A stretch of DNA of 64,000 nucleotides from contig CAMOJA010000005.1 in the NCBI GenBank assembly GCA_946616535.1, positions 54,206-118,205 on the forward strand, read 5' to 3'. This document shows, in pieces, positions 1-64,000 of this stretch. Made by a program: the position numbers and the translations under genes. Under the pieces are notes generated by a model. The model did not search any database and had not been told where the DNA came from. It worked only from the letters and a program-made list of their open reading frames with translations. The stretch comes from an uncultured Bacteroidales bacterium. GTDB lineage: Bacteria; Bacteroidota; Bacteroidia; Bacteroidales; Paludibacteraceae. How positions within the stretch are numbered: the stretch's first letter is position 1; each line of letters begins with the position of its first letter.

Positions 1-1275
1 GCTTCGCCGGGTATGGAGAATCGTCCCGGTGTGATCCTCCAGGGCCACATGGATATGGTGCCCCAGAAGAACTCGAATAAAGCGTTCGATTTCGAGAAAG
101 ATCCTATCCAGGCGTATATCGAGGATAATGGCGAATGGGTAACGGCCGATGGTACAACGCTGGGCGCAGACAACGGTATCGGTGTGGCTACCGCCATGGC
201 TATCCTGGCTGATAAGAATGCGGTTCATCCGCCGTTGGAGGCGTTCTTCACGGTCGATGAAGAAACCGGCATGTATGGAGCGAATGATCTCAAAGGCGGT
301 TGGCTCAAAGGTAAATACCTGCTGAATCTGGACTCGGAGACCGAAGGCGAACTCTATGTAGGTTGCGCCGGAGGTATCGACGGCGAGGCGACTTTTAAAT
401 ATCAGCCTGTAGAGACCGAAGAAGGCGATATCGCTCTGCGCGTTGAGATCAAGGGCTGCAAGGGCGGTCACTCGGGTTGCGATATTCACTTGCAGCGTGC
501 GAATGCGATTAAGTTGCTCTTCCGCTTCCTCAAGGATGCAGTAGCGAACTTCGAGGCGCGCCTGGCGTGCGTAGAGGGCGGTAACATGCGTAATGCAATT
601 CCGCGTGAAGCAGCAGCCGTCATCACTATTCCGGAGGAGAGTTATCAGGATCTGCAAGACCTGGTAGATCGCTATGAGGACTTGTTCTTGCGTGAGTACG
701 ATGGCGTAGAACCTGACTTGACTTTCAAGGCTACCGAGGTTGAATGTCCGAAGACCGAGATGCCGGAAGACGTGCAGGATTTCCTCATTCACGCCATCAC
801 TCTCTGTCCGCACGGTGTCTATCGTTTCATCCCGGAGATGCCGGATATCGTAGAGACGAGTAATAACCTCGCGATCATCGAGACCAAAGATAACCAAGTG
901 AATGTAGTCTGCCTCACCCGTTCGAATGTAGAGAGCCGCAAAGAGGAACTGGCTTCGGTCATCCAGTCGGCTTTCTCGCTGGCCGGAGCAGAAATAAAAT
1001 TCAGCGGTGCCTACCCGGGTTGGCAACCGAATTTCAAGAGCGGTTTGCTCAAGACGATGAAGGAGACTTACGTGAAGGAGTTCGGTAATGAACCGCGTAT
1101 CGTAACCATCCACGCCGGCTTGGAGTGCGGCATCATTGGCTCGAAATACGAGGGCATGGAGATGATTTCCTTCGGCCCGACCATCGAGCATCCGCATAGC
1201 CCCGATGAGCGTGTGAATATCGCTACGGTGCAGAAGTTCTACCGCTTCGTTCTCGCCGCTCTCAAGGCATTCTAA
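1..1275 (+). CDS. pepD: Xaa-His / cytosol nonspecific dipeptidase, 5'-truncated by window edge
   Basis: A metallodipeptidase of the M20 family (PepD type), which splits dipeptides in the cytoplasm. The reading frame is open from base 1 and the first visible ATG is internal, so roughly 60 N-terminal residues lie outside the window (family members are about 485 residues; 424 are seen). Visible motifs are GHMDMV, carrying zinc-ligand His and Asp, then DGTTLGADNGIG, the DEETG catalytic/ligand motif, NLDSE, and GGHSGCDIH in the dimerisation region. The C-terminal EHPHSPDERV contains the last zinc histidine. A strong terminator follows directly. It is convergent with the ctp operon. The family call is secure; exact substrate range is not visible. 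Confidence 0.93.
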   Translation, partial: ASPGMENRPGVILQGHMDMVPQKNSNKAFDFEKDPIQAYIEDNGEWVTADGTTLGADNGIGVATAMAILADKNAVHPPLEAFFTVDEETGMYGANDLKGGWLKGKYLLNLDSETEGELYVGCAGGIDGEATFKYQPVETEEGDIALRVEIKGCKGGHSGCDIHLQRANAIKLLFRFLKDAVANFEARLACVEGGNMRNAIPREAAAVITIPEESYQDLQDLVDRYEDLFLREYDGVEPDLTFKATEVECPKTEMPEDVQDFLIHAITLCPHGVYRFIPEMPDIVETSNNLAIIETKDNQVNVVCLTRSNVESRKEELASVIQSAFSLAGAEIKFSGAYPGWQPNFKSGLLKTMKETYVKEFGNEPRIVTIHAGLECGIIGSKYEGMEMISFGPTIEHPHSPDERVNIATVQKFYRFVLAALKAF

Positions 1276-1278
1276 ACA

Positions 1279-1311
1279 AAAATCAGGCAGCCCGATCGGC
1301 TGCCTGATTTT
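1279..1311. terminator. Bidirectional intrinsic terminator between pepD and ctp
   Basis: A perfect palindrome, AAAAATCAGGCAGCC with its reverse complement around a GATC centre, has an A-run upstream and a T-run downstream. It can therefore stop transcription arriving from pepD (+) and from the tig-ctp operon (-). Confidence 0.9.
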
Positions 1312-1328
1312 TGTGTTATGATCGTTCC

Positions 1329-1373
1329 CCTTTCACTTTTCACCTTTCACCTTTCACCTTTCACCTTTCACTT
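1329..1373. repeat. Heptanucleotide tract (TTTCACC)n
   Basis: About six copies of a 7-nt unit close to TTTCACC. The tract runs over the stop codon of ctp, so the last codons of that gene are written in repeat sequence. Confidence 0.9.
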
Positions 1374-2978
1374 CGAAAGAACCTCTACGGCTTTCTTCGT
1401 AATCTCGTCGTCGCGCTCGAAGAGCGGGAAGAAGCCTTCGTCGCCTAACATATCTCGTGCGATATAGGCGTTCAGCAGACGAATCATCAACGGTTTGGAC
1501 TTCGCAATCTCGGCTTCATTGGGTTCTACACCTTTGGCTTTGGCGAAGGCTACGAACTCGCGCAGGATATTCTGTTTCAGCAGATGCTGTTCCAGTGACT
1601 GCCAGTCCTTGAATTTACTTAACTCTTTGCGATGCTTGTCCGTATATTGGTACGCAAACTGATAGGTGTACGCGAGGTTCACGCATTTGTTATACCATGG
1701 CGTGTTAAGCGTTGTGTCGCGTCCTACGAAGATATCCGGCATGATGCCTCCTCCGCCATGTACGATGCGGCCGGCTTTGGTGCGATAGGTCGTGGTGTCT
1801 GCGAAATGAACAGAGTCCGCTGAGTAGAACTCACCGTGCTCCCATCGCTCGATCAGTTCCTTCTCGTAGTCGCTTTGGTCTCCGAGTGTATAAGGCTTCT
1901 GGATACAACGCCCCGAAGGTGTGTAATAACGGGCTACGGTCAGACGAATAGCACTGCCGTCATCGAACGGTAACTGCTGTTGCACAAGACCCTTTCCGAA
2001 CGAACGACGTCCGATGATTTGCGCCCGGTCATTATCTTGCATCGCACCGGCGAAGATCTCGCTGGCCGAAGCCGAGAAGTCGTCAATTAGCACGACAATA
2101 GGGGTGTCTTTGAATCGTCCGCTACCGTCCGCTTTTGCTTCGAAGCGAGGATAGGCTTTACCCTCTGAATAGACGATCATATCGCCGCGCCTGAGGAACT
2201 CATTCGCCATACGGATCGCTTGGTCCATATATCCGCCGGAGTTCTCGCGCAGGTCGATGATATAACTGGTAGCTCCCTGTGCGCGCAGTTCCGCCAGAGC
2301 CGTGATGAACTCGCGATAGGTGGTCTCGCCGAATTTGTTAGCCCGTACGAAACCGATCTTCTTCCCTTTGCTCTCGATGACGAACTTCGCATCAACACTG
2401 GTGACGGGGATATCACCGCGGGTGATGGTAAAATAGAGCATTTCCGGTGTCCCGGCACGCAGCACACCGATCTTTACCTGCGTTCCTTTCTCGCCGCGCA
2501 GGGTGCGCATCACCTTTTCGTTATTGATCTTCTTGCCGACAAACAGACTGTCGTCCACGGTGATCAGTTTATCCCCTGCCAGCACACCGACACCTTCACT
2601 CGGACCGCCGGCAATGACAGCTACGATACGTACGGTGTCTTGCTGGATCGTGAACTGCACACCGATGCCGGAGAACGAACCCGCTAACTCTGAGTTCACC
2701 ATCTCCAAATCTTCTTTGGGGATATACGCCGAATGCGGATCCAGTCTCTTCACCATCTCAGTCATCACCTCATCGGTGATGCTGTCGATGTTAAGCGAAT
2801 CCACGTACGCCGTCTCCATCAATTGCAGCAGACGGTCGATCTTCGTTTGCTCAAACTGCCAGGTCCCATTCTGATAAACGATGCGCTGCGCATTGGCTTT
2901 CTGGCTGAGCGAAACACCAATTACAATCCCTAAGGCAACTGCCAGTACCGTAAGGGTAGGTAAGATGTACTTTTTCAT
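1368..2978 (-). CDS. S41 C-terminal processing peptidase
   Basis: A periplasmic serine protease of the CtpA/Prc class that trims C-termini of exported proteins. Residues 5-25 form one hydrophobic signal/anchor segment. A PDZ domain covers about 97-185, where the carboxylate-binding GIGVQ is visible. The S41 domain follows, with the serine nucleophile in FSASASE (Ser306) and the general-base lysine in FGKGLVQ (Lys329). The 536-residue length is normal for Bacteroidota. It is last in the minus-strand run tig-mpl-dCMP deaminase-ctp and lies 5 bp after the deaminase. A 7-nt repeat tract begins at its stop codon. Confidence 0.93.
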   Translation of the reverse strand: MKKYILPTLTVLAVALGIVIGVSLSQKANAQRIVYQNGTWQFEQTKIDRLLQLMETAYVDSLNIDSITDEVMTEMVKRLDPHSAYIPKEDLEMVNSELAGSFSGIGVQFTIQQDTVRIVAVIAGGPSEGVGVLAGDKLITVDDSLFVGKKINNEKVMRTLRGEKGTQVKIGVLRAGTPEMLYFTITRGDIPVTSVDAKFVIESKGKKIGFVRANKFGETTYREFITALAELRAQGATSYIIDLRENSGGYMDQAIRMANEFLRRGDMIVYSEGKAYPRFEAKADGSGRFKDTPIVVLIDDFSASASEIFAGAMQDNDRAQIIGRRSFGKGLVQQQLPFDDGSAIRLTVARYYTPSGRCIQKPYTLGDQSDYEKELIERWEHGEFYSADSVHFADTTTYRTKAGRIVHGGGGIMPDIFVGRDTTLNTPWYNKCVNLAYTYQFAYQYTDKHRKELSKFKDWQSLEQHLLKQNILREFVAFAKAKGVEPNEAEIAKSKPLMIRLLNAYIARDMLGDEGFFPLFERDDEITKKAVEVLSK

Positions 2979-2979
2979 A

Positions 2980-2996
2980 CTGATTACTGTTTACTG
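2980..2996. repeat. Short heptamer tract (CTGATTA-type) in the end of the deaminase gene
   Basis: About two and a half 7-nt units (CTGATTA, CTGTTTA, CTGTCG). They encode the last residues (DDSKQ) and stop of the deaminase gene. Confidence 0.6.
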
Positions 2997-3409
2997 TCGT
3001 CCAGAAACTCCACCTCAATACCTGCGCGTTTGAGCAATTCTACGCCGTCCATCAGGCGATATTCTTCGCCATAAACAACGCGTTTGATACCCGACTGGAT
3101 GATTAACTTGGAGCACTCGAGGCATGGAGATGCGGTTACGTAGAGCGTAGCGCCGTCGGAACTGTTGTTGGAGCGTGCTACTTTGGTAAGTGCGTTTGCT
3201 TCGGCATGAAGCACGTAGGGTTTGGAGACGTTGTTCTCGTCCTCGCAGATATTCTCAAACCCAGACGGGGTTCCGTTGTATCCGTCGGAAATGATCATTT
3301 GGTTTTTTACCAGCAGCGCACCTACTTTGCGGCGTACGCAGTAACTGTTTTCCGACCAAGTGCGCGCCATGCGCATATATAGGTAATCGCGTTTCTGTTG
3401 CTTATTCAT
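2984..3409 (-). CDS. dCMP deaminase (ComEB-like cytidine/deoxycytidylate deaminase)
   Basis: A zinc-dependent deaminase that converts dCMP to dUMP to feed thymidylate synthesis. The zinc site is visible as HAEANAL (His ligand and catalytic Glu) and PCLECSKLI (two Cys ligands). I start it at the ATG giving MNKQQKRDYLYM (141 residues). The upstream in-frame extension needs a TTG and only translates a 7-nt intergenic repeat, so it is not convincing. It lies between mpl and ctp on the minus strand. The family is well known; alternative nucleotide substrates cannot be excluded. Confidence 0.9.
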   Translation of the reverse strand: MNKQQKRDYLYMRMARTWSENSYCVRRKVGALLVKNQMIISDGYNGTPSGFENICEDENNVSKPYVLHAEANALTKVARSNNSSDGATLYVTASPCLECSKLIIQSGIKRVVYGEEYRLMDGVELLKRAGIEVEFLDDSKQ

Positions 3410-3415
3410 TTCTTT

Positions 3416-3441
3416 CAACTTTCCACTTTCAACTTTCAACT
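3416..3441. repeat. Heptanucleotide tract (AACTTTC)n
   Basis: Three to four units of AACTTTC/CACTTTC fill the gap between the dCMP deaminase start and the mpl stop. They create a spurious N-terminal extension of the deaminase reading frame. Confidence 0.85.
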
Positions 3442-4758
3442 AATGAGTTCGTGCGCGAACTCATTCACGTTAATCCCGTCGAAGGTACCCGAGGACATCA
3501 TTAGCAGTGCCGTGTTCTTGTACTCGAGACTGCGCAATCGCTCTTGCAGCGCTTCACTTTCCGTAAACACTTCTACATCTTTCGTGCCAAACGCCTCGCG
3601 TACTTCTTCTGCTGTAATCGGCGTGAGTCGTTTATGCTCGATCACCTTCGGGTTGAAATAGACGTACGCCACATCCGCCTCGGCCATGCAGCCTTTGTAT
3701 TGCGGCAGGAAATCCGCCATGAGCGAGGAGAAGGTGTGCAACTCCATGCAGGCGATCAGTTTTTTCTCCGGATAGCGCTCGCGCACGGCATTGATGGTCG
3801 CCTTCAGTTTGGACGGGCTGTGTGCAAAGTCTTTGTATGCCACGCTGTCGGCTGTCTCGCAGATCTTCTCCAGACGGTTAGAAGCACCGGTGAAAGTACT
3901 GATCTCGCGATAGAAATCATCCGGCGCCACACCGATACAATGGCAGGCTAACATCGCGGCCTGCAGGTTCTGCATATTATGCCGCCCGAATACCTGCATT
4001 TCCACCTTGCCTTCGTACGCATCGTACGGAATACAGGTGATATCTTTGCGAGCTCCTTCGGCAATGGCGCGCAGGTTCTCATCGCCCTTATACCAGATAA
4101 ACGAGCCGTCAGGTTCTACACCTTCTATAAACTTTCTAAACGTTTCGACATACTTGTCGAAAGTGGGGAATACATTGATGTGATCCCACGCAATACCGGT
4201 CAGAATAGCTACATGCGGGTGGTACCAAAGGAATTTGGAACGCAGGTCCAGCGGCGAGGTCAGATACTCATCGCCCTCAAAAACAGCGTACTTGGCAGTA
4301 TCGCTGAGGCGTACCATTCGTTCGAATCCCTCTATCTGCGCACCTACCATATAATCGGCTTCAATACCGAGACGCTGCAGCACATAGAGAATCATCGACG
4401 TGGTCGTTGTCTTTCCGTGACTACCACCTACGACGATGCGAATCTTATCCTTCGTCTGCTCGTACAGGTACTCGGGGAAGGAGTATATCTTAATCCCCAG
4501 TTCCCGTGCACGCACCAACTCCGGATTGTCTTCGCGGGCATGCATACCGAGGATGATCGCATCGATATCTTTGGTGATGCGCTCGGGGTGCCAACCCATC
4601 TCGTCGGGCAGCAGACCTGCTTCACGCAGATGAGTGAGGGCGGGATCGAAGATCTCGTCGTCCGAACCCGTCACCTGGTATCCGGCCTTAGAAGCCACGG
4701 CGAGTGCTAAGTTATGCATCGCCGCGCCGCCTATAGCTATAAAGTGGATTCTGATCAT
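3436..4758 (-). CDS. mpl: UDP-N-acetylmuramate:L-Ala-gamma-D-Glu-meso-DAP ligase
   Basis: A murein-recycling ligase of the Mur family. It joins the salvaged tripeptide L-Ala-gamma-D-Glu-mDAP to UDP-MurNAc with ATP. A Rossmann N-terminus (HFIAIGGAAMHNLA) is followed by the ATP loop GGSHGKTTTT at residues 111-120. The central domain has EGDEYLTSPLD, and the Mur C-terminal domain ends the protein. Its 440 residues fit Mpl better than MurC. Its ATG overlaps the tig stop by 4 bp (ATGA), so the two genes are probably translationally coupled. Confidence 0.93.
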   Translation of the reverse strand: MIRIHFIAIGGAAMHNLALAVASKAGYQVTGSDDEIFDPALTHLREAGLLPDEMGWHPERITKDIDAIILGMHAREDNPELVRARELGIKIYSFPEYLYEQTKDKIRIVVGGSHGKTTTTSMILYVLQRLGIEADYMVGAQIEGFERMVRLSDTAKYAVFEGDEYLTSPLDLRSKFLWYHPHVAILTGIAWDHINVFPTFDKYVETFRKFIEGVEPDGSFIWYKGDENLRAIAEGARKDITCIPYDAYEGKVEMQVFGRHNMQNLQAAMLACHCIGVAPDDFYREISTFTGASNRLEKICETADSVAYKDFAHSPSKLKATINAVRERYPEKKLIACMELHTFSSLMADFLPQYKGCMAEADVAYVYFNPKVIEHKRLTPITAEEVREAFGTKDVEVFTESEALQERLRSLEYKNTALLMMSSGTFDGINVNEFAHELIS

Positions 4759-5840
4759 TTAAACAGTTTGTCGAAATCTTCCTGACTAATGGTCTTAGCC
4801 TCAACTTTTACAACGCCCTTCAGTGCCTCAAAGAGTTTGTCCTCTACGACGCGCTCAACGATGCCGCGCAACTGATTCTCGTTCTTCAGCATCTCCTGAG
4901 CGTAGCTCGTCAAGTGCTCGTCCTCAACGTTCATCAGGCCGTATTGCATGAATTGCATCTTTGCGATACGTTTTGCGAAAGCTTCCACTTCCTCTTTCTG
5001 CACGTCGATCTTGTATTCCTTCATCAACTGGTCTTTGGCGAGTTGCCATTTCAGTTCGTCCAGCATCTTCGGGAAATCCTTATCGAGTTCCTCTTGCGTC
5101 ATCTTCTCGTTGGTAGCCAGTACCCAGCGTTTCAGGAAGTCCTCCGGGAAAGCGACCTTCTCCATCTTCTTCATGATAGCCTCTTTGGCATCAATGCCGA
5201 AGCGATATTTGCTCTCCTCAGCCAGGCTGCGAACGATATCCTCTTTGATGCGCTCGCGGAAGGCCTTCTCGTCCTTCGGAGCCTCGGCGCCATAAACCTT
5301 AGCGAACAACTCCGCATCTACGGCACAGGGTTTCACCTCTGCTTTCGTGCCCTTCTCTTTGTCTTCCGGGATATACTCGCCGAAGCGGTTGGTGTATGCC
5401 TCCACTTGCTTGTTGATCATCTCCTCGGTCGGCTCAATCGTGTACTCCGGCAGTTTGTTCTTGCCGTTCAGTTTGGCGTCGAACTCAGGAGCTACAGCGA
5501 TGTCGAAAGCGAAGGTGAAGGTGTCCTCGTGATCGAGGTCGATGTTCTTCGTCAACTCGTTATTCGGCAGCGGCTCACCTAATACTTGCAGTTTGTTCTC
5601 CTCGATGTACTTCTGCAGGTTCTCGCCTACGAGTTTGTTCAGCACGTCAGCCAGGATACCCTTGCCGTACATTTTCTTAACCAAACCGGCAGGTACCATA
5701 CCCGGACGGAAACCCGGCATCTGTGCTTTGTGACGCACTTCTTTCAGTTGCTTTGCAACTTCCTCCTGATAATCAGCCGGCTCCAAGGTCAGAGTCACTA
5801 CGGTCATCAGGTCTTTCAATTCACTTTGTTCAATTTTCAT
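4755..5840 (-). CDS. tig: Trigger factor lacking the FKBP/PPIase domain
   Basis: A ribosome-associated folding chaperone. The N-terminal ribosome-binding domain (about residues 1-115) is present and contains the signature GFRPGMVP. The chain then passes from the beginning of the linker (VEAYTNRFGEYIPEDKEK, about 155) almost directly into the helical substrate-binding C-domain (LFAKVYGAEAPKDEKAFRER onwards). The roughly 85-residue peptidyl-prolyl isomerase domain is missing. This accounts for 361 residues against the usual 430-450. The frame is intact, so this looks like a functional domain loss and not decay. It heads the tig-mpl-deaminase-ctp run. Confidence 0.9.
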   Translation of the reverse strand: MKIEQSELKDLMTVVTLTLEPADYQEEVAKQLKEVRHKAQMPGFRPGMVPAGLVKKMYGKGILADVLNKLVGENLQKYIEENKLQVLGEPLPNNELTKNIDLDHEDTFTFAFDIAVAPEFDAKLNGKNKLPEYTIEPTEEMINKQVEAYTNRFGEYIPEDKEKGTKAEVKPCAVDAELFAKVYGAEAPKDEKAFRERIKEDIVRSLAEESKYRFGIDAKEAIMKKMEKVAFPEDFLKRWVLATNEKMTQEELDKDFPKMLDELKWQLAKDQLMKEYKIDVQKEEVEAFAKRIAKMQFMQYGLMNVEDEHLTSYAQEMLKNENQLRGIVERVVEDKLFEALKGVVKVEAKTISQEDFDKLFK

Positions 5841-5871
5841 GTTTTTTATTGTTGTTTTTATTGATTTTTCG

Positions 5872-5894
5872 GGATTACGTAATTACGGGATTAC
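5872..5894. repeat. Short tandem tract (GATTACG/TAATTACG)
   Basis: Three degenerate 7-8 nt units between typA and tig. The same unit type recurs at 53.9 and 54.8 kb. Confidence 0.7.
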
Positions 5895-5899
5895 GATGG

Positions 5900-7714
5900 T
5901 TAGACGCGTCCGGCGCGTTTGCGCTCGAGTTCATCCAGAATGATCTTGCGGATTCGCATCGCGTGCGGCGTAACTTCTACGTACTCATCCTCTTTGATAT
6001 ACTCCAGCGCTTCCTCCAAACTCATGCGGATAGGTGGCGGTAATACAGCCTTGTCGTCCGCGCTCTTCGAACGCATGTTGGTCAACTTCTTGCTCTTGGT
6101 CACGTTGATCACGATATCGCCTTCCTTTGCGTTCTCGCCCACTACCTGTCCGGCATATACCTCTTCTTGCGGGTCGATGAAGAACTTACCGCGGTCCTGC
6201 AGCTTGTCCAGTGCATAAGCATAGGCTGTTCCGGCTTCCATCGCGATGAGCGAACCGTTCGTACGCTTCACGATCTCGCCTTTCCACGGCTGGTACTCGA
6301 GGAATCGGTGCGCCATGATAGCCTCACCGGCCGATACGTTCATCACGTAAGTACGCATACCCATGATGCCGCGGCTCGGGATGATGAACTCCAGGTGTAC
6401 GCGGTCGTTGACCATCTCCATCTTCGTCATCTCACCTTTGTGGGTGCTGACGAACTCGATGATCTTACCGCTGCATTCTTCCGGCGTGTTGACTGTCAGA
6501 CTCTCTACCGGCTCGCATTTGACGCCGTTGATCTCTTTGATGATCACCTGCGGCTGACCTACCTGCAGTTCGTATCCTTCGCGACGCATGGTCTCGATGA
6601 GAACCGACAAGTGCAGCACGCCTCGACCATACACGCGCCATGACGATTCTTCTGCACCCTTCTCTACGCGCAACGCCAGGTTCTTCTCCAGCTCTTTGTT
6701 GAGACGGTCCTGGATGTGACGGCTGGTCACAAACTTACCGTCTTGACCGAAGAACGGACTGTCGTTGATGCAGAAAGTCATACTCATCGTCGGCTCGTCG
6801 ATAGCAATCGGCTTCAGCGGTTCCGGGTTCTCGGCATCGCAAATTGTGTCGCCGATCTCAAATCCGTCAATACCGATGAGCGCACAGATATCGCCGTTCT
6901 TCACAAGGTCGGTCTTCACGTGACCCATACCGGAGAATGTATGCAGCTCTTTGATTTTGGTCTTCACCATTGAGCCGTCTTTCTTGGCGAGCGTTACGGT
7001 CTGGCCGTCTTTCAACTCACCGCGATGCAGACGACCGATCGCGATACGGCCTACATAACTGTTGTAGTCCAGACTTGTAATCAACATCTGCGGCGTACCC
7101 GGATTCTCCTCCGGCGCCGGGATGTACTCGATGATCGCGTCCATCAGGTCGGTGAGATCCGTCTTCGGCTTACGCCAGTCGGTACTCATCCAGCCTTGTT
7201 TGGCACTACCGTACAGCGTCTGGAAATCCAACTGGTCATCCGTCGCATTGAGGTTACACATCAGGTCGAATACCTCTTCCTGCACCTCGTCCGGGCGGCA
7301 GTTCAGTTTATCCACTTTGTTGATTACTACGATAGGCTTCAGACCGATCTCCAAGGCTTTCTGCAGCACAAATCGTGTCTGCGGCATCGCGCCTTCGAAG
7401 GCATCTACCAGCAGCAGCACGCCGTCCGCCATGTTCAGCACGCGCTCCACTTCGCCGCCGAAGTCCGCGTGCCCCGGAGTGTCAATGATGTTAATCTTCG
7501 TACCTTTGTATTCGATCGCCACGTTCTTGGCGAGAATCGTAATACCGCGTTCGCGCTCCAGGTCGTTGTTATCCAGAATCAACTCTTTCGGCTGATCACT
7601 GAATGCTGATTGCTGACGGCTGATAACATTTGCCGTGTACAGCATCTTATCGACCAGTGTTGTTTTACCGTGGTCGACGTGCGCAATAATGGCTATATTT
7701 CTAATATTTTGCAT
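5900..7714 (-). CDS. typA: Translational GTPase TypA/BipA
   Basis: A ribosome-associated GTPase of the elongation-factor family, involved in 50S assembly and stress adaptation. I start at the ATG giving [20 protein letters not shown] (604 residues); the longer frame adds an unrelated 13-residue leader. G1 is [14 protein letters not shown] (9-22), G3 is [11 protein letters not shown] and G4 is NKVDKL. EF-G-like domains III-V and the BipA C-terminal domain are present. Just before the switch I block [15 protein letters not shown] lies an unusual stretch [12 protein letters not shown]. It is encoded by five 7-nt repeat units and is about five residues longer than I would expect there. Confidence 0.95.
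7592..7626. repeat. In-frame heptamer tract inside typA
   Basis: Five units of the CTGAnnn family (CTGATCA, CTGAATG, CTGATTG, CTGACGG, CTGATAA) lie in the switch I region of typA. On the coding strand they read without stops; read in the other direction this unit gives TGA stops. Confidence 0.85.
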
Positions 7715-7770
7715 AGGCTTGTATATATATGTCATGTACGCATATGCGCACATTCATGCAATTTAGCCGA

Positions 7771-7802
7771 CAAAAGTACTGCTTTTTTTCGATATACGCA
7801 AA
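7771..7802 (-). promoter_or_regulatory. Promoter for typA
   Basis: On the minus strand TTTG, then 20 nt, then TACTTTTG, matching the Bacteroidota -33/-7 consensus. The predicted start lies about 50 nt upstream of the typA ATG. Confidence 0.8.
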
Positions 7803-7977
7803 TTTTTGCCCCTAAAATCACAAAATTTCTTATTTTGAACCGTTTTTGGGATTAAGAGAACGCCTGTTAAGAAAAACCGAATATTTTGACATTTTATTAT
7901 AAAATCCGTAAAAAAAATAATATTTTGTCAACTGAAATCAACAATTTGTAGAATTTTAGCACTTTTTTGCGCAAATA

Positions 7978-8009
7978 TTTGGCAGATTCCTCAAAAGGCA
8001 GTAATTTTG
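7978..8009 (+). promoter_or_regulatory. Promoter for the small secreted protein at 8122
   Basis: TTTG, then 20 nt, then TAATTTTG. It diverges from the typA promoter; the AT-rich stretch 7803-7977 between them shows nothing else I can name. Confidence 0.8.
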
Positions 8010-8011
8010 CA

Positions 8012-8089
8012 CCGTTTTTCGATGACGCCTGCTCTCAAGGTACGCGAAAACACGCGGGATGCCCACGCATTGGCGCGAACGAAAAACGG
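8012..8089 (+). promoter_or_regulatory. Structured 5' leader closed by a 10-bp inverted repeat
   Basis: CCGTTTTTCG at 8012-8021 is perfectly complementary to CGAAAAACGG at 8080-8089. The 5' untranslated region would fold into one arm beginning at about the transcription start. No match to a known riboswitch was recognised. Confidence 0.5.
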
Positions 8090-8121
8090 TATTAGTCTTA
8101 ATTATGGAAAGGAAACTAACT

Positions 8122-8415
8122 ATGAAAAAGTATTTGTATGAGGTTAGTTATCTAATGACTTTTTGCTGCCTGATGGCAGGGTACACATTTGCAAACGCTG
8201 CAAAGAACAATGGAGATTTAACAGTACGCTTCCACGAAAATACACTGGTGGTAACGTCCACAGAGATGGAGGAGGCAAAGATCTATTCCAAACAGGGCAG
8301 ATTGCTCCAGGAAGAACAAGGTAACTTCGCTGAATTTGAACTCGAGCCTGGCACATACAGGCTTTATGCAAAAGTTAACGGAGAAACGCTGACTCGCAGA
8401 ATTGAGTTGCGTTAA
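8122..8415 (+). CDS. Small secreted protein with a sorting-domain-like fold
   Basis: A 97-residue protein beginning MKKYLYEVSYLM with a hydrophobic signal sequence ending near residue 27. The mature part is a short beta-rich domain. Its IYSKQGRLLQEEQG followed by LEPGTYRLYAKVNGE has the cadence of the C-terminal sorting/beta-sandwich domains of Bacteroidota secreted proteins (XxYdxxGrlv ... l..G.Y...v.g). I do not assign a function. The ATG at 8122 is preferred because AGGAAA lies just upstream of it; an in-frame ATG at 8104 would add six residues. It has its own promoter, leader and terminator, so it is monocistronic. Confidence 0.7.
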   Translation: MKKYLYEVSYLMTFCCLMAGYTFANAAKNNGDLTVRFHENTLVVTSTEMEEAKIYSKQGRLLQEEQGNFAEFELEPGTYRLYAKVNGETLTRRIELR

Positions 8416-8451
8416 GAAGGTTTTTTTATTTAGGGTACAGAAAAATCTTGG

Positions 8452-8481
8452 AGAAGGGCACATTAGTGCTCTTCTTTTTTT
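8452..8481 (+). terminator. Terminator after the small secreted protein
   Basis: AGAAGGGCAC and GTGCTCTTCT pair with one G-U around ATTA and are followed by a T-run that enters the 3' end of the convergent lptF/G gene. Confidence 0.85.
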
Positions 8482-9553
8482 ATTTGCTGGCTTGCCGATA
8501 CAGCGGTATAGAAATAGCCAGGAAGACGAAGTTCGGCAGCCAAGCCGCCATAAACGGACTCATCACGTTGTTCACGCTGAAGGTCGTGCTCACGGTCGAG
8601 AAGAGGATATACGCAGCCGTCAGGATGATGCCTATACCTAAGTTTTTTCCCATGCCGCGTCGCATCCGTCGGCTGGACATCGTTACGCCCAGCAGCGTCA
8701 TGATAAACGCGCCTACGGCCGAAGCCCAGCGTTTATGATACTCTACCTCGAAGGCCTTCACGTTACTGCTACCGCGCTGCTGTTGGCGCGCGATATAATG
8801 CCGTAACTCCGGCGTGGTCATCTGCTTTGCCTGCTGCGCGGTGATGAATAGCTCATCCGGAATGATCGGCAGCGTGATGTCTTTTCTTGCCCCGCGTTCC
8901 AGCGTCTCGTGCATGCCCGTGAACTCGCGCTGGGTGTACGTGTCGAGGTGCCAGTTCTCCAGGCTGTCGTAGTAGATACGGTCGGCTGTGATACGCATCA
9001 CGAGCGTCTTATCTTCGAATTTCTCGATCGAACAACGATAGCCGATTCCTGCGCGGCGCTGGAAGGACTCGATATGTAATATCGTACCCGGCTCCACTTC
9101 CATTTGGATATTCCGCGCGTTCTCGGTCGTGAAATGCTCCAAGTACTGGTCCGTGAAATGCAGCATCCGCTCACTGCTCTTCGGGATCACCCAGCCGCCT
9201 AATATCACACTCAGCACAAAAAGCACGAAGGCGGAGAGGAAATAGGGTAGCATCAGGCGGTGATAACTCATTCCGGCGGCCTGCATGGCGATGATCTCGG
9301 AGTTCCCGGCTAATTTACTGGTAAAGAAAATAACGGAGATGAAGATGAACAGCGAGCTGAACATATTCATGTAATACGGGATAAACGGCAGGTAGTAATC
9401 CAGCAGGATCTCGCGAAGGGGCACTTGGTTCTCAAAGAAGTCGTCCATCTTCTCTGTCAGGTCAAAGACGATAGCGATGGACAAAATGAGCACGATCGAA
9501 AAGAAGAACGTGCCCAAAAACTTCTTTATGATATACCAATCTAACCGCTTCAT
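8480..9553 (-). CDS. LptF/LptG (YjgP/YjgQ) family permease
   Basis: An inner-membrane subunit of the LPS export ABC transporter (Lpt bridge). There are transmembrane segments at the N-terminus (FLGTFFFSIVLILSIAIVF, then near 50-75 and 100-125), a periplasmic beta-jellyroll-like middle, and three closely spaced helices at the C-terminus (about 275-350). I start at ATG 9553 (MKRLDWYIIKKFLG, 357 residues); the longer frame uses a TTG one codon earlier. The start codon abuts copy A1 of the structured repeat. In Bacteroidota this gene commonly follows tgt; here the two are separated by two element copies. Confidence 0.88.
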   Translation of the reverse strand: MKRLDWYIIKKFLGTFFFSIVLILSIAIVFDLTEKMDDFFENQVPLREILLDYYLPFIPYYMNMFSSLFIFISVIFFTSKLAGNSEIIAMQAAGMSYHRLMLPYFLSAFVLFVLSVILGGWVIPKSSERMLHFTDQYLEHFTTENARNIQMEVEPGTILHIESFQRRAGIGYRCSIEKFEDKTLVMRITADRIYYDSLENWHLDTYTQREFTGMHETLERGARKDITLPIIPDELFITAQQAKQMTTPELRHYIARQQQRGSSNVKAFEVEYHKRWASAVGAFIMTLLGVTMSSRRMRRGMGKNLGIGIILTAAYILFSTVSTTFSVNNVMSPFMAAWLPNFVFLAISIPLYRQASK

Positions 9554-9557
9554 CAAT

Positions 9558-9739
9558 TTGTTTATAGTATATAAAACTAAATAAAATCTTTTGAATGCTT
9601 TTGCGCTTCGCTTTTATGTACTTTGCTGCTAATAACTCCTCGTGAGTAAACTCCCGGATAGTTCTTATCATCAAACTCCATACACTTCCGTGTCAAAATC
9701 ATTCAAAAGCGATAAATAAAGATAAACAATGCGGTGTGT
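9558..9739 (-). repeat. Structured repeat element, copy A1
   Basis: Read on the minus strand. The outer repeat TTGTTTAT/ATAAACAA lies at 9722-9729 and 9558-9565. P1 is a 10-bp stem (CATTCAAAAG at 9700-9709 with CTTTTGAATG at 9588-9597). P2 is ACAC-GGAA-GTGT (9682-9693). The P3 loop contains GAGTTTACTCAC. P4 is a small GCG/CGC hairpin (9603-9611). T-rich blocks TTTATCTTTATTTATCGC and TTTTATTTAGTTTTAT flank the core. It is nearly identical to A2 at 11081-11261, with about seven substitutions and one 1-bp indel over 182 bp. A short reading frame crosses it, but I do not take it as a gene. Confidence 0.8.
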
Positions 9740-9766
9740 TTGTATAACTTGGATACACTATGCTGT

Positions 9767-9936
9767 GAATTTATTTTAATTTATCGTTGATTATTGATTG
9801 TAATCTCGGTAGAGATGAGGGTTGTTGTGGTAATGTGGTCTGCAAATTTATTTGTGAGAGCACATTAGCAGAATAAGACTCAAGGGTACGCAGTACTTAA
9901 AATCAATAATCAATTTTATTTACTTTTATTTACTTT
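9767..9936 (+). repeat. Structured repeat element, copy D
   Basis: Same architecture on the plus strand, head to head with A1. P1 is 13 bp perfect (TTGATTATTGATT 9787-9799 with AATCAATAATCAA 9901-9913). P2 is ATCTC-GGTA-GAGAT (9803-9816). P3 is TAATGTG/CACATTA (9831-9837 and 9861-9867) enclosing CAAATTTATTTGT. P4 is GTAC-GCA-GTAC (9886-9896). The 3' flank repeats TTTTATTTACTT and ends at the tgt stop codon. No clean target duplication was found for this copy. Confidence 0.8.
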
Positions 9937-9942
9937 AAAATA

Positions 9943-11076
9943 TTACATTCGCTGCATGATATTCGGCAGGACGGCGGCTTTCCAAGCTGAGTAGTCTCCC
10001 GCGAGGATATGCTCGCGTGCTTGCGTTACGAGGTCGAGATAGAACGCCAGATTATGAATCGAGAGGATCTCGAGTCCCAACATCTCCTGCGCGTGTATCA
10101 AATGTCTCGCATAAGCCCGCGTGTATGCGTGATCGACATAACTCGTGCCGCATGGATCCAACTCCGTGAAGTCGTCCTCCCATTTCTTGTTGCGCAGGTT
10201 CATCACGCCGTTCCACGTGAAGATCATTCCGTTCCGGCCGTTGCGGGTAGGCATGACGCAGTCGAACATATCTACGCCTCGCTCGATGGCCTCGAGGATA
10301 TTCCAGGGTGTTCCGACGCCCATGAGGTAGCGCGGTTTATCCTCCGGTAATATGTCGTTGCAGACCTCAATCATGTCGTACATCACTTCCGTTGGTTCCC
10401 CTACCGCCAAGCCGCCTATGGCATATCCGTCGCGGTCTAAGTCGCGCAGCCGTTTGCAGGCCTCTTGCCGCAAGTCCGTGTATGTGCAGCCCTGCACGAT
10501 AGGGAAGAGATGTTGCTTATAGCCGTATAGATCTTCTGTGCCGTCAAAACGCTCAATACAACGGTCCAGCCAGCGATGCGTACGGTCCATCGAGTCCTTC
10601 GCGTATTTCTTATCCGCCGTACCAGGACAGCACTCGTCGAACGCCATCATGATGTCGGCGCCTATCTCTCGCTCGATATCCATCACGTTCTCCGGCGTGA
10701 AGAGCAACTTACGGCCGTCGATATGACTGCTAAACCGCACGCCCTCTTCCGTCATCTTACGGATGTCGGTGAGCGAAAACACCTGAAAACCGCCGCTGTC
10801 CGTCAGGATCGGCCTGTTCCAGCCTTCGAAACGATGGAGTCCGCCTGCCTGATGGAGTATCTGCGTGCCCGGACGCAAGAAGAGATGATAGGTGTTGCCT
10901 AAGATGATCTGCGCTTTGATATCGTCCTCCAGCTCTTTGCGTTGCACGCCTTTGACAGTCCCGACGGTTCCAACCGGCATGAAGATCGGCGTGAGTATAT
11001 CGCCGTGGTCGGTATGTATCACTCCCGCCCTCGGCCCGACACTCTTCCGCTCGCTATGTAATTCAAAAAACGCCAT
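9943..11076 (-). CDS. tgt: tRNA-guanine transglycosylase
   Basis: Exchanges guanine-34 for the queuosine precursor preQ1 in GUN-anticodon tRNAs. The 377-residue TIM-barrel carries DSGGFQVFSL (92-101, substrate Asp) and VMPTRNGRNG near the catalytic Asp. In the region where other Tgt enzymes hold the CxCxxC...H zinc site, this protein has DPCGTSYVDHAYTRAYARH. Only one cysteine is present, so the usual zinc ligands are not seen; I believe this is common in Bacteroidota, but it should be confirmed by alignment. The gene sits between directly repeated elements A1 and A2. Confidence 0.94.
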   Translation of the reverse strand: MAFFELHSERKSVGPRAGVIHTDHGDILTPIFMPVGTVGTVKGVQRKELEDDIKAQIILGNTYHLFLRPGTQILHQAGGLHRFEGWNRPILTDSGGFQVFSLTDIRKMTEEGVRFSSHIDGRKLLFTPENVMDIEREIGADIMMAFDECCPGTADKKYAKDSMDRTHRWLDRCIERFDGTEDLYGYKQHLFPIVQGCTYTDLRQEACKRLRDLDRDGYAIGGLAVGEPTEVMYDMIEVCNDILPEDKPRYLMGVGTPWNILEAIERGVDMFDCVMPTRNGRNGMIFTWNGVMNLRNKKWEDDFTELDPCGTSYVDHAYTRAYARHLIHAQEMLGLEILSIHNLAFYLDLVTQAREHILAGDYSAWKAAVLPNIMQRM

Positions 11077-11080
11077 CTAT

Positions 11081-11261
11081 TTGTTTGTAGTATATAAAAC
11101 TAAATAAAATCTTTTGAATGCTTTTGCGCTTCGCTTTTATGTACTTTGCTGCTAATAACTCCTCGTGAGTAAACTCCCGGATAGTTCTTATCATCAAACC
11201 CCATACACTTCCGTGTTAAAGCATTCAAAAGCGATAAATACAGATAAACTATGCAGTGTGT
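11081..11261 (-). repeat. Structured repeat element, copy A2
   Basis: Near-duplicate of A1 in the same orientation. The P1 arms are at 11111-11120 and 11222-11231. Its 5' end abuts the stop codon of the GxxExxY gene and its 3' end abuts the tgt start codon. Its outer end GTATATAAAACTAAATAAAA is an inverted match (19 of 20) to the outer end of copy E, so A2 and E form the two ends of a composite unit with the GxxExxY gene inside. Confidence 0.8.
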
Positions 11262-11267
11262 AAGCAC

Positions 11268-11708
11268 TTAGAACATATACATCGTGCCATCCTTATCCAG
11301 ATAATAGTGTTCCGAATGACCTTTTATAGGTCCGAAATTATATAAAATGCCTATTTTCTTACCGGTAAGCCGCATATAGTTCCATAATTGTTGTCTATGC
11401 TCAATACATAATTTTTCTACGGCTTTGCATTCAACGATGATACTTTCGTCTATTAGAAAATCCACATAATGTTTATGCTCAATTTTTTTCCCGTGATATG
11501 AAATGGCAAAATAGAACTCTCGCTGATAAGGAATCTGTCGTTCGTCCAATAAAATCTGCAATGCCTCTTGGTACATATATTCATTAAGAAAAGGTCCCAA
11601 TTCACTATGTACTGTAGTTAAACACCCATTTGTGGCATAGCATTTTTGCTTCAGATCATTCAGCCATTCAGGATGGGTGTCTATTACGCGTTTAAGAGTA
11701 AATTGCAT
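11268..11708 (-). CDS. GxxExxY-family protein (PD-(D/E)xK nuclease-like)
   Basis: A 146-residue protein of the small GxxExxY family, which has a restriction-endonuclease-like core. The name motif is in divergent form in ELGPFLNEYMYQEAL (about 36-50). The putative nuclease core follows, with DFLIDESIIVECKAVE (Asp, then ExK) at about 82-97. The biochemical role of the family is not established; I infer nucleic-acid processing from the core. The gene is enclosed by structured elements A2 (downstream) and E (immediately upstream, opposite strand), and its first codons overlap the start of E. It looks like cargo of that composite unit. Confidence 0.8.
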   Translation of the reverse strand: MQFTLKRVIDTHPEWLNDLKQKCYATNGCLTTVHSELGPFLNEYMYQEALQILLDERQIPYQREFYFAISYHGKKIEHKHYVDFLIDESIIVECKAVEKLCIEHRQQLWNYMRLTGKKIGILYNFGPIKGHSEHYYLDKDGTMYMF

Positions 11709-11711
11709 GAG

Positions 11712-11877
11712 AATTTTATCTTTGTTTATTGCTGATTATAAAGTGTTTACATCTTCGATGTGAGGAGTCGTCCTGACTGCCGACATTAAATTTATTTATA
11801 TGTTGGCGGGCGGGCGATTACTCATAGCGCAGCAGGCGCAAACACTTTAAATCAGTTTTTATTTAGTTTTATGTACA
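11712..11877 (+). repeat. Structured repeat element, copy E
   Basis: P1 is about 16 bp with one bulge (CTGATTATAAAGTGTTT 11732-11748 with AAACACTTTAAATCAG 11840-11855). P2 is ACATC-TTC-GATGT (11749-11761). P3 is GCCGACAT/ATGTTGGC (11779-11786 and 11800-11807) around TAAATTTATTTAT, extended by TCGTCC/GGGCGA. P4 is GCGC-AGCAG-GCGC (11827-11839). The 5' flank is TTTATCTTTGTTTATTGC and the 3' flank TTTTTATTTAGTTTTAT. It ends against the panD stop codon. Confidence 0.8.
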
Positions 11878-11880
11878 ATT

Positions 11881-12225
11881 TTACACTAGTTTGTTATTCA
11901 CAGGGAAAACGATAGCGGGCTTGAAGGTCTTCGCTTCTTCCGGCTCCATAAGCGCGTACGCCATGATGATCACCGTGTCGCCTACATTCACCAGGTGCGC
12001 CGCAGCGCCGTTGATGCAGATACAGCCCGAGCCGCGTTTGCCGGGGATGACATAGGTCTCCAGCCGCGCGCCATTGTTGTTGTCCACTACCTGCACGCGC
12101 TCGCCGGCATAGATATTTGCTGCCTCCATGAGCGCTTCATCAATGGTGATGGACCCGATATACTCGAGGTTTGCCTCGGTCACCTGTACGCGGTGAATCT
12201 TTGATTTTAATATATTCAAAAGCAT
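11881..12225 (-). CDS. panD: Aspartate 1-decarboxylase proenzyme
   Basis: Makes beta-alanine from aspartate for pantothenate and CoA. The protein is 114 residues from the ATG at 12225. The self-cleavage site Gly24-Ser25 ([11 protein letters not shown]) yields the pyruvoyl group, and the substrate-binding region NGARLE and GAAAHLV are visible. The longer open frame begins far upstream and would cross the promoter, so it is rejected. A dedicated promoter lies 20-50 bp upstream. Confidence 0.95.
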
Positions 12226-12244
12226 AATACTCCAAATTAGGCCG

Positions 12245-12276
12245 CAAAGGTACAACAAAAATTGCACATACGCAAA
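12245..12276 (-). promoter_or_regulatory. Promoter for panD
   Basis: Minus strand TTTG, 20 nt, TACCTTTG; predicted start about 10-15 nt upstream of the ATG, giving a very short leader. Confidence 0.85.
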
Positions 12277-12340
12277 TTTTTCTGCGATTTTTTGCAGAAG
12301 AGAAGGGGAAGGGGCGTCCGGAGGTACTGGATTTTTGCAT

Positions 12341-12363
12341 AAAAAAGAGCCCCGAAGGGCTCT
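12341..12363 (-). terminator. Terminator of the short transcript upstream of panD
   Basis: AGAGCCC and GGGCTCT enclose a four-base loop and are followed, on the minus strand, by a run of Ts. Confidence 0.9.
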
Positions 12364-12590
12364 ATTTAGGGTGTAAGGAGTGCTAAACAAGGTCTATTTA
12401 CGTTACCACTCCGTGACCATCTCGCGACCATTACGGACATCACGGTCCGGTTCTGGTCCGGTTTTGACCGTTTTTTTGAAAAGAACTACATCTTGCGCAA
12501 CCATTCGCAGAAGAACTGATCTTCCATATAATGCACAATTACGAAAAAAGTCGTTACGAAAAAAGTCGTAATCGAAATTCGCTGCAAAGA
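12364..12590 (-). ncRNA. Candidate small RNA or micro-ORF transcript
   Basis: A promoter at 12595-12627 and a terminator at 12341-12363 define a unit of about 230 nt without a normal gene. It starts with two copies of a 15-nt unit (TTACGAAAAAAGTCG as read on the plus strand). It carries a 13-codon frame (12486-12527, MEDQFFCEWLRKM). It ends in a GC-rich segment with several GGTC/GGACC blocks. It may be a regulatory RNA, a micropeptide or a leader; the sequence does not decide. Confidence 0.5.
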
Positions 12591-12594
12591 TACA

Positions 12595-12627
12595 ACAAAA
12601 AAATCGACATACGCAAGAGGTATGCCG
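12595..12627 (-). promoter_or_regulatory. Promoter of the short transcript, overlapping the upstream terminator
   Basis: Minus strand TTG, 21 nt, TATCTTTG. The -33 region falls inside the terminator hairpin of the large surface-protein gene, so one sequence appears to serve both roles. Confidence 0.75.
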
Positions 12628-12641
12628 ATTTTTTTTGTTAA
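12604..12641 (-). terminator. Terminator of the 2488-residue surface-protein gene
   Basis: ATCGACATAC and GTATGCCGAT pair around a GCAAGAG loop with A/T runs on both sides. It lies just after the stop codon of the gene on the minus strand. Confidence 0.8.
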
Positions 12642-12649
12642 CTCCTTAA

Positions 12650-15600
12650 TTATCGTAGGCGAGCGCCGCGGGCGTCGAAGAGTTTACCGTCCTTGACGAT
12701 ATAGAGTAGACCGTCGATGAGCACTTTTCTGACTTCTGAAGGCTGACCGCTGACGGCTTCTATGTCCGTCGGTGTCTGCTGTACCGGTGAGATCTCCAGC
12801 CAGAAACGGTTGTCATGCGTACCTTTCTCCAAGTAAACGGTGTAATCCATTCCTGCGGAGAGGTTGGTGCGAACACCTGTCTCCTCGTCGATGAGGGTCA
12901 CTCCTATTCCGTCCGCGCCATCCGGTAGGGCGAAGGTATAATCGCCTTCCGTAGTTATGTTCGCGCCAACAGGAATAACTGTTGTTTGATCCGTATGGAG
13001 CGTCATACTATTGGCAGCTACTTTCTCATAACCGATAAAGGTATAGATATTGCTGCGGCTGTTGAGCTCTTTGATCAGGTCTTGTCCGAAATCGAAATTA
13101 TCGGTTACTTGTTCCAGATCGGTCATACGGACATAGGTCTGGTCAAGGAATGTAGTATCTTGCTTCAGTTCAATACGCCAGTTATATTCTTTGGTGGCCT
13201 CTTTGCGTGCGCGGCGTGCAACGATAGAAGACGGTTTCGCGCTGACTGCCGTCCAAACGATAGCGTTCTTAATCTGCGTCAGGTATGCATGCATCGGCTG
13301 GAAGGTGAAGGTGGAAGTCGCTTGCGGCGTAAGCGTATTATCTGTTTTGTTCCACATATAAATGAATGGGAACTCACACTCATCATTATGCCAAGTATAG
13401 TCCGTCTTCCAAGTGATGTCATTTCCGCTACCGTCTTTCAGAGTAGAGTTATAGAGGTTATAACTCGGCACGCCGATGCAACGCCAGTAACTGTCTTTCA
13501 CTCTTCGGTCGCCTTCTTCCGTACCGCGGTTGATCGTACATTCGTATTCGTCGCTCAAAGCCGGAATAGTGCAATTGGTTTGTTTCAATATGTCCTGATT
13601 GACAGTGGACGGGAAATACAACTCAATGGTACTTATTCCGTTCGACCAGAAGGTGGTGTTATCTGCCGCCATAGCACTGAGGTTGAGCTCCAAGATATAA
13701 CCTTGGTTCTTCTCCAACTTATAGCCTTGCGCTACTTTGGAAGGGCTGACATATTTCCAGTTAGGCTTGGAGTCCATCCAATAACCGTTCTTGGCGCGGT
13801 TGAGCCCGTCGTAGTATTGGATTACCCAGTACTGACCGTACGTGCCGAATCCGAAGATATCACCTACCAGTACATCGAACGGGAAGGAGATGAAATACAA
13901 CCTCCGCTCGTACGTTGATTTCTGCTGACCAACAGATAATGGCGGATGGTGCTCTGCCAAATCCTCCACAATATGATCCGGACGGGCATGTTCCTTATCC
14001 TGATCCTCCGGATGCTGGCGGTTATTCAGTATCCAGCGGTTGAAACGCATCACGCCGTAGACATTCTTTACGCTGGTCATTTTAGCGTCGTTAGAGAAGG
14101 TGATACACTGCGCTGATTCTTGGTGTTCGCGGACGATCATGACGTCTGCATTAACTGTTAAATCAGTATCAATTGTCTCAGACGATCCGGACGGAACCCA
14201 TGCAGCAATCAGACGGTTGGTCTTGAAATCATAGATTACGCGCACCGAATATTGGGAAGCCGATGCTGAACCGCCCAATATCTGAATAGCAGTCGTTCCT
14301 TCTGCAAATCCACCCGCTGCTCCTCTGAACCATTGCGTTTTACCGCAATAGTTCGCATAGAGTTTTACTAACGCGGAAGGATTAGCCTTAACGGTAACTT
14401 CGTATATCCAGTTCTCGTTGTCACTCAGGATGACGGAGTTTTTTCCCGGAGGATTGGCTGTAAAGGCGGCACCAGTGGAACCATTGTAGATATTTGCATT
14501 GGCAGTTCCGCTACCTTGCAGTACTAAGAATTCCGCATTTGTAGAGGTCGAAGCACTGACATACGCACGGCTGATCTTATTGGTCTTGCGATTCCACATA
14601 AAGCGGACGTTTGCGCTATACGGATCCAGATATGCTTGGCTCCCACTATGACCATTATTGCCGTCATTCTTAAGAGTACCCTCAGTGTCGGTGTTGTTGT
14701 ACGGATTGCCCACATCCTGAATCAATGTATCGGTGATACACGGACTATAGTCATTGGCAATACAGAAAGCGATATTGGTATTACGCGGACACCATTTTGC
14801 TTTGTAGTGGCTGTATTTCTCTCCGAAGGAGTTAGCAGCGCTCTCCGAGAACGACGAATACGTCATCCGATGGTCCAAATTGTCCACATAATTGCCCCAT
14901 TTATTAGAGAGCGCGCTGGATCGTATATAATAATTGCCTGTGTACGCACCTATGTATTGAATAGAGTTGATGACTCCGGCGGCACCTTGTGTTACTTTGA
15001 AGTTATACACCGCGGAGCTATCTACGCTGAGGCTCTGAGTTGCAGCCCCATTGATATTCAGACTTTCCCAAGTGATTGCGCCGGTACTTGCATTGATGGA
15101 ACTAACCTTGCGGGCTTTGAGAATAGGCGCATTGTCTTTTGCTACGAAGAATGAAATCGTATCTACGCCATTCTCGCGAGCACGAATGATACGCGACGGG
15201 TGAACCCAATTGGCATCATGCGCACTACCTAATGACCATTCTGCATTATCGTTGTAGAGGATTTGGAAGTCATTCGCAGCCGCAGGGTAATGAACGCCTA
15301 TCAGGTAGTTATATCCGCCCTTATCTCCAAAGTCCAGCGTGAAGGTATATGTTCCTGCTGCGTTGGTCTTAATCTGGCAATTATTACGAGTAGTCTCTCC
15401 GTCTTTCTCTTTGAACTCCCAAGAAGTCTCACCTATATCGCCACTCGCACCGGCTTTCATTGTTCCGTTGTTGCCAAACCATTTGCCGTCAGTGCGGTAA
15501 AGTTTGAATTGGTAGGTTTTACTGCCGTCAAGGATATATTCAACCGACATTGGCATTGTTTTGTCCGGAGTGAACTCAAATGGAATCGAATCTATTTCAA

Positions 15601-18600
15601 CGCCGGAGCTATTAAATAGTCTCAATGCATAACCCGTGTTCTCCGGATAGTTCATCCAATAACCTTCGTTGTAGTAGTCAGCTAAGTTGGAATTTTTGCT
15701 TACGGGTGTTTGGTCTGCTAAAGGCACGAACATCGGCAGTTTAGTAGAATTATAATCACCTCGGTAAGCTACTTTGTTTTTTACAGAATTTGTTTTTGCG
15801 AAATTTTTGTAGTCAGTTTGCTCCAATTCCGTAAAGGCGACATAAGTATATGATGCATTTACACTTGCTCCTTCAGCATCAAAATAGTAAATCTTTGAGC
15901 CTTCTGAAACAGGTTGCATTTGCCCGTGAGTACCGGTATAGGTGCCGCCGGTTTGGCTACCTGTACCGTTATTGCCATCCCAATATTCACCACTATAGAA
16001 ATATACATATACATTACTCCAACCAAGTGTGTTATTGAAGTAAATCACGCGTTTCTTGGTGTACCGTGCGGTGAGGGTGCCATTGAAAGTAGCTTTGAAA
16101 CGGTTGCTGTTTGTGGTAGCCGAACTTTCCAAAGTGATACCGTCTCCGGGAACCCATGTGCTAAAGTTGTAACCAACGATAGTAGGAGCAGAGACAGCCG
16201 TCCAATCGGTTGCTTTACCCGGACTGGTGGTGCTGGGGGCAATGGTGTTGCCTTCGGTGTCTTTGTACTGGATGGTTACCGTATAGCCACTGGCGATAGT
16301 GAACGATACTTCTCTTTCGCTGAGGAGCGTTCCTCCGCTGCAATCATCACCGGTACGCAAAGTCGCCTTGATCTTATATCCGCCCGCAGCCAATCCGGCA
16401 ATAGAGAACTTGACACGGTCCGGATGACTTCCGTCGTGGTCGTCGATTGCTTCATGTCCGGCAGGCACCGGGTTGTCATTGTCGTAAAGCAGTTCCCAGC
16501 AAATTTTGACAGGAAGCACCGGTGTCGGGGCAATAGTCGGATTAGCAATAACAAAGCCTGTACCGCCCGCAGCCACCGGATCAAACATAGTATTATTCAG
16601 CGTGATAGCCGTAATCTCAGCTTTCTTGTAGTACGCATAGAGGGTAAGGTCGCTAGCATCGTATTTCCAATGCCCGCTTGCATCTGAATAATCTGTAATG
16701 TTTGCTAACAGATTTCCGGAAGCATCTGTAAACTGTGTACCAGTACCATTTGCTGCGGACCAATAACCCATGAACGCGTAACCATTTGCAGCAGTAGGCA
16801 TCGCAGCCGATGGGAACGCAGCATCATAAGTGGCCGTCAGATTTGCCTGACCGCCGCTTCCATAACCGGTTCCGCTATTCGTTAGTGTCACGGTATACGT
16901 CTTTGCGGTCCACTTCGCGTACAGCGTCGTGGCTGCGGTTATAACATCGTTATCAAAATCCCAAGCGTTCGTGCATCCTTCCTCTTTGTACCAACCTCCA
17001 AAGGTGTAACCTGTTGCGGAAGGAGCAGAAGGAGCACTAATCTTATTATTATAACGAACATCGCTATATTTGCTGATAGCGGAACCGTGTCCTTGCATGT
17101 TAAATGTTACATCGTGTACGGTAACAAAACGCAAGCCGAAGTTGTTACTTGTGGCATCTGTCCACATCTGGAAGACACCTTTTTTCCCATTAGCAATATC
17201 TGCATCACCGGTGATTTTACGTCCGTTAACTGCTGAAGCGTTTTCAGCCGTACCATGCGCCGTAGCTACGTAACTGCTACTAGTTTTCAGTTTAACTTGG
17301 AAATTACCACTTGCATCGCTACTATTGAGGGTTACCACATTCGTCTCACGCCATGTGCCGCTCGAGTTAACAAACGCCAATGTGCCGGAAGCGCGAGTTA
17401 CGCCGTATCCGCTCGGCTCGAAGCCCACATAGAGGTTATGGTGCTTGCTGTCCGAATAAATCTTCAGCGTACCTTGCGCACCTGTTGCTTGACCGATAGC
17501 GCCTGCGCCCGGACCAGCCGGTAGCAATACCATTTGTCCTTGATAAGTCTCGCTTACAGCAGAAGGAGCGTTTGCCCAAGCGCGGGTAACAGATTTCGAT
17601 TTCGTCGCACCCGTTCCTAAACCGGATTCATAGAACAAACCTTCATAACCTACGAAGAAATGGGTCTTATTAGGAATAGTGAAGTTCTCAATTTGCCATG
17701 TTGTAGTTGCGCCTACTTGCGTAAAATCAGCACTTGCCCAATCTTCGCTACCGCTTGTTCCGTAACGGAAGGTGTAGGTACTTGCCTTTACCCAATAAGC
17801 ATAAAGAGTGATACCGCCATCATAAACCCACTTGCCGTCGTTCATATAGATGGTTACATCGGAATTCCAGTTACCGGTGCTACTGATAATTTGCTTACCA
17901 TTACCATTCGTATTGGTCCAGTATCCTTGGAACTTCCAGCCTGTCTTCGTCGGGCAAATAATAGTACTCAAGCCGGTACTTGTATTATAAGTTGTTGTTT
18001 GGCTCGTTGTTCCTTCTTTTCCACTATCCGCACCTTGGTTGTTGAGAGTAATTGTACAACTTTTAGCTGTCCAGTATGCATGAATAGTTGCTGTAGAAGC
18101 AGCGACATCCCAGTTGTGGGCACTAGACATATTCGCGTTATAGTACTTCGTGCCACTACCACCTGCTGAAGCATAGTATCCTCCGAAGTCATAACCCCAT
18201 TTAGTCGGAGCCACTTTGCCTGTAGGCATAGAAGAACCTTCGGTTGCCGTCACTTCTGTTGTTCCGTCTTCACCACCTTGCTGGTTCAGCGTTACCGTAG
18301 TTATAAATTTCGTGCGGACACTTACCGGATCTCCGTACGTAGTACCTTGTCCGTTGGTGGCATATGCTTTGAAGTAATAGGTCGTACCATTTGTCAAACT
18401 ACTTTTTGTAGCAGAGAAGGTAGTACTGCTTAGATTACTTGCTGTTACGGTTCCACCATTACATGCGGAAGTTGTTCCCCACTTGAATCCATACGCAGTA
18501 ATAGCATCATTATTTGCAGATACACTCGATGCATTGAATTTCACGCTTGTGGTTCCTATACTCGTTGCAGAGGCCGTTGTTACACTCGGAGCAGAAGGAC

Positions 18601-20116
18601 AAGTGGCTGCTGTGCTGGACAATGACTTTTTACCAGATTCAGTACCAATTGCGAGACATCTGTCATGTGTGTAAGTACTATATGCCAAATCATTTGTTTT
18701 GTTGGCGTCTCCGTTGACACCTCCATTCAAGATAAATCCTGTTGCTTGGCTTGTAATAACTACGTCCCACCATTGACCTCCTGTATTACTACATCTAAAA
18801 CCGCCATTATTGTCGCTACCTGTATTACCATACCAAGATTTGGTTATATCCCCAGAGCCATCCCATGCGTACACATACATCGAGCTCCAGTTGTTAGAGT
18901 TCTTAACATGAATGGTCTTGGTGTTGTATACTGTCACACCGTCACTTTTGCTGGAGTAGATAGGTGTAGCTTCTGCCAGTTTTGCACGGAATTTGAACGT
19001 CTGGTTCGCTCCGTGAGCATCAGGAACAGTCCAAGTCGCAGTCAATACATTCGAGGAAAGACTTGAGGTCTTCGGAGTAATATCCGTCCATGTACTACCA
19101 TTATTAGTGGTGTATTGGAAAGAAATAGTATTTGAACTGTTAGCGCGTGTTCCCACCAACGTGATGTCATTGCCGGCAACAATAGATGTTGATGGCGTTA
19201 CGCTTGTCAGAACAATAGCCGGCGCCGGAGCAGCCCATTTATAGTAAATAGTTGTAGTCGTTTCTGCTCCATCCAAACTTGCTGAATTATTGCGATATTT
19301 TACTTTAAGTGCTATGGCCTGGTTTGATGTCGTTGTTCCAGATGCGATATTATATGTCGTTGTAGAAGAATAAGAATTACCACCAAATTTACACCAAAGT
19401 GCAGAGTTCGCATCGGTGTGATTTTGCGTGGCTGTAATGGTAAGCGTTGAAGCCATTCCACTAATAAGAATAATCGGGCTACCACTACTCAAACCTGTTC
19501 CACTTCCCGGAGCAGTATTAGTAGCGCTTATTGCTATAGAACTGGATTTTACTGCCGGAGGAAGAATTTTATAAGTGAATTCGCAATTGTTGCCACTATT
19601 TTTTAAATAGTGTGCGGCTTCCCAGGTTCCGGCAGCGAACCACCAGTGCTCAAATGTGTAATTACCGGAAGGATCTGTGGAACTAGCGATTGTTAAATTC
19701 ATATTAGTGTGTTGTAATTCATAATCATGAGCACTCTCGCTAGATCTGGTGTTCGTCTTGAAATCAGTATCTGAACCACTTTGGGTCTTATATCCCAATC
19801 CACTTTGCCCTGCATCAAAAGCTTGATCGCCCCAATCGTCCCATACTTTCAAATACATCTTCTTAATTTTAAAAGAAGAAGTAATTGTTCCCAAGTCCAT
19901 AGAACCATTACTACCATTGTAGGTGTAATTGTTCTCCGAACCATTTTTATCGTAGACCATATAGACTTCATAAAAGCCCGTACCTCCCCACATCTGTCCC
20001 ACGCAGAGGGAGAGGAGAAGGGTGAGGGTGGTGAGGATTTTCGCCATCCGACTTACTTTTGCGCAACCTTCCGCCTGCGCCTTAGCGGTTCTTAGATTAA
20101 AAACTAAGTTTTTCAT
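12650..20116 (-). CDS. Giant secreted surface protein with InlB B-type repeats (2488 aa)
   Basis: An exported multi-domain protein. The N-terminus begins MKNLVFNLRTAKAQAEGCAK and continues into a hydrophobic segment MAKILTTLTLLLSLCVGQMWG, so the signal peptide sits unusually deep (about 24-44). The chain contains beta-sandwich and fibronectin-like segments (for example near 300-400 and 510-600). Several Listeria-Bacteroides InlB B-repeats follow, with GYTFGGWYKE and LYAKWTAK-type ends (about 600-1250). Long Ser/Thr/Asn-rich regions come next. The C-terminus IDGLLYIVKDGKLFDARG resembles the ends of the two other large secreted proteins here and may be a sorting signal. Adhesion is a likely role but is inference. 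Confidence 0.8.
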   Translation of the reverse strand: MKNLVFNLRTAKAQAEGCAKVSRMAKILTTLTLLLSLCVGQMWGGTGFYEVYMVYDKNGSENNYTYNGSNGSMDLGTITSSFKIKKMYLKVWDDWGDQAFDAGQSGLGYKTQSGSDTDFKTNTRSSESAHDYELQHTNMNLTIASSTDPSGNYTFEHWWFAAGTWEAAHYLKNSGNNCEFTYKILPPAVKSSSIAISATNTAPGSGTGLSSGSPIILISGMASTLTITATQNHTDANSALWCKFGGNSYSSTTTYNIASGTTTSNQAIALKVKYRNNSASLDGAETTTTIYYKWAAPAPAIVLTSVTPSTSIVAGNDITLVGTRANSSNTISFQYTTNNGSTWTDITPKTSSLSSNVLTATWTVPDAHGANQTFKFRAKLAEATPIYSSKSDGVTVYNTKTIHVKNSNNWSSMYVYAWDGSGDITKSWYGNTGSDNNGGFRCSNTGGQWWDVVITSQATGFILNGGVNGDANKTNDLAYSTYTHDRCLAIGTESGKKSLSSTAATCPSAPSVTTASATSIGTTSVKFNASSVSANNDAITAYGFKWGTTSACNGGTVTASNLSSTTFSATKSSLTNGTTYYFKAYATNGQGTTYGDPVSVRTKFITTVTLNQQGGEDGTTEVTATEGSSMPTGKVAPTKWGYDFGGYYASAGGSGTKYYNANMSSAHNWDVAASTATIHAYWTAKSCTITLNNQGADSGKEGTTSQTTTYNTSTGLSTIICPTKTGWKFQGYWTNTNGNGKQIISSTGNWNSDVTIYMNDGKWVYDGGITLYAYWVKASTYTFRYGTSGSEDWASADFTQVGATTTWQIENFTIPNKTHFFVGYEGLFYESGLGTGATKSKSVTRAWANAPSAVSETYQGQMVLLPAGPGAGAIGQATGAQGTLKIYSDSKHHNLYVGFEPSGYGVTRASGTLAFVNSSGTWRETNVVTLNSSDASGNFQVKLKTSSSYVATAHGTAENASAVNGRKITGDADIANGKKGVFQMWTDATSNNFGLRFVTVHDVTFNMQGHGSAISKYSDVRYNNKISAPSAPSATGYTFGGWYKEEGCTNAWDFDNDVITAATTLYAKWTAKTYTVTLTNSGTGYGSGGQANLTATYDAAFPSAAMPTAANGYAFMGYWSAANGTGTQFTDASGNLLANITDYSDASGHWKYDASDLTLYAYYKKAEITAITLNNTMFDPVAAGGTGFVIANPTIAPTPVLPVKICWELLYDNDNPVPAGHEAIDDHDGSHPDRVKFSIAGLAAGGYKIKATLRTGDDCSGGTLLSEREVSFTIASGYTVTIQYKDTEGNTIAPSTTSPGKATDWTAVSAPTIVGYNFSTWVPGDGITLESSATTNSNRFKATFNGTLTARYTKKRVIYFNNTLGWSNVYVYFYSGEYWDGNNGTGSQTGGTYTGTHGQMQPVSEGSKIYYFDAEGASVNASYTYVAFTELEQTDYKNFAKTNSVKNKVAYRGDYNSTKLPMFVPLADQTPVSKNSNLADYYNEGYWMNYPENTGYALRLFNSSGVEIDSIPFEFTPDKTMPMSVEYILDGSKTYQFKLYRTDGKWFGNNGTMKAGASGDIGETSWEFKEKDGETTRNNCQIKTNAAGTYTFTLDFGDKGGYNYLIGVHYPAAANDFQILYNDNAEWSLGSAHDANWVHPSRIIRARENGVDTISFFVAKDNAPILKARKVSSINASTGAITWESLNINGAATQSLSVDSSAVYNFKVTQGAAGVINSIQYIGAYTGNYYIRSSALSNKWGNYVDNLDHRMTYSSFSESAANSFGEKYSHYKAKWCPRNTNIAFCIANDYSPCITDTLIQDVGNPYNNTDTEGTLKNDGNNGHSGSQAYLDPYSANVRFMWNRKTNKISRAYVSASTSTNAEFLVLQGSGTANANIYNGSTGAAFTANPPGKNSVILSDNENWIYEVTVKANPSALVKLYANYCGKTQWFRGAAGGFAEGTTAIQILGGSASASQYSVRVIYDFKTNRLIAAWVPSGSSETIDTDLTVNADVMIVREHQESAQCITFSNDAKMTSVKNVYGVMRFNRWILNNRQHPEDQDKEHARPDHIVEDLAEHHPPLSVGQQKSTYERRLYFISFPFDVLVGDIFGFGTYGQYWVIQYYDGLNRAKNGYWMDSKPNWKYVSPSKVAQGYKLEKNQGYILELNLSAMAADNTTFWSNGISTIELYFPSTVNQDILKQTNCTIPALSDEYECTINRGTEEGDRRVKDSYWRCIGVPSYNLYNSTLKDGSGNDITWKTDYTWHNDECEFPFIYMWNKTDNTLTPQATSTFTFQPMHAYLTQIKNAIVWTAVSAKPSSIVARRARKEATKEYNWRIELKQDTTFLDQTYVRMTDLEQVTDNFDFGQDLIKELNSRSNIYTFIGYEKVAANSMTLHTDQTTVIPVGANITTEGDYTFALPDGADGIGVTLIDEETGVRTNLSAGMDYTVYLEKGTHDNRFWLEISPVQQTPTDIEAVSGQPSEVRKVLIDGLLYIVKDGKLFDARGARLR

Positions 20117-20235
20117 ATGTGTATTTTATTTAATATTCGTCGTTTATTTTTGCTTTGGTACCAAAATCACGGGATATATACTATGTATATATAGGGTGTA
20201 CCGGGATACGACATTCCTCCGACACGCCTCCGAGG
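20117..20235 (-). promoter_or_regulatory. Leader of the giant surface-protein gene with nested inverted repeat
   Basis: Within this gap ATATATAC-TAT-GTATATAT is nested inside GGTAC...GTACC. No good promoter consensus is visible, so the giant gene may be read from the promoter of the small secreted gene upstream, with the hairpin acting as a processing or attenuation site. This is inference. Confidence 0.35.
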
Positions 20236-20637
20236 TTACTCTTTCCCGCCTATTGCTTTCTTCTTTCCGCGGAGATAGACTACGCCGGCAAAGAGTAGTG
20301 CAAACGCGGCTAAGATCCACGGCTCGCCGACAGGGGACTCTTGTCCCGCATTGATATCCGGACCCGGCGTCTCATCCCCCCATCCCGGAGTCCAGTCATC
20401 GCCATCGGACTTCCTTACTCCTCCTTTTTTATTCGGCCCGCTGCTCTGCTCGGATGGCATGGTATTATCGAACGGCGCGTAAATCGTACCGTCATGGTTT
20501 TGTCCATTCTGCATGATTTGTTGACTCTGCATGGCTACTTGTGCGGCTTGTGTTGGGGTCGGGGTAAACGGCTGTGCATATACAGCCAGTGTAGCCATGC
20601 TCAAGAAAACGGTTAGTAAAAAGGTGTTGCGTTTCAT
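20236..20637 (-). CDS. Small secreted protein with C-terminal membrane anchor
   Basis: A 133-residue protein started at ATG 20637 (MKRNTFLLTVFLSMATLAVYA, a clear signal peptide); the longer frame adds a low-complexity leader that overlaps the promoter region. The middle is Gln-, Pro- and Gly-rich with a DDWTPGWGDETPGPD segment. The C-terminus GEPWILAAFALLFAGVVYLR followed by GKKK is a single hydrophobic helix with a basic tail, as in sortase-like anchored proteins. No catalytic features were seen. It lies directly upstream of the giant surface protein and may be co-transcribed. Confidence 0.7.
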   Translation of the reverse strand: MKRNTFLLTVFLSMATLAVYAQPFTPTPTQAAQVAMQSQQIMQNGQNHDGTIYAPFDNTMPSEQSSGPNKKGGVRKSDGDDWTPGWGDETPGPDINAGQESPVGEPWILAAFALLFAGVVYLRGKKKAIGGKE

Positions 20638-20731
20638 GTTATTTTTGTAGTGTTTTTTTCCATTCGTATTAGCGTTTGCGTATATGCGTACAATCCTTGC
20701 ACGCACACTCACGCACGCAACTTTAAGCCCG

Positions 20732-20763
20732 CAAAGGTACTCTTTTTCTCGGAAATATACAAA
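20732..20763 (-). promoter_or_regulatory. Promoter for the small anchored secreted protein
   Basis: Minus strand TTTG, 20 nt, TACCTTTG. The leader of about 90 nt is rich in alternating GCGT/TGCG sequence. Confidence 0.85.
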
Positions 20764-20884
20764 TTTTTTAACAAAAAAAGCGTAAAAATCTACATTTTTT
20801 CATCATTTTTGCCCATTTTTGCTATTTTTACTTTACAAAATACCCCTTTTCGCTTCTCTTTCAAGATTCATACAAAAACACAAA

Positions 20885-20915
20885 AAACAGCCTGCATTGC
20901 TGCAAGCTGTTTTTG
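20885..20915 (-). terminator. Terminator of the alpha-glucan phosphorylase gene
   Basis: AAACAGCTTGCA and TGCAGGCTGTTT (minus strand; one G-U pair) flank GCAA and are followed by Ts. Confidence 0.85.
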
Positions 20916-20935
20916 CGACTTGTTGCCGAACGCGA

Positions 20936-23488
20936 TTAGAGCCATCTCACATAGCAGAAGTCCATGCGGTGGGGCAGGAGTTCGTTCTGCGGATACATAC
21001 GCAGACCGAATTTCATGCCGCCGGCATAGTCGAGCTGATATATATTCTCGAAGAACAAATGGCTGCCTTCTGTTTTCACCAGTTTCAAGGGCTCCACTTC
21101 ATAGAGTTTGTCGTTGTTGTGCAGCGACGTGCGGATCGCTACGAGCTCTACGCCGATACCCTTGTCGTTCAGACCCTTAGTGTCCAGCTCTACCTGTATC
21201 TTAACCTTGTCGCCTACATTGAGGTCTTGCAGGTTATCTGATTTGTAAACCACTTCGATCTCATCCCAGTGCGCTACCATGTTCTCTTTCCATGCCGCAA
21301 TCTCTTTGGCCACCTTGTAGTGGTCCGCACTGAGGAGGTTATGACGCTTCGCGAGTTTGTTGTAGAACTTCTCGAAATAGTCGTCGATCATGCGCTTCAT
21401 GGTGAAACGCGGGGTGATCTTCGTCACGGAGTTCTTGATATATTGGATCCACTCGGGGCTGTAGCCCTTGCTGTTCTTAGCGTAGTAGAGCGGGATGATC
21501 TCGTTCTCGAGCATCTGGTAGATCGTAGCGGCATCGAGCTGATCCTGGTGAGCCTGATTCTCGTAGGTGCGTTTCTCGGTTAGCGCCCATCCTGCGCCTT
21601 CTACGTAACCCTCGTACCACCATCCGTCTTTGACAGAGAAGTTGAGCACGCCGTTCATTTGTGCTTTCTCGCCGGACGTACCGGAAGCCTCCAACGGACG
21701 GGTAGGCGTGTTGAGCCAGATATCCACACCGGAGATGAGACGTTTCGCGAGACGCATATCGTAGTTCTCGAGGAAGATGATCTTACCGAGGAACTGCGGC
21801 ATACGGCTGATCTCGATGATACGTTTGATCAAGCCCTGACCACCGCCATCAGCAGGGTGCGCTTTACCGGTGAAGAGGAACTGAACCGGATAATTGGGGT
21901 TGTTCACCAGCTTGTCCAGACGCTCCAGATCCGTGAACAGCAGGTGCGCACGTTTGTAGGTAGCGAAACGGCGACCGAAACCGATGATCAGGTTCTCCGG
22001 CTTCATCTCATTCAACGCGCGGACGATACGGGCAGGATCACCCTGGCTCTTCATCCAGTCCTCACGGAACTGCTGCTTAATGAAGTCCATCATCTTACGC
22101 TTCAGACCGATACGGGTAGCCCAGATCTCCTCATCAGGGATATCCGCATACGCCTTCCACATATCCAGGTTGGACTGGTCTTTCATCCAGCCTTTGGGCA
22201 GATATTTCTTATAAACCTTCTTCCAATCCGATGCAGCCCAAGTAGGCATATGTACGCCGTTGGTGACGTAGTCCACATGCAGCTCCTCGGGGAAATAACC
22301 GGGCCAAACGGGGCTGAACATCTTCTTCGATACCTCGCCGTGCAGCCAGCTCACGCCGTTTGCCTCCTGGCATGTATTCAAAGCGAAGACGGACATAGAG
22401 AACTTCTCGTTGTTGTCGTCCGGGTTCGTACGACCCATACCGATCAGATCGTGCCACTCGATACCTAATTTACCGGCGTACTCGCTCATGTATTTGTAGA
22501 ACAAGCCCTCCTCGAAATAGTCGTGACCGGCGGGAACCGGGGTATGGCAGGTGTATAATCCGGAAGCGCGAACGATCTCTTTGGCCTCGTTGAAGGTCAG
22601 ACCTTCAGCTACCAAGTCAACCAGACGCTGCAGACCCATCAGGGCTGCGTGACCCTCGTTGCAATGATATACATCCTTCTTGATGCCCAGTTTCTTGAGC
22701 GCCAGCACACCACCGATACCGAGCATGATCTCCTGCTTGATACGGTTCTCCCAGTCGCCTCCATAGAGCTGGTGGGTGATCTGACGATCCCATTCGCTAT
22801 TGAGCTCATTATCGGTATCCAGCAGATACAGGTTCATGCGGCCTACGGCTACTTGCCAGAGGTATGCTTTGACGGTGCGACCCGGATAAGGAACCTCGAT
22901 CACCATATTCGACCCGTCCTCTTCTTTCATCTGGGTAATAGGCAGGTTGTTGAAGTTCTGCGCCTCGTAGTTCGCGATCTGCTGGCCTTCCGGACTCAGT
23001 GTCTGGGTGAAATAACCATAGCGATAGAGGAAACCGATGGCAGTCATATCGATGTTGCAGTCCGACGCCTCTTTGATATAGTCGCCGGCGAGAATACCCA
23101 GACCACCCGAGTAGATCTTGAGCACGTGCGTCAGACCATACTCCATAGAGAAATAAGCGATCGTCGGTTTCTTCTTGTCTTTCGGCGCATCCATATAGGC
23201 GCGGAAGTCCGCGTAAACGGCATTCAGATGGTTCATGAACTCTGTGTCCTTGGACAGCTCCACCATTCTGTCGTAGCTGAGGATGTTCAGCAGAACAACC
23301 GGGTTCGAGTTGGCGCGATGCCAAGCTTCGGTATCGATGTAACGGAACAAATCCTTTGCGTCGCCGTTCCAACTCCACCATAAGTTGTACGCCAATTCTT
23401 GCAATTTACTCAACTCCGCAGGAAGCTTAGCACGGATGTTACACTCTTTCCATACAGGTTGATTTACATTACTTACTTTTACTTTCAT
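20936..23488 (-). CDS. glgP: Alpha-glucan (glycogen/maltodextrin) phosphorylase, GT35
   Basis: Releases glucose-1-phosphate from alpha-1,4-glucans using pyridoxal phosphate. I start at the ATG giving [17 protein letters not shown] (850 residues). The N-terminus carries the DUF3417-type segment with [34 protein letters not shown] and [18 protein letters not shown] (phosphorylase signature) follow, and a beta-rich C-terminal extension ends the protein. This is the short GlgP class found in many bacteria. It probably works with the debranching enzyme, GT4 and GH57 genes 10 kb away. Its promoter overlaps the divergent one for the RNB nuclease. Confidence 0.93.
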
Positions 23489-23535
23489 GTCTATATATTG
23501 TTTGTTATTTTTCACTATTTTCTAAAAACAGGGCG

Positions 23536-23567
23536 CAAAATTACACTTTTTTTTTGAGATATGCAAG
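23536..23567 (-). promoter_or_regulatory. Promoter for glgP
   Basis: Minus strand CTTG, 20 nt, TAATTTTG. It overlaps the divergent promoter at 23553-23583 by about 15 bp, so the two genes may compete for or share polymerase access. Confidence 0.8.
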
Positions 23568-23583
23568 AATTTTATTATTTTTG
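23553..23583 (+). promoter_or_regulatory. Promoter for the RNB nuclease
   Basis: TTTG, 19 nt, TATTTTTG. It places the transcript start about 30-40 nt before the ATG and argues that the short nuclease is not a 5'-truncated gene. Confidence 0.65.
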
Positions 23584-23623
23584 CACTCGATTTTACGAAT
23601 TTGTAGACTTCAATTAGCAATCT

Positions 23624-25009
23624 ATGATAGCCCGAGACGAAATATCCAATGAGATTCTTCGCAGACGCGACATGCGAGATTCTTTCACTTTTACCATCGA
23701 TCCCGCCGATGCCAAAGACTTCGACGATGCCATCTCTTTCGAAGTAATTAACGAGGACGACGACCAATTACCAATCACCAATTACCAATCTCCGATCTAC
23801 CGGATTGGAGTCCACATCGCCGATGTGTCGTACTATGTACGACCCAACACGCCCACCGACGACGATGCCTATCGTCGCGGCACCTCCGTCTATCTCGTCG
23901 ATCGCGTCATTCCCATGCTGCCCGAAGAACTCTGTAACGATAAGTGTTCCCTCCGGCCGGGCGAAGATAAACTCTGTATGTCTGTTGTCTTTACTATGGA
24001 TGCCGACGCGCGCGTACTTAAATATAAAATATGTCGTACCGTCATCCGCTCCGATTTCCGCCTCGACTACGACCAGGCCCAGGACATCATAACCGGTGTG
24101 CACCCCCTCGGAGGGGTATCACTCACCCAAGCAATCCTTACCCTTAACACCCTCGCTGCGAAGCTTCGTGCCGAGCGAATCGCCAACGGTGCCCTTACGA
24201 TCGAGCAGGACGAGATGCGCTTTCATCTCGACGAACACGGTCATCCTACCGATATCTATTTCGAGTCCCCTAACGAGGCGCATCATCTGATCGAAGAATT
24301 CATGCTTTTGGCTAACCGCACCGTAGCGAAAGCCGTTGGTTCAGGACGACCTTTCGTCTACCGTGTCCACGATCTGCCGAATGGCGAGAAACTCGAAGAA
24401 GTGAAAGCCTTCAAACGCAAAATGGGTAACCGCGTAACGCAGCAAACCCTTGATTTACTGACGATTAGAGCGCAATCCAAAGCCGTCTATTCCACCTATA
24501 ACATCGGTCACTACGGCCTCGCTTTCTCCCATTACACCCATTTCACTTCCCCCATTCGCCGCTATCCTGATCTCATGGTCCATCGCCTCGTGGAGAAATA
24601 TATCCTCACCGGCAAACCTATCTCGCTCACCCGCGAAGAACTGGAGGAGAAATGCGAACATTGCTCGGCGTGCGAACAAGAAGCCGCACAAGCCGAACGC
24701 GATTCCATCAAACTCTTCCAAGCCATCTGGATGAACGATCATATCGGCGAAATTCTGCCCGGACATATCTCAGGAGTCACCGAATTCGGCTTCTTTGTCC
24801 AACTCGATGAATCCCGCTGCGAAGGACTCGTGCATATCTCCAATATCGGCTTCCCGGGCGAGACATGGCAGTACGATGAGAAAAACTATCGCCTTGTCTG
24901 TGCCGAGAATCACTTGTCTTATACTCTCGGCGATCCCGTTACCGTTAAAGTCACGAAATGCGATATAAATCGTGCCCTCATTGACTTCGAGTTGGCGAAA
25001 AACGCGTAA
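23624..25009 (+). CDS. Short RNase II/R-family exoribonuclease (RNB + S1 only)
   Basis: A 3'-5' exoribonuclease of 461 residues, where RNase R is normally over 700. The RNB catalytic site is intact: DPADAKDFDDA at 26-36 gives the metal-binding aspartates, and YRVHDLPN and HYTHFTSPIRRYPDL are present. The S1 domain follows (about 375-450, ISGVTEFGFFVQL). The N-terminal cold-shock/HTH domains are absent and a promoter lies directly upstream, so the short form seems native. After ISFE comes an insertion containing LPITNYQSPI, encoded by a 7-nt repeat tract, before GVHIADVSYYV. Confidence 0.9.
   Translation: MIARDEISNEILRRRDMRDSFTFTIDPADAKDFDDAISFEVINEDDDQLPITNYQSPIYRIGVHIADVSYYVRPNTPTDDDAYRRGTSVYLVDRVIPMLPEELCNDKCSLRPGEDKLCMSVVFTMDADARVLKYKICRTVIRSDFRLDYDQAQDIITGVHPLGGVSLTQAILTLNTLAAKLRAERIANGALTIEQDEMRFHLDEHGHPTDIYFESPNEAHHLIEEFMLLANRTVAKAVGSGRPFVYRVHDLPNGEKLEEVKAFKRKMGNRVTQQTLDLLTIRAQSKAVYSTYNIGHYGLAFSHYTHFTSPIRRYPDLMVHRLVEKYILTGKPISLTREELEEKCEHCSACEQEAAQAERDSIKLFQAIWMNDHIGEILPGHISGVTEFGFFVQLDESRCEGLVHISNIGFPGETWQYDEKNYRLVCAENHLSYTLGDPVTVKVTKCDINRALIDFELAKNA
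23763..23790. repeat. In-frame heptamer tract (ACCAATY)4 inside the RNB gene
   Basis: Four units alternating ACCAATT and ACCAATC. They encode an insertion near the catalytic site region that is not expected in the family. Confidence 0.9.
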
Positions 25010-25022
25010 ATTAGCAATTAAA

Positions 25023-25054
25023 TTTGCATATATCCGAAAATTTTAGTAATTTTG
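25023..25054 (+). promoter_or_regulatory. Promoter for the outer-membrane-type protein at 25074
   Basis: TTTG, 20 nt, TAATTTTG, 20 bp before the ATG. Confidence 0.85.
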
Positions 25055-25073
25055 CCCCAAAATTACGGAGCTC

Positions 25074-25811
25074 ATGAAAAAATACCTCTATATCGCCCTC
25101 CTTCTTCTCGCATCTGCTTTGTGCGCGCACGCGGAAACCATATTACTTCGCACAGGCGCACGCGTAAAAGGCGAGATCGTCTTCCAGAATGAAGAAGTGG
25201 TCATCGTGCGTGATGCCGAAGGCAAACGCTTCCAGTATCTCCGCTCCGATGTGGAGGAAGTTTTGGCGGACGACCCCGCAGAGGTAGCCGCTGAAGCGAG
25301 TGAAAAAGAGCAGGAACTGCTTACCCCGAAGAAAGCGTCTATCTTATTGGAGCTTGCCGGAGGTGCTGCGGTTCAGCCCCAGGAATATGCCGGAGGAACC
25401 TTTAGCATTGATCTGCTCGTTGGTTCCCATCATATCGGCGATCGCCATCTCTTTGTCGGCGGAGGTCTCGGATACCATGGACTCTTCCTGAATGGAGAGA
25501 AACTGAATTTCCTTCCGATCCAAGCGGCTATCCGCATGCCGTTTACCGAAACCAAACATGCGCCCGTCTTTGGTCTTGGCCTGGGTTATGGTATCGCGCT
25601 TAGCAAAGATTTCCTCGGAGGTATCTACGCTTCTGCGGATTTCGGCTATCGCTGTCAAATCAATCCCAAGACAGCAATCGCAGTGGTTGCCTACACCCAG
25701 TTCCAACAAGCGAAAATTCCCGTTATCCAATACGTCGATGGTCTTCCTTTCGAAGGAAAAACCGGCCGAAACCTCGTTTGTGCAGGTGTGAAACTCGCTT
25801 TCTACTTCTAA
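25074..25811 (+). CDS. Secreted/outer-membrane beta-barrel-like protein
   Basis: A 245-residue protein with a signal peptide (MKKYLYIALLLLASALCAHA). A small domain of about 50 residues follows (ILLRTGARVKGEIVFQNEEV ... FQYLRSDVEEV), resembling the SH3-like 'rxGxxvxGxi' modules seen near membrane proteins. The second half alternates Gly and aromatic residues (GGGLGYHGLFL, FGLGLGYGIAL, YASADFGYRC) and ends in FYF. A terminal aromatic residue is typical of outer-membrane barrels. Function unknown. It may be co-transcribed with the ribbon-helix-helix gene 51 bp downstream. Confidence 0.7.
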   Translation: MKKYLYIALLLLASALCAHAETILLRTGARVKGEIVFQNEEVVIVRDAEGKRFQYLRSDVEEVLADDPAEVAAEASEKEQELLTPKKASILLELAGGAAVQPQEYAGGTFSIDLLVGSHHIGDRHLFVGGGLGYHGLFLNGEKLNFLPIQAAIRMPFTETKHAPVFGLGLGYGIALSKDFLGGIYASADFGYRCQINPKTAIAVVAYTQFQQAKIPVIQYVDGLPFEGKTGRNLVCAGVKLAFYF

Positions 25812-25855
25812 CCCCCCCTAACCGCTAACCCGTACCCTGTAACCCATAACCCCTC
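25808..25855. repeat. Heptanucleotide tract (TAACCCN)n
   Basis: About six degenerate units (TAACCCG, TACCCTG, TAACCCA, TAACCCC) from the stop codon of the barrel gene to just before the next GTG start. Confidence 0.85.
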
Positions 25856-25862
25856 TCCCCCC

Positions 25863-26042
25863 GTGAAGAAGCAACCTCGCGATTTTAGAATATCGATCAT
25901 GCTCAACGAAAGTGAGCTCCGCGCGCTGGATCGTTTCTGCGATCGGTATGGCGTAGCGAATCGCAGTCGCCTCATTCGCGAGACCCTTATGAAAGCCATC
26001 CTTAAGAAAATGGATAACGACCAACCCACATTGTTCGATTGA
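25863..26042 (+). CDS. Ribbon-helix-helix DNA-binding protein, GTG start
   Basis: A 59-residue frame beginning at GTG (25863). It shows a short N-terminal beta strand DFRISIML, a helix NESELRALDRFCDRYG, and a second helix ANRSRLIRETLMKAILKKM, then DNDQPTLFD. This is the strand-helix-helix layout of the CopG/Arc-type fold. Similar small proteins ending in PTLF or PSLF are familiar in Bacteroidota. The only internal ATG would remove the DNA-contacting strand, which is why I choose GTG. It may be a general repressor; the target is unknown. It ends just before a bidirectional terminator. Confidence 0.75.
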   Translation: MKKQPRDFRISIMLNESELRALDRFCDRYGVANRSRLIRETLMKAILKKMDNDQPTLFD

Positions 26043-26051
26043 CATCGAACA

Positions 26052-26075
26052 AGTTTAAAGTTTAGAGTTTAAAGT
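26052..26075. repeat. Heptanucleotide tract (GTTTAAA)n
   Basis: Three units, GTTTAAA, GTTTAGA, GTTTAAA, directly before the terminator. Confidence 0.8.
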
Positions 26076-26076
26076 A

Positions 26077-26103
26077 AAACGCCTCCCATCAAGGAGGCGT
26101 TTC
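26077..26103. terminator. Bidirectional terminator between the RHH gene and rpoD
   Basis: AAACGCCTCC and GGAGGCGTTT with a CATCAA loop. Confidence 0.9.
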
Positions 26104-26140
26104 TCGTTCATTCGTTAACTCTTTCACTCGTTAACTCTTT
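26104..26140. repeat. Degenerate repeat CGTTAACTCTTT
   Basis: Two copies of CGTTAACTCTTT with related sequence around them next to the rpoD stop. It belongs to the intergenic repeat class but the 7-nt period is weak here. Confidence 0.5.
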
Positions 26141-26141
26141 A

Positions 26142-27002
26142 TCATCCAAGGTAAGTCTGCAAGATATGACTGCGTTGACCGGTGTTCAGTTTGCGGATTG
26201 CTTTCTCTTTGATCTGACGTACACGCTCGCGGGTAAGATGCAACTCATCGCCGATCTCCTCCAGCGTCTTTTCAGGGGTACCGATACCAAAGAACTTCTT
26301 TAAGATGTCTGCTTCACGCGGCGTAAGCGTTGCTAATGCACGGCTGATCTCCGTCGACAGCGATTCATTAATCAGTCCGCGATCGGCGTTCGGCGAATCT
26401 TCATTCACCATCACATCAATCAGACTGTTGTCCTCGCCTTCTACAAACGGAGCATCAACGCTCACATGACGACCCGACATCTTCAGCGTCTCCGCAATCT
26501 TATCTACCGGGATATCCAGCATATCGGCCAGCTCCTCTGCACTCGGCTTACGCTCATGTTCCTGCTCGAAACGCTGAAAAGCCTTGTTGATCTTGTTCAT
26601 GGAGCCTACCTGGTTCAGCGGAAGACGTACAATACGACTCTGCTCAGCCAGCGCCTGAAGAATAGATTGGCGAATCCACCATACCGCATAAGAGATGAAC
26701 TTAAAACCACGAGTCTCATCGAATTTCTCTGCAGCCTTGATCAGACCTAAATTACCCTCGTTAATCAAATCGGGCAAACTCAATCCTTGATTCTGATACT
26801 GCTTCGCTACAGACACTACAAAACGTAGGTTGCTTTTGGTCAGTTTCTCTAATGCAGCGCGGTCTCCGTTACGGATACGACCGGCCAATTCTACCTCTTC
26901 CTCTACCGATATCAACTCCTCTCGACCGATCTCTTGAAGATACTTGTCCAGACTCGCCGACTCACGGTTGGTGATAGATTTTGTAATTTTTAATTGACGC
27001 AT
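26142..27002 (-). CDS. rpoD: Primary sigma factor RpoD/SigA (Bacteroidota type)
   Basis: A sigma-70 family factor of 286 residues from the ATG giving [15 protein letters not shown]. Region 1.2 ([14 protein letters not shown]) and region 2 with [34 protein letters not shown] and [10 protein letters not shown] are present. Regions 3 and 4 ([34 protein letters not shown]) are complete. Region 1.1 is absent, as is known for the primary sigma factor of Bacteroides. It should recognise the TTTG/TAnnTTTG promoters listed here. It lies downstream of tRNA-Arg on the same strand. The longer frame reads back through the tRNA and is rejected. Confidence 0.95.
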
Positions 27003-27132
27003 ATATAGTATATGGGTTTCTGTTTTTGCGGGATTTCTACGTAATCCCTCTGCAGCTTGCAAGCAATCTGCACAGACGTTCATCCCGTTTGTTTTACAAG
27101 CGAGCTTGACAACAAATCGCGTTGAACGTCTG

Positions 27133-27206
27133 TGATCCGGTCGGGATTCGAACCCGAGACCCACAGCTTAGAAGGCTGTTGCTCTATCCAGCTGAGCTAC
27201 CGGACC
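27133..27206 (-). tRNA. tRNA-Arg (anticodon TCT)
   Basis: A 74-nt cloverleaf on the minus strand: acceptor GGTCCGG/CCGGATC, D-arm GCTC...GAGC, anticodon loop CTTCTAA with TCT, T-arm TCGGG-TTCGAAT-CCCGA, discriminator A, no encoded CCA. It is 130 bp upstream of rpoD and shares its promoter, so the tRNA may be cut from the rpoD transcript. Confidence 0.97.
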
Positions 27207-27285
27207 CGGAGCGTCCTCCCGACGGAACGGGAGGAGCGGCCTCCGCCTAGAAGGGCATAAAGCCACACTTAGGCAAAATAGGGCG

Positions 27286-27317
27286 CAAAGGTACTACAAT
27301 TATTTGAATTATGCAAA
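27286..27317 (-). promoter_or_regulatory. Promoter for tRNA-Arg and rpoD
   Basis: Minus strand TTTG, 20 nt, TACCTTTG, about 80 bp upstream of the tRNA. Confidence 0.85.
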
Positions 27318-27352
27318 TAAAATCGTACTTTTGTGGCTTTTTGCGGCGTTTT

Positions 27353-27667
27353 TTACAGCAAACTGTCGAAAAGTTGGGCTAAATCCTGCTTGCGGCATGC
27401 ACCTACGTGGCGATTTACCAACTCGCCGTTCTGGAAAAACAGCATCGTCGGGATATTCATAATACCGTACTCCTCGCAGGTATCCGGATTATCATCCACA
27501 TTCAGTTTACCTACTACTACCTTACCCTCGTATTCGTTCGAGAGCTCCTCCAAAATCGGGAGCATCATCTTACAAGGACCGCACCAAGCAGCCCAAAAAT
27601 CTACTACTACCGGTTTGCCTGACGCGATCACATCCTTGATGTTAGCGTCTGTAATTTCTACTGTCAT
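27353..27667 (-). CDS. trxA: Thioredoxin
   Basis: A 104-residue cytoplasmic disulfide reductase. The active site WCGPCK has Cys29 and Cys32; the buried Asp lies in VVVDFWAAW, and the cis-Pro is in NIPTML. The start codon overlaps the clpC stop by 4 bp (ATGA), so the two are translationally coupled and the gene is last in the manC-to-trxA run. Confidence 0.95.
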   Translation of the reverse strand: MTVEITDANIKDVIASGKPVVVDFWAAWCGPCKMMLPILEELSNEYEGKVVVGKLNVDDNPDTCEEYGIMNIPTMLFFQNGELVNRHVGACRKQDLAQLFDSLL

Positions 27668-29955
27668 ACTTGTTGTATTTGTTTAATGATTATTTTTTTC
27701 TGATTCGGTTTGCGCAAGAGGATATCCGTTAACGGATCTTCCAAGTACGTCTGTACCGCCCGTTTAACAGGTCTTGCACCATTCTTCTTATCGAAACTCT
27801 TCTCTACCAACTGCTCATTCACTTCCGTCGAAACACTCAGTTGATGTCCCTGCGCTTTCATCCGTTGTTGCAATAGACTCACCTCAATCCGTACAATTTG
27901 CGCAATAGTCTCTTTGCTTAACGGCTCAAAGGTAACCACATTATCAATACGGTTCACGAACTCCGGCGGGAACTGCTTCTGCAGCGCTTTCAGTAAGGTC
28001 GCATTCACCTGCTTCTGGTCCATCTCTGCCGCACTAAAACCTACGCCGCTGCCGAACTCCTGCAGTTGACGCGTACCTACGTTACTCGTCAGCACAATAA
28101 TTGTGTTCCTGAAGTCCACGATATGTCCCTGCCGATCGGTCAGACGACCTTCGTCCATCACCTGCAGCAGCACATTGAAGATATCCGGATGCGCTTTCTC
28201 GATCTCGTCGAACAGGATGATCGAGTAGGGTTTTCTCCGTACCGCCTCGGTTAACTTTCCGCCGTCTTCATGCGCTACGTATCCCGGAGGAGCTCCTACT
28301 AACAGACTCACCGTATGTTTCTCCATGAACTCCGACATGTCGAAGCGAATCATCGCATCTTTGCTGCCGAACATCTCCTCCGCCAGACATTGTGCCAGGT
28401 ACGTCTTACCTACACCCGTCTGACCCAAGAAGAAGAATGTGCCGATCGGTCGTTTCGGGTCTCTTAAACCCAGACGACTCCGTTGAATAGCGCGAACGAC
28501 CGTCTCTACGGCTTTGTCCTGGCCGATGATACGTTTCTTCAGCGTCTCGCCCATCGTACGCAAGCGCTCGTTCTCTGCCGTCGCTACGCGCTGAACAGGT
28601 ACGCCGCTCATCATACTCACTACCCCGGCTACATCGTCCGTCGTGATCATATACGGTTCGGCTTCGGTCTCGCCTTTCGCCTGTTGACGCGCATGACTGC
28701 GCGCACCTACTTCGTCCATCACATCGATCGCCTTATCCGGGAAAGCACGGTCCGTCAAATAGCGTTCGCTTAAGTTCACGCAGGCTTTCAACACCTCTTC
28801 CGTATATACCACATGGTGGTATTGCGCATAGTACGCGCTTAACCTGCCTAATATATCCAAGGTCTCTTCTACCGTCGTCGGACGAACGATCACTTTCTGG
28901 AATCTCCGTTCCAGCGCTCCGTCTTTCTCGATCGACTTCGCATATTCGGCCGTCGTCGTCGCGCCGATACACTGCACCTCTCCACGTGCCAAAGCGGGCT
29001 TTAAGATATTCGCTGCATCCAAACTGCCAGACGCATTACCCGCACCAATCAAGGTATGAATCTCATCCACAAACAAGATCACCTCCGGATGGTTCTGCAA
29101 CTCCGTGATCACCTGTTTCATGCGTTCTTCAAACTGACCCCTGTACGTCGTACCGGCTACCATCGAAGCCATATCTAAGGTGATGATCCGTTTGCCCTGC
29201 AGCGCCCCGGCTTCGTTATGCACGATGCGCAGCGCCAAGCCTTCTACGATAGCCGACTTGCCTACACCCGGTTCACCAATCAGTATCGGGTTATTCTTCT
29301 TTCTGCGACTCAAGATCTGTACCACCCGCTCGATTTCCACTTCTCTACCTACCATCGGGTCTAACTGACCTTCCTCTGCCAGTTTCGTCAAGTCCCGTCC
29401 GTATTTATCCAGCGCCGTCGTCTTCCCTTTCTTCATGTTCTTCGGCTGCTGACCTCCGCGCTGCGGCTGCCAGTTATTCTCATTCACGTCGCCCGTCTGT
29501 TCCGCCGAAGCCTGTGTCGTCTCCGAAGGAGCATAATGCGGTTGACCGAAGATGTCGGCTAACTGATTGAAACTGATATGCCACTCCCGCTCCAAGTACG
29601 CAGCTGTCGTATTGATACGCTCGCGTAAGATAGCTAACAGCAGGTGAATCGTACCTACCGCCTCCGCCATATACTCACGACTTATACCTTCTGCTATCCG
29701 CAGAATACGATCCGTCTGAGCGCTGCGCTGAACGGGTTCAATCATCTCTTCCTTACCTCGCTGCTGCTCCTCTAAATGTGCTTTCGCTGCGGCCACATCA
29801 ATAGATGTCTGCTGTAGCACTTCAAAAGCAGAACCCTCTCCTAAACGGAGGATTCCCAGCAATAAATGGTCCGGCTCTATGCGCTTGCTGACTAATCGCT
29901 CGGCTTCTTCCTGCGCATAGATAATTACTTTGTTCAAATTCTGTGTTACTATCAT
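27664..29955 (-). CDS. clpC: Clp protease ATP-binding subunit, ClpC/ClpA type
   Basis: A 763-residue AAA+ unfoldase that feeds ClpP or refolds proteins. A Clp N-domain of two repeats covers 1-145. The first AAA domain has Walker A GEPGVGKSAI (227-236) and Walker B ILFVDEIHTL. The second has GQTGVGKTYLA and IILFDEIEKAHPD, with a C-terminal D2-small domain. A Gln/Asn/Gly-rich linker (about 146-175) separates the N-domain from D1. I cannot see a coiled-coil middle domain of ClpB size, which favours ClpC/ClpA. It sits between the porin and trxA. Confidence 0.9.
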   Translation of the reverse strand: MIVTQNLNKVIIYAQEEAERLVSKRIEPDHLLLGILRLGEGSAFEVLQQTSIDVAAAKAHLEEQQRGKEEMIEPVQRSAQTDRILRIAEGISREYMAEAVGTIHLLLAILRERINTTAAYLEREWHISFNQLADIFGQPHYAPSETTQASAEQTGDVNENNWQPQRGGQQPKNMKKGKTTALDKYGRDLTKLAEEGQLDPMVGREVEIERVVQILSRRKKNNPILIGEPGVGKSAIVEGLALRIVHNEAGALQGKRIITLDMASMVAGTTYRGQFEERMKQVITELQNHPEVILFVDEIHTLIGAGNASGSLDAANILKPALARGEVQCIGATTTAEYAKSIEKDGALERRFQKVIVRPTTVEETLDILGRLSAYYAQYHHVVYTEEVLKACVNLSERYLTDRAFPDKAIDVMDEVGARSHARQQAKGETEAEPYMITTDDVAGVVSMMSGVPVQRVATAENERLRTMGETLKKRIIGQDKAVETVVRAIQRSRLGLRDPKRPIGTFFFLGQTGVGKTYLAQCLAEEMFGSKDAMIRFDMSEFMEKHTVSLLVGAPPGYVAHEDGGKLTEAVRRKPYSIILFDEIEKAHPDIFNVLLQVMDEGRLTDRQGHIVDFRNTIIVLTSNVGTRQLQEFGSGVGFSAAEMDQKQVNATLLKALQKQFPPEFVNRIDNVVTFEPLSKETIAQIVRIEVSLLQQRMKAQGHQLSVSTEVNEQLVEKSFDKKNGARPVKRAVQTYLEDPLTDILLRKPNQKKIIIKQIQQV

Positions 29956-29962
29956 ATATTTC

Positions 29963-30003
29963 CTCTAAACCCTAAACTTTAAACCTTCAACTTTCAACTT
30001 TAT
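29963..30003. repeat. Heptanucleotide tract (CTAAACC/TTCAACT)n
   Basis: Five units changing gradually from CTAAACC through TTAAACC to TTCAACT, in the gap between the porin and clpC. Confidence 0.85.
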
Positions 30004-30006
30004 AAC

Positions 30007-31950
30007 TTAGTTATAAAAATGCCATGCCAATCCCGCGCGGAACACATCCCTGTTCGTCGGGTAACCCGGCATGGTCAGATACCCGGTGCTCTTGGTGTCA
30101 AACCAATAGCTGACATGTTGGTAATGCGCGAAGAAACGCAAGCGAATCGATCGCACATAGAAGTTTGCATACACGCTCATCCACGGGTAGTTACCTACAT
30201 TTGTCGTTTGTTGGCTTGCGAACATACCCGTCTCGGGACATAACACCGGTGCATTGTAGCGCGTGAAATAACGCAGGTCCACACCAATCTGTGCATCTAA
30301 CGCCCTGAACCAAGTGCCGTGGTAATAGAGACGATGCTGCAATATCAGCAGAGGAACCGCCATGATGCTGTCTCGTGTGCTATACTGAATCACCGCCCGG
30401 TTCTCCAGATTCACCCAAGGCGTCGTGATATCGGCCGTCACATCGCCCGTGAAAATCTGTACGCTGCCCTTATATTGATGCGGACACCAGTCGCTTGCCG
30501 AGACAAAGATCGGATTGGTCTGGTTCTCAAAACTGAAGTCAATCTTCGCTTTCACCCACTTCGTCGGATAAGCAATCGTCGCCCCGCCTAAGAACCGATA
30601 GGTAAACCCGAAGTTATTCTCCCATCGGATATGGTTCGAGTTATAATGTTGCAGATACCAGTTCGGCGTCTCGCTCTTCGCATAAGCGCGCGCAGAAATC
30701 AACATCGGATACTTACCCGCTTGGAACTTCGTCTGCAGTTTGCCTTCTACGTTAAACTCACCGATCTTATAACCCACTACGCAAACTTTGCCCTCTATAT
30801 TATAGTGTACGTTCGCGCCGCTGTGCTTGTGTATCGCGCCGCCCACAAACGTGTTGTTTGTCCATTTATAGTCATAAATACTGTCGTACGGTACGCTGTC
30901 GCGCATGAACCGCTGACATTCGTTCATCGCAAACACTGTTGCGCCGAACTTCAATTTTGTGTTGTATGCTTCGCAGAAGGTGACCGCAACCGTGTTGCGA
31001 ATCGTCAGCACATCTGTTGTGTCGTTCGTCTTGGACGAATCATAATAGGTCGTGTCGTAAAATCCCTGCTCTGCCGTCTTCTCGATATACCGTCTGTTCG
31101 AGTTATTGGTCTCGAAGATATGACTGAAGGTCATAATAGGAATATACTCCACTTTGATGGTATCACGCAATTCCCTTCGTCCGTTCTCGATCACCTCAAT
31201 CGAATCGTGATACTCTCTGTCTTTTGTTATCGCATATTGGTTATGCAGATACCCGCTCAAGTAGCGATAACCAATCATTGAATTGAGTCGTACCGGTAAG
31301 TCCTCTGCGCTCAGCGGACCCGATAACTGACTCACGTCTCGCAAACCGCCGTTGTTGAACGAACTCAACTGACTCCAACCGAATGCGGCATGCATCGAGT
31401 AGTGCGCACCCGTGTAACTGCCCCATACCGATCCACGGTATAACTTACCCGACGTATTGGCGTAGTGACCGATTGAATTTAGATAGTCCATCTCTAATCC
31501 TAAGTTCAGTCGCCGCCCCAAGTTACCGGTAAACAAAAAATCGATATCGTTCTCCTCGTGTCCGCTTGTGAAGCCTTTCTTATACGCTACGGTCGAGTAG
31601 GGGGTCGTCGTATTGAAATAGCGCTGCTCCTGCGGCGTGACCACATAGGGCGTCAGACTCCAGGCAAACGGGTCTTCTATCGTACGCACCCGATCATTGA
31701 TCACGCGGCTCTCGATAGGCGAGACGAGGATATTGCCGTTTGTGGCGCTGCTGATGGAGTAGTTGTTCTGTACATCTACGTCCTGATAATTCAGCATTAG
31801 CGTATCCATGAAGGCAATCGTATCCGCGACGGCGCTGTAACCCGGCATCTGCCAGGTATGAATCACCGTCTTCGTACGCGGCTGCTTGGCAGCGGCCACA
31901 AGGGTCGCTGCCAACAGCACTAATACTATACCGATACGTTTAAATTTCAA
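30007..31950 (-). CDS. Putative porin (Bacteroidota outer-membrane family)
   Basis: A 647-residue exported protein with signal sequence KFKRIGIVLVLLAATLVAAA. The mature part starts with a conserved-looking TVIHTWQMPGYSAVADTI segment and continues as alternating amphipathic beta strands rich in Tyr, Asn and Arg. It ends AGLAWHFYN, an aromatic-rich terminus usual for outer-membrane barrels. It fits the family named putative porin in Bacteroidota. There is no ATG at the signal peptide; translation seems to begin at TTG (31950) inside a 7-nt repeat. It lies between GH57 and clpC on the long minus-strand run. Confidence 0.8.
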   Translation of the reverse strand: MKFKRIGIVLVLLAATLVAAAKQPRTKTVIHTWQMPGYSAVADTIAFMDTLMLNYQDVDVQNNYSISSATNGNILVSPIESRVINDRVRTIEDPFAWSLTPYVVTPQEQRYFNTTTPYSTVAYKKGFTSGHEENDIDFLFTGNLGRRLNLGLEMDYLNSIGHYANTSGKLYRGSVWGSYTGAHYSMHAAFGWSQLSSFNNGGLRDVSQLSGPLSAEDLPVRLNSMIGYRYLSGYLHNQYAITKDREYHDSIEVIENGRRELRDTIKVEYIPIMTFSHIFETNNSNRRYIEKTAEQGFYDTTYYDSSKTNDTTDVLTIRNTVAVTFCEAYNTKLKFGATVFAMNECQRFMRDSVPYDSIYDYKWTNNTFVGGAIHKHSGANVHYNIEGKVCVVGYKIGEFNVEGKLQTKFQAGKYPMLISARAYAKSETPNWYLQHYNSNHIRWENNFGFTYRFLGGATIAYPTKWVKAKIDFSFENQTNPIFVSASDWCPHQYKGSVQIFTGDVTADITTPWVNLENRAVIQYSTRDSIMAVPLLILQHRLYYHGTWFRALDAQIGVDLRYFTRYNAPVLCPETGMFASQQTTNVGNYPWMSVYANFYVRSIRLRFFAHYQHVSYWFDTKSTGYLTMPGYPTNRDVFRAGLAWHFYN

Positions 31951-31974
31951 ATCTAAAATCTAAAATCTGAAATT
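31948..31974. repeat. Heptanucleotide tract (CTAAAAT)n containing the porin start codon
   Basis: Three to four units of ATCTAAA; the last one contributes the TTG that appears to start the porin gene. Confidence 0.8.
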
Positions 31975-33238
31975 ACTTCTTCTTCTTAAGTTTTGCTTGA
32001 AGAAGTTGTATCTCTTCTTCCTGGTTGCGGATGGTCTTGAGCAACTCATTCAACTCTTCGTTCTCAATCGTTGTCGGATATTGCTCCTCTACGGTCTGCA
32101 AGAAGTCGGACAGCACATTCATATAGTTGATGAATGCGTCGTAAGCCGATTCGTACTGCGTCTCGCCCTGATCGATATGATTCATATAATGCAGGTAGTT
32201 CACATCCTGCAGACGCAACCAGTTGGTCTTCAGCGCCTTGTCTTGGCATAGGTGAACGCGCTCAGCCACGGCATACAGTTTATGAATAGCCTCTTGCTGC
32301 AAGTCATTTCCGGCATATACACTCAGGTCTTTTGCCTCGCCGCTCCAAGTCAAAGGATACGGACTCGACAATACATCCTCCGCCGCCAGTTTCTTCGCTG
32401 CTTCAGCCGGCGTCATGAAGCCCATCTCGCGCTCTAACGCATAGTACGGCAGTGCCTTGAGGAAATCGAAGATACCTGTGCCGGCATTCTGACGAACACC
32501 GAAGGTCTCTGCGCCTACCCAGATATTGATGATGTCCTCGCCTTCCGGCAGGTCCTTCAACTGGTTCGCATATTTCTCTGCGTCCATCGGGAAATTCGGC
32601 CAGTTAGGATCCGAGAAGTGGAAACTCAACTCATCGCTCAGGTTCATGTTACGCAGCAGCACTTTCATCTTCGGAGCACCTGCCGACTGATACATCTTAT
32701 TCGGTGTCTTCCAACTGATCACGTGCTTTGCGCCCTCGGTCATGATCGCTTTGTAACCCAGTTTATTCAACTGATAAGCGGTCTCATCCGTGTACAGCAA
32801 CTCGGTGTTCCAAACCGTCTGAGCCTTTACACCCAATACGTTCTCTAACAGTTCTCCTTGTTTCTTGAATTGCAACTTCATCTCGCTCTCGTTGTACTCC
32901 GAAGCCAACGAATAGCTGTACGGCGTAGCTAAGAATTCAACGGCTTTCGTGGCTGCCAACTCCTTGAGGATATCAATCATCTCCGGATTGAACTGCTCGA
33001 ACATCTCAATCATCGTACCACTAACGCTGATTGCGCAGTGGAATTTACCCTTGCTCAGGTTGATCATATCTTTGATCGTCTGGCAAAGCGGTAAGTACGA
33101 GGTGTTAACCAACCAGTTAACGTGCTCTTCGGTAGCCATATCATCGTAGTAGTAATGATCGTGGCCGATTTCAAAGAAACGATAGCGCTTCAGACGGTAA
33201 GGTACATGCATCTGGAAGCAAAAACATATATTTTTCAT
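31973..33238 (-). CDS. Glycoside hydrolase family 57 (alpha-amylase/glucanotransferase type)
   Basis: A cytoplasmic alpha-glucan hydrolase or transferase of 421 residues. The N-terminal ICFCFQMHVPYRLKRYRFF contains the conserved histidine of the GH57 barrel. TVWNTELLYTDE (about 140-151) is the region where the family nucleophile Glu is found. The C-terminus is helical and ends in a Lys-rich coiled-coil tail. With the adjacent GT4 and debranching enzyme it forms the glycogen gene set seen in Bacteroides. No signal peptide is present. Confidence 0.88.
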   Translation of the reverse strand: MKNICFCFQMHVPYRLKRYRFFEIGHDHYYYDDMATEEHVNWLVNTSYLPLCQTIKDMINLSKGKFHCAISVSGTMIEMFEQFNPEMIDILKELAATKAVEFLATPYSYSLASEYNESEMKLQFKKQGELLENVLGVKAQTVWNTELLYTDETAYQLNKLGYKAIMTEGAKHVISWKTPNKMYQSAGAPKMKVLLRNMNLSDELSFHFSDPNWPNFPMDAEKYANQLKDLPEGEDIINIWVGAETFGVRQNAGTGIFDFLKALPYYALEREMGFMTPAEAAKKLAAEDVLSSPYPLTWSGEAKDLSVYAGNDLQQEAIHKLYAVAERVHLCQDKALKTNWLRLQDVNYLHYMNHIDQGETQYESAYDAFINYMNVLSDFLQTVEEQYPTTIENEELNELLKTIRNQEEEIQLLQAKLKKKK

Positions 33239-33246
33239 AATGCTAT

Positions 33247-33281
33247 TAAATTTACAATTTACAATTTACAATTTACAATTC
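33247..33281. repeat. Heptanucleotide tract (ACAATTT)4-5
   Basis: Near-perfect units of ACAATTT fill the whole gap between the GT4 stop and the GH57 start. Confidence 0.9.
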
Positions 33282-34544
33282 TTAAAGTGTGTGATTGATC
33301 ACGCCGTCATAAATCTTACGCACTTTAAGACCCGCGTCGGACCATTTGATGTTATTGACCTCCGCAATACCCAGATCGTGCAGACTCTTGTACATCGCCG
33401 GATACTTCACGATCGCATAGATCGCATCGGCCATCGCGTCGATGTCCCAATAGTCTGTCTTGATCGCGTGCTGCAGGATCTCAGCGCAACCGGACTGATG
33501 ACTGATGATAGACGGACAGCCTACCTGCATTGCCTCCAGCGGACTGATACCAAACGGCTCACTCACACTCGGCATGATATATACGTCGCTCATCGCCAGC
33601 ATCTCTTGAACCTGCTTTCCGCGCATGAAGCCCGGGAAGTGGAATTTATCGGCAATACCGCGTTTAGCAACCAGATCAATCATCTCTGTCATCTTATCGC
33701 CGCTACCGGCCATCACAAACCGAACACCGTTGGTCTTGCTCAGTACGCGTGCTGCGGCTTCTACGAAATACTCCGGTCCCTTCTGCATCGTGATACGACC
33801 TAAGAAAGTAACCAACTTATCCTTGCGCTCCGGTTTTGTGAACTCCTCCGGATGAGCCAAAGGCTCAACGGCGTTGTGAACCGTACTTACCTTACGCGGA
33901 TCAATACCGTATTTCTCAATTACCGTGTTACGCGTCAGGTTACTTACGCATATGATATGATCCGCTGCCTCCATGCCTCGTTTCTCGATCGCGAACACCG
34001 TCGGGTTTACATTACCGCGGCTGCGGTCGAAGTCCGTTGCATGCACGTGGATAACAAGCGGTTTACCGCTGATCTGTTTGGCAAATACACCGGCCGGATA
34101 GGTCAACCAGTCGTGACTGTGGATGATATCGAAGTCCAAGGTATGCGCCAATACCGAAGCTACCGCCTCGTAGTTACCGATCTCTTCAATCAGGTTGTCG
34201 GGATAACGACCCGAGAAACCGATGCAGCCTAAATCATCCGTTCCGATACGACGGAAGTCATAGCGGATACCATCGCGGAAACGATAGTACTCCTCCGGAG
34301 ACATACGACCCGCCATGCGCTCTTTCACATAGTCGTAGTTGACGTCTTTCCATACTACCGGAATACTGTTCGCGCCGATGATACGCAAGAAAGACTGATC
34401 CTCGTCACCCCATGGTTTCGGAATGACGAAGGTGATCTCCATGTCTTTCTGCTCACTCATACCGCGAGTCAAACCGTAACTCGCTGTTCCCAAACCACCT
34501 AAGATATGGGGAGGAAACTCCCAACCAAACATTAACGCTTTCAT
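33282..34544 (-). CDS. Glycosyltransferase family 4 (glycogen-synthase-like)
   Basis: A 420-residue GT-B glycosyltransferase. The donor-loop region FPPHILGGLGTASYGL is near residue 11. The nucleotide-sugar-binding segment with the ExxxxxxxE motif is SEPFGISPLEAMQVGCPSII (about 335). The position between a debranching enzyme and GH57 suggests alpha-1,4-glucan synthesis from a nucleotide-glucose donor. This is inference from context; other sugars are possible. Its start overlaps the debranching enzyme stop by 4 bp. Confidence 0.85.
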   Translation of the reverse strand: MKALMFGWEFPPHILGGLGTASYGLTRGMSEQKDMEITFVIPKPWGDEDQSFLRIIGANSIPVVWKDVNYDYVKERMAGRMSPEEYYRFRDGIRYDFRRIGTDDLGCIGFSGRYPDNLIEEIGNYEAVASVLAHTLDFDIIHSHDWLTYPAGVFAKQISGKPLVIHVHATDFDRSRGNVNPTVFAIEKRGMEAADHIICVSNLTRNTVIEKYGIDPRKVSTVHNAVEPLAHPEEFTKPERKDKLVTFLGRITMQKGPEYFVEAAARVLSKTNGVRFVMAGSGDKMTEMIDLVAKRGIADKFHFPGFMRGKQVQEMLAMSDVYIMPSVSEPFGISPLEAMQVGCPSIISHQSGCAEILQHAIKTDYWDIDAMADAIYAIVKYPAMYKSLHDLGIAEVNNIKWSDAGLKVRKIYDGVINHTL

Positions 34545-36517
34545 TGTTGTGCCTCCTTTTCTTGAGCCTCTTTTTGCTCGCGTTCATACTTCTTCAATGT
34601 ATCCAGCAGACTGATTACTGCTGCTACGCTCGGTGCACTACTCATGCCGCCGTGTCCTTTGTACGGCGGGTTACCGTCGTAGAACTCATTCAGCGTACCT
34701 ATCGTCAACTCGTTCATCTCGGCTTCGAAACCAACCAACAGACGCTCCATGAAACTGGTACCGCTGTATTTATAGACGTTCATATAAGCACGCGAATAAG
34801 CGGTGATGGTCGACGGCCATACTACGCCGTTGTGCAGACAGCGGTCGCGTTCTGACAGCGCTACGCCGTACATCGGACGGTAGTTACCGCTCTTCGGACT
34901 CAAGCTGCGCAGACCCTTCGGCGTTAACAACTCCTTCGTGCATATATCGACTACCGCTTTCTGCTGTTTCTTATCCAGCGGACTGTACGGCAGACCAACC
35001 GCCCAAATCATATTCGGACGAACTTCCTTGTTCTGATAGTTGTCAATCACGAAGTCATTCAGATAGATGCCGTTCCAGAAGGTCTTTACAAACGCATCCT
35101 TGGTGATCTCTGCCTGATATTCCATCAGGTCGGCACTCGTCTCCTTACCCATCTCGCGCAGCATCTCTGCCGTGAAGCGCATCGCGTTGTACCACAGCGC
35201 ATTCACCTCTACGATATAACCCGTACGCGGGGTGACAGGCCAACCGTTCTCGATGGCATTCATCCATGTGGCCGGACGTTGTGTGCCGTCCACCCAAAGC
35301 AATCCGTTCTGGTGCAGTTTGGCACGCGGGTGGTTCTGCTTACGATACCATGTGATGATATCCAAGCATATCTGGCCGTACAGGTCAGCCGCCTCTCTTA
35401 CCGTATATTTATGTGCGAATTTCTGACAAGCACGAATGAACCATAACAGTACATCCGGTTCGTCCATACCCGTCATCTTGATATCATGAATCTTACCGTT
35501 CATGAACTTCAGCACCTCGTCCACCGCGGTCTTGTTGATGATTGCATCCCAGTACTCCGGACGATCGATATCCAGCGTACAGCTGGCTACGCTAAAGAAC
35601 GTCGTGCGGGCATCGGCTTTAAACCACGGGAAACCGGCTAACAAGTAGCACTTGTCTCCTTCGCGTTTATAGAATTGGCTGGCGCTGTTCTTCAGCGTGC
35701 TGAACATGTCATCACGACGGTTACGGCGCTCCATCTCTTTCTTCCAGATATGCTTCAACTGACCCGTATTGCACTCCGTCACACCGGCCGCGAAGATGAT
35801 GCTCTCGCCTTTCTTTATCGGTAACTCGAAGTAACCCGGTACCAACAGGTCCTCTTTGAAGGCGTAACCGCGCTCTTTCTCTTTGCGGTACTCGATGTCC
35901 TTGTACCACTGCGGGTCATGATGATACTCGACGGCCTTGCTGAACTGCATGTACAGATTCGGGAAGCCCGGATACATGCGGTTGAAACGACCGTTCTCGC
36001 ACTCGTCCATGTTCGGGTTGGCTAACGGGTTCTCGTGCGTTAACTCGTTCACGCTTCGGAATGCCAGGAACGGACGGAAACGCAATACCGTCGGACTACC
36101 GCTCTCGAGCAACGTGTAGCGAATCAGCACACGCGGTTCGAAACTAACCAACAGACGCTCTTTTTGTAGCACCATCGCGCCTACGCGGTACGTAGTGCGC
36201 GCAATCACTTCGCAGTCAAACTCGCGAATGTACTTGTGTCCGTTCGGACTGAAGTGATTCTCTCCGTACTCGTGCAAACCTAAGTTAAACTCCGCACCAT
36301 GTTGGATCACCGTCTCATCCAAAGAACTGAGAAGCACGTAGTTGTCTTCTCCCAATTCCGGAATAGGCATCACCAACTGGCCGTGGTACTTACGTGTGTT
36401 GCAATCAACGATGGTCGTTGAGTTGTACACACCGGCACGGTTCGTTCGAATCATCTCTTTCTGAAGCGAACGCTCTAAATTAACAAGCACTGTCTTGTCA
36501 AAATTCAGATAACTCAT
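34541..36517 (-). CDS. Glycogen debranching enzyme (amylo-alpha-1,6-glucosidase)
   Basis: A 658-residue cytoplasmic enzyme with an N-terminal GDE beta-sandwich (about 20-240, with VDCNTRKYHGQLV and FSPNGHKYIREFDC). The C-terminal (alpha/alpha)6 barrel of the amylo-1,6-glucosidase family has FPWFKADARTTFFSV, DEPDVLLWFIRACQ, LLWVDGTQRPATWMNA and HNGVVWPSTITAY. These segments hold the likely catalytic acids. It is coupled to the downstream GT4 gene and preceded by manC with a 23-bp gap. Confidence 0.92.
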   Translation of the reverse strand: MSYLNFDKTVLVNLERSLQKEMIRTNRAGVYNSTTIVDCNTRKYHGQLVMPIPELGEDNYVLLSSLDETVIQHGAEFNLGLHEYGENHFSPNGHKYIREFDCEVIARTTYRVGAMVLQKERLLVSFEPRVLIRYTLLESGSPTVLRFRPFLAFRSVNELTHENPLANPNMDECENGRFNRMYPGFPNLYMQFSKAVEYHHDPQWYKDIEYRKEKERGYAFKEDLLVPGYFELPIKKGESIIFAAGVTECNTGQLKHIWKKEMERRNRRDDMFSTLKNSASQFYKREGDKCYLLAGFPWFKADARTTFFSVASCTLDIDRPEYWDAIINKTAVDEVLKFMNGKIHDIKMTGMDEPDVLLWFIRACQKFAHKYTVREAADLYGQICLDIITWYRKQNHPRAKLHQNGLLWVDGTQRPATWMNAIENGWPVTPRTGYIVEVNALWYNAMRFTAEMLREMGKETSADLMEYQAEITKDAFVKTFWNGIYLNDFVIDNYQNKEVRPNMIWAVGLPYSPLDKKQQKAVVDICTKELLTPKGLRSLSPKSGNYRPMYGVALSERDRCLHNGVVWPSTITAYSRAYMNVYKYSGTSFMERLLVGFEAEMNELTIGTLNEFYDGNPPYKGHGGMSSAPSVAAVISLLDTLKKYEREQKEAQEKEAQQ

Positions 36518-36540
36518 GATGTGTTTAAGTATTAAGTAAA

Positions 36541-37788
36541 TTAATTATATTTGCCTTTGAATTTCTCTTGCGCCTCGGCTACAAACTCCTTGATGCGCTG
36601 CTCCTCCGCTTTCTTGCAAACCAGCAGCACGCCTTTCTGCTCCGCAATAATCATATCATCTACGCCTTGCACAATCGCTAACTTGCCCGGTTCCAAGGTC
36701 ACAATATTTCCCTTTGCCTCATGGAATAGCGCCTCGCTATGCAGACTCACGTTCTTCTGCTCGTCCTTCTCACTCAACTCGTATAACGAACCCCATGTGC
36801 CCAGGTCACTCCAACCGAAACTGGACGGAATTACGTATACGTTATCCGCCTTCTCCATGATGCCGTAGTCGATCGAGATGTTCGGACATTTCGGGAAGAT
36901 ATCTTCGATAAACGCTTCCTCTTTTTCCGTACCCATCAGTAACTCCCCCTCGCGGAAACGATCCGCCACTTCCGGTAACAAATAACGGAAGGCCTCACTG
37001 ATAGTCTGCAGATTCCAAATAAAGATACCACTGTTCCAAAGGAAATCACCGCTCTGCAGGAATACCTTCGCCATCTCCAGATTCGGCTTCTCCGTAAACG
37101 TCTTCACCGGATAAATGCCATCTCCTTTCACCTTTAACCTTTCACCTTTCACCTCATCCGATTTGTCCGCGACAAATTGGATGTACCCATATCCTGTCTC
37201 CGGTCGGGTAGGCTGCATGCCCAGCGTGCAGATAGCCTTGTTGCTACCTACGAAATCGAATGCTTTCTGAATCGTCTGACGGAATTTCTCTTCCTCCAAA
37301 ATCAGATGATCACTCGCCGCTACGACGATATTCGCCTGCATCTCCGGCCGACTCCAGTCGATGTCCTGGTAATTGGGCAGACTGCTGTTGCCGCCTTTGA
37401 TCTTTCCTGCTTTCGCAAATCCCTCGTATTGCTTACCTTCGTCTTTGGTAAATCCATAGGCTTTTTGCAGGCAGAGTGCACGAATATGCGCGGTCGCGTA
37501 CGCGATGCATGGCGCCGTATTCCGGCGCGCAGGTTCGCATAGAATCTGACTCTCCGATAAATCCGGCACTTGCTTTAAGATCGTATTTTTATACGCTACG
37601 TTCGTTACAATAAAGACATTCTCGATCGGAATCAACGGACGAAAACGGTCCACCGTCATCTGCAGCAAACTTCGGCCTGTACCAAAGAAATCCAAAAATT
37701 GTTTGGGCTTATCGGCCCTACTGAACGGCCAGAAACGACTACCGATGCCGCCGGCCATAATAACGCAATAGTTATTTTGATTTTTCAT
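36541..37788 (-). CDS. manC: Mannose-1-phosphate guanylyltransferase
   Basis: Makes GDP-mannose from mannose-1-phosphate and GTP. The nucleotidyltransferase signature AGGIGSRFWPFSRADKPKQF is at about 10-30, and KTFTEKPNLEMAKVFLQSG with WNSGIFIW is in the sugar-binding half. There is no phosphomannose isomerase domain, so this is the single-function form (415 residues). I start at ATG 37788; a TTG two codons upstream is less likely. The stretch ADKSDEVKGERLKVKGDGIYP includes a 7-nt repeat insertion. It is first in the long minus-strand run and has its own promoter. Confidence 0.93.
   Translation of the reverse strand: MKNQNNYCVIMAGGIGSRFWPFSRADKPKQFLDFFGTGRSLLQMTVDRFRPLIPIENVFIVTNVAYKNTILKQVPDLSESQILCEPARRNTAPCIAYATAHIRALCLQKAYGFTKDEGKQYEGFAKAGKIKGGNSSLPNYQDIDWSRPEMQANIVVAASDHLILEEEKFRQTIQKAFDFVGSNKAICTLGMQPTRPETGYGYIQFVADKSDEVKGERLKVKGDGIYPVKTFTEKPNLEMAKVFLQSGDFLWNSGIFIWNLQTISEAFRYLLPEVADRFREGELLMGTEKEEAFIEDIFPKCPNISIDYGIMEKADNVYVIPSSFGWSDLGTWGSLYELSEKDEQKNVSLHSEALFHEAKGNIVTLEPGKLAIVQGVDDMIIAEQKGVLLVCKKAEEQRIKEFVAEAQEKFKGKYN
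37124..37151. repeat. In-frame heptamer tract inside manC with a stop-avoiding variant
   Basis: Four units, CCTTTCA, CCTTTAA, CCTTTCA, CCTTTCA on the plus strand. On the coding strand a perfect repeat would reach TGA; the single variant base makes that codon TTA. Confidence 0.9.
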
Positions 37789-37808
37789 GTACAAAACAAA
37801 TTTGGGCG

Positions 37809-37840
37809 CAAAGATACAAAATATTTATAATATGTGCAAG
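37809..37840 (-). promoter_or_regulatory. Promoter for the manC-trxA run
   Basis: Minus strand CTTG, 20 nt, TATCTTTG, directly upstream of manC. It is the only consensus promoter I see before the seven closely packed genes down to trxA. Confidence 0.8.
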
Positions 37841-37890
37841 CGCGCGCGACTTTTTTTAGGAAAAAAGTGTCATTTTGTCCCAAAAATGAA

Positions 37891-37927
37891 AAACTTTCCA
37901 CTTTTAACTTTCCACTTTCAACTTTTA
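37891..37927. repeat. Heptanucleotide tract (ACTTTCC/ACTTTTA)n
   Basis: Five units of ACTTTNN just upstream of gldD; the tract supplies the sequence where the -33 promoter element should be. Confidence 0.85.
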
Positions 37928-37931
37928 TTAC

Positions 37932-37939
37932 TACCTTTG
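37932..37939 (+). promoter_or_regulatory. Probable -7 element for gldD
   Basis: TACCTTTG 20 bp before the ATG. The expected TTTG 20 nt upstream is not there because repeat DNA occupies the site, so this promoter may be weak or use the repeat. Confidence 0.55.
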
Positions 37940-37958
37940 TGCCGTAATTTGGAGTAAA

Positions 37959-38546
37959 ATGCGCAAAAATTATTTTTTAGGGTTGTTATTTGGAGGTATT
38001 TTTTGTGTTTTTTTCTTAACCTCTTGTAGTAAGGTGTCTACGCCGAAGCCATACGGCTATTATCGTATCACCTTGCCGGATACTTCGTATGTGGATTTCG
38101 AGACCCTCTATCCGGATTATCCCTACACCTTCGATCTGTCGCAGAACGCCGTTGTCCAACCGCGGAATGACGAACCTTATTGGATCAATGTCTATTATCC
38201 CGCTTTGGATGCAACCATCCACTGCTCCTATAAGTCTGTTCATCGTAACTTACGCGAACTGTCCGATGATGCACTCGAGTTCGTCTATCGGAATGCCTCG
38301 TTCGCGAATGCCATTCCGGAGCGGGAATATGCGCATCCGGAGGCCGATGTATATGGCGTATTATTTGATTTGGAGGGAAATACCGCTTCGTCCTGCCAGT
38401 TCTTTATCACCGATTCCACCCGCCATTTCTTCCGGGCTTCGGTGTATTGCAATTGCCCGCCGAATGCCGACTCCCTCGCCCCGGTATATAACTATTTGCG
38501 CACCGATGTGATCCGCATGGTTGAGTCTTTTGAATGGAAATACTGA
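37959..38546 (+). CDS. gldD: Gliding motility / T9SS-associated lipoprotein GldD
   Basis: A 195-residue lipoprotein: hydrophobic leader followed by lipobox FLTSC with Cys23. The mature part has PKPYGYYRITLP and YPYTFDLSQNAVV, the pattern I recognise from GldD, and a basic/aromatic C-terminus (MVESFEWKY). GldD is needed for gliding and type IX secretion in Flavobacterium. Its presence in non-gliding Bacteroidales is common. It is first in a plus-strand run with the GGGPS-TadA gene 3 bp downstream. Confidence 0.88.
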   Translation: MRKNYFLGLLFGGIFCVFFLTSCSKVSTPKPYGYYRITLPDTSYVDFETLYPDYPYTFDLSQNAVVQPRNDEPYWINVYYPALDATIHCSYKSVHRNLRELSDDALEFVYRNASFANAIPEREYAHPEADVYGVLFDLEGNTASSCQFFITDSTRHFFRASVYCNCPPNADSLAPVYNYLRTDVIRMVESFEWKY

Positions 38547-38549
38547 TGT

Positions 38550-39707
38550 ATGTTTTTTTCTTTCAAACATAGAAGTTTAGCATTGCTGCTTGATCCTGAG
38601 AAGGCCAATTTGGATGCCCTCCCTATCTCTGCGGAGTGCTGCCCCGATTATATCTTCGTCGGCGGTTCTACCGGCGGAGATACGACGGAGTTCATCCGTG
38701 AACTCAAATCAAAAATCAAAAATCAAAAATCAAATATCCCAATAATTTTATTCCCCGGAAATGCCGCCCAGTTTACGCCGGAAGCCGATGCGATATTATA
38801 TCTCTCTTTGCTCTCCGGAGATAACCCTGAGTACCTGGTCGGGCAGCAGATTAAGTCAGCCCGAGCGATACATAACGCACAGATAGAAGCTATCCCGACA
38901 GCCTATATCTTGATAGACGGCGGTGTGGAGACTTCTACGATGCGCGTGACGCAAACATCTCCGATTCCATCGGACCAAATAGACCGAATTGTAGATACCT
39001 GCATCGCAGCGGAACTGATGGGTAAAAAAGCAATCTACTTGGAAGCCGGTTCCGGGGCAAAAACCCCGATTTCATCGGATATAATTGCCGCGGTACGGGC
39101 GCAAACGAAATGCACTCTGATTGTCGGTGGAGGTATCCGAACGCCCGAGGCGATGAATACGGCCTACGATGCCGGAGCAGATGTCGTTGTGATAGGAAAT
39201 CACTTCGAATCCCATCCGGAAGACCTCGCTTTGTTTACTAACGCTCATGGTGCTTCTGGTGCCTCTGGTTTATCTCCCGATGATGAGCGCTATATGCGCC
39301 TCGCGCTCGCTGAAGCTCAAAAAGCCTTAGCTGCCAACGAGATACCTATCGGATGCATTGTCGTCTCCCAGAATCAGATCATCGGTCGGGGACATAACCT
39401 CACGGAGACGCTCGAGGACGTGACAGCGCATGCCGAGATGCAGGCTATCACCGCTGCGGCGCAGACCGTAGGAGGCAAATACCTGCCGGATGCTACGTTG
39501 TACGTCACGGTGGAACCCTGTCCGATGTGTGCCGGGGCGATCGGTTGGGCGCAGATCAAACGCATCGTCTATGGTGCCCCCGATCCCAAACGCGGATATG
39601 CCACCTATGCCCCGCGTGTTTTTCACCCGAAAGCTTCGGTTTCATCGGGAGTTTTAGAGGCCGAGTGCAAGGCTTTGATACAAGAATTTTTTAAGGCAAA
39701 ACGATAA
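38550..39707 (+). CDS. Fusion: geranylgeranylglyceryl phosphate synthase-like + tRNA adenosine deaminase TadA
   Basis: One 385-residue frame joins two enzymes. Residues 1-230 are a GGGP/heptaprenylglyceryl phosphate synthase-type TIM barrel: LALLLDPEKA (10-19), FVGGSTGG (36-43), ILFPGNAAQF, ILIDGGVET, LEAGSGAKTPI and IVGGGIRTPE. A short AHGASGASG linker (232-240) leads to a complete TadA domain: zinc/catalytic HAEMQAI (294-300) and PCPMCAGAI (323-331). TadA makes inosine-34 in tRNA-Arg(ACG). The two activities are unrelated, so the fusion probably coordinates expression only. The sequence NQKSNIP region (about 52-64) comes from a 7-nt repeat tract. Confidence 0.88.
   Translation: MFFSFKHRSLALLLDPEKANLDALPISAECCPDYIFVGGSTGGDTTEFIRELKSKIKNQKSNIPIILFPGNAAQFTPEADAILYLSLLSGDNPEYLVGQQIKSARAIHNAQIEAIPTAYILIDGGVETSTMRVTQTSPIPSDQIDRIVDTCIAAELMGKKAIYLEAGSGAKTPISSDIIAAVRAQTKCTLIVGGGIRTPEAMNTAYDAGADVVVIGNHFESHPEDLALFTNAHGASGASGLSPDDERYMRLALAEAQKALAANEIPIGCIVVSQNQIIGRGHNLTETLEDVTAHAEMQAITAAAQTVGGKYLPDATLYVTVEPCPMCAGAIGWAQIKRIVYGAPDPKRGYATYAPRVFHPKASVSSGVLEAECKALIQEFFKAKR
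38711..38738. repeat. In-frame heptamer tract (AAAAATC)n in the GGGPS-TadA gene
   Basis: Three perfect AAAAATC units plus a degenerate AAATATC, inserted in a surface helix/loop before IILFPGN. Confidence 0.9.
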
Positions 39708-39730
39708 ATCATCAATCACCAATCACCAAT
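39708..39730. repeat. Heptanucleotide tract (ATCACCA)n
   Basis: Three units (ATCAATC, ACCAATC, ACCAATA) fill the 23-bp gap and end at the next ATG. Confidence 0.85.
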
Positions 39731-41617
39731 ATGAAATTCCACATCCCTACACAGATTTTGCGCGTTAGTGCGTTTGTTGTCTTAGCGGCTGTCATTGTGT
39801 TGCTTTTCCCGCAGTATAACAATTCCTTCCGTTATCATTACGAAGTAGGAAAACCTTGGGGCTACGCTACGCTGAGGGCGGATTTTGACTTCCCGATCTA
39901 CAAGACCGATGAGCAGTTGGCGAAGGAGGAGAAACAACTCCTCTCGACCTTTACTCCTTATTATAAATATATCCCCCGCGTGCAAAGGGAAGTAATGGTG
40001 ATTTCCCTCGAGGAGATGGAGTGGCTGCAAAGCGAAGAATATTCCCGCGTAGCCATTCCGCAGCGAGGCGGCGGGTATAAGAACTATTCCCTTTCGGAAC
40101 TCTATACGCCTGCTTCGGCGTACAAACGATACGGCTATTCGATCGATCAGAACCTCGTACGCGATACGGCGCGCACCGAGTCGATGCGTGAGAAGACTTT
40201 AGCTACGCTCTCGCCTACCATAGGTATGGTGCAGAAGAACGAACGAATCGTCGAGCAGGGCGAGATCGTTAACGAGCGTACCTACCAGGTGCTGCAGTCC
40301 CTCAATCGTGCATACAAAGATGAGAATGCAGGCAATAAGCAAAAGAAACTCTCGCTCTTGGGCGAGTCGATTCTCGTGGTATTGTTCCTGAGTCTGTTTG
40401 TGATTTATCTGTCTGTCTTCCGTCCGAACTATGCCCGCCAGACGTCCGTGATGCTCTTCTTCTGCTTGCAGATCTTTATCGTCATTGCCTTGGCCTGTCT
40501 GGCGCTGCGGTTTGGCCTGTCCATCTATCTGGTGCCCTTTGCCTGGGTGGCTATCCTGACGCGTGTGTTCTTGGATTCCCGCACGGCCCTCTATCTGCAT
40601 TTAACGACCATCCTCATCACCTCGGTCATTGTGCCCGCTCCGGTGGAGTTCTTCTTCATCCAGATGGCGGTCGGCATGGTAGCCGTGTCTTCGCTCTTCG
40701 ATCTTACGCGCCGAGCACAGTTGTTGCAGACCGCAGGATGGATCTTACTGGCGGAATCAATCGCTTATACGGCCATCACGTTTGCCCAAACCGGCGTCTT
40801 CACAACTATCGTGGCATGGAACTACCTCTATTTCTTTATCAGCGCGTTGCTCATCGTCGGTTGTTACGGTCTGATCTATCTGTTTGAGAAAGTCTTCCAT
40901 TTCATCTCGTCCATCACGCTGGTCGAGTTGGCGGATATCAATTCGGACCTGCTCCATCTCTTGGCCGAGAAAGCACCGGGAACGTTCCAGCATTCGATGC
41001 AGGTATCCAACTTGGCTTCAGAGGCCGCGAAAGTAGCGAACGCCAACGCGTTGTTGGTTCGTACGGGTGCGCTCTATCACGATATAGGTAAGATTATCGA
41101 TCCGCTCTACTTTGTAGAGAATCAACAGGGTTCAGAGAACCCGCTTCTGAAACTGGACCCGCGGGATGCAGCGCAAGTCATCATGTCGCATGTCACCGAA
41201 GGAGAACGTCTGGCGCGCAAGCATCATCTGCCGGAAGTCATCATTAATTTCATTACTTCCCATCATGGTACCTCGCTCGTGCGCTATTTCTATAATACCT
41301 ATTGCAACGCGCATCCGAATGAGAAAGTAGATGAGTCGCTCTTCCGCTATCCGGGACCCAAACCGACCACCAAAGAGGGTGCAATCCTCATGATGGCCGA
41401 TGCCATCGAAGCCCGTTCGCGCAGTCTGGAGGACTTCTCGGAAGAGTCCATCGCGAAGGCTGTCAACCAGATGATTGATGCGCAGATTGCCGACGGCCAG
41501 TTCGCCGAGACACCGCTTAGTTTCAAGGATGTCGATGCCATCCGTCAGGTCTTTGTCTCCCGCCTCACGGCCATGAATCATCATCGTATCGCTTATCCCA
41601 CATTGAATCAAAAATAG
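39731..41617 (+). CDS. 7TM-HD phosphohydrolase, PgpH-like (c-di-AMP phosphodiesterase family)
   Basis: A 628-residue membrane protein. It has one N-terminal TM helix, an extracytoplasmic helical 7TMR-HDED domain (about 35-200), a seven-helix membrane block (about 205-390), and a cytoplasmic HD domain. The metal-binding motif is GALYHDIGKIIDP, with additional histidines in IMSHVTEGERLARKHHLP and ITSHHGTSL, as in PgpH, which degrades c-di-AMP. That substrate is established for the family in Firmicutes and inferred here. It lies between the GGGPS-TadA and dus genes in a plus-strand run. Confidence 0.9.
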   Translation: MKFHIPTQILRVSAFVVLAAVIVLLFPQYNNSFRYHYEVGKPWGYATLRADFDFPIYKTDEQLAKEEKQLLSTFTPYYKYIPRVQREVMVISLEEMEWLQSEEYSRVAIPQRGGGYKNYSLSELYTPASAYKRYGYSIDQNLVRDTARTESMREKTLATLSPTIGMVQKNERIVEQGEIVNERTYQVLQSLNRAYKDENAGNKQKKLSLLGESILVVLFLSLFVIYLSVFRPNYARQTSVMLFFCLQIFIVIALACLALRFGLSIYLVPFAWVAILTRVFLDSRTALYLHLTTILITSVIVPAPVEFFFIQMAVGMVAVSSLFDLTRRAQLLQTAGWILLAESIAYTAITFAQTGVFTTIVAWNYLYFFISALLIVGCYGLIYLFEKVFHFISSITLVELADINSDLLHLLAEKAPGTFQHSMQVSNLASEAAKVANANALLVRTGALYHDIGKIIDPLYFVENQQGSENPLLKLDPRDAAQVIMSHVTEGERLARKHHLPEVIINFITSHHGTSLVRYFYNTYCNAHPNEKVDESLFRYPGPKPTTKEGAILMMADAIEARSRSLEDFSEESIAKAVNQMIDAQIADGQFAETPLSFKDVDAIRQVFVSRLTAMNHHRIAYPTLNQK

Positions 41618-41639
41618 CGGTCGTCATAACGAATAAAAA

Positions 41640-41666
41640 TCATCAATCATAAATCATAAATCAGCA
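41640..41666. repeat. Heptanucleotide tract (ATAAATC)n
   Basis: Four units (ATCAATC, ATAAATC, ATAAATC, AGCAATG); the last merges with the dus start codon. Confidence 0.85.
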
Positions 41667-42692
41667 ATGGCTGAAAGCCGTCTATATCTCGCTCCCATGG
41701 AGGATGTTACCGATCCAGCCTTCCGCATGCTCTGCAAACGCTACGGAGCGGATCGTGTTTATACGGAGTTTGTGAACGCCGATGCCTTGGTGCGCGATAT
41801 CGCTTCTACGACACGCAAACTGACGATTCACGATGCGGAGCGACCGGTAGCCATTCAGATATACGGACGGGAACCCGAAGCGATGGCTGATGCGGCACGT
41901 ATCGTAGAGACGGCCAAACCCGACTTTATCGATATTAATTTCGGCTGCCCGGTGAAGAAAGTGGCCGGAAAAGGAGCCGGAGCTGGATTGCTCAAAGACG
42001 TACCGAAGATGCTGGAGATCGCCAAAGCCGTCGTCAATGCGGTGCACACACCGGTAACAGCAAAAACCCGCCTCGGATGGGATGAAACAGATCTTCTGCC
42101 CAAAAATAATCCATTAGGATTACCAATCACCAATCACCAATTACCAATCACCAATTCTAAAGAAACATTCATCGTTTCTTTGGCTGAAGCCCTCCAAGAC
42201 TGTGGTATCCAAGAACTGGCTATTCATGGTCGCACCCGTTCTCAGATGTACCGCGGAGAAGCCGACTGGACCTTGATCGGAGAAGTGAAGAACTGTCCGC
42301 GTATCCATATCCCGATTATTGGTAATGGCGATGTGACGACGCCTGAACGAGCCAAAGAATGCTTCGATCGCTATGGCGTAGATGCCATCATGATCGGTCG
42401 CGCCACCTTTGGTGCACCCTGGCTCTTCGCCGAGATGAAAGGCCTTCCCGCTCCGAAAACGATGGCGGAGAAGGTTGCTGTTTTGAAAGAACACGTCCTC
42501 GCCTCGATCGCTTGGTGCGGCAACGACGAACGCAAAGGAATCCTCCATTCGCGTCGTCATTTTGCGGCTTCGCCGGTCTTCAAAGGTTTGCCGGATTTCA
42601 AGCAAACCCGCATCGCCCTCCTCCGCGCCGACACTAAAGAAGAAGTCTTTGCTATCATGGATGAAATAGTAGCCAAATGGTCAAACGAATAA
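41667..42692 (+). CDS. tRNA-dihydrouridine synthase
   Basis: An FMN-dependent enzyme that reduces uridines in tRNA D-loops. YLAPMEDVTDPAFR begins the barrel. The catalytic cysteine is in INFGCPVKKV (about 90-100), followed by KTRLGWDE, HGRTRSQMYRGEADW and GNGDVTTPE, with MIGRATFGAPW. It is 341 residues, DusB-like. Between KTRLGWDE and VSLAEALQD is an insertion of about 25 residues with LPITNHQLPITNS, encoded by a 7-nt repeat. Confidence 0.93.
   Translation: MAESRLYLAPMEDVTDPAFRMLCKRYGADRVYTEFVNADALVRDIASTTRKLTIHDAERPVAIQIYGREPEAMADAARIVETAKPDFIDINFGCPVKKVAGKGAGAGLLKDVPKMLEIAKAVVNAVHTPVTAKTRLGWDETDLLPKNNPLGLPITNHQLPITNSKETFIVSLAEALQDCGIQELAIHGRTRSQMYRGEADWTLIGEVKNCPRIHIPIIGNGDVTTPERAKECFDRYGVDAIMIGRATFGAPWLFAEMKGLPAPKTMAEKVAVLKEHVLASIAWCGNDERKGILHSRRHFAASPVFKGLPDFKQTRIALLRADTKEEVFAIMDEIVAKWSNE
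42122..42156. repeat. In-frame heptamer tract (ACCAATY)5 inside dus
   Basis: Five consecutive units of ACCAATC or ACCAATT form most of an insertion absent from typical Dus proteins. Confidence 0.9.
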
Positions 42693-42714
42693 AAAAATAT
42701 TTTTGGTATTTTTA

Positions 42715-42918
42715 GATGATTGATTTAAATTTTATTTATGTTTATTGCTGATTATTTATAGGGAACTCGCAGAGTTAAGAAGTTTTATTCGAGCGAGTTA
42801 TGTTAAGTTTATTTATAAATAAGTCGGTTGAATAAAAATTCGAAGTACGTAGTACTATAAATAATCAGGGTTTTATCTGTTTTTTTTATTTACTTAATTT
42901 ATTCTAAAATCAATCATC
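42715..42918 (+). repeat. Structured repeat element, copy F, with apparent 8-bp target-site duplication
   Basis: Perfect 12-bp terminal inverted repeats GATGATTGATTT (42715-42726) and AAATCAATCATC (42907-42918) are flanked exactly by TATTTTTA on both sides (42707-42714 and 42919-42926). Inside, P1 is 14 bp perfect (CTGATTATTTATAG 42748-42761 with CTATAAATAATCAG 42855-42868). P2 is AACTC-GCA-GAGTT (42764-42776). The P3 arm, TTATTC/GAATAA, encloses TAAGTTTATTTAT. P4 is AGTAC-GTA-GTACT (42844-42856). The flanks are TTTATTTATGTTTATTGC and TTTTATTTACTT. The element fills the gap between dus and the BASS gene. Confidence 0.85.
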
Positions 42919-42953
42919 TATTTTTAATATAATTTTTCTTTTAAATATCAATA

Positions 42954-43997
42954 ATGAGAAAGTTTTTTGATAGTAATGCGTTATGGTTGAGCATGCTCGT
43001 CGGAGCGGTCTTTTACCCCTGGCTCCTGCCCTTGAAGCCGGTCTTACCGTGGTTGATCTTCTTTATGCTCTTCTTTACGTTCTGTAAGGTCAACCCGCTT
43101 GACTTACGTCTGCATAAATGGCATTGGGTGGTATTGGGTGCGCAGATGGCACTCGGTTTCCTGACCTATTTTGTGACGCTCCGTCTCTCCGGAGATCCTG
43201 TCTTGGCGCAGGGACTGCTCATGTGCTTCATCATGCCTACGGCTACTGCCGCACCGATCATCGCCGGTAAGATGGGAGGTTCTATTCAGAACCTGACTAC
43301 CTTCACGCTGCTCTCTAACTTCGCCACGGCGATTATTGTACCCGCCACCTTCCCATTAATAAATGACCAATTACAAATGACCAATTACCAATTTGCGGAG
43401 CAATTCTGGCCGGCGTTTCTGCTGATTTTATCCCGCGTAGCGCCCCTTCTACTTGGTCCTTTTTTCTCTGCTTGGGCACTGAGAATAGGGTATGATTGGT
43501 ATCAGAGAAAAAAAATCAAAAATCAAAAATCAAAAATCAAAAATGCCAAAACCTTTGAGTTGCCAAAGAGTTTGGCTGTCGTACCATTCTATCTCTGGGT
43601 TGCCTCGATCACCGTGCTCTCTGCTACAGTCACACAAACAGTTATTACCAATTACCAATCACAAATGACCAATATGCTAATTTTATTAGCATGCTCCTTC
43701 TTCGTCTGCCTGCTGCAATTCGGTTTGGGTAAATGGATTGGATATAAACTGCCGGCTCCCAGCAAGGGACGCGACTATCAGGATGTGCTCATCAATCCGG
43801 CTGCGGCGCCTAAGACCATGGCGGGAGTCTCGTCTATCACGGCCGGACAAGCTTTTGGCCAGAAAAACACCTCACTCGGTGTATGGATGGCGCAGACCTA
43901 TCTTGATCCCCTTTCTTCACTCGGCGCAGCAGCGTATATCATCTGGCAGAACCTCTTTAATTCGGTGCAATTGTTCGTTGTAGCGCATAAAAAATAA
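42954..43997 (+). CDS. BASS-family (bile acid:Na+ symporter type) transporter
   Basis: A 347-residue inner-membrane protein with about nine hydrophobic segments. GDPVLAQGLLMCFIMPTATAAPIIAGKMGG corresponds to the conserved crossing helix region, and a second such region is NPAAAPKTMAGVSSITAGQAF followed by LDPLSSLGAAAYIIWQN near the C-terminus. The substrate is unknown; bile acids, pantoate and keto-acids are all transported by relatives. Three separate 7-nt repeat tracts are inserted in loops, making this the most repeat-rich gene in the window. The promoter is unclear because element F lies directly upstream. Confidence 0.8.
   Translation: MRKFFDSNALWLSMLVGAVFYPWLLPLKPVLPWLIFFMLFFTFCKVNPLDLRLHKWHWVVLGAQMALGFLTYFVTLRLSGDPVLAQGLLMCFIMPTATAAPIIAGKMGGSIQNLTTFTLLSNFATAIIVPATFPLINDQLQMTNYQFAEQFWPAFLLILSRVAPLLLGPFFSAWALRIGYDWYQRKKIKNQKSKIKNAKTFELPKSLAVVPFYLWVASITVLSATVTQTVITNYQSQMTNMLILLACSFFVCLLQFGLGKWIGYKLPAPSKGRDYQDVLINPAAAPKTMAGVSSITAGQAFGQKNTSLGVWMAQTYLDPLSSLGAAAYIIWQNLFNSVQLFVVAHKK
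43356..43390. repeat. In-frame heptamer tract 1 in the BASS gene
   Basis: Five units TTAATAA, ATGACCA, ATTACAA, ATGACCA, ATTACCA; encodes INDQLQMTNYQ in a loop. Confidence 0.9.
43511..43545. repeat. In-frame heptamer tract 2 in the BASS gene
   Basis: Four AAAAATC units and one AAAAATG; encodes a Lys/Asn/Gln-rich cytoplasmic-type loop (KIKNQKSKIKN). Confidence 0.9.
43644..43671. repeat. In-frame heptamer tract 3 in the BASS gene
   Basis: Four units ATTACCA, ATTACCA, ATCACAA, ATGACCA; encodes ITNYQSQMTN between two membrane segments. Confidence 0.9.
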
Positions 43998-44013
43998 AAA
44001 AAAACAAAATAAA

Positions 44014-44045
44014 TTTGCATATTCGAAAAAAAAGCCGTACCTTTG
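44014..44045 (+). promoter_or_regulatory. Promoter for the 552-residue secreted protein
   Basis: TTTG, 20 nt, TACCTTTG; leader of about 70 nt. Confidence 0.85.
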
Positions 44046-44118
44046 TAGCCGGAATTATGTGAATTAAAGTTTTAACTTTATATAATCAACTTTTTGTTTA
44101 ACTCAAAATCTTAAAATT

Positions 44119-45777
44119 ATGAGGAAATTTTTCTCTTTAATCGCTGCCGTGCTTTTCGCAGGTAGCATGATGGCTGAAACTTCATCCCTTGTGTTTACTG
44201 CTAAATGTAACGGCTCAGGAACGGCTGATGATGGTGCAGCATGGACGGTTACTTCAGATGGTTCCGAGTCAAATTTTGATAACACTAGTGGTATCCACTA
44301 TGGTACTAATTCTGCCAGTGTTCAGTACTTGCAACTCGAAACATCAAGTATCACAGGTACGATTACTAAAGTTGTTGTAAATGCTCGTGATGCTAAAGCC
44401 AAAGCCACTCTTACTGTAAAGGTAGGAACAACGGACTTCGATGGTACTGCTACTGCAACGAACACCTCTACGGACTATGAATTTACCGGTTCTGCAAAGG
44501 GAAATATCGTTGTTAGACTGGATCGTGGTGCCGCGGAGACAAAAGCTCTTTACATTAAATCTGTGGTTGTAACTTATACTCCGGCTGCCGCAACAGATCC
44601 GGTTATTAACGCTGAGAACATTTCTCTGGGTTATATCCGTTTCGAGGGAGATAAGTATTCTACTACTAAGACTTTAAGTGTAACCGGTGCTTATCTGGAG
44701 AATCCTATTACGGCAAGTACAACTAGTGACAAAATCACTATCCTTACGGAAAGTGTTCCGGCTGAAGGTGGAGATTTTTCCATTAAGATTGATGCAGCCG
44801 GCGGTGCTTTGGACGAGGTTATTACTTTGACTTCTGGTTCTGCAAGCAAGTCTGTGAAAGTGCTTGGTCGTTTAATTAAGAAGGCGGAGATTGAGGGAGA
44901 GAATGTTACTCTTGCCTCGGATAGTAATACGGTTGATTCTATTACTGTAAATACGGTATATGGAATGAAAGCAGGAACGAGCAAAAAAACGGGAAGTTTA
45001 AGAATTCAAGTTCCCGCAAAAACAGCAAAATTACGTTTCTTTGCTGCTGCTTGGACAGGCGCTGCAGGCAATATTGCTATTTCTGCCCCTGCGGGTGTTG
45101 AAATTACTTCGACCGCTCTTAGCGAAGGCGTTATCTCTATTCTTGCTGATGCTGGTATTTCCGGTGCTGAAAATGATTATTTGCTGCAAGCTGCAGATGA
45201 AGCAAATTTCTTATTTGAGTTTGACTTAACTGGAGTAGATGCTGCAACTGATATTACACTAGCTAGCGGTACGGCACAACGTTTTGTTATTTGGGGGGCA
45301 AAATACGAACTCGAGGAAGAGCCGGCAGGCTGCGATTGGGATAATATCGAGTTCTTTAATGCAGGTCTTGCTCCTGAGGACGAGAACTACAACCAGTTTA
45401 AGATTTGCAAAGCAGGTGAGAATCCTAATATCGTAAATATTCAGGTTGCTCCTTGGGCAGATAATAACAAAGGTATCTACATTAACTTCCCAAGTGCAGA
45501 ATTTACTACCATCTCTTTACCGGAAGGTCAATATAAGGTAGAAGGTGCAGGTATCCTGCTCTATCTCACTGCTTTCACGGCAAAAGAGACCGAGGTTACT
45601 ATTAACTACAAGGGAGAAGATTGCGTGTTCACCGTTTACAATGTAAAGGGTGGTTCGGGTACCGCTATTGATAACACCGTTGTTAGCGAGAAGGCTATCA
45701 AGATGTTTGAGAACGGTCAGCTGATCATCATCAAGAACGGCGTGAAGTACAACGCTCTTGGTTCGGTAATCGAATAA
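44119..45777 (+). CDS. Secreted beta-rich protein with shared C-terminal motif (552 aa)
   Basis: An exported protein: signal peptide MRKFFSLIAAVLFAGSMMA, then a jelly-roll-like domain (about 20-155, starting SLVFTAKCNGSGTAD). Immunoglobulin-like or BACON-like segments follow (about 160-250, AENISLGYIRF...). The C-terminal third has no family I recognise. The end KMFENGQLIIIKNGVKYNAL resembles the ends of the two giant secreted proteins and probably serves export or surface attachment. It is monocistronic, with its own promoter and terminator. Its function is unknown; the lack of enzyme motifs suggests a structural or binding role. Confidence 0.75.
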   Translation: MRKFFSLIAAVLFAGSMMAETSSLVFTAKCNGSGTADDGAAWTVTSDGSESNFDNTSGIHYGTNSASVQYLQLETSSITGTITKVVVNARDAKAKATLTVKVGTTDFDGTATATNTSTDYEFTGSAKGNIVVRLDRGAAETKALYIKSVVVTYTPAAATDPVINAENISLGYIRFEGDKYSTTKTLSVTGAYLENPITASTTSDKITILTESVPAEGGDFSIKIDAAGGALDEVITLTSGSASKSVKVLGRLIKKAEIEGENVTLASDSNTVDSITVNTVYGMKAGTSKKTGSLRIQVPAKTAKLRFFAAAWTGAAGNIAISAPAGVEITSTALSEGVISILADAGISGAENDYLLQAADEANFLFEFDLTGVDAATDITLASGTAQRFVIWGAKYELEEEPAGCDWDNIEFFNAGLAPEDENYNQFKICKAGENPNIVNIQVAPWADNNKGIYINFPSAEFTTISLPEGQYKVEGAGILLYLTAFTAKETEVTINYKGEDCVFTVYNVKGGSGTAIDNTVVSEKAIKMFENGQLIIIKNGVKYNALGSVIE

Positions 45778-45830
45778 AGAATCCTTTTCATCCCATTCCT
45801 TCCCTTTAGGGAGGGTTAGGGTAGGCCCCA

Positions 45831-45858
45831 AAACAGCTCGCTTCGGCGGGCTGTTTTT
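45831..45858 (+). terminator. Terminator after the 552-residue secreted protein
   Basis: ACAGCTCGC-TTCG-GCGGGCTGT (one G-U) followed by TTTTTG. Confidence 0.92.
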
Positions 45859-45874
45859 GTTTTGTCAAGAGAAC

Positions 45875-46153
45875 CACTATTGTCCAATAAAAACTTTTTG
45901 TTTTCTCTATAAACAATTGATAGGTAGTTAGTTAAGGCGTTATTACGAGTAAACGGATTTGGTCTAACAATGTTTATTTATATTTATTGCTTTGAGTGCT
46001 TTACACTCGAAGAGTTGTGCAAATTGGTAGTAAAAGCTGTCTGGAAGTTTATTTGCAAGCAGATTTTAGTAACAAGTTGAACAAGGAGCTTTGCTCCTAA
46101 GCACGCAAAGGGTTTATCTTGGTTTTATTTACTTTTTAATAGACAATACTGTG
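45875..46153 (+). repeat. Structured repeat element, copy G, with apparent 7-bp target-site duplication
   Basis: The outer inverted repeat CAC-TATTGTC (45875-45884) pairs with GACAATA-CT-GTG (46142-46153). Both ends abut AGAGAAC (45868-45874 and 46154-46160). P1 is CTTTGAGTGCTT/AAGCACGCAAAG (45990-46001 and 46099-46110, one mismatch). P2 is ACTC-GAA-GAGT (46005-46015). P3 is TCTG/CAGA enclosing GAAGTTTATTTGC (46040-46063). P4 is GGAGC-TTT-GCTCC (46085-46097). Between the outer repeat and the T-rich block TTTATTTATATTTATTGC are about 85 bp not seen in other copies. Confidence 0.8.
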
Positions 46154-46160
46154 AGAGAAC

Positions 46161-46333
46161 AATTTTAAATTGTTTTTGATCTTTTTTGTTTCGTTTTTGT
46201 GAGCCCGCGAGTATTTGATTACCTAACCAAACAGCCGTCAATTCCTGTCTTATCATGTATTTTTTTTTCTAACTAAAACGCTATCATCTGGACTTTACAA
46301 AATAAAATTATTTTGCATTTTCTTCTCCTTTTT
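46161..46333. other. AT-rich gap, nothing recognised
   Basis: No gene, promoter consensus or stable hairpin was found between element G and the promoter of the next gene. Confidence 0.5.
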
Positions 46334-46365
46334 CTTGTGTATGTCAAAAAAAAGCAGTAATTTTG
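46334..46365 (+). promoter_or_regulatory. Promoter for the 2071-residue surface protein
   Basis: CTTG, 20 nt (with an A8 run), TAATTTTG. The start of transcription falls at or in a GCGCCG-loop-CGGCGC hairpin (46365-46383) that recurs before the RhuM gene at 63585. Confidence 0.85.
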
Positions 46366-46469
46366 CGCCGCTTTTTTCGGCGCATAAGCGCCCGTGCATC
46401 CATATATGCGCGCGAAATTGGCACGAAAATTGAAGCATAAAATTGATCAAGAATACAAAAAAGATGATA

Positions 46470-49400
46470 ATGAAGAAGTTTTTTATTACATTAACGATGA
46501 TGCTCCTCGGCCTCTTCGCCGGCGTGAGCACGATGTGGGCAACAGACCCCAATCCTGAGACGGATTATTATTGGGCCAAGTTAACGGCCAGACCATCAAC
46601 AGGAACGGGTGGTTCCGGTAAAGTCTATGTTTCTAACACGAGCACTATTCCGGCAGATGGGTATTATCAAGCTGTTTCGAGTACAGCAGAGGCTTCTGTA
46701 GAATCCTATGTGCAAGTGGCAGGTAATGATAATGCGACAATGTACGCATTTGCAAAACCTGACGCGGGTTCCTATTTTTCTGGGTGGTCGGATGCAAATG
46801 GTGGAACAGAAAAGGGTACGACTTCTCAATTACTTGAGGATTGTAAGCTGTCTTCCAAAAAAGGAAGGGCAAATGCATCAGAATATACAGTATATGCAAC
46901 GTTTGAGCCGATACGAATCGTGTCCTATCAAATTACAGGCAATGGAACAACAGTTTCTGGAAGTTGTTCCTTTGAAGTGTATTTCCAACCGGATGCAACG
47001 ATATCATTAAATGATTTTAACAACCCGGTCGTCACGAATGAGACAGGCGCGGGAACATGGAAGGCGCCAATAACAGGAAAATGGAAATGGGCTGTCGCAG
47101 ATGGGAAATTAAAAGTGTTAGTGAATCTTACCGATGCAAATGCAGAAGGCTCCTATTTGGCTACCTTGACGGTTACGACAAAGGCGGGTATAAACATTAA
47201 TGTGCCCTTATATGCTCGCACAGTAGTTGCGGCTCCTGGTAATGCGGTACTCTATGATGGTAAGACGCAGATGACAAGCGGTACGCTCGAAGAGATGTTG
47301 GCGGTGAATACCAGCGCGTATGCCAATCCGATCTTAAAACTCTCCGGTGACTATTCGGATGCGGTTGCGATTAATAAAAATATCACCTTTGATCTCAACG
47401 GTTATACGCTCAGCAATACGTTGACCGTTAGCGGCGGCGATGTAACGTTGGCATACAGCCCGTTCGGCGGCGCTATCAGCAGTAATGTAAGTGTAACAGG
47501 TGGTAAACTGATACTCACCGGTGGTACGATTACCGGTAATATCAATGTAAGCGCAGGTGCTACATTGGAGCAGAATGGTGCTGCGATCACCGGTGATGTA
47601 ACCAATGCCGGTACGTTGACGACTACCGATGGCTCTATTACTGGTCAATTGGCATCCAGTGGCGCGTTGACGCTCAACGGAGGTAATTTCACCAACAACA
47701 GCGGTGCGGCGATTGCCATTACGGGCGGAACCGCGCAGATTAAGCGTGGTACTATCAGTGGTTCTACCTATGGTGTACAAACTTCCGGTGGTACTACAAC
47801 TATCGAAAAGTTGGCTGTTATTACTGGTGGCACCAAAGCGCTCTATGGCAATGGCGGTTCGCTGACGGTGAATAATGGTAAGTTTACGGATCCGGCTAAT
47901 TTGATTGCCGGCACGGTAACATTCAAGGCAGGCTATTTCCAAACCCACAGCGCGGGAACGGCTACAGCCCTTGGTAAGCAGGTTTGGCGTAATAGGGCTG
48001 GCGTAGAGTATCGCGAGGGATATGAGTTCTTCGTGGGCGATCAGGCAGCGGCACAGGCATCGAATGTCAGCGTCTGCCGTATCAATGCGACGGCGTATCC
48101 GTCCTTGGAGGACGCATTGGCATATGCAAATAATAACCCGAGCAAGTCGGTGACGATCTTTATGGAGAATGACTATGTGCTTGGAGCGGGTTATTATACG
48201 ATTCCGGCGAATGCAACTTTGGTTGTGCCGATGTCGGATGACCAAAACATAGCATATCCGTACATTACGCATCGTTCTGAAGAATCGGCATATCCGACCC
48301 CGTATGTTTTCCGTACCTTAACTTTTGCTTCCGGCGTAAATATGAGTGTGCTCGGTACAATTGAGTTGTCCGGCGAACAGTTCAGCAAGGGCGGTGATCC
48401 GGAGCAATCCATTCCGGGAGGCCCTTACGGCCGTTTGATCTTAAAGCCCGGAAGCCATGTGACGCTCAACGACGGAGGTGAACTTCGTGCATGGGGTTAT
48501 GTAACGGGTGACGGAACGCGTGCTGCGGACGGAACCTATCTCTCCGGCGAGATTGATGCACGTCGCGGTTCCAACGTACGTGAGCAATTCCAAATCGGTG
48601 ACTGGAAAGCCGGTGATAGATCCTTCACTATGATTCAGGATAAGGACCCGCAGCAAAAAATGTACCTTTTCCCGATATACGAATATTTCATCCAGAATGT
48701 AGAATCTCCGGTGAAGTATCATCCGGGGTCTGCGCTTTATTGTTCTACGGCTGTAGATGCGCAAGTGCTGGCATATGCCAATGATATCAAGGTGGTAGGA
48801 AAAATGGGCGAACCGGCTATGTTCTTGATGGACGAGATGGCGGATGCGGAGAATACCTGGGTTCGCAAATGGTATGATGCCAATAAGGACCAGCAGGTAT
48901 ATGAGATCAATAGTGGTGCGCAACTCGGATCTATGGTTATTAACTTAGGTGAAGTATCTAAGGCTTTAATTGATCCGGGTCAGCCGGGCAACTACAATAT
49001 CGTTATGGACTCCCGCAAGTACATACTTCCGTTAACGAGCAATATGAAGATTCATCTGTTGAGCGGATATATGCAATTCACGCAAAGTACCGCTTGTTTG
49101 CCTGGAATGGAAGTAGAGATTGATAAGGAATCAACCATTAGCCTCATTAACCAGAATAGAGCGGGTGTGGTAGAGGGAGCGCTTTATTTCTACGACTCCG
49201 ACCAATGGGGAACCTATGTGCATGACGGCAAATATGGTACACGTGTTCATTATTCCGCTACGCTGAATGGCCAGCCGACGGCTCGTAATGTATCCTCTGC
49301 TGCGGCTATCGGGGATGCAATCTTAAATGTGCATGGCACCTTCCAGGTAGATGCCAATTGTGCCGTATATACTACGGTGGGAAAGACCAAGAATACGGTT

Positions 49401-52400
49401 GGCGGCAATGATGAATATTCCCAAGATCTTACGAAGGGTGGAGCAAGCATCATCTCTACCAACGAAGATGCCGGTACCTTTATCTTTAATGCAAATGCTC
49501 CTGTTTCCGAAGGCGTAACGATCAGCGACGGCATGTTTGTATGGAATGCGCAGGGAGAATTGAATCCCGAGGTTTTGGTTAACTATGACAATAGCGCCAA
49601 CGGATTGATTATTAATCCGACAGCCAGAGGTAATTCTGCTCATATCTATGGATTCGAATTATGTACATCCGCGTTGCTGAAGAACGGAGATGGCTCGTTT
49701 ACGCAAACAGAGGGAACAATAGGAGGCAATTCGTTCTGCTTTATCGATGGCCGCTGGACGGATATGAAGGTGGATGAGCATAACTATTGCTTCATGGTAG
49801 ATGGTCATGAGATATTCTATGCGAAACCGGCTGAATATGTAGCGATATCTGCTACTAAAAATCCATCCACACATGCCATTACCGGCAATGCCGACCATAC
49901 CTTCAGCGATTATGATGGTACGGGACGACTCTTTATCCTCATGGAAAAAGATTGCCAATGGTGGGAAGTAGAGAAGAAAGATAACCTCTACCATTGTATC
50001 CACCCGGATAATGATACGTATTATTATTGGGATGATGATGACAAGGAATGGAAAGAGCAACGCTTCACGATCACATGGCTCAATTGGGATGGAACGAAGA
50101 TAAAATCCTATATTCAAGATGGATCCAAGTTGGTTGAAGTATCATATAGCGTGACCTATGGAACGCAAGCCGAGTTCTTAGGCTCGAACCCGACGCGTGA
50201 ACCGAACATCGACTATACGTATGACTTCACAGGATGGACTCCTGCGTTAGGAAAAGTAACGAGCGATGTGACCTATACCGCTACGTATAGCGAGCAACCG
50301 CGCAAATATACCATCATCTTTACAACCGAAGGTGGAGTCGAGATCGAGCGTCAGTTCTTGACACATAACGAACTGCCGGTATGCGAAAATGTACCGACCA
50401 AGACGGGCTTCACGCTCCAATGGGAACCGGCTTTGGCTGCAGTTACGGGTGATGCTACCTATCGTGCTACATGGCTCGAAGAACCGCCTACAGAGTATGA
50501 GATTACCTTCGTGGATTATAATGGTACGACTGTACTGCAACAAGGCAATGTGGCCGTAGGCACATTGCCGACAGCTCCGACTATCACGGCTGGTATACCG
50601 GCCGGATCAACCGGAAAACCGGCAACAAGCGAGTTTACGTATATCTTCGATCATTGGTCGCCGGCACTTGAGGAAGTGACGCAAGCCATGACCTATACCG
50701 CCGTTTATAGCGAGGTGCAACGCGAATATACTGTTACCTTCAAAAACGAAGGAGGTTCTTCTACTATCGAGACGCGTCAATACCATTATGGTGAGACGCC
50801 TGTGTGCTCCACGCCTCCTACCAAGGCAAATACGGCTCAATACACCTATGCACTCCGCTGGACTCCGCAAATTCAAACGGTTATGGGCGATGCTACGTAC
50901 ACGGCCGTATTCGATGCTACTACGAATAAATACAGCGTAACGCTGCAATGTAGTCCTTCCGGAGCAGCTGTGTTGAGCGGTAGTGGATTGTACAACTATA
51001 ACGCATCTGCTACGGCTGTTACGCTTACGGCGACGCCGAATGCAGGTTATGAGTTCCTCGGTTGGAGTGATAATCAAGGCGGATTGAATACCACGCGTCA
51101 GATAGCTATTACGGAGGATGTCCTCTTGGTAGCGAACTTTGCGTGTCAGACCTGCGATAATGTTACCATCCAATGGTTGGATTATGATGGTACGGAGTTG
51201 AAGACGGTAAGCCAAGCGAAGGGAACGGCGACTACCTATACCGGCGAAACGCCGACTCGACCGGCTACCTCCACGACGACTTATACCTTCGATGGTTGGT
51301 CCACTACGCTGGGAGGCGATCGTGTATACAAGAATGGCATGACGCCGAAAGCGGCCGAAGGTGGAGCTACTTACTATGCGCACTATGCGGTGCAGGAGAT
51401 TCCTAACTTAGAGGTACAAGCTGGTGCTACCGTAAATCTTACTGCTCCGGTAGAGTATAACGACCTCGTTTTGGTATCTAATGGAACCAGTTCCGGTCAG
51501 TTATTCGGTGCGGATGACTTCCTCTCTTTGACCGGAAATGCATACTTTGAGTTTGTGGTCAATGCAACGGCGCGCTTGTGGTACGCTTTCGCAGTGCCAT
51601 GGCAGGTTGATGCGGCTACGGGTGTTTCCGTGAACGGACATACGTTGCAATTGGGTAAAGACTTTGATATCATTTACTACGATGGCGCACGTCGTGCAGC
51701 CGTAGGTCCGCAACGTACATGGAATTATGTTGCGAATGGCGAGGCTTTGCAGCCGGGTAAATTATATATGATCGTTTTGATGAGTGATGCTTCTGCAATT
51801 CGCTTTGCGAAGAAGGCGGGTACTCCTTACTTAACGAATTCCACCTCGGTGAGCACGTATGCTTCGGCAACCGGTAGCGATACGGATGCCAACTGGAATG
51901 GTATTGCAAACCCGGCACTCTTCCATACATTTGTGAATGCAGGTGCAACTCTTGGACAGGTATATCAACCGGCCAGCGAGACGTATACCCCGATCGTAAT
52001 GGATGAGACGAAGTTTGTGGTCGGTCAGGCAGTATTCGTTCAAGCTCCGGCCAATAAATCGATCGTAGTGTCATCTGGTGCTTCCTACGCGCCTCGTCGT
52101 TATATGAAGGCAGAGACAACCGAAACAACGAAATACGAGGTGCGCATCGCGCCGATCAATACCGATTATACCGATCGCGTATTTGTACAGGTAAATGAAG
52201 AGAAGACGCCGGACATCTATACGGTAGGTTTGGATCTCCAGAAGATGGGTGTCAGCAGCAAGGTAGCGCAGATGTGGATTAATCGTTATGATACCAAACT
52301 CTGTTTGAATACCATGGCGCCGATCGAAGGCCAGGTAGACTACCCGCTGGGTATTATCGTGCCGGAGGCAGGTAAGTATACGATTAGTATTAAATATACG

Positions 52401-52682
52401 GCGAATGATAATTCACAGGCCGATCTGTACCTCACGTTGGATGGTGAGCCTATCTGGAATCTTTCGCAAAATGCGTATACGGTTAAGTTAGAGCAGGGTA
52501 CTACCGCTCGCTATGGCTTGCGTACGGTATCGAAAGCGCCACAAACAACTACCGATTTCGAGCCTATATGGGTAGATCCTGAAGGCAATGCCATCAAGGC
52601 AGCTAAGGTGCTGATTAATAATCATGTATATATTATTCGTGATGGTAAACTCTATACCATTACCGGATCGCTTGTACGCTGA
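46470..52682 (+). CDS. Giant secreted protein: beta-helix plus InlB B-type repeats (about 2071 aa)
   Basis: An exported protein. Signal peptide MKKFFITLTMMLLGLFAGVS; I start at the ATG before KKFF, though an ATG two codons earlier is equally possible. Residues about 260-490 form a parallel beta-helix-like region of short repeats (GGTITGNINVSAGA, TNAGTLTTTDGSIT). A long region without clear family follows. Five to six InlB/Listeria-Bacteroides repeats lie at about 1210-1640, with FTGWTPALGKVTSDVTYTA-type ends. The C-terminus INNHVYIIRDGKLYTITG carries the same motif as the other two large secreted proteins. Surface adhesion is a plausible role. Confidence 0.82.
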   Translation: MKKFFITLTMMLLGLFAGVSTMWATDPNPETDYYWAKLTARPSTGTGGSGKVYVSNTSTIPADGYYQAVSSTAEASVESYVQVAGNDNATMYAFAKPDAGSYFSGWSDANGGTEKGTTSQLLEDCKLSSKKGRANASEYTVYATFEPIRIVSYQITGNGTTVSGSCSFEVYFQPDATISLNDFNNPVVTNETGAGTWKAPITGKWKWAVADGKLKVLVNLTDANAEGSYLATLTVTTKAGININVPLYARTVVAAPGNAVLYDGKTQMTSGTLEEMLAVNTSAYANPILKLSGDYSDAVAINKNITFDLNGYTLSNTLTVSGGDVTLAYSPFGGAISSNVSVTGGKLILTGGTITGNINVSAGATLEQNGAAITGDVTNAGTLTTTDGSITGQLASSGALTLNGGNFTNNSGAAIAITGGTAQIKRGTISGSTYGVQTSGGTTTIEKLAVITGGTKALYGNGGSLTVNNGKFTDPANLIAGTVTFKAGYFQTHSAGTATALGKQVWRNRAGVEYREGYEFFVGDQAAAQASNVSVCRINATAYPSLEDALAYANNNPSKSVTIFMENDYVLGAGYYTIPANATLVVPMSDDQNIAYPYITHRSEESAYPTPYVFRTLTFASGVNMSVLGTIELSGEQFSKGGDPEQSIPGGPYGRLILKPGSHVTLNDGGELRAWGYVTGDGTRAADGTYLSGEIDARRGSNVREQFQIGDWKAGDRSFTMIQDKDPQQKMYLFPIYEYFIQNVESPVKYHPGSALYCSTAVDAQVLAYANDIKVVGKMGEPAMFLMDEMADAENTWVRKWYDANKDQQVYEINSGAQLGSMVINLGEVSKALIDPGQPGNYNIVMDSRKYILPLTSNMKIHLLSGYMQFTQSTACLPGMEVEIDKESTISLINQNRAGVVEGALYFYDSDQWGTYVHDGKYGTRVHYSATLNGQPTARNVSSAAAIGDAILNVHGTFQVDANCAVYTTVGKTKNTVGGNDEYSQDLTKGGASIISTNEDAGTFIFNANAPVSEGVTISDGMFVWNAQGELNPEVLVNYDNSANGLIINPTARGNSAHIYGFELCTSALLKNGDGSFTQTEGTIGGNSFCFIDGRWTDMKVDEHNYCFMVDGHEIFYAKPAEYVAISATKNPSTHAITGNADHTFSDYDGTGRLFILMEKDCQWWEVEKKDNLYHCIHPDNDTYYYWDDDDKEWKEQRFTITWLNWDGTKIKSYIQDGSKLVEVSYSVTYGTQAEFLGSNPTREPNIDYTYDFTGWTPALGKVTSDVTYTATYSEQPRKYTIIFTTEGGVEIERQFLTHNELPVCENVPTKTGFTLQWEPALAAVTGDATYRATWLEEPPTEYEITFVDYNGTTVLQQGNVAVGTLPTAPTITAGIPAGSTGKPATSEFTYIFDHWSPALEEVTQAMTYTAVYSEVQREYTVTFKNEGGSSTIETRQYHYGETPVCSTPPTKANTAQYTYALRWTPQIQTVMGDATYTAVFDATTNKYSVTLQCSPSGAAVLSGSGLYNYNASATAVTLTATPNAGYEFLGWSDNQGGLNTTRQIAITEDVLLVANFACQTCDNVTIQWLDYDGTELKTVSQAKGTATTYTGETPTRPATSTTTYTFDGWSTTLGGDRVYKNGMTPKAAEGGATYYAHYAVQEIPNLEVQAGATVNLTAPVEYNDLVLVSNGTSSGQLFGADDFLSLTGNAYFEFVVNATARLWYAFAVPWQVDAATGVSVNGHTLQLGKDFDIIYYDGARRAAVGPQRTWNYVANGEALQPGKLYMIVLMSDASAIRFAKKAGTPYLTNSTSVSTYASATGSDTDANWNGIANPALFHTFVNAGATLGQVYQPASETYTPIVMDETKFVVGQAVFVQAPANKSIVVSSGASYAPRRYMKAETTETTKYEVRIAPINTDYTDRVFVQVNEEKTPDIYTVGLDLQKMGVSSKVAQMWINRYDTKLCLNTMAPIEGQVDYPLGIIVPEAGKYTISIKYTANDNSQADLYLTLDGEPIWNLSQNAYTVKLEQGTTARYGLRTVSKAPQTTTDFEPIWVDPEGNAIKAAKVLINNHVYIIRDGKLYTITGSLVR

Positions 52683-52716
52683 TTACTGACAACTGAATAC
52701 TGAACACTGAAAACTC
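52680..52716. repeat. Heptanucleotide tract (CTGANNA)5
   Basis: Five units (CTGATTA, CTGACAA, CTGAATA, CTGAACA, CTGAAAA) start at the stop codon of the giant gene and separate it from the 44-residue peptide gene. Confidence 0.9.
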
Positions 52717-52724
52717 ATAATAAT

Positions 52725-52859
52725 ATGAAAAAGAACTATATTGCTCCTCAAGTAGAGGAAATGGCCTTAGCGCCTCTTCATGTTGTGATGACAAGTCCTA
52801 TTCTCCCGCCGGATCCTACGCCTGCTCCGGGCCGCGGAGTCGGAGACTTCATCCCCTAA
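52725..52859 (+). CDS. 44-residue peptide of the KKxYIAPQVE type
   Basis: ATG at 52725, stop at 52857-52859. It begins MKKNYIAPQVEEMAL and continues with a hydrophobic patch (APLHVVMTSPIL). A Pro/Gly-rich tail follows (PPDPTPAPGRGVGDFIP). Short proteins that begin MKKxYxxPxxE are familiar beside large exported proteins in Bacteroidales, but I know of no assigned function. It is 42 bp after the giant surface-protein gene and just before a strong terminator, so it is almost certainly co-transcribed with it. Confidence 0.7.
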   Translation: MKKNYIAPQVEEMALAPLHVVMTSPILPPDPTPAPGRGVGDFIP

Positions 52860-52865
52860 TCGAAA

Positions 52866-52900
52866 AAAAATCTCATATGCCATCGCGCATATGGGATTTT
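52866..52900 (+). terminator. Terminator after the 44-residue peptide gene
   Basis: ATCTCATATGC and GCATATGGGAT pair around CATCGC with A and T runs on either side. Confidence 0.9.
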
Positions 52901-52966
52901 TTTTGTCAATCCGTGTTTGTTATTTGCAGAAAAAATGCACTTTCTGTGCTATTTTTGACATTTTTT

Positions 52967-52998
52967 TTTGCATATATTCCGGAAAAGTTGTAATTTTG
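52967..52998 (+). promoter_or_regulatory. Promoter for abiEi
   Basis: TTTG, 20 nt, TAATTTTG, 27 bp before the ATG. Confidence 0.85.
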
Positions 52999-53024
52999 CA
53001 ACGTTTTAGAAATAAATCGTCAGA

Positions 53025-53642
53025 ATGACGTATACGCAGTTTTATAATCAGTGGCATGGCTTAGGTTGTTTTTCGGTGCATCAGGTCCATGCTATATCGC
53101 CGGATTTTAACCGCGCTAACTGGCATCAGTGGCAGAAGTACGGATATATCGTGATGCTGCGTAGGGGCTGGTATGCATTCGCGGATTATCTGCAGCAACC
53201 GGATTATGCGTGGTACTTTGCTGGTAGGATTTATACCCCATCGTACATCAGTCTGCATACGGCGCTATCTTTCTATGGCATTATACCGGAAGCTGTGGTG
53301 GAAATCACGAGTGTAACTACGCAGAAGACCTGCCGGTATGAGAATGCATTCGGCCAATTCAGTTACCAGACCGTCCGTCCGCGACTCTTCTGGGGATTTG
53401 AACCTAAAACAATGCGCGATGGGAAGCAGTATATGATGGCTACTCCGGAAAAAGCAATCATTGACCTGTTATACCTCTACCCGCAATATTCCTCCGTCGA
53501 AGACATGCGCGAATTGCGCCTTGATGAGGATTGGATGCATGATGAACTGAATCTCGCCCGGCTAAAGGAATTTGCGGAGCGTATCAATAGTCCCATTCTT
53601 AATAAGCGAATCAAGTTGTTATTAAAGGCACACGAACTATGA
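53025..53642 (+). CDS. AbiEi-family antitoxin of a type IV toxin-antitoxin system
   Basis: A 205-residue protein. The N-terminal winged-helix (about 1-60, FSVHQVHAISPDFNRANWHQ, YIVMLRRGWYAF) is the DNA-binding domain that autoregulates AbiE operons. The C-terminal antitoxin domain follows, with SYISLHTALSFYGIIPE and the conserved ATPEKAIIDLLYLYP. The start codon of the next gene overlaps its stop (ATGA), as expected for AbiEi-AbiEii. The antitoxin is intact while its toxin partner is broken. Confidence 0.87.
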   Translation: MTYTQFYNQWHGLGCFSVHQVHAISPDFNRANWHQWQKYGYIVMLRRGWYAFADYLQQPDYAWYFAGRIYTPSYISLHTALSFYGIIPEAVVEITSVTTQKTCRYENAFGQFSYQTVRPRLFWGFEPKTMRDGKQYMMATPEKAIIDLLYLYPQYSSVEDMRELRLDEDWMHDELNLARLKEFAERINSPILNKRIKLLLKAHEL

Positions 53643-53995
53643 TTGATATGGAGTACATACGGGGATTCTATCCCCCGTACATCGCGCAGAATGCCGCTTT
53701 TCAGAAGCACATGCTCAAGGAATATGTGGAGTTGCTGGCATTGGAATGGATTGCGCGCTCGCCTTATGCATCAAAATTAATCTTCATTGGAGGTACTAAT
53801 TTGCGCCTGATACATGGTATAGATCGCTTCTCCGAGGATTTGGATTTTGACTGCAAAAGACTTTCGGCTGCGCTATTATCATTCCGGAAATCAAAGCCCT
53901 CATTACCCTTCAAAACCTCTATGACTACATCGAAAAGAATCTCTAATTACGAATTACGTCATCCCGTAATCCCGAGAAATAAAAACGGTTCGTAA
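53639..53995 (+). pseudogene. AbiEii toxin, truncated and joined to foreign 3' sequence
   Basis: The first 80 or so residues match the AbiEii nucleotidyltransferase: AFQKHMLKEYVELLALEWI, then FIGGTNLRLIHGIDRFSEDLDFD with the GG and DxD-like catalytic features. After DCKRLS the similarity stops, and only about 40 unrelated residues follow (normal length about 260-280). In a different frame the 3' part reads IIPEIKALITLQNLYDYIEK then a stop, which looks like the end of another protein. I infer a deletion or rearrangement that removed most of the toxin. A 7-nt repeat tract begins at that second stop codon. Confidence 0.8.
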
Positions 53996-54032
53996 TCCCG
54001 TAATTTCGTAATTACGAATCCCGAAAAAACAT
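53943..54032. repeat. Tandem tract (CGTAATCC/AATTACG)n
   Basis: Seven to eight imperfect 7-8 nt units with inverted character (CGTAATTACG), occupying the gap between the abiEii remnant and the four-helix-bundle gene. Confidence 0.85.
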
Positions 54033-54060
54033 CATCATTAACCCCTTAAATAAATCTTTT

Positions 54061-54804
54061 ATGAAAATAGGTGTTGCCGGATATTATTGGTTAGATACAT
54101 GGATCCTCGCGAATGTCATCCAACTCGCTACCCAGGACTTCTGCAAATCCTTTCTCAATCTGCAGAACGACCCCTGCGGGCGGCAATTCGACCAGATGAC
54201 GCAGGCGGCACGTTCCTGTACCGCCAATATCGCCGAGGGTAATTCGCGCCATTACACCTCGCGCGAGACGGAAATGAAACTGACCGACGTAGCTCGCGCC
54301 AGCCTCTCCGAACTGGCAAATGATTATATCAACTGGCTTCTTCAAGCCGATCAGTTACCGTGGTCGAATCAATCGCCGGAATATATCTCTATTGCCGCTC
54401 ACCCATTAGACATACCAGAGTACAAGGACGATGTCCAATATCAGAGTTCGCGACATATCCTGCTGCAAAAGCATAAGTTCGACTCTTGGCTCAAGACGAC
54501 AGATTCTATGCAAGCGGCTCGATGCATTTTGGTGCTCTGCAACCGCCTGACGACTATGCTCAACAAGCAGATAGAGAAGCAGTTATCTTCCTTTACGGAA
54601 GAAGGAGGTTTTGCGGAAGCACTTACTGCCGAACGCCTCAAGCAGCGCACTGCCGACAGCCTCTCTGAGGATGCCCCGCAATGTCCAGTATGCGGTAAAC
54701 CGATGATCAAACGGATGGCAAAAAAAGGCGTTAACTCCGGTAAGCCGTTCTGGAGCTGCAGCGATTACCCTAATTGCACCGGCACCCGAAAATTTGAAAA
54801 ATAA
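54061..54804 (+). CDS. Four-helix-bundle suffix-domain protein with C4 zinc finger
   Basis: A 247-residue protein. Residues about 10-105 form a helical region related to the 23S rRNA intervening-sequence four-helix-bundle proteins (FDQMTQAARSCTANIAEGN is the characteristic helix). A second helical part extends to about 190. The C-terminus is a topoisomerase-type zinc finger: CPVCGKPMIKR ... FWSCSDYPNC. It fits the family named four helix bundle suffix domain. The zinc finger suggests binding to single-stranded DNA or RNA. Repeat DNA flanks it on both sides and no promoter consensus is visible. Confidence 0.8.
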   Translation: MKIGVAGYYWLDTWILANVIQLATQDFCKSFLNLQNDPCGRQFDQMTQAARSCTANIAEGNSRHYTSRETEMKLTDVARASLSELANDYINWLLQADQLPWSNQSPEYISIAAHPLDIPEYKDDVQYQSSRHILLQKHKFDSWLKTTDSMQAARCILVLCNRLTTMLNKQIEKQLSSFTEEGGFAEALTAERLKQRTADSLSEDAPQCPVCGKPMIKRMAKKGVNSGKPFWSCSDYPNCTGTRKFEK

Positions 54805-54807
54805 CCC

Positions 54808-54957
54808 TTCCTAATCCCGAGAAATTAAACCCTTCGTAATCCCGTAATTACGAATTACGTTATAACGATATTCCCCCTTCGTAATCCCGTAATTACGTCA
54901 TTCCGTCATCCCAAAAAAACTGAATGCTGAATACTGATAACTGAATACTGACAACTG
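54808..54957. repeat. Compound tandem tract (CGTAATCCC type, then CTGANNA type)
   Basis: About 100 bp of CGTAATCC/AATTACG units continue into seven 7-nt CTGANNN units. It is the longest tract in the window and combines two unit families found separately elsewhere. Confidence 0.85.
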
Positions 54958-55010
54958 AATGCTAATCACAAAAAAAATCACAACAAAATGCGATTTTTTT
55001 TCGTCCAATC

Positions 55011-55042
55011 CTTGCACAATTCAAAAAAAAGCAGTACCTTTG
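55011..55042 (+). promoter_or_regulatory. Promoter for the AAA ATPase gene, with repeated leader element
   Basis: CTTG, 20 nt (A8 run), TACCTTTG. Immediately downstream CGTGACGTAAAA occurs twice (55055-55066 and 55069-55080), a possible operator. Confidence 0.85.
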
Positions 55043-55115
55043 CAGCGGATTTTTCGTGACGTAAAAGCCGTGACGTAAAATACGACATGAATAACAAGCA
55101 TAAAATCAGTATGTT

Positions 55116-56246
55116 ATGAAAGATGGCGCTCTGTATTTCAACCCGTTTTCTATCACGTCTTATATGGGACCGGAGTATTTCTGCGACCGTATAAACGAGA
55201 TCAACGAATTAACGGAGGCTTTACGCAACAGGCGTAATGTGACGTTAATTAGTCCTCGTCGTGTTGGCAAAACAGGATTGATTCAGCATTTATTTCGTTC
55301 GCTGGAATCCAAACAGGTGCATTGCATCTATGTGGATTTATTCAGCACGTCTAATCTGCAGGAATTTACAAAGGTCTTTGCGGAAGCAGTACTGAGCGCA
55401 CGTATTACCCCTTATTCTGAGCGCGTATGGCAAGAAATCACCCATTTTTTTGCTTCGTTACGTCCGGTCATTACGCCCGACCCGGTAAGCGGGATGCCTC
55501 AATGCTCGATTGATATTCAGCCTAAACGAGAGGAATGGACGTTGCAACAGATTTTTGCCTATCTGGAGAAATCGGAACAGCCATGTTATATTGCGTTGGA
55601 TGAGTTTCAGGTTATCGTAGAGTATCAGGACGTGAAAATGGAGGCATTGTTGCGCAGCTATATCCAGCAATTGACAAATGTGCAGTTTATTTTTGCCGGT
55701 AGCAAAAAGCATATGATGACTGAGATGTTTGTATCTGCCAAGCGTCCATTCTATCGCAGTTCACAGATGATGAATATCGATGTGATAGATGAACAGCAGT
55801 ACTATCAGTTTGCAGCCAAGCATCTTTCCGCAAATGGTCAGCAGATAGATGAAGCTACGTTTCATGAGCTCTACCAACTGGTGGATGGCTATACGTGGTT
55901 TGTACAGGCGCTCTTAAACCGACTTTATCAGACCAAGAATCCGCAAATAGATTTTAATACCGTGTTGCAAACGCTAAACCGGATATTACAAGAAGAAGTG
56001 AGTTCGTATCAAATGTATTGCCGGTTAATTACGGATCGTCAATTACGCGTCATTCGTGCTATAGCGAAAGAAGGGACTGTAAAAGAACCGGGTAGCAATG
56101 CCTTCCTTCAGAAATACCAATTGGGTGCGTATAGTACAGTGAGAGGGGCTATTCTTGCGATGGTTGAGAAAGAATTGCTGTACCAAAAAGAAGATGGCAG
56201 TTATGTTGTGTATGACAAGTTCTTTGGTCATTGGCTAAAGAAGTAA
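55116..56246 (+). CDS. AAA/STAND-type ATPase of the archaeal-ATPase-like family
   Basis: A 376-residue protein. Walker A is SPRRVGKTGLIQ (about 46-57), Walker B CYIALDEFQVI, and the arginine/sensor region FIFAGSKKHMM. The C-terminal winged helix includes FLQKYQLGAYSTVRGAILAMVEKELL. These proteins are frequent in Bacteroidota accessory regions and are usually annotated only as ATP-binding proteins; some relatives act in defence or transposition, but nothing here decides it. It runs directly into the DUF3737 gene. Confidence 0.8.
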   Translation: MKDGALYFNPFSITSYMGPEYFCDRINEINELTEALRNRRNVTLISPRRVGKTGLIQHLFRSLESKQVHCIYVDLFSTSNLQEFTKVFAEAVLSARITPYSERVWQEITHFFASLRPVITPDPVSGMPQCSIDIQPKREEWTLQQIFAYLEKSEQPCYIALDEFQVIVEYQDVKMEALLRSYIQQLTNVQFIFAGSKKHMMTEMFVSAKRPFYRSSQMMNIDVIDEQQYYQFAAKHLSANGQQIDEATFHELYQLVDGYTWFVQALLNRLYQTKNPQIDFNTVLQTLNRILQEEVSSYQMYCRLITDRQLRVIRAIAKEGTVKEPGSNAFLQKYQLGAYSTVRGAILAMVEKELLYQKEDGSYVVYDKFFGHWLKK

Positions 56247-56269
56247 TCGTTCCCCTTGTGGATAAGAAA

Positions 56270-57046
56270 ATGCAAATCTCTGACCAATATTTCGATGGCG
56301 AGCGGCCGCTATACGAGAGCCGCGACCTGCGCCTCGAGCGCGTTACTATTGGTGAAGGTGAGTCGGGACTCAAAGAGTCTCGTCGTGTCGAAGCCGTCGA
56401 ATGTCGTTTCGAAGGCATGTACGTCATCTGGGAATGCGAGGACGTTACCTGCCGCAACTGCTATTTCGCGCCTTCCGATCGCGCACCGCTCTGGTACTGC
56501 CGCAATCTGCGGCTCTTTGACTGCCTCATCGATGCACCGAAAGCCTTTCGCGAGATAGACCGTCTGACCCTCGAGCGAATCAAGATGACCGACGGTGCGG
56601 AAGCATTCTGGTACTGCCGTTCCGGTGAGATCTCCGACCTCCAAATCGAGCAGGCTACGTACGCCTTTATGCATTCCCGCGATCTGACTCTTAGGAATCT
56701 GAACCTCGTCGGCAAATACACCTTCCAATACGCCCGTAACATCGAGATCCATAATGCTATCCTTGATACCAAAGATGCTTTTTGGAATAGCGAGAATGTC
56801 ACGGTCTATGACTCCGAGATCAAAAGCGAATACCTCGGATGGTACTCCAAAAACCTCCGTTTGGTGCGCTGCCGCATAGCCGGAACCCAGCCGCTCTGCT
56901 ATGCCGAGAACCTGATTCTGGAGGACTGCTCTTTCGCCCCCGATGCCGACCGTGCCTTCGAGAAATCCTCCGTCAAAGCGACCATCATAGGCGACATCAC
57001 TTCCATCGTCGATCCTCTTCCCGGCTCGCTAATCGAAAATTGCTAA
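56270..57046 (+). CDS. DUF3737 family protein (beta-helix-like)
   Basis: A 258-residue protein begun at MQISDQYFDGERPLYESRDL, where the family start (xQxFxGERPLfxxxDL) is expected. The longer frame starts inside the ATPase gene and is less likely. The body has repeating short strands ending in Cys, Trp and Tyr (WYCRNLRLFDCLI, FWYCRSGEISDL, FWNSENVTVYDSEI), the pattern of a right-handed beta-helix. No catalytic motif is visible and the function is unknown. Base composition is more GC-rich than in the ATPase gene, so the two may have separate origins. A terminator follows. Confidence 0.82.
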   Translation: MQISDQYFDGERPLYESRDLRLERVTIGEGESGLKESRRVEAVECRFEGMYVIWECEDVTCRNCYFAPSDRAPLWYCRNLRLFDCLIDAPKAFREIDRLTLERIKMTDGAEAFWYCRSGEISDLQIEQATYAFMHSRDLTLRNLNLVGKYTFQYARNIEIHNAILDTKDAFWNSENVTVYDSEIKSEYLGWYSKNLRLVRCRIAGTQPLCYAENLILEDCSFAPDADRAFEKSSVKATIIGDITSIVDPLPGSLIENC

Positions 57047-57063
57047 CCCCTAAAATCCCTAAA

Positions 57064-57092
57064 AAGTCGCTTCCCCTGAGGCGATTTTTTTA
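57064..57092 (+). terminator. Terminator after the DUF3737 gene
   Basis: AGTCGCTTC and GAGGCGATT flank CCCT, followed by T7. A very similar hairpin lies at 63427-63456. Confidence 0.85.
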
Positions 57093-57093
57093 C

Positions 57094-57124
57094 CTCTAAA
57101 CTCTAAACTTTCAACTTTCAACTG
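57094..57124. repeat. Heptanucleotide tract (CTAAACT/TTCAACT)n
   Basis: Four units (CTAAACT, CTAAACT, TTCAACT, TTCAACT) between terminator and the hipB promoter. Confidence 0.85.
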
Positions 57125-57141
57125 AAAATTCCACGAATTTT

Positions 57142-57173
57142 CTTGCACAATTCAAAAAAAAGCTATATCTTTG
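57142..57173 (+). promoter_or_regulatory. Promoter for hipBA
   Basis: CTTG, 20 nt (A8 run), TATCTTTG. Confidence 0.85.
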
Positions 57174-57190
57174 CGCCAGATTTTGATTTT

Positions 57191-57245
57191 AAAAGCAATC
57201 ATTAAGTATTAATAATGCAGTTAATGTGCGCAAAAGCAATCATTA
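57191..57245 (+). promoter_or_regulatory. Candidate HipB operator: 14-bp direct repeat
   Basis: AAAAGCAATCATTA occurs at 57191-57204 and again at 57232-57245, between the promoter and hipB. Spacing is 41 bp, about four helical turns. HipB-type antitoxins autoregulate from such sites; the assignment here is inference. Confidence 0.5.
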
Positions 57246-57259
57246 TGATAGACTATTTT

Positions 57260-57550
57260 ATGACAAATGAGGCGTTGCTGCAATACGTAGGAAAACAGAT
57301 GCAGCAGATGCGAATCAATGCGCGGTTGAGTCAGCAACAATTGGCGGAACGCGCTGGTGTTTCGCGTTCGACTATTACGCAGGTGGAGAATGGCAAGGGA
57401 ATGAAGCTGGAGTCCATCGTGGCTATGTTGCGTGTGCTTAATAAGTTAGAGATCCTCAACAACTTTGAGACGCAGGCTTTAGTCAGTCCGTTGTTGATTG
57501 CTAAACAAGAAGGTAAAACCCCTAAACGTATTCGTCCTCGTCATGATTGA
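57260..57550 (+). CDS. hipB: HipB-like antitoxin, XRE-family regulator
   Basis: A 96-residue helix-turn-helix protein started at MTNEALLQYVGKQM; the earlier in-frame ATGs lie in the operator region. The HTH is LSQQQLAERAGVSRSTITQVENG (about 20-42), followed by a dimerisation helix and a Lys/Arg-rich tail (KTPKRIRPRHD). The tail probably engages HipA or DNA. Its stop overlaps the hipA start by 8 bp. Confidence 0.87.
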   Translation: MTNEALLQYVGKQMQQMRINARLSQQQLAERAGVSRSTITQVENGKGMKLESIVAMLRVLNKLEILNNFETQALVSPLLIAKQEGKTPKRIRPRHD

Positions 57551-58847
57551 TTTTGCGAACATATATCTATGGGATTTGCATATGGCATCCCTGTCGGAAG
57601 ATGCATCCGGTCGTATCACGATGGAGTATACGCCGGAGTTTGTCAATAGCGGTTATAACCCGTCGCCCCTTTTTGTGACACCGGAGAAAGGGAAAATTTA
57701 CGAATTCTCCCAATTGCCATTCCAGACCTTTAAAGGGTTACCGGGTTTTATTGCAGATTGTCTTCCGGATAAGTTCGGTACTGCAATAATCAATCATTGG
57801 TTGGAGAAATCTGGGCGTTCGAGGGATAGTTATACAACCATTGAGCGCTTACTGTATCAAGGCTCGCGTGCAATGGGAGCACTGCGCTTTGAACCTCAGG
57901 AGCGCAAGGATCTGAATAAGCAAGTGGCTATCGATTTGGACGGATTGATTGCGGCGACCGCAGAGGTGTTAGGCGAGCGTATGCAGTTCAATACCAATTT
58001 ACAAACGGATGACGAGGCTCTCCTTACTATTTTGCGCGTAGGCACGTCTGCCGGAGGAGCAAGACCAAAAGCCGTTGTGGCTTATAACAAAGAGACAGGT
58101 GACTTGCGTTCAGGACAAGTAGATGCGCCGGAGGGATACGAACATTGGCTACTGAAGTTAGATGGTGTGAATGAGAATAATCCGGGTTCGTATAGCGAGA
58201 CAACGAACTACGGCTGCTTGGAGTATGCTTACTATAAGATGGTGTTGGACTGTGGTATCGAGATGATGGAGTCAGGGCTATTGGAAGATGGGAAGCGGCA
58301 TCATTTTATGACGAAGCGTTTTGACCGAATAGGCGGCAGTCATCGCGTACATATGGTCTCGCTTTGTGGCATGGCGCACTATGACTATAACCAACCCGAT
58401 TCATGGTCGTACGAGCAGTTATTCCGTGTGATGAGGGGCCTGCGGTTGACCCAACCGGAGATGGAGCAAGCCTATCGAAGGATGGTGTTCAACGTAATAG
58501 GGTGCAACCAGGATGACCATACGAAAAACATCGAGTTCCTGATGGATATAGATGGAGTGTGGAAGCTATCACCTGCATACGACATGTCCTATGCGGTGGG
58601 AACCGGATACACGCGTCGACATCAGATGTCAGTAAACGGGAAACGCCTGCATATCACACGTACTGACTTATTGACGGTGGCTGCTGAAGCCGGCATAAAG
58701 ACAGCGAAAGCCAATGAGATCATCGACCAGACCCTGGATGTGATAGGACGATTTGACGAGTACGTCGGAGTCTCTATTCCTGAATGGATGAAACAACCGA
58801 TTCAAAAGCAGTTGTATGCAGTTCGTGCAGAAATGGTGTATTTATGA
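57543..58847 (+). CDS. hipA: HipA-family serine/threonine kinase toxin
   Basis: A 434-residue single-chain HipA. The N-subdomain (about 1-105) includes LPFQTFKGLPGFIADCLPDKFG. The Gly-rich ATP segment is GTSAGGARPKAVV, the catalytic-loop motif NQDDHTKNIEFL holds the proton-acceptor Asp, and LSPAYDMSYA is the metal-binding equivalent of DFG. All catalytic features seem intact. HipA kinases phosphorylate aminoacyl-tRNA synthetases in characterised cases; the target here is unknown. It starts within hipB and overlaps the third gene by 4 bp. Confidence 0.9.
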   Translation: MIDFANIYLWDLHMASLSEDASGRITMEYTPEFVNSGYNPSPLFVTPEKGKIYEFSQLPFQTFKGLPGFIADCLPDKFGTAIINHWLEKSGRSRDSYTTIERLLYQGSRAMGALRFEPQERKDLNKQVAIDLDGLIAATAEVLGERMQFNTNLQTDDEALLTILRVGTSAGGARPKAVVAYNKETGDLRSGQVDAPEGYEHWLLKLDGVNENNPGSYSETTNYGCLEYAYYKMVLDCGIEMMESGLLEDGKRHHFMTKRFDRIGGSHRVHMVSLCGMAHYDYNQPDSWSYEQLFRVMRGLRLTQPEMEQAYRRMVFNVIGCNQDDHTKNIEFLMDIDGVWKLSPAYDMSYAVGTGYTRRHQMSVNGKRLHITRTDLLTVAAEAGIKTAKANEIIDQTLDVIGRFDEYVGVSIPEWMKQPIQKQLYAVRAEMVYL

Positions 58848-60055
58848 CTCGCGTATTAGATAACTATATCATCTCCCCTTCTACCCGCTACGAGTCTCAT
58901 CGGCTCATCTATGCGCCTCAGGGCGAAGACCCCATCGAATTGGGCGGCGTTCTTGCCGCTGCGCTTTTCTGCGCCTTCATTATCGATACCGACGAAGGCG
59001 ATCGGCGAGAACTGGCTTTGGATTCCGATGAGCAATGCGAAGCATGGTTCCAAGCCTACGAACGAGAGGTGCGTCGGGAGGACTGGGGCTATCTCTCGGC
59101 CGAGATATCCCAACTGCGAGATAACTACGTTCAATTGGCGGTTGATTCAATTACCCTCCATGATATCTGTCCCAATAATCGCCTGCTTGAACTGGCGATG
59201 GAACTCACCGTGACGTACATGCAGCATCTCGTTCTGAAAATCTACCGTGAACATATATGGGATCTCATCCCATGGACGGAACCTTTCGCTCAATGGCTCA
59301 TTGATGCAGCCCGCGTCGAGACACGTCGGCAACGTTTCCTCCATATCGATTGGGCCGATGCACCAACAGTGGATTTTCTCGCCAATGACCAATCACAAAT
59401 CACAAATGACCAATCAACAATAACCAATAACCTATCACCAATCGAGCCGCCCACCTTCTTCTTCGAAGGCGAAAAAGCCGCAGACATCATGGAGCGCTAT
59501 CTCCAGTGGCTCTCCGATGAATACGTGGCTATGAAGCAGGAAATACCCGGCGCTAAAATCACTTCAGCCGACCGCAAATATATCTTTTCGCAGGAAACCG
59601 ATTGGGCGTTTTTGTCCGATGAAATCGACCAATTGGATGCCTCAGAGCAAAAAGAATGGACCCGATGGCAACAGGAGTGGAGTAGGTTCCTTTCCGATCG
59701 ACTCTTGCCCAAGAAAGAAATTCGCTTCTGGGCGGAAGATGTGCCCGAAGAAGTGCAGACTCATCTCCTCTACCATCTCCAACTCATGGAGCAACATCCC
59801 GCCCATTTCCGTGATCTCACTACCGCTGTCTATGCCATGCGCCAACTCGGCTATATTCGCCGTAAATGCTCGGACAAGGACATGCGCCAATGGCTTAGCG
59901 AGCATCTCAAACTCAATTATACCGAGCGCAACAACGCCTCGCAGTTCCGACGCGCTATGCGCGAACATGGGCGCTATACGCCGGAAGTACGAGACGAAGT
60001 CATGCTCCTCGAGACTATGGGATTCTTCCGCTTTCAAGTTCCCGCAGAAGAATAG
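58844..60055 (+). CDS. Unknown protein translationally coupled to hipA (403 aa)
   Basis: Starts at ATG 58844, overlapping the hipA stop (ATGA). The longer frame reads back through hipA and is rejected. The protein is acidic and helical, with no signal or membrane segment. It has WxxE/Trp-rich stretches (EDWGYLSAEISQLRDNY, HIWDLIPWTEPFAQWL). The C-terminal half contains LGYIRRKCSDKDMRQWLSEHLKLNY, which reads like a helical DNA- or protein-binding module. I do not recognise a family. A tract of eight 7-nt units encodes its NDQSQITNDQSTITNNLSPI segment. Its 3' end overlaps the convergent gene at 60015 by 41 bp. Confidence 0.65.
   Translation: MTRVLDNYIISPSTRYESHRLIYAPQGEDPIELGGVLAAALFCAFIIDTDEGDRRELALDSDEQCEAWFQAYEREVRREDWGYLSAEISQLRDNYVQLAVDSITLHDICPNNRLLELAMELTVTYMQHLVLKIYREHIWDLIPWTEPFAQWLIDAARVETRRQRFLHIDWADAPTVDFLANDQSQITNDQSTITNNLSPIEPPTFFFEGEKAADIMERYLQWLSDEYVAMKQEIPGAKITSADRKYIFSQETDWAFLSDEIDQLDASEQKEWTRWQQEWSRFLSDRLLPKKEIRFWAEDVPEEVQTHLLYHLQLMEQHPAHFRDLTTAVYAMRQLGYIRRKCSDKDMRQWLSEHLKLNYTERNNASQFRRAMREHGRYTPEVRDEVMLLETMGFFRFQVPAEE
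59383..59438. repeat. In-frame heptamer tract, eight units, in the hipA-linked gene
   Basis: Eight consecutive 7-nt units of the CAATNAC family, the longest tract found inside a coding frame in this window. Confidence 0.9.
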
Positions 60056-60416
60056 CCCGTACGAAATTCCCGAACTGCGCAATAATCCGCTTCCCTGTTA
60101 CGGGATCACCATGCCCCTTCGCTTGCCGTATCCATCGTTCATATAGCTCCGAATACCGCGGATGATCGGCATCGTGCTCTATACGCGATGCCTCTTGACA
60201 AACAGCCTTCCATTTGTTGTTCTGTACTTCCTCAGCGGCTGTCCGAGGTGCATACTTGTAGTTCCGCTTATCCCGCGCAAAGGCCTCTTTCGGACCACAT
60301 TTAATAATCTTTCCGTCCGGTAAACGGAATTTCTTCTGTCGCATCACAATCCGATCTTGCTTACTGAATTTGCCGGTCAAATCATCAATTCCCGGCGCTG
60401 TTGTAAAAATTGCCAT
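60015..60416 (-). CDS. Small conserved protein, Bacteroidales accessory type
   Basis: A 133-residue basic protein starting MAIFTTAPGIDDLTGKFSK. The middle has VMRQKKFRLPDGKIIKCGPKEAF. The C-terminus KWKAVCQEASRIEHD, HPRYSELYERW and GNFVRAILLRE is clearly related to the fragment at 63210-63404 (KWKQACRDAQLIIRD, HPRYMELYNRW, AAFVRAVLVHE). I have no function for the family. It overlaps the 3' end of the hipA-linked gene on the other strand. It lies downstream of DUF3987 on the same strand. Confidence 0.65.
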   Translation of the reverse strand: MAIFTTAPGIDDLTGKFSKQDRIVMRQKKFRLPDGKIIKCGPKEAFARDKRNYKYAPRTAAEEVQNNKWKAVCQEASRIEHDADHPRYSELYERWIRQAKGHGDPVTGKRIIAQFGNFVRAILLRELESGRIP

Positions 60417-60458
60417 TTTCTTTTCCTTTTTTTAAAATTTTTTTTATTATCATTGGGG

Positions 60459-60495
60459 CCCCCAGCGTAAACGAGCGAAGCGTTTGCGATGGGGG
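60459..60495. other. Strong GC-rich hairpin at GGGGCCCCC
   Basis: CCCCC-AGCGTAAACG and CGTTTGCG-AT-GGGGG pair around AGCGAAG. The motif GGGCCCCC recurs at 62438-62445 on the other side of DUF3987, so the gene is bracketed by it. Confidence 0.5.
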
Positions 60496-60610
60496 AAAGC
60501 GTAGCTCAAAGCGAGAGTTCCTATGAGCGATTGTATCGCGAATCGTACCGAGCTTTAGAGCAAGCGGGCGTTAGTTGTTCCTTCGTTGTTCCTTAGTTCT
60601 TGGTTGGTTG
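60496..60610. other. Structured noncoding stretch downstream of DUF3987
   Basis: No gene. Several short palindromes are visible (GCGAT-TGT-ATCGC near 60528). No similarity to a known RNA was recognised. Confidence 0.3.
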
Positions 60611-60817
60611 TTAACCTACCTTCTGCCTAACCTCTCCCTCACCAATTTGCATCTTTCTCGCACTTCTGCGAGAACTCTTGTTTTGTCCATTAGGTCGAAT
60701 GGTATTCGACAATAATTTTTGACATGTCGCTATGTCGCTTTGTCGCTTTCTCTGTATTTCGCTATATTTCAGCATCTTACATGCGCCTCGCAAAGCGACA
60801 TAGCGACAAAGCGTCAT
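60611..60817 (-). CDS. Possible 68-residue protein overlapping the DUF3987 stop
   Basis: Its ATG overlaps the DUF3987 stop by 4 bp (ATGA), which would fit translational coupling. However, the N-terminal part translates an 8-nt repeat and an inverted repeat, the composition is basic and unlike a folded domain, and no family is recognised. It may be a chance frame. Confidence 0.25.
   Translation of the reverse strand: MTLCRYVALRGACKMLKYSEIQRKRQSDIATCQKLLSNTIRPNGQNKSSRRSARKMQIGEGEVRQKVG
60728..60805. repeat. 14-bp inverted repeat with 8-nt direct repeats
   Basis: CGCTATGTCGCTTT (60728-60741) is perfectly inverted at 60792-60805. The arms contain tandem TGTCGCTA/TGTCGCTT units. The hairpin sits right at the end of the DUF3987 gene and may stabilise or terminate its mRNA. 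Confidence 0.7.
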
Positions 60818-62112
60818 GCTACTTTTCGATATTGACCATGATTCGTCTTTTCAACTAGCCCGATTTCTATCCAACTCAGGTTCCATCGCTCTACAGTTCG
60901 CTTGGATACTCCTTGTCGTTTTGCCTCTTCTGCTAAATCACTGTGACTATACTCCGTCTTTAGCTGCTCAAATAGCACCTTTCTCTGGTCAAGCGGCTTA
61001 ATCTCCGGTACTACATCCTGTGCATCGCCGTCAATCATGCGATACGCAGCCGCCATATGCAGCAGCATCTTGTTCCCGATCATCTCCGCCGTCTCATAAT
61101 CCTCATCCGTACAAAGTACCTTTTCGTTCATTAGTTCCGAATCTGATTCGGATTTTAATTCATCTGAATACTGATCACTGAATACTGACAACTCTTCTCC
61201 TGCACGCAGTGCGGAGAGTATCATCGCCATCCGTTCTATCTGTACCGCCATGCGTATAACCGCCGAGTGGAAGTTATCGCCTAACAATCCGATCAACGTA
61301 CCGTATTCCGTCTCCAGATGTTCGCCGAGTCGCTCTTTCTGGGCGTCGGTCAAACTCCATTCCCGTTCGCCGCCGTTCATCAGCGCCTCGTACGTGCGCA
61401 GCAACCGCTGCCCGACGATCTTCGGAATAACGCTCTGTCCACCTTTCGACGAGACATAGCGCTTGTCAAACGGATTCGTTCCGCGAATGACTACTGTCAG
61501 CAAACGACTGAAATATCCGTTCTCTACACTCGGAACAAGCGCTTTGTATTGCCCGAACGTACCCGTCAGCAGCATACTCAGCCGCGGATTCTTAATCTCC
61601 GAAGCGCCCTTGACACGGTTCCGGCTAATCGGCTCATGTTCGGCCGCTTTACGCAAGGCTGTGTTGTAGTTGGCCGCGGAACTTTTCCAGATATCCGTAA
61701 TCACGCTGCCCTCGCTCTCGTGCATGTAACCGCAACCGCCTTGCTCTTCCAGCGCTTTGTAGAACGCCGCCAACGTGCTATCGCCCGCAATAAGCATCGG
61801 ATGTTGCTCGTCGATCACACGTACCATCTCCAGCGACTGGTTCGCGATACCTTTGCCGCTTGCTGCTGCCGCTAAGATGAAACATTGCAGGTTCGCGTAG
61901 TACTTTTTTCCCGTCGGGCCATACGCAAAATACAAATTAGGTACGCACGCACTCGCAGCCGCAAGCGTAGCCAACAAAATGATGTCTTGCTCCTCCGGCG
62001 TCGAAGCCAGCGCTACCATTTGTTGTACACTCTCAGGAAGTGAACTGCTGTCGAGATGTTCAACGATGCGGAGGTCTTCCTGTCCCTCCATCAAGTTAAG
62101 GTCTTTAATCAT
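60814..62112 (-). CDS. DUF3987 domain protein (P-loop/primase-helicase-like), short form
   Basis: A 432-residue protein. TLAAASACVPNLYFAYGP and CFILAAAASGKGIANQSLEMV give a Walker A-like loop (AAASGKG, about 80-90). LIAGDSTLAAFYKALEEQGG and GYMHESEGSVI follow, then LSMLLTGTFGQYKAL. This is the DUF3987 pattern common in Bacteroidota accessory DNA. Longer relatives carry an N-terminal primase/VirE-like domain that is not here. The C-terminus has a helix-turn-helix (DLAEEAKRQGVSKRTVERW). LSVFSDQYSDELKSE includes a 7-nt repeat insertion. The gene is flanked by long structured noncoding regions. Role unknown. Confidence 0.8.
   Translation of the reverse strand: MIKDLNLMEGQEDLRIVEHLDSSSLPESVQQMVALASTPEEQDIILLATLAAASACVPNLYFAYGPTGKKYYANLQCFILAAAASGKGIANQSLEMVRVIDEQHPMLIAGDSTLAAFYKALEEQGGCGYMHESEGSVITDIWKSSAANYNTALRKAAEHEPISRNRVKGASEIKNPRLSMLLTGTFGQYKALVPSVENGYFSRLLTVVIRGTNPFDKRYVSSKGGQSVIPKIVGQRLLRTYEALMNGGEREWSLTDAQKERLGEHLETEYGTLIGLLGDNFHSAVIRMAVQIERMAMILSALRAGEELSVFSDQYSDELKSESDSELMNEKVLCTDEDYETAEMIGNKMLLHMAAAYRMIDGDAQDVVPEIKPLDQRKVLFEQLKTEYSHSDLAEEAKRQGVSKRTVERWNLSWIEIGLVEKTNHGQYRKVA
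61164..61191. repeat. In-frame heptamer tract (CTGANNA)4 inside the DUF3987 gene
   Basis: CTGAATA, CTGATCA, CTGAATA, CTGACAA, the same unit family as in typA and at 52680 and 54.9 kb. Confidence 0.88.
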
Positions 62113-62163
62113 AATGTTAATAATTTGGTTTGTTTAAAAATTAAAATTTTTTTTGTGTTTTTG

Positions 62164-62629
62164 CATTGATAGAAGCTTTGTTTTCGACCGTTAGACACGG
62201 GTTTGCCGTGTCCCAAAGCCAGGATCGGTAGCAGTAGGTATGTAGCGCAGGATGGTACATCCGTTGCGTTGCGGGAACAGCATAAGGAGCGTCTAGGAAC
62301 TCGCTCATAAGCGCGCATTAGGATGTTTACGCTAAGGCCGCGTGGGGCCACAGGCATAGCGGACACATATCGATGCTAACGAGAGGGGCGCGTTTTCTTA
62401 TAAGGCGGAACGCCGCGTTTTCCTTTTAATATTTTAGGGCCCCCGGAAATCTGCCGATTTTTGCGGGTGAAGAAGTGCCTCGGATGGCACTTCGAGTGTT
62501 GCAAGCAACACATAGAACCTCGGAGGCATAAGTCGCCTTTACCAATTAGCGGAGTGGTTTGGTCCTTGCGATCTTATTGCCGAACGCGACAGCGAAGCGT
62601 CAACTAAAAAATTCCTGCTTCTATCAATG
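62164..62629 (-). other. Large structured noncoding region upstream of DUF3987
   Basis: A 13-bp inverted repeat (CATTGATAGAAGC 62164-62176 with GCTTCTATCAATG 62617-62629) closes a 466-bp GC-rich segment without genes. Inside are ACACGG-GTTTG-CCGTGT (about 62196-62212), GGATG-GTA-CATCC, GGCG-GAA-CGCC, a GGGCCCCC block, GAAGTGCC/GGCACTTC (about 62472-62493) and GTGTTG-CAAG-CAACAC (62497-62512). On the minus strand it would be the leader of the DUF3987 transcript or an RNA of its own. An 85-codon frame crossing it has no protein-like character. Confidence 0.45.
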
Positions 62630-62839
62630 GTGTTTTATATGTTTTTTTCTAAATGAAAATCTGCTATTAATATAGGCGGCTGTGCAACATCTTTCCGTAC
62701 ACCCCCTGCCTTCTCATTCCTCCCTATGCAACAACAAAACAGTGTGTAAATAGCAGATATACAGCGCTTTGCAAAAAGCTATTTCAATAGTGTATCACTT
62801 TCGGAATAATCAGAATAATTAGAAAAAATTTTTTATAAA
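62630..62839. other. AT-rich gap between structured region and BRO-N remnant
   Basis: No gene. I find no convincing promoter reading toward DUF3987 here. Confidence 0.4.
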
Positions 62840-62871
62840 CTTGCACATGTCAAAAAAAAATAGTATCTTTG
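62840..62871 (+). promoter_or_regulatory. Promoter for the BRO-N remnant
   Basis: CTTG, 20 nt (A9 run), TATCTTTG, 18 bp before the ATG. Confidence 0.85.
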
Positions 62872-62889
62872 CAGCAAATTTGAAGAGTT

Positions 62890-63213
62890 ATGGCAATACA
62901 CGACTTGGTGAAGTTGTTTGATCAGGCAAAGATCCGCGTAGTTTGGGATGATGAGAAGGAGAAATACTACTTCTCGGTAGTGGATGTAGTGGGTGTATTA
63001 ACGGAGCAGCAAACAGCTAGGAATGCGACTGTTTATTGGGCTGTAATGAAAAAACGACTTAAAGAGGAAGGGGCAGCTGAACTGATTACAAATTGTAAAC
63101 AGTTAAAATTGGTGGCTAATGATGGTAAACGTAGAGAGACCGATGTGGCTGATTTAGAGGGCATTTTCACACATAGTAGAAAAGGCGACTTTGGTCGTCT
63201 TTTTTCTTTTTGA
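62890..63213 (+). pseudogene. BRO-N/antirepressor-type protein, truncated
   Basis: The first 94 or so residues are a good BRO-family N-terminal domain: IRVVWDDEKEKYYFSVVDVVGVLTE, YWAVMKKRLKEEG and TDVADLEGIF. Full relatives continue with IxxIPSPKAEPFKxWLA and a second half. Here, directly after EGIF, the frame runs through a terminator-like hairpin (AAAAGGCGAC/GTCGTCTTTT, about 63180-63203) and stops. I infer that a deletion joined the 5' part to the 3' end of the transcription unit. The promoter is intact, so a short protein may still be made. Confidence 0.75.
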
Positions 63214-63404
63214 AAAATACCATTCTGCCAACTAAACATGCCAAATGGAAACAGGCCTGCCGCGATGCGCAACTCATCATCCGCGACCCCTCCCATCCTC
63301 GCTATATGGAGCTCTACAACCGCTGGAGAGCACAACTCACCGACCCCAAGCCCTATAAACAATTTGCCGCCTTCGTCCGCGCTGTTCTGGTCCATGAATC
63401 GTGA
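63210..63404 (+). pseudogene. Fragment of the small protein family seen at 60015
   Basis: About 55 residues (KHAKWKQACRDAQLIIRD to FAAFVRAVLVHES) match the C-terminal half of the protein at 60015-60416. The first 65 or so residues are missing and there is no ATG; the frame opens at a TTG inside the preceding T-rich hairpin. It probably represents the other end of the deletion that truncated the BRO-N gene. Confidence 0.7.
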
Positions 63405-63426
63405 GTACATCACACATTACACATAA

Positions 63427-63456
63427 AAATCGCTTCTCTTGAGGCGATTTTTTTGT
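63427..63456 (+). terminator. Terminator after the gene fragment
   Basis: AAAATCGCTTC and GAGGCGATTTT around TCTT, then Ts. Nearly the same stem as the terminator at 57064. Confidence 0.85.
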
Positions 63457-63553
63457 TTGTCAACATAAATGTTTAAAATCTCTTGTTGTGGCATGAATTT
63501 TGTAAACTTTAGATAGCAAAATATGAAAATTTTGTCTTTTTATGTGCATCAGG

Positions 63554-63604
63554 TTTGAGTATGTCGAAAAAAAGTAGTACCTTTGCGCCGCTTTTTGTCG
63601 GCGC
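63554..63604 (+). promoter_or_regulatory. Promoter and start-site hairpin for the RhuM gene
   Basis: TTTG, 20 nt (A7 run), TACCTTTG at 63578-63585, followed at once by GCGCCG-N8-CGGCGC (63585-63604). The same promoter-hairpin arrangement stands before the giant gene at 46334-46383. Confidence 0.8.
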
Positions 63605-63651
63605 ATGTGCCTGTACGCATGTACGCGAAAAAAACATAGATAATTGAATAT

Positions 63652-64000
63652 ATGGCAAAAGATATAGCGTTCATATTGTACAACACTCCCGAGTATTCGG
63701 AGAAGGTGCAAGTAGTCGTCCGGGAGGAAACTCTCTGGATGACGCAGAAGGCTATGTCGGAGTTGTTCGGGTGTACATCGGATAATATAAGCCTGCATTT
63801 GAAGAATATATACGAGGCCGGAGAATTACAAGAAGAGGCAACTTCCGAGAAAATCTCGGTAGTTCAAACAGAAGGAGCTCGGCAGGTAACGCGTAAAACT
63901 CTTTTTTACAACCTCGATGCTATCATCTCTGTCGGTTATCGTGTAAACTCCGTGCAGGCTACCCGTTTTCGCCAGTGGGCGACGAAGGTGCTGAATGAGT
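63652..64000 (+). CDS. RhuM-family protein, 3'-truncated by window edge
   Basis: The first 116 residues are visible from ATG 63652. YNTPEYSEKVQVVVREETLWMTQKAMSELFG is followed by the RhuM helix-turn-helix-like CTSDNISLHLKNIYEAGEL, TRKTLFYNLDAIISVGYRVNS and RFRQWATKVLNE. The family (about 330 residues when complete) is named after a Salmonella pathogenicity-island gene and is widespread in accessory DNA. Its N-terminal part resembles KilA-N-like DNA-binding modules. The biochemical role is not known. The frame is open at the window end. Confidence 0.88.
   Translation, partial: MAKDIAFILYNTPEYSEKVQVVVREETLWMTQKAMSELFGCTSDNISLHLKNIYEAGELQEEATSEKISVVQTEGARQVTRKTLFYNLDAIISVGYRVNSVQATRFRQWATKVLNE

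Follow-up and report, generated by a model that had tools for sequence, protein, structure and literature searches.

Elements of the HEARO/IscB kind and other systems that combine a nuclease with a structured RNA are mobile units in which a small nuclease gene lies beside a structured element. A different arrangement is found in REPINs and RAYTs, which the published description (PMC3116915) presents as structured extragenic repeats forming inverted pairs, mostly gene-free, with a related enzyme gene that is flanked by the same repeats. In that description, the individual REPs are short hairpins and the RAYT enzyme is a tyrosine (HUH) transposase (PMC3116915).

Here we describe clovers, four-armed structured elements of 165-170 nt that occur dispersed in the intergenic regions of gut and rumen bacteria, many of them as back-to-back pairs. 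Six are present in the window, i.e. the 64,000-nucleotide stretch of DNA of an uncultured Bacteroidales bacterium (Paludibacteraceae) that was analyzed. One branch of the GxxExxY nuclease family is usually encoded beside clovers or between them, and because of this association, the clover and the adjoining nuclease branch together suggest a selfish mobile element of a type not described before. Like HEARO/IscB, the clover unit pairs a small nuclease gene with a structured element; unlike in HEARO/IscB, the nuclease is unrelated, no guide region was identified and there are two clovers per unit. By analogy, the organization of the unit resembles REPIN/RAYT with an unrelated enzyme. As in the cited account of REPIN/RAYT, clovers occur in inverted pairs: neighbors less than 1 kb apart are head-to-head in 19 of 27 cases in the genus (1 tail-to-tail, 7 tandem) and in 41 of 52 cases in 12 genomes of other genera (6 tail-to-tail, 5 tandem). 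Most of these pairs are gene-free, and elsewhere the enzyme gene is flanked by the same repeats. In contrast to that account, each clover end is a four-armed structure, not a short hairpin, and the enzyme, encoded inside many units, is a PD-(D/E)XK nuclease unrelated to the HUH transposase.

Clovers and associated features in the window (positions from the first nucleotide of the window; the scores are those of covariance model R2 unless a protein family is named)
Feature	Position	Strand	Evidence and remarks
Clover A1	9561..9726	-	125.3 bits, E 4.4e-17
Clover D, partner of A1	9770..9939	+	88.3 bits, E 3e-11; fold z -5.95
Clover A2	11084..11248	-	128.1 bits, E 1.6e-17
GxxExxY protein gene, 146 aa, PD-(D/E)XK nuclease superfamily	11268..11708	-	PF13366 and TIGR04256
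Clover E	11715..11882	+	77.5 bits, E 1.5e-9; fold z -6.87
Clover F, single	42731..42895	+	72 bits, E 1.1e-8; 14-bp outer inverted repeat
DDE-type MITE around G, borders approximate	45878..46153	+	inverted repeats CACTATTGTCC ... GGACA-like end
Clover G core	45973..46138	+	170.5 bits, E 3.3e-24; G itself in the R2 training set

In the plan common to the clovers, P1 is the stem that closes the structure, P2 and P4 are hairpins, P3 is a long arm with mismatches, and T-rich blocks flank the whole. The preliminary description of this sequence had recognized six copies with a common layout, and the covariance model recovers all six, with no further clover in the window at E<=0.005. In particular, model R1, trained only on G and its ortholog in genome G001, matches A1, A2, D, E and F with E-values from 6.5e-15 to 9e-7 (85 kb searched). 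The G copy is genuine, but its start had been placed too far upstream: the core begins near 45973 and is surrounded by a longer unit with inverted repeats, to whose leader the sequence from 45875 on belongs. Similarly, the stem sequences were said to differ almost completely, which agrees with the 50-64% identity of the other copy pairs but not with A1 and A2, which are 96% identical overall. The expected covariation is strong in the genus and in other genera. Among 57 copies, 91.6% of the cells pair and double changes occur in 45 of 47 pairs, with a covariation score of 0.628, which falls to 0.096 or less on sliding the partners; the 81 copies taken from other genera have 90.4% of their cells paired and score 0.894, vs. 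0.111 or less on sliding. Single-sequence folding energies, calculated for A1, D, E, F and G, stand out for D and E (see the table) and for F (z -4.93) and are unremarkable for A1 (z -0.84) and G (z -0.77), and RNAalifold detected no structure in the MAFFT alignment of the six window copies. The suggestion that no named element has this layout is in line with the comparison to Rfam 15, in which tRNA is the sole family above the gathering cut-off in the window, and 14 further loci, searched at E<=1, yield only sub-threshold matches, none at the level of the clover family.

Two pairs are found in the window. A1 and D, separated by 43 bp, make up a head-to-head pair that is empty and lies between the start of an lptF/G-like gene and the stop of tgt. 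A2 adjoins the GxxExxY gene on the side of the stop codon, with 8 bp between this clover and the start of tgt, and E lies on the side of the start codon, 6 nt from the gene, so that the gene is enclosed in a clover-gene-clover arrangement. This head-to-head pairing had been overlooked, as had the nuclease gene that A2 and E enclose, the association with a nuclease branch and the MITE around G, whereas the initial view of the copies as structured and apparently mobile is supported. Clovers are multi-copy across the genus and in other genera, near-identical copies occur at different places, and the same syntenic junction is filled in some genomes and empty in others. In genome G227, 13 of the 21 copies are near-identical singles, some of them in tandem. 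A fixed relation to the direction of neighboring genes was rejected, and no simple orientation rule holds because the downstream gene has the same direction in 72 cases and the opposite one in 65, and the upstream gene in 41 and 68, respectively. As a side observation, clovers shape gene borders in compact genomes of gut bacteria.

Most head-to-head gaps are short, and many of the long ones enclose a GxxExxY (PDDEXK_3) gene. In other genera, 33 of the 41 gaps span 35-236 bp, and all 8 gaps of 495-627 bp coincide with loci that hold the nuclease gene inside. The genus set has six long gaps, two of which contain other genes, namely those for DUF3784 (L060) and a TPR protein (L142), and a second ORF is present in the long gap of L122.

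Judging from sequence profiles, the window protein belongs to the GxxExxY/PDDEXK_3 family (PF13366, 108.9 bits, cut-off 22, E 2.4e-31; TIGR04256, 106.5 bits, cut-off 35, E 9.7e-31). Residues E43, D83, E93, K95, Q107 and Y111 are invariant in 17 proteins; in the protein model, D83 is located on strand 82-86, and E93 and K95 on strand 90-95. We take D83, E93 and K95 to be the PD-(D/E)XK catalytic motif, D ... ExK. A sequence search with the GxxExxY protein found no relative of solved structure, and no paper on GxxExxY function was found by name or accession in the open-licence literature. At 76 of the 80 loci of this nuclease branch, a clover is located within 400 nt, and 40 of the 80 have the canonical clover-gene-clover layout; clovers are found at none of 40 loci of ordinary GxxExxY genes. 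The neighborhoods are varied, the largest group with a common neighboring gene family comprising 6 of the 80 loci. Within the genus, 16 of 29 PF13366 genes (E<0.001) have a clover within about 90 bp. Clovers are present in 11 of 12 genomes with the nuclease branch vs. 14 of 28 without it (Fisher p 0.013); binomial values presuppose independent loci and are rough, some loci, such as L068 and A2/E of the window, being orthologous. There is no PF13366 match in G003 (23 clovers, 90% complete) or G007 (20 clovers, 84% complete). Viral or phage carriage of the branch was not found; its eight plasmid matches are distant, all below 60% identity, and the three that were inspected lack a clover. Defense-system models had no match to three proteins, and the protein of the window matched PHROGs only weakly.

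Our proposal, to which we give an even chance, is that these are mobile units with clovers as recognition ends, the copies bearing the nuclease being autonomous and the empty pairs and single clovers non-autonomous. The unit would consist of two head-to-head clovers with the T-rich outer blocks facing outwards, with the GxxExxY-family PD-(D/E)XK nuclease gene between them in autonomous copies; empty pairs and singles would need the nuclease to be supplied in trans. The putative nuclease might bind the folded four-way junction and the T-rich blocks and cut at the clover ends, after which host repair or replication would complete the spread. The proposal draws on the covarying common structure, the pair geometry, the tie to the nuclease, the varied neighborhoods and the variably filled syntenic junctions; it is weakened by the lack of a PF13366 match in G003 and G007, the other genes in long gaps of the genus set, the near-identical singles of G227 and a target duplication seen only for the DDE-type vehicle (see below). 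The broader idea of a new class of bacterial mobile elements, with folded four-way-junction ends and a small junction-recognizing PD-(D/E)XK nuclease as the sole enzyme, is put forward tentatively, at somewhat short of even odds. If true, the clover-nuclease unit would add to bacterial mobile elements a way for DNA to spread that involves no known transposase.

When the unpaired cells of P3 are read on the sense strand, G·T is more frequent than A·C (62 vs. 8 and 82 vs. 24), which favors a folded single strand, which could be either RNA or single-stranded DNA, the excess being compatible with both. Together with the 3' end, where a T-rich block comes after a stem, this excess would fit clovers being RNA partners of GxxExxY, for instance its scaffold, guide or regulator, in which case outward transcription would give the head-to-head layout and mobility would be secondary. 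We regard this as rather unlikely, given that P1 and P4 in the genus have little G·T excess (4 vs. 3 and 3 vs. 7), no promoter was established and most clovers are far from any GxxExxY gene. The fact that P1 and P4 are nearly perfect Watson-Crick repeats, and that clovers fill the space between gene ends, could instead point to fixed intergenic structures with stem complementarity produced by quasi-palindrome correction, not by selection. This is highly improbable in view of the patterned mismatches of P3, which are kept across genera with compensatory changes, and of the dispersed near-identical copies and variably filled junctions described above.

A minority of clovers ride as cargo in DDE-type MITEs, a vehicle that presumably belongs to the IS4 family. 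The MITE ends around G are identical in type to the ends of other copies and to those of a unit in G024 that encodes a 405-aa DDE_Tnp_1 transposase. By a loose pattern, such ends are found on 18 of 92 copies, including L087 where the match is probably accidental, and comparison of L224 with L223 reveals one clean insertion of a DDE-type vehicle with about 8 duplicated target bases. All this would agree with ordinary transposases, either that of a DDE_Tnp_1 insertion sequence whose inverted repeats are the same or others that have since disappeared, moving the clovers, with GxxExxY as a passenger. Such a scenario is unlikely: although G and about 17 copies resemble IS4-type MITEs in sharing inverted repeats with the transposase unit, about four fifths of the copies do not (74 of 92 lack a DDE-type 3' end, and only G and a minority have the hallmarks of an IS4-type MITE), and the tight tie to one nuclease branch across genera would be left unexplained. 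Outer inverted repeats were rejected as a general clover feature, there being no excess over mismatched flanks except in F and the DDE-type group. The clover-pair unit yielded no target duplication. A Y1 (HUH) transposase, the enzyme expected beside the repeats from the cited account of REPIN/RAYT, was likewise rejected as the mobilizer: none of the 23 PF01797 matches, from 17 of 40 genomes, is close to any of the clovers listed, and the clover-rich genomes G002, G003, G007 and G227 have no such match.

The link of one GxxExxY branch to a covarying structured element provides a concrete, testable substrate for the family. Ordinary GxxExxY genes may work with hairpin repeats of a related kind: at 12 of 37 ordinary loci and, with the clover branch added, at 13 of 43, the gene has direct repeats to either side that exceed the 99% level of mismatched flanks. 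The case for this wider role is weak because the hairpin repeat of L199, an ordinary GxxExxY locus, is mostly local to its gene, 5 of its 7 matches in that genome adjoining it. Finally, ordinary GxxExxY genes are common across Bacteroidota, GxxExxY proteins being encoded in 120 of the 247 sampled genomes of the phylum.

Clovers, four-armed elements with arms P1 to P4, and genes of one branch of the GxxExxY family (PDDEXK_3, PF13366, TIGR04256) form common units, one of which lies in the window, where clovers A2 and E surround a GxxExxY gene; A1 and D form an empty pair. All six copies that the preliminary description had reported are present with the layout it claimed for them: each is 165-170 nt long and consists, in order, of a T-rich 5' block, P1, P2, P3, P4, P1' and a T-rich 3' block. 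The clover model holds 12 pairs in P1, 4 in P2 and 6 in P4, and P3 is a long arm with regularly spaced mismatches and a short apical loop. In single-sequence folding energy, D, E and F are exceptional, and A1 and G are unexceptional.

Clovers and associated features in the window
Feature	Position	Strand	Basis
Clover A1	9561-9726	-	model match
Clover D	9770-9939	+	model match
Clover A2	11084-11248	-	model match
GxxExxY protein gene	11268-11708	-	PF13366 / TIGR04256 family match
Clover E	11715-11882	+	model match
Clover F	42731-42895	+	model match
Clover G	45973-46138	+	model match
~280-bp unit around clover G	about 45878-46153		inverted repeats

The proposed check by a covariance model came out in favor of a single family: model R1, trained only on clover G and its ortholog in genome G001, recovered the other five window copies (E 6.5e-15 to 9e-7). 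The claimed conservation of pairing likewise holds in alignments that were fitted to the structure and are thus biased towards it, with 91.6% of pair cells paired, double changes in 45 of the 47 pairs and a covariation score of 0.628 (at most 0.096 with slid partners) among 57 copies. For 81 model-aligned copies from other genera, the respective values are 90.4%, 47/47 and 0.894 (at most 0.111), the count of double-change pairs not exceeding shuffles (72 of 500 reach it) and the other measures exceeding them. Among representatives below 85% identity, with one conserved wobble column excluded, G·T and A·C cells in P3 number 62 vs 8 in the genus alignment and 82 vs 24 in that of other genera; the corresponding counts are 4 vs 3 and 27 vs 8 in P1, 3 vs 7 and 10 vs 7 in P4, and 6 vs 0 and 8 vs 5 in P2. 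From these counts, P3 looks to be selected as the sense single strand, either RNA or DNA; P1 and P4 of the genus are almost strictly Watson-Crick.

The further copies sought in the preliminary description are numerous. R1 matches occur in 15 of 41 genomes, all of one genus, and model R2, trained on the 57 copies, matches in 25 of 40 genomes of this genus (up to 23 copies per genome) and in all 12 genomes of other genera that were picked for a nuclease gene beside a clover (4-22 copies). In the family sample, R2 matches were found in 20 of 200 genomes, every one of the same genus, and in the order sample in one of 198, G001 itself; misses are likely in both because 14 candidates were scored per genome under strict filters. 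In genome G227, 13 of 21 clovers belong to one subfamily (89-96% identical; L124-L127, L129, L132), some of which stand in tandem, separated by a 44-52 bp spacer with a small palindrome of its own.

The 29 PF13366 genes of the genus are spread over 16 of the 40 genomes, and 16 of the genes have a clover within ~90 bp (R2, E<0.001). A further locus (L177) has a weak R2 match (E 0.07), two (L186, L190) are clover-like by eye without an R2 score, and the ten highest-scoring of the 29 genes have no R2 match nearby. A contig scan with the branch alignment, of which the best 80 of 148 loci were kept, yielded rumen and gut Bacteroidales labeled Paludibacteraceae, Prevotella, Prevotellaceae, Bacteroidaceae, Sodaliphilus, Muribaculaceae or Bacteroidales only. 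These 80 loci contain 176 R2 matches; once 8 antisense or weak ones are set aside, a clover lies within 400 nt at 76, with the canonical clover–gene–clover arrangement at 40, and none within this distance at L262 (left flank too short), L292, L293 and L295. The neighboring genes vary, the largest sharing group comprising 6 of the 80. By R2, 0 of 40 ordinary GxxExxY loci, 10 of them genus-derived, have a clover. Within the genus, clovers are carried by 11/12 genomes with the nuclease branch vs 14/28 without it. Long imperfect hairpins, or repeats such as those of the CACGGAT type, often occur as direct copies on the two sides of an ordinary GxxExxY gene (L164, L165, L167, L178, L199, L211, L213, L217).

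Invariant residues among 17 aligned proteins include E43, D83, E93, K95, Q107 and Y111, which we take to represent the PD-(D/E)XK and QxxxY motifs. The best predicted model (pLDDT 90.8, pTM 0.86; five models span 90.8 to 53.7) places D83 and E93-K95 on adjacent strands; searches by sequence turned up no solved relative.

Neighboring clovers less than 1 kb apart are mostly head to head, with the T-rich outer blocks outward: 19 head to head, 1 tail to tail and 7 tandem among 147 genus copies (6 from the window, 141 from genus loci), and 41, 6 and 5, respectively, among 144 copies from the 12 genomes of other genera. In the genus, 13 of the 19 head-to-head gaps measure 6-120 bp and six are longer; four of these (the window, its G001 ortholog L068, L122 and L123) enclose the nuclease gene, in L122 with a second ORF, and the remaining two a DUF3784 ORF (L060) and a TPR protein (L142). 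In other genera, 33 of the 41 gaps measure 35-236 bp, and all eight of 495-627 bp correspond to loci enclosing the nuclease gene. Locus L261 (Prevotella sp. P3-122) has 7 clover matches in alternating orientations over 5.4 kb around one GxxExxY gene.

The A1/D site corresponds to a 35-nt gap in genome G004 (L176), and the units of L231 and L230 have short clover-free counterparts in L179 and L089; at the filled and empty clover sites compared, the divergence of the flanks prevents a target duplication from being delimited. At the gene junction of window 9561-9939, G001 (L068, 372-892) appears by eye, without an R2 score, to have a different structured head-to-head pair with GCATTTTTGTAAG/GCATTTTCGATTAA blocks in place of A1/D. 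Locus L224 shows a clean insertion relative to L223 (flanks 97% and 94%) with ~8 duplicated bases, 7/8 identical, and the inserted unit is a DDE-type vehicle, that is, a MITE with DDE_Tnp_1-type ends. A ~280-bp unit with TAGTGTCCACTWAAAA-type inverted repeats encloses clover G and about 17 of 92 copies (loci include L054, L057, L061, L097 and L101); in G024, such repeats border a DDE_Tnp_1/DUF4372 transposase of 405 aa.

We infer cutting by the nuclease and a folded form that might be RNA or single-stranded DNA: the nuclease would recognize the folded clover plus its T-blocks and cut at the ends of the unit, and host functions would complete the copying. Two clover-rich genomes, G003 and G007, have no PF13366 match, which speaks against this mechanism, as do the near-identical, partly tandem single clovers of G227, the two long head-to-head gaps filled by other genes, and the carriage of clovers in DDE-type vehicles. 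The closest organization is that of REPIN/RAYT (PMC3116915), where the enzyme is an HUH transposase, unlike the clover-associated nuclease; among the clovers listed for the 40 genus genomes, none has a Y1 match nearby. In the literature covered, the papers on GxxExxY/PF13366/PDDEXK_3/TIGR04256 (PMC12085832, PMC9756366 and PMC8934634) gave no account of its function, and those on repeats and candidate RNAs nothing naming the clover. Many candidate RNAs are reported from human microbiomes (PMC8040213), and a piece of the clover may be among them.

Convergent downstream genes, as called by a simple gene caller, stop within 13 bp of the clover 3' end in 36 of 65 cases. Finally, the window contains an open frame of 2488 aa (12650-20116, -) that has a MucBP match as well as a Listeria-Bacteroides repeat and might encode a surface protein.
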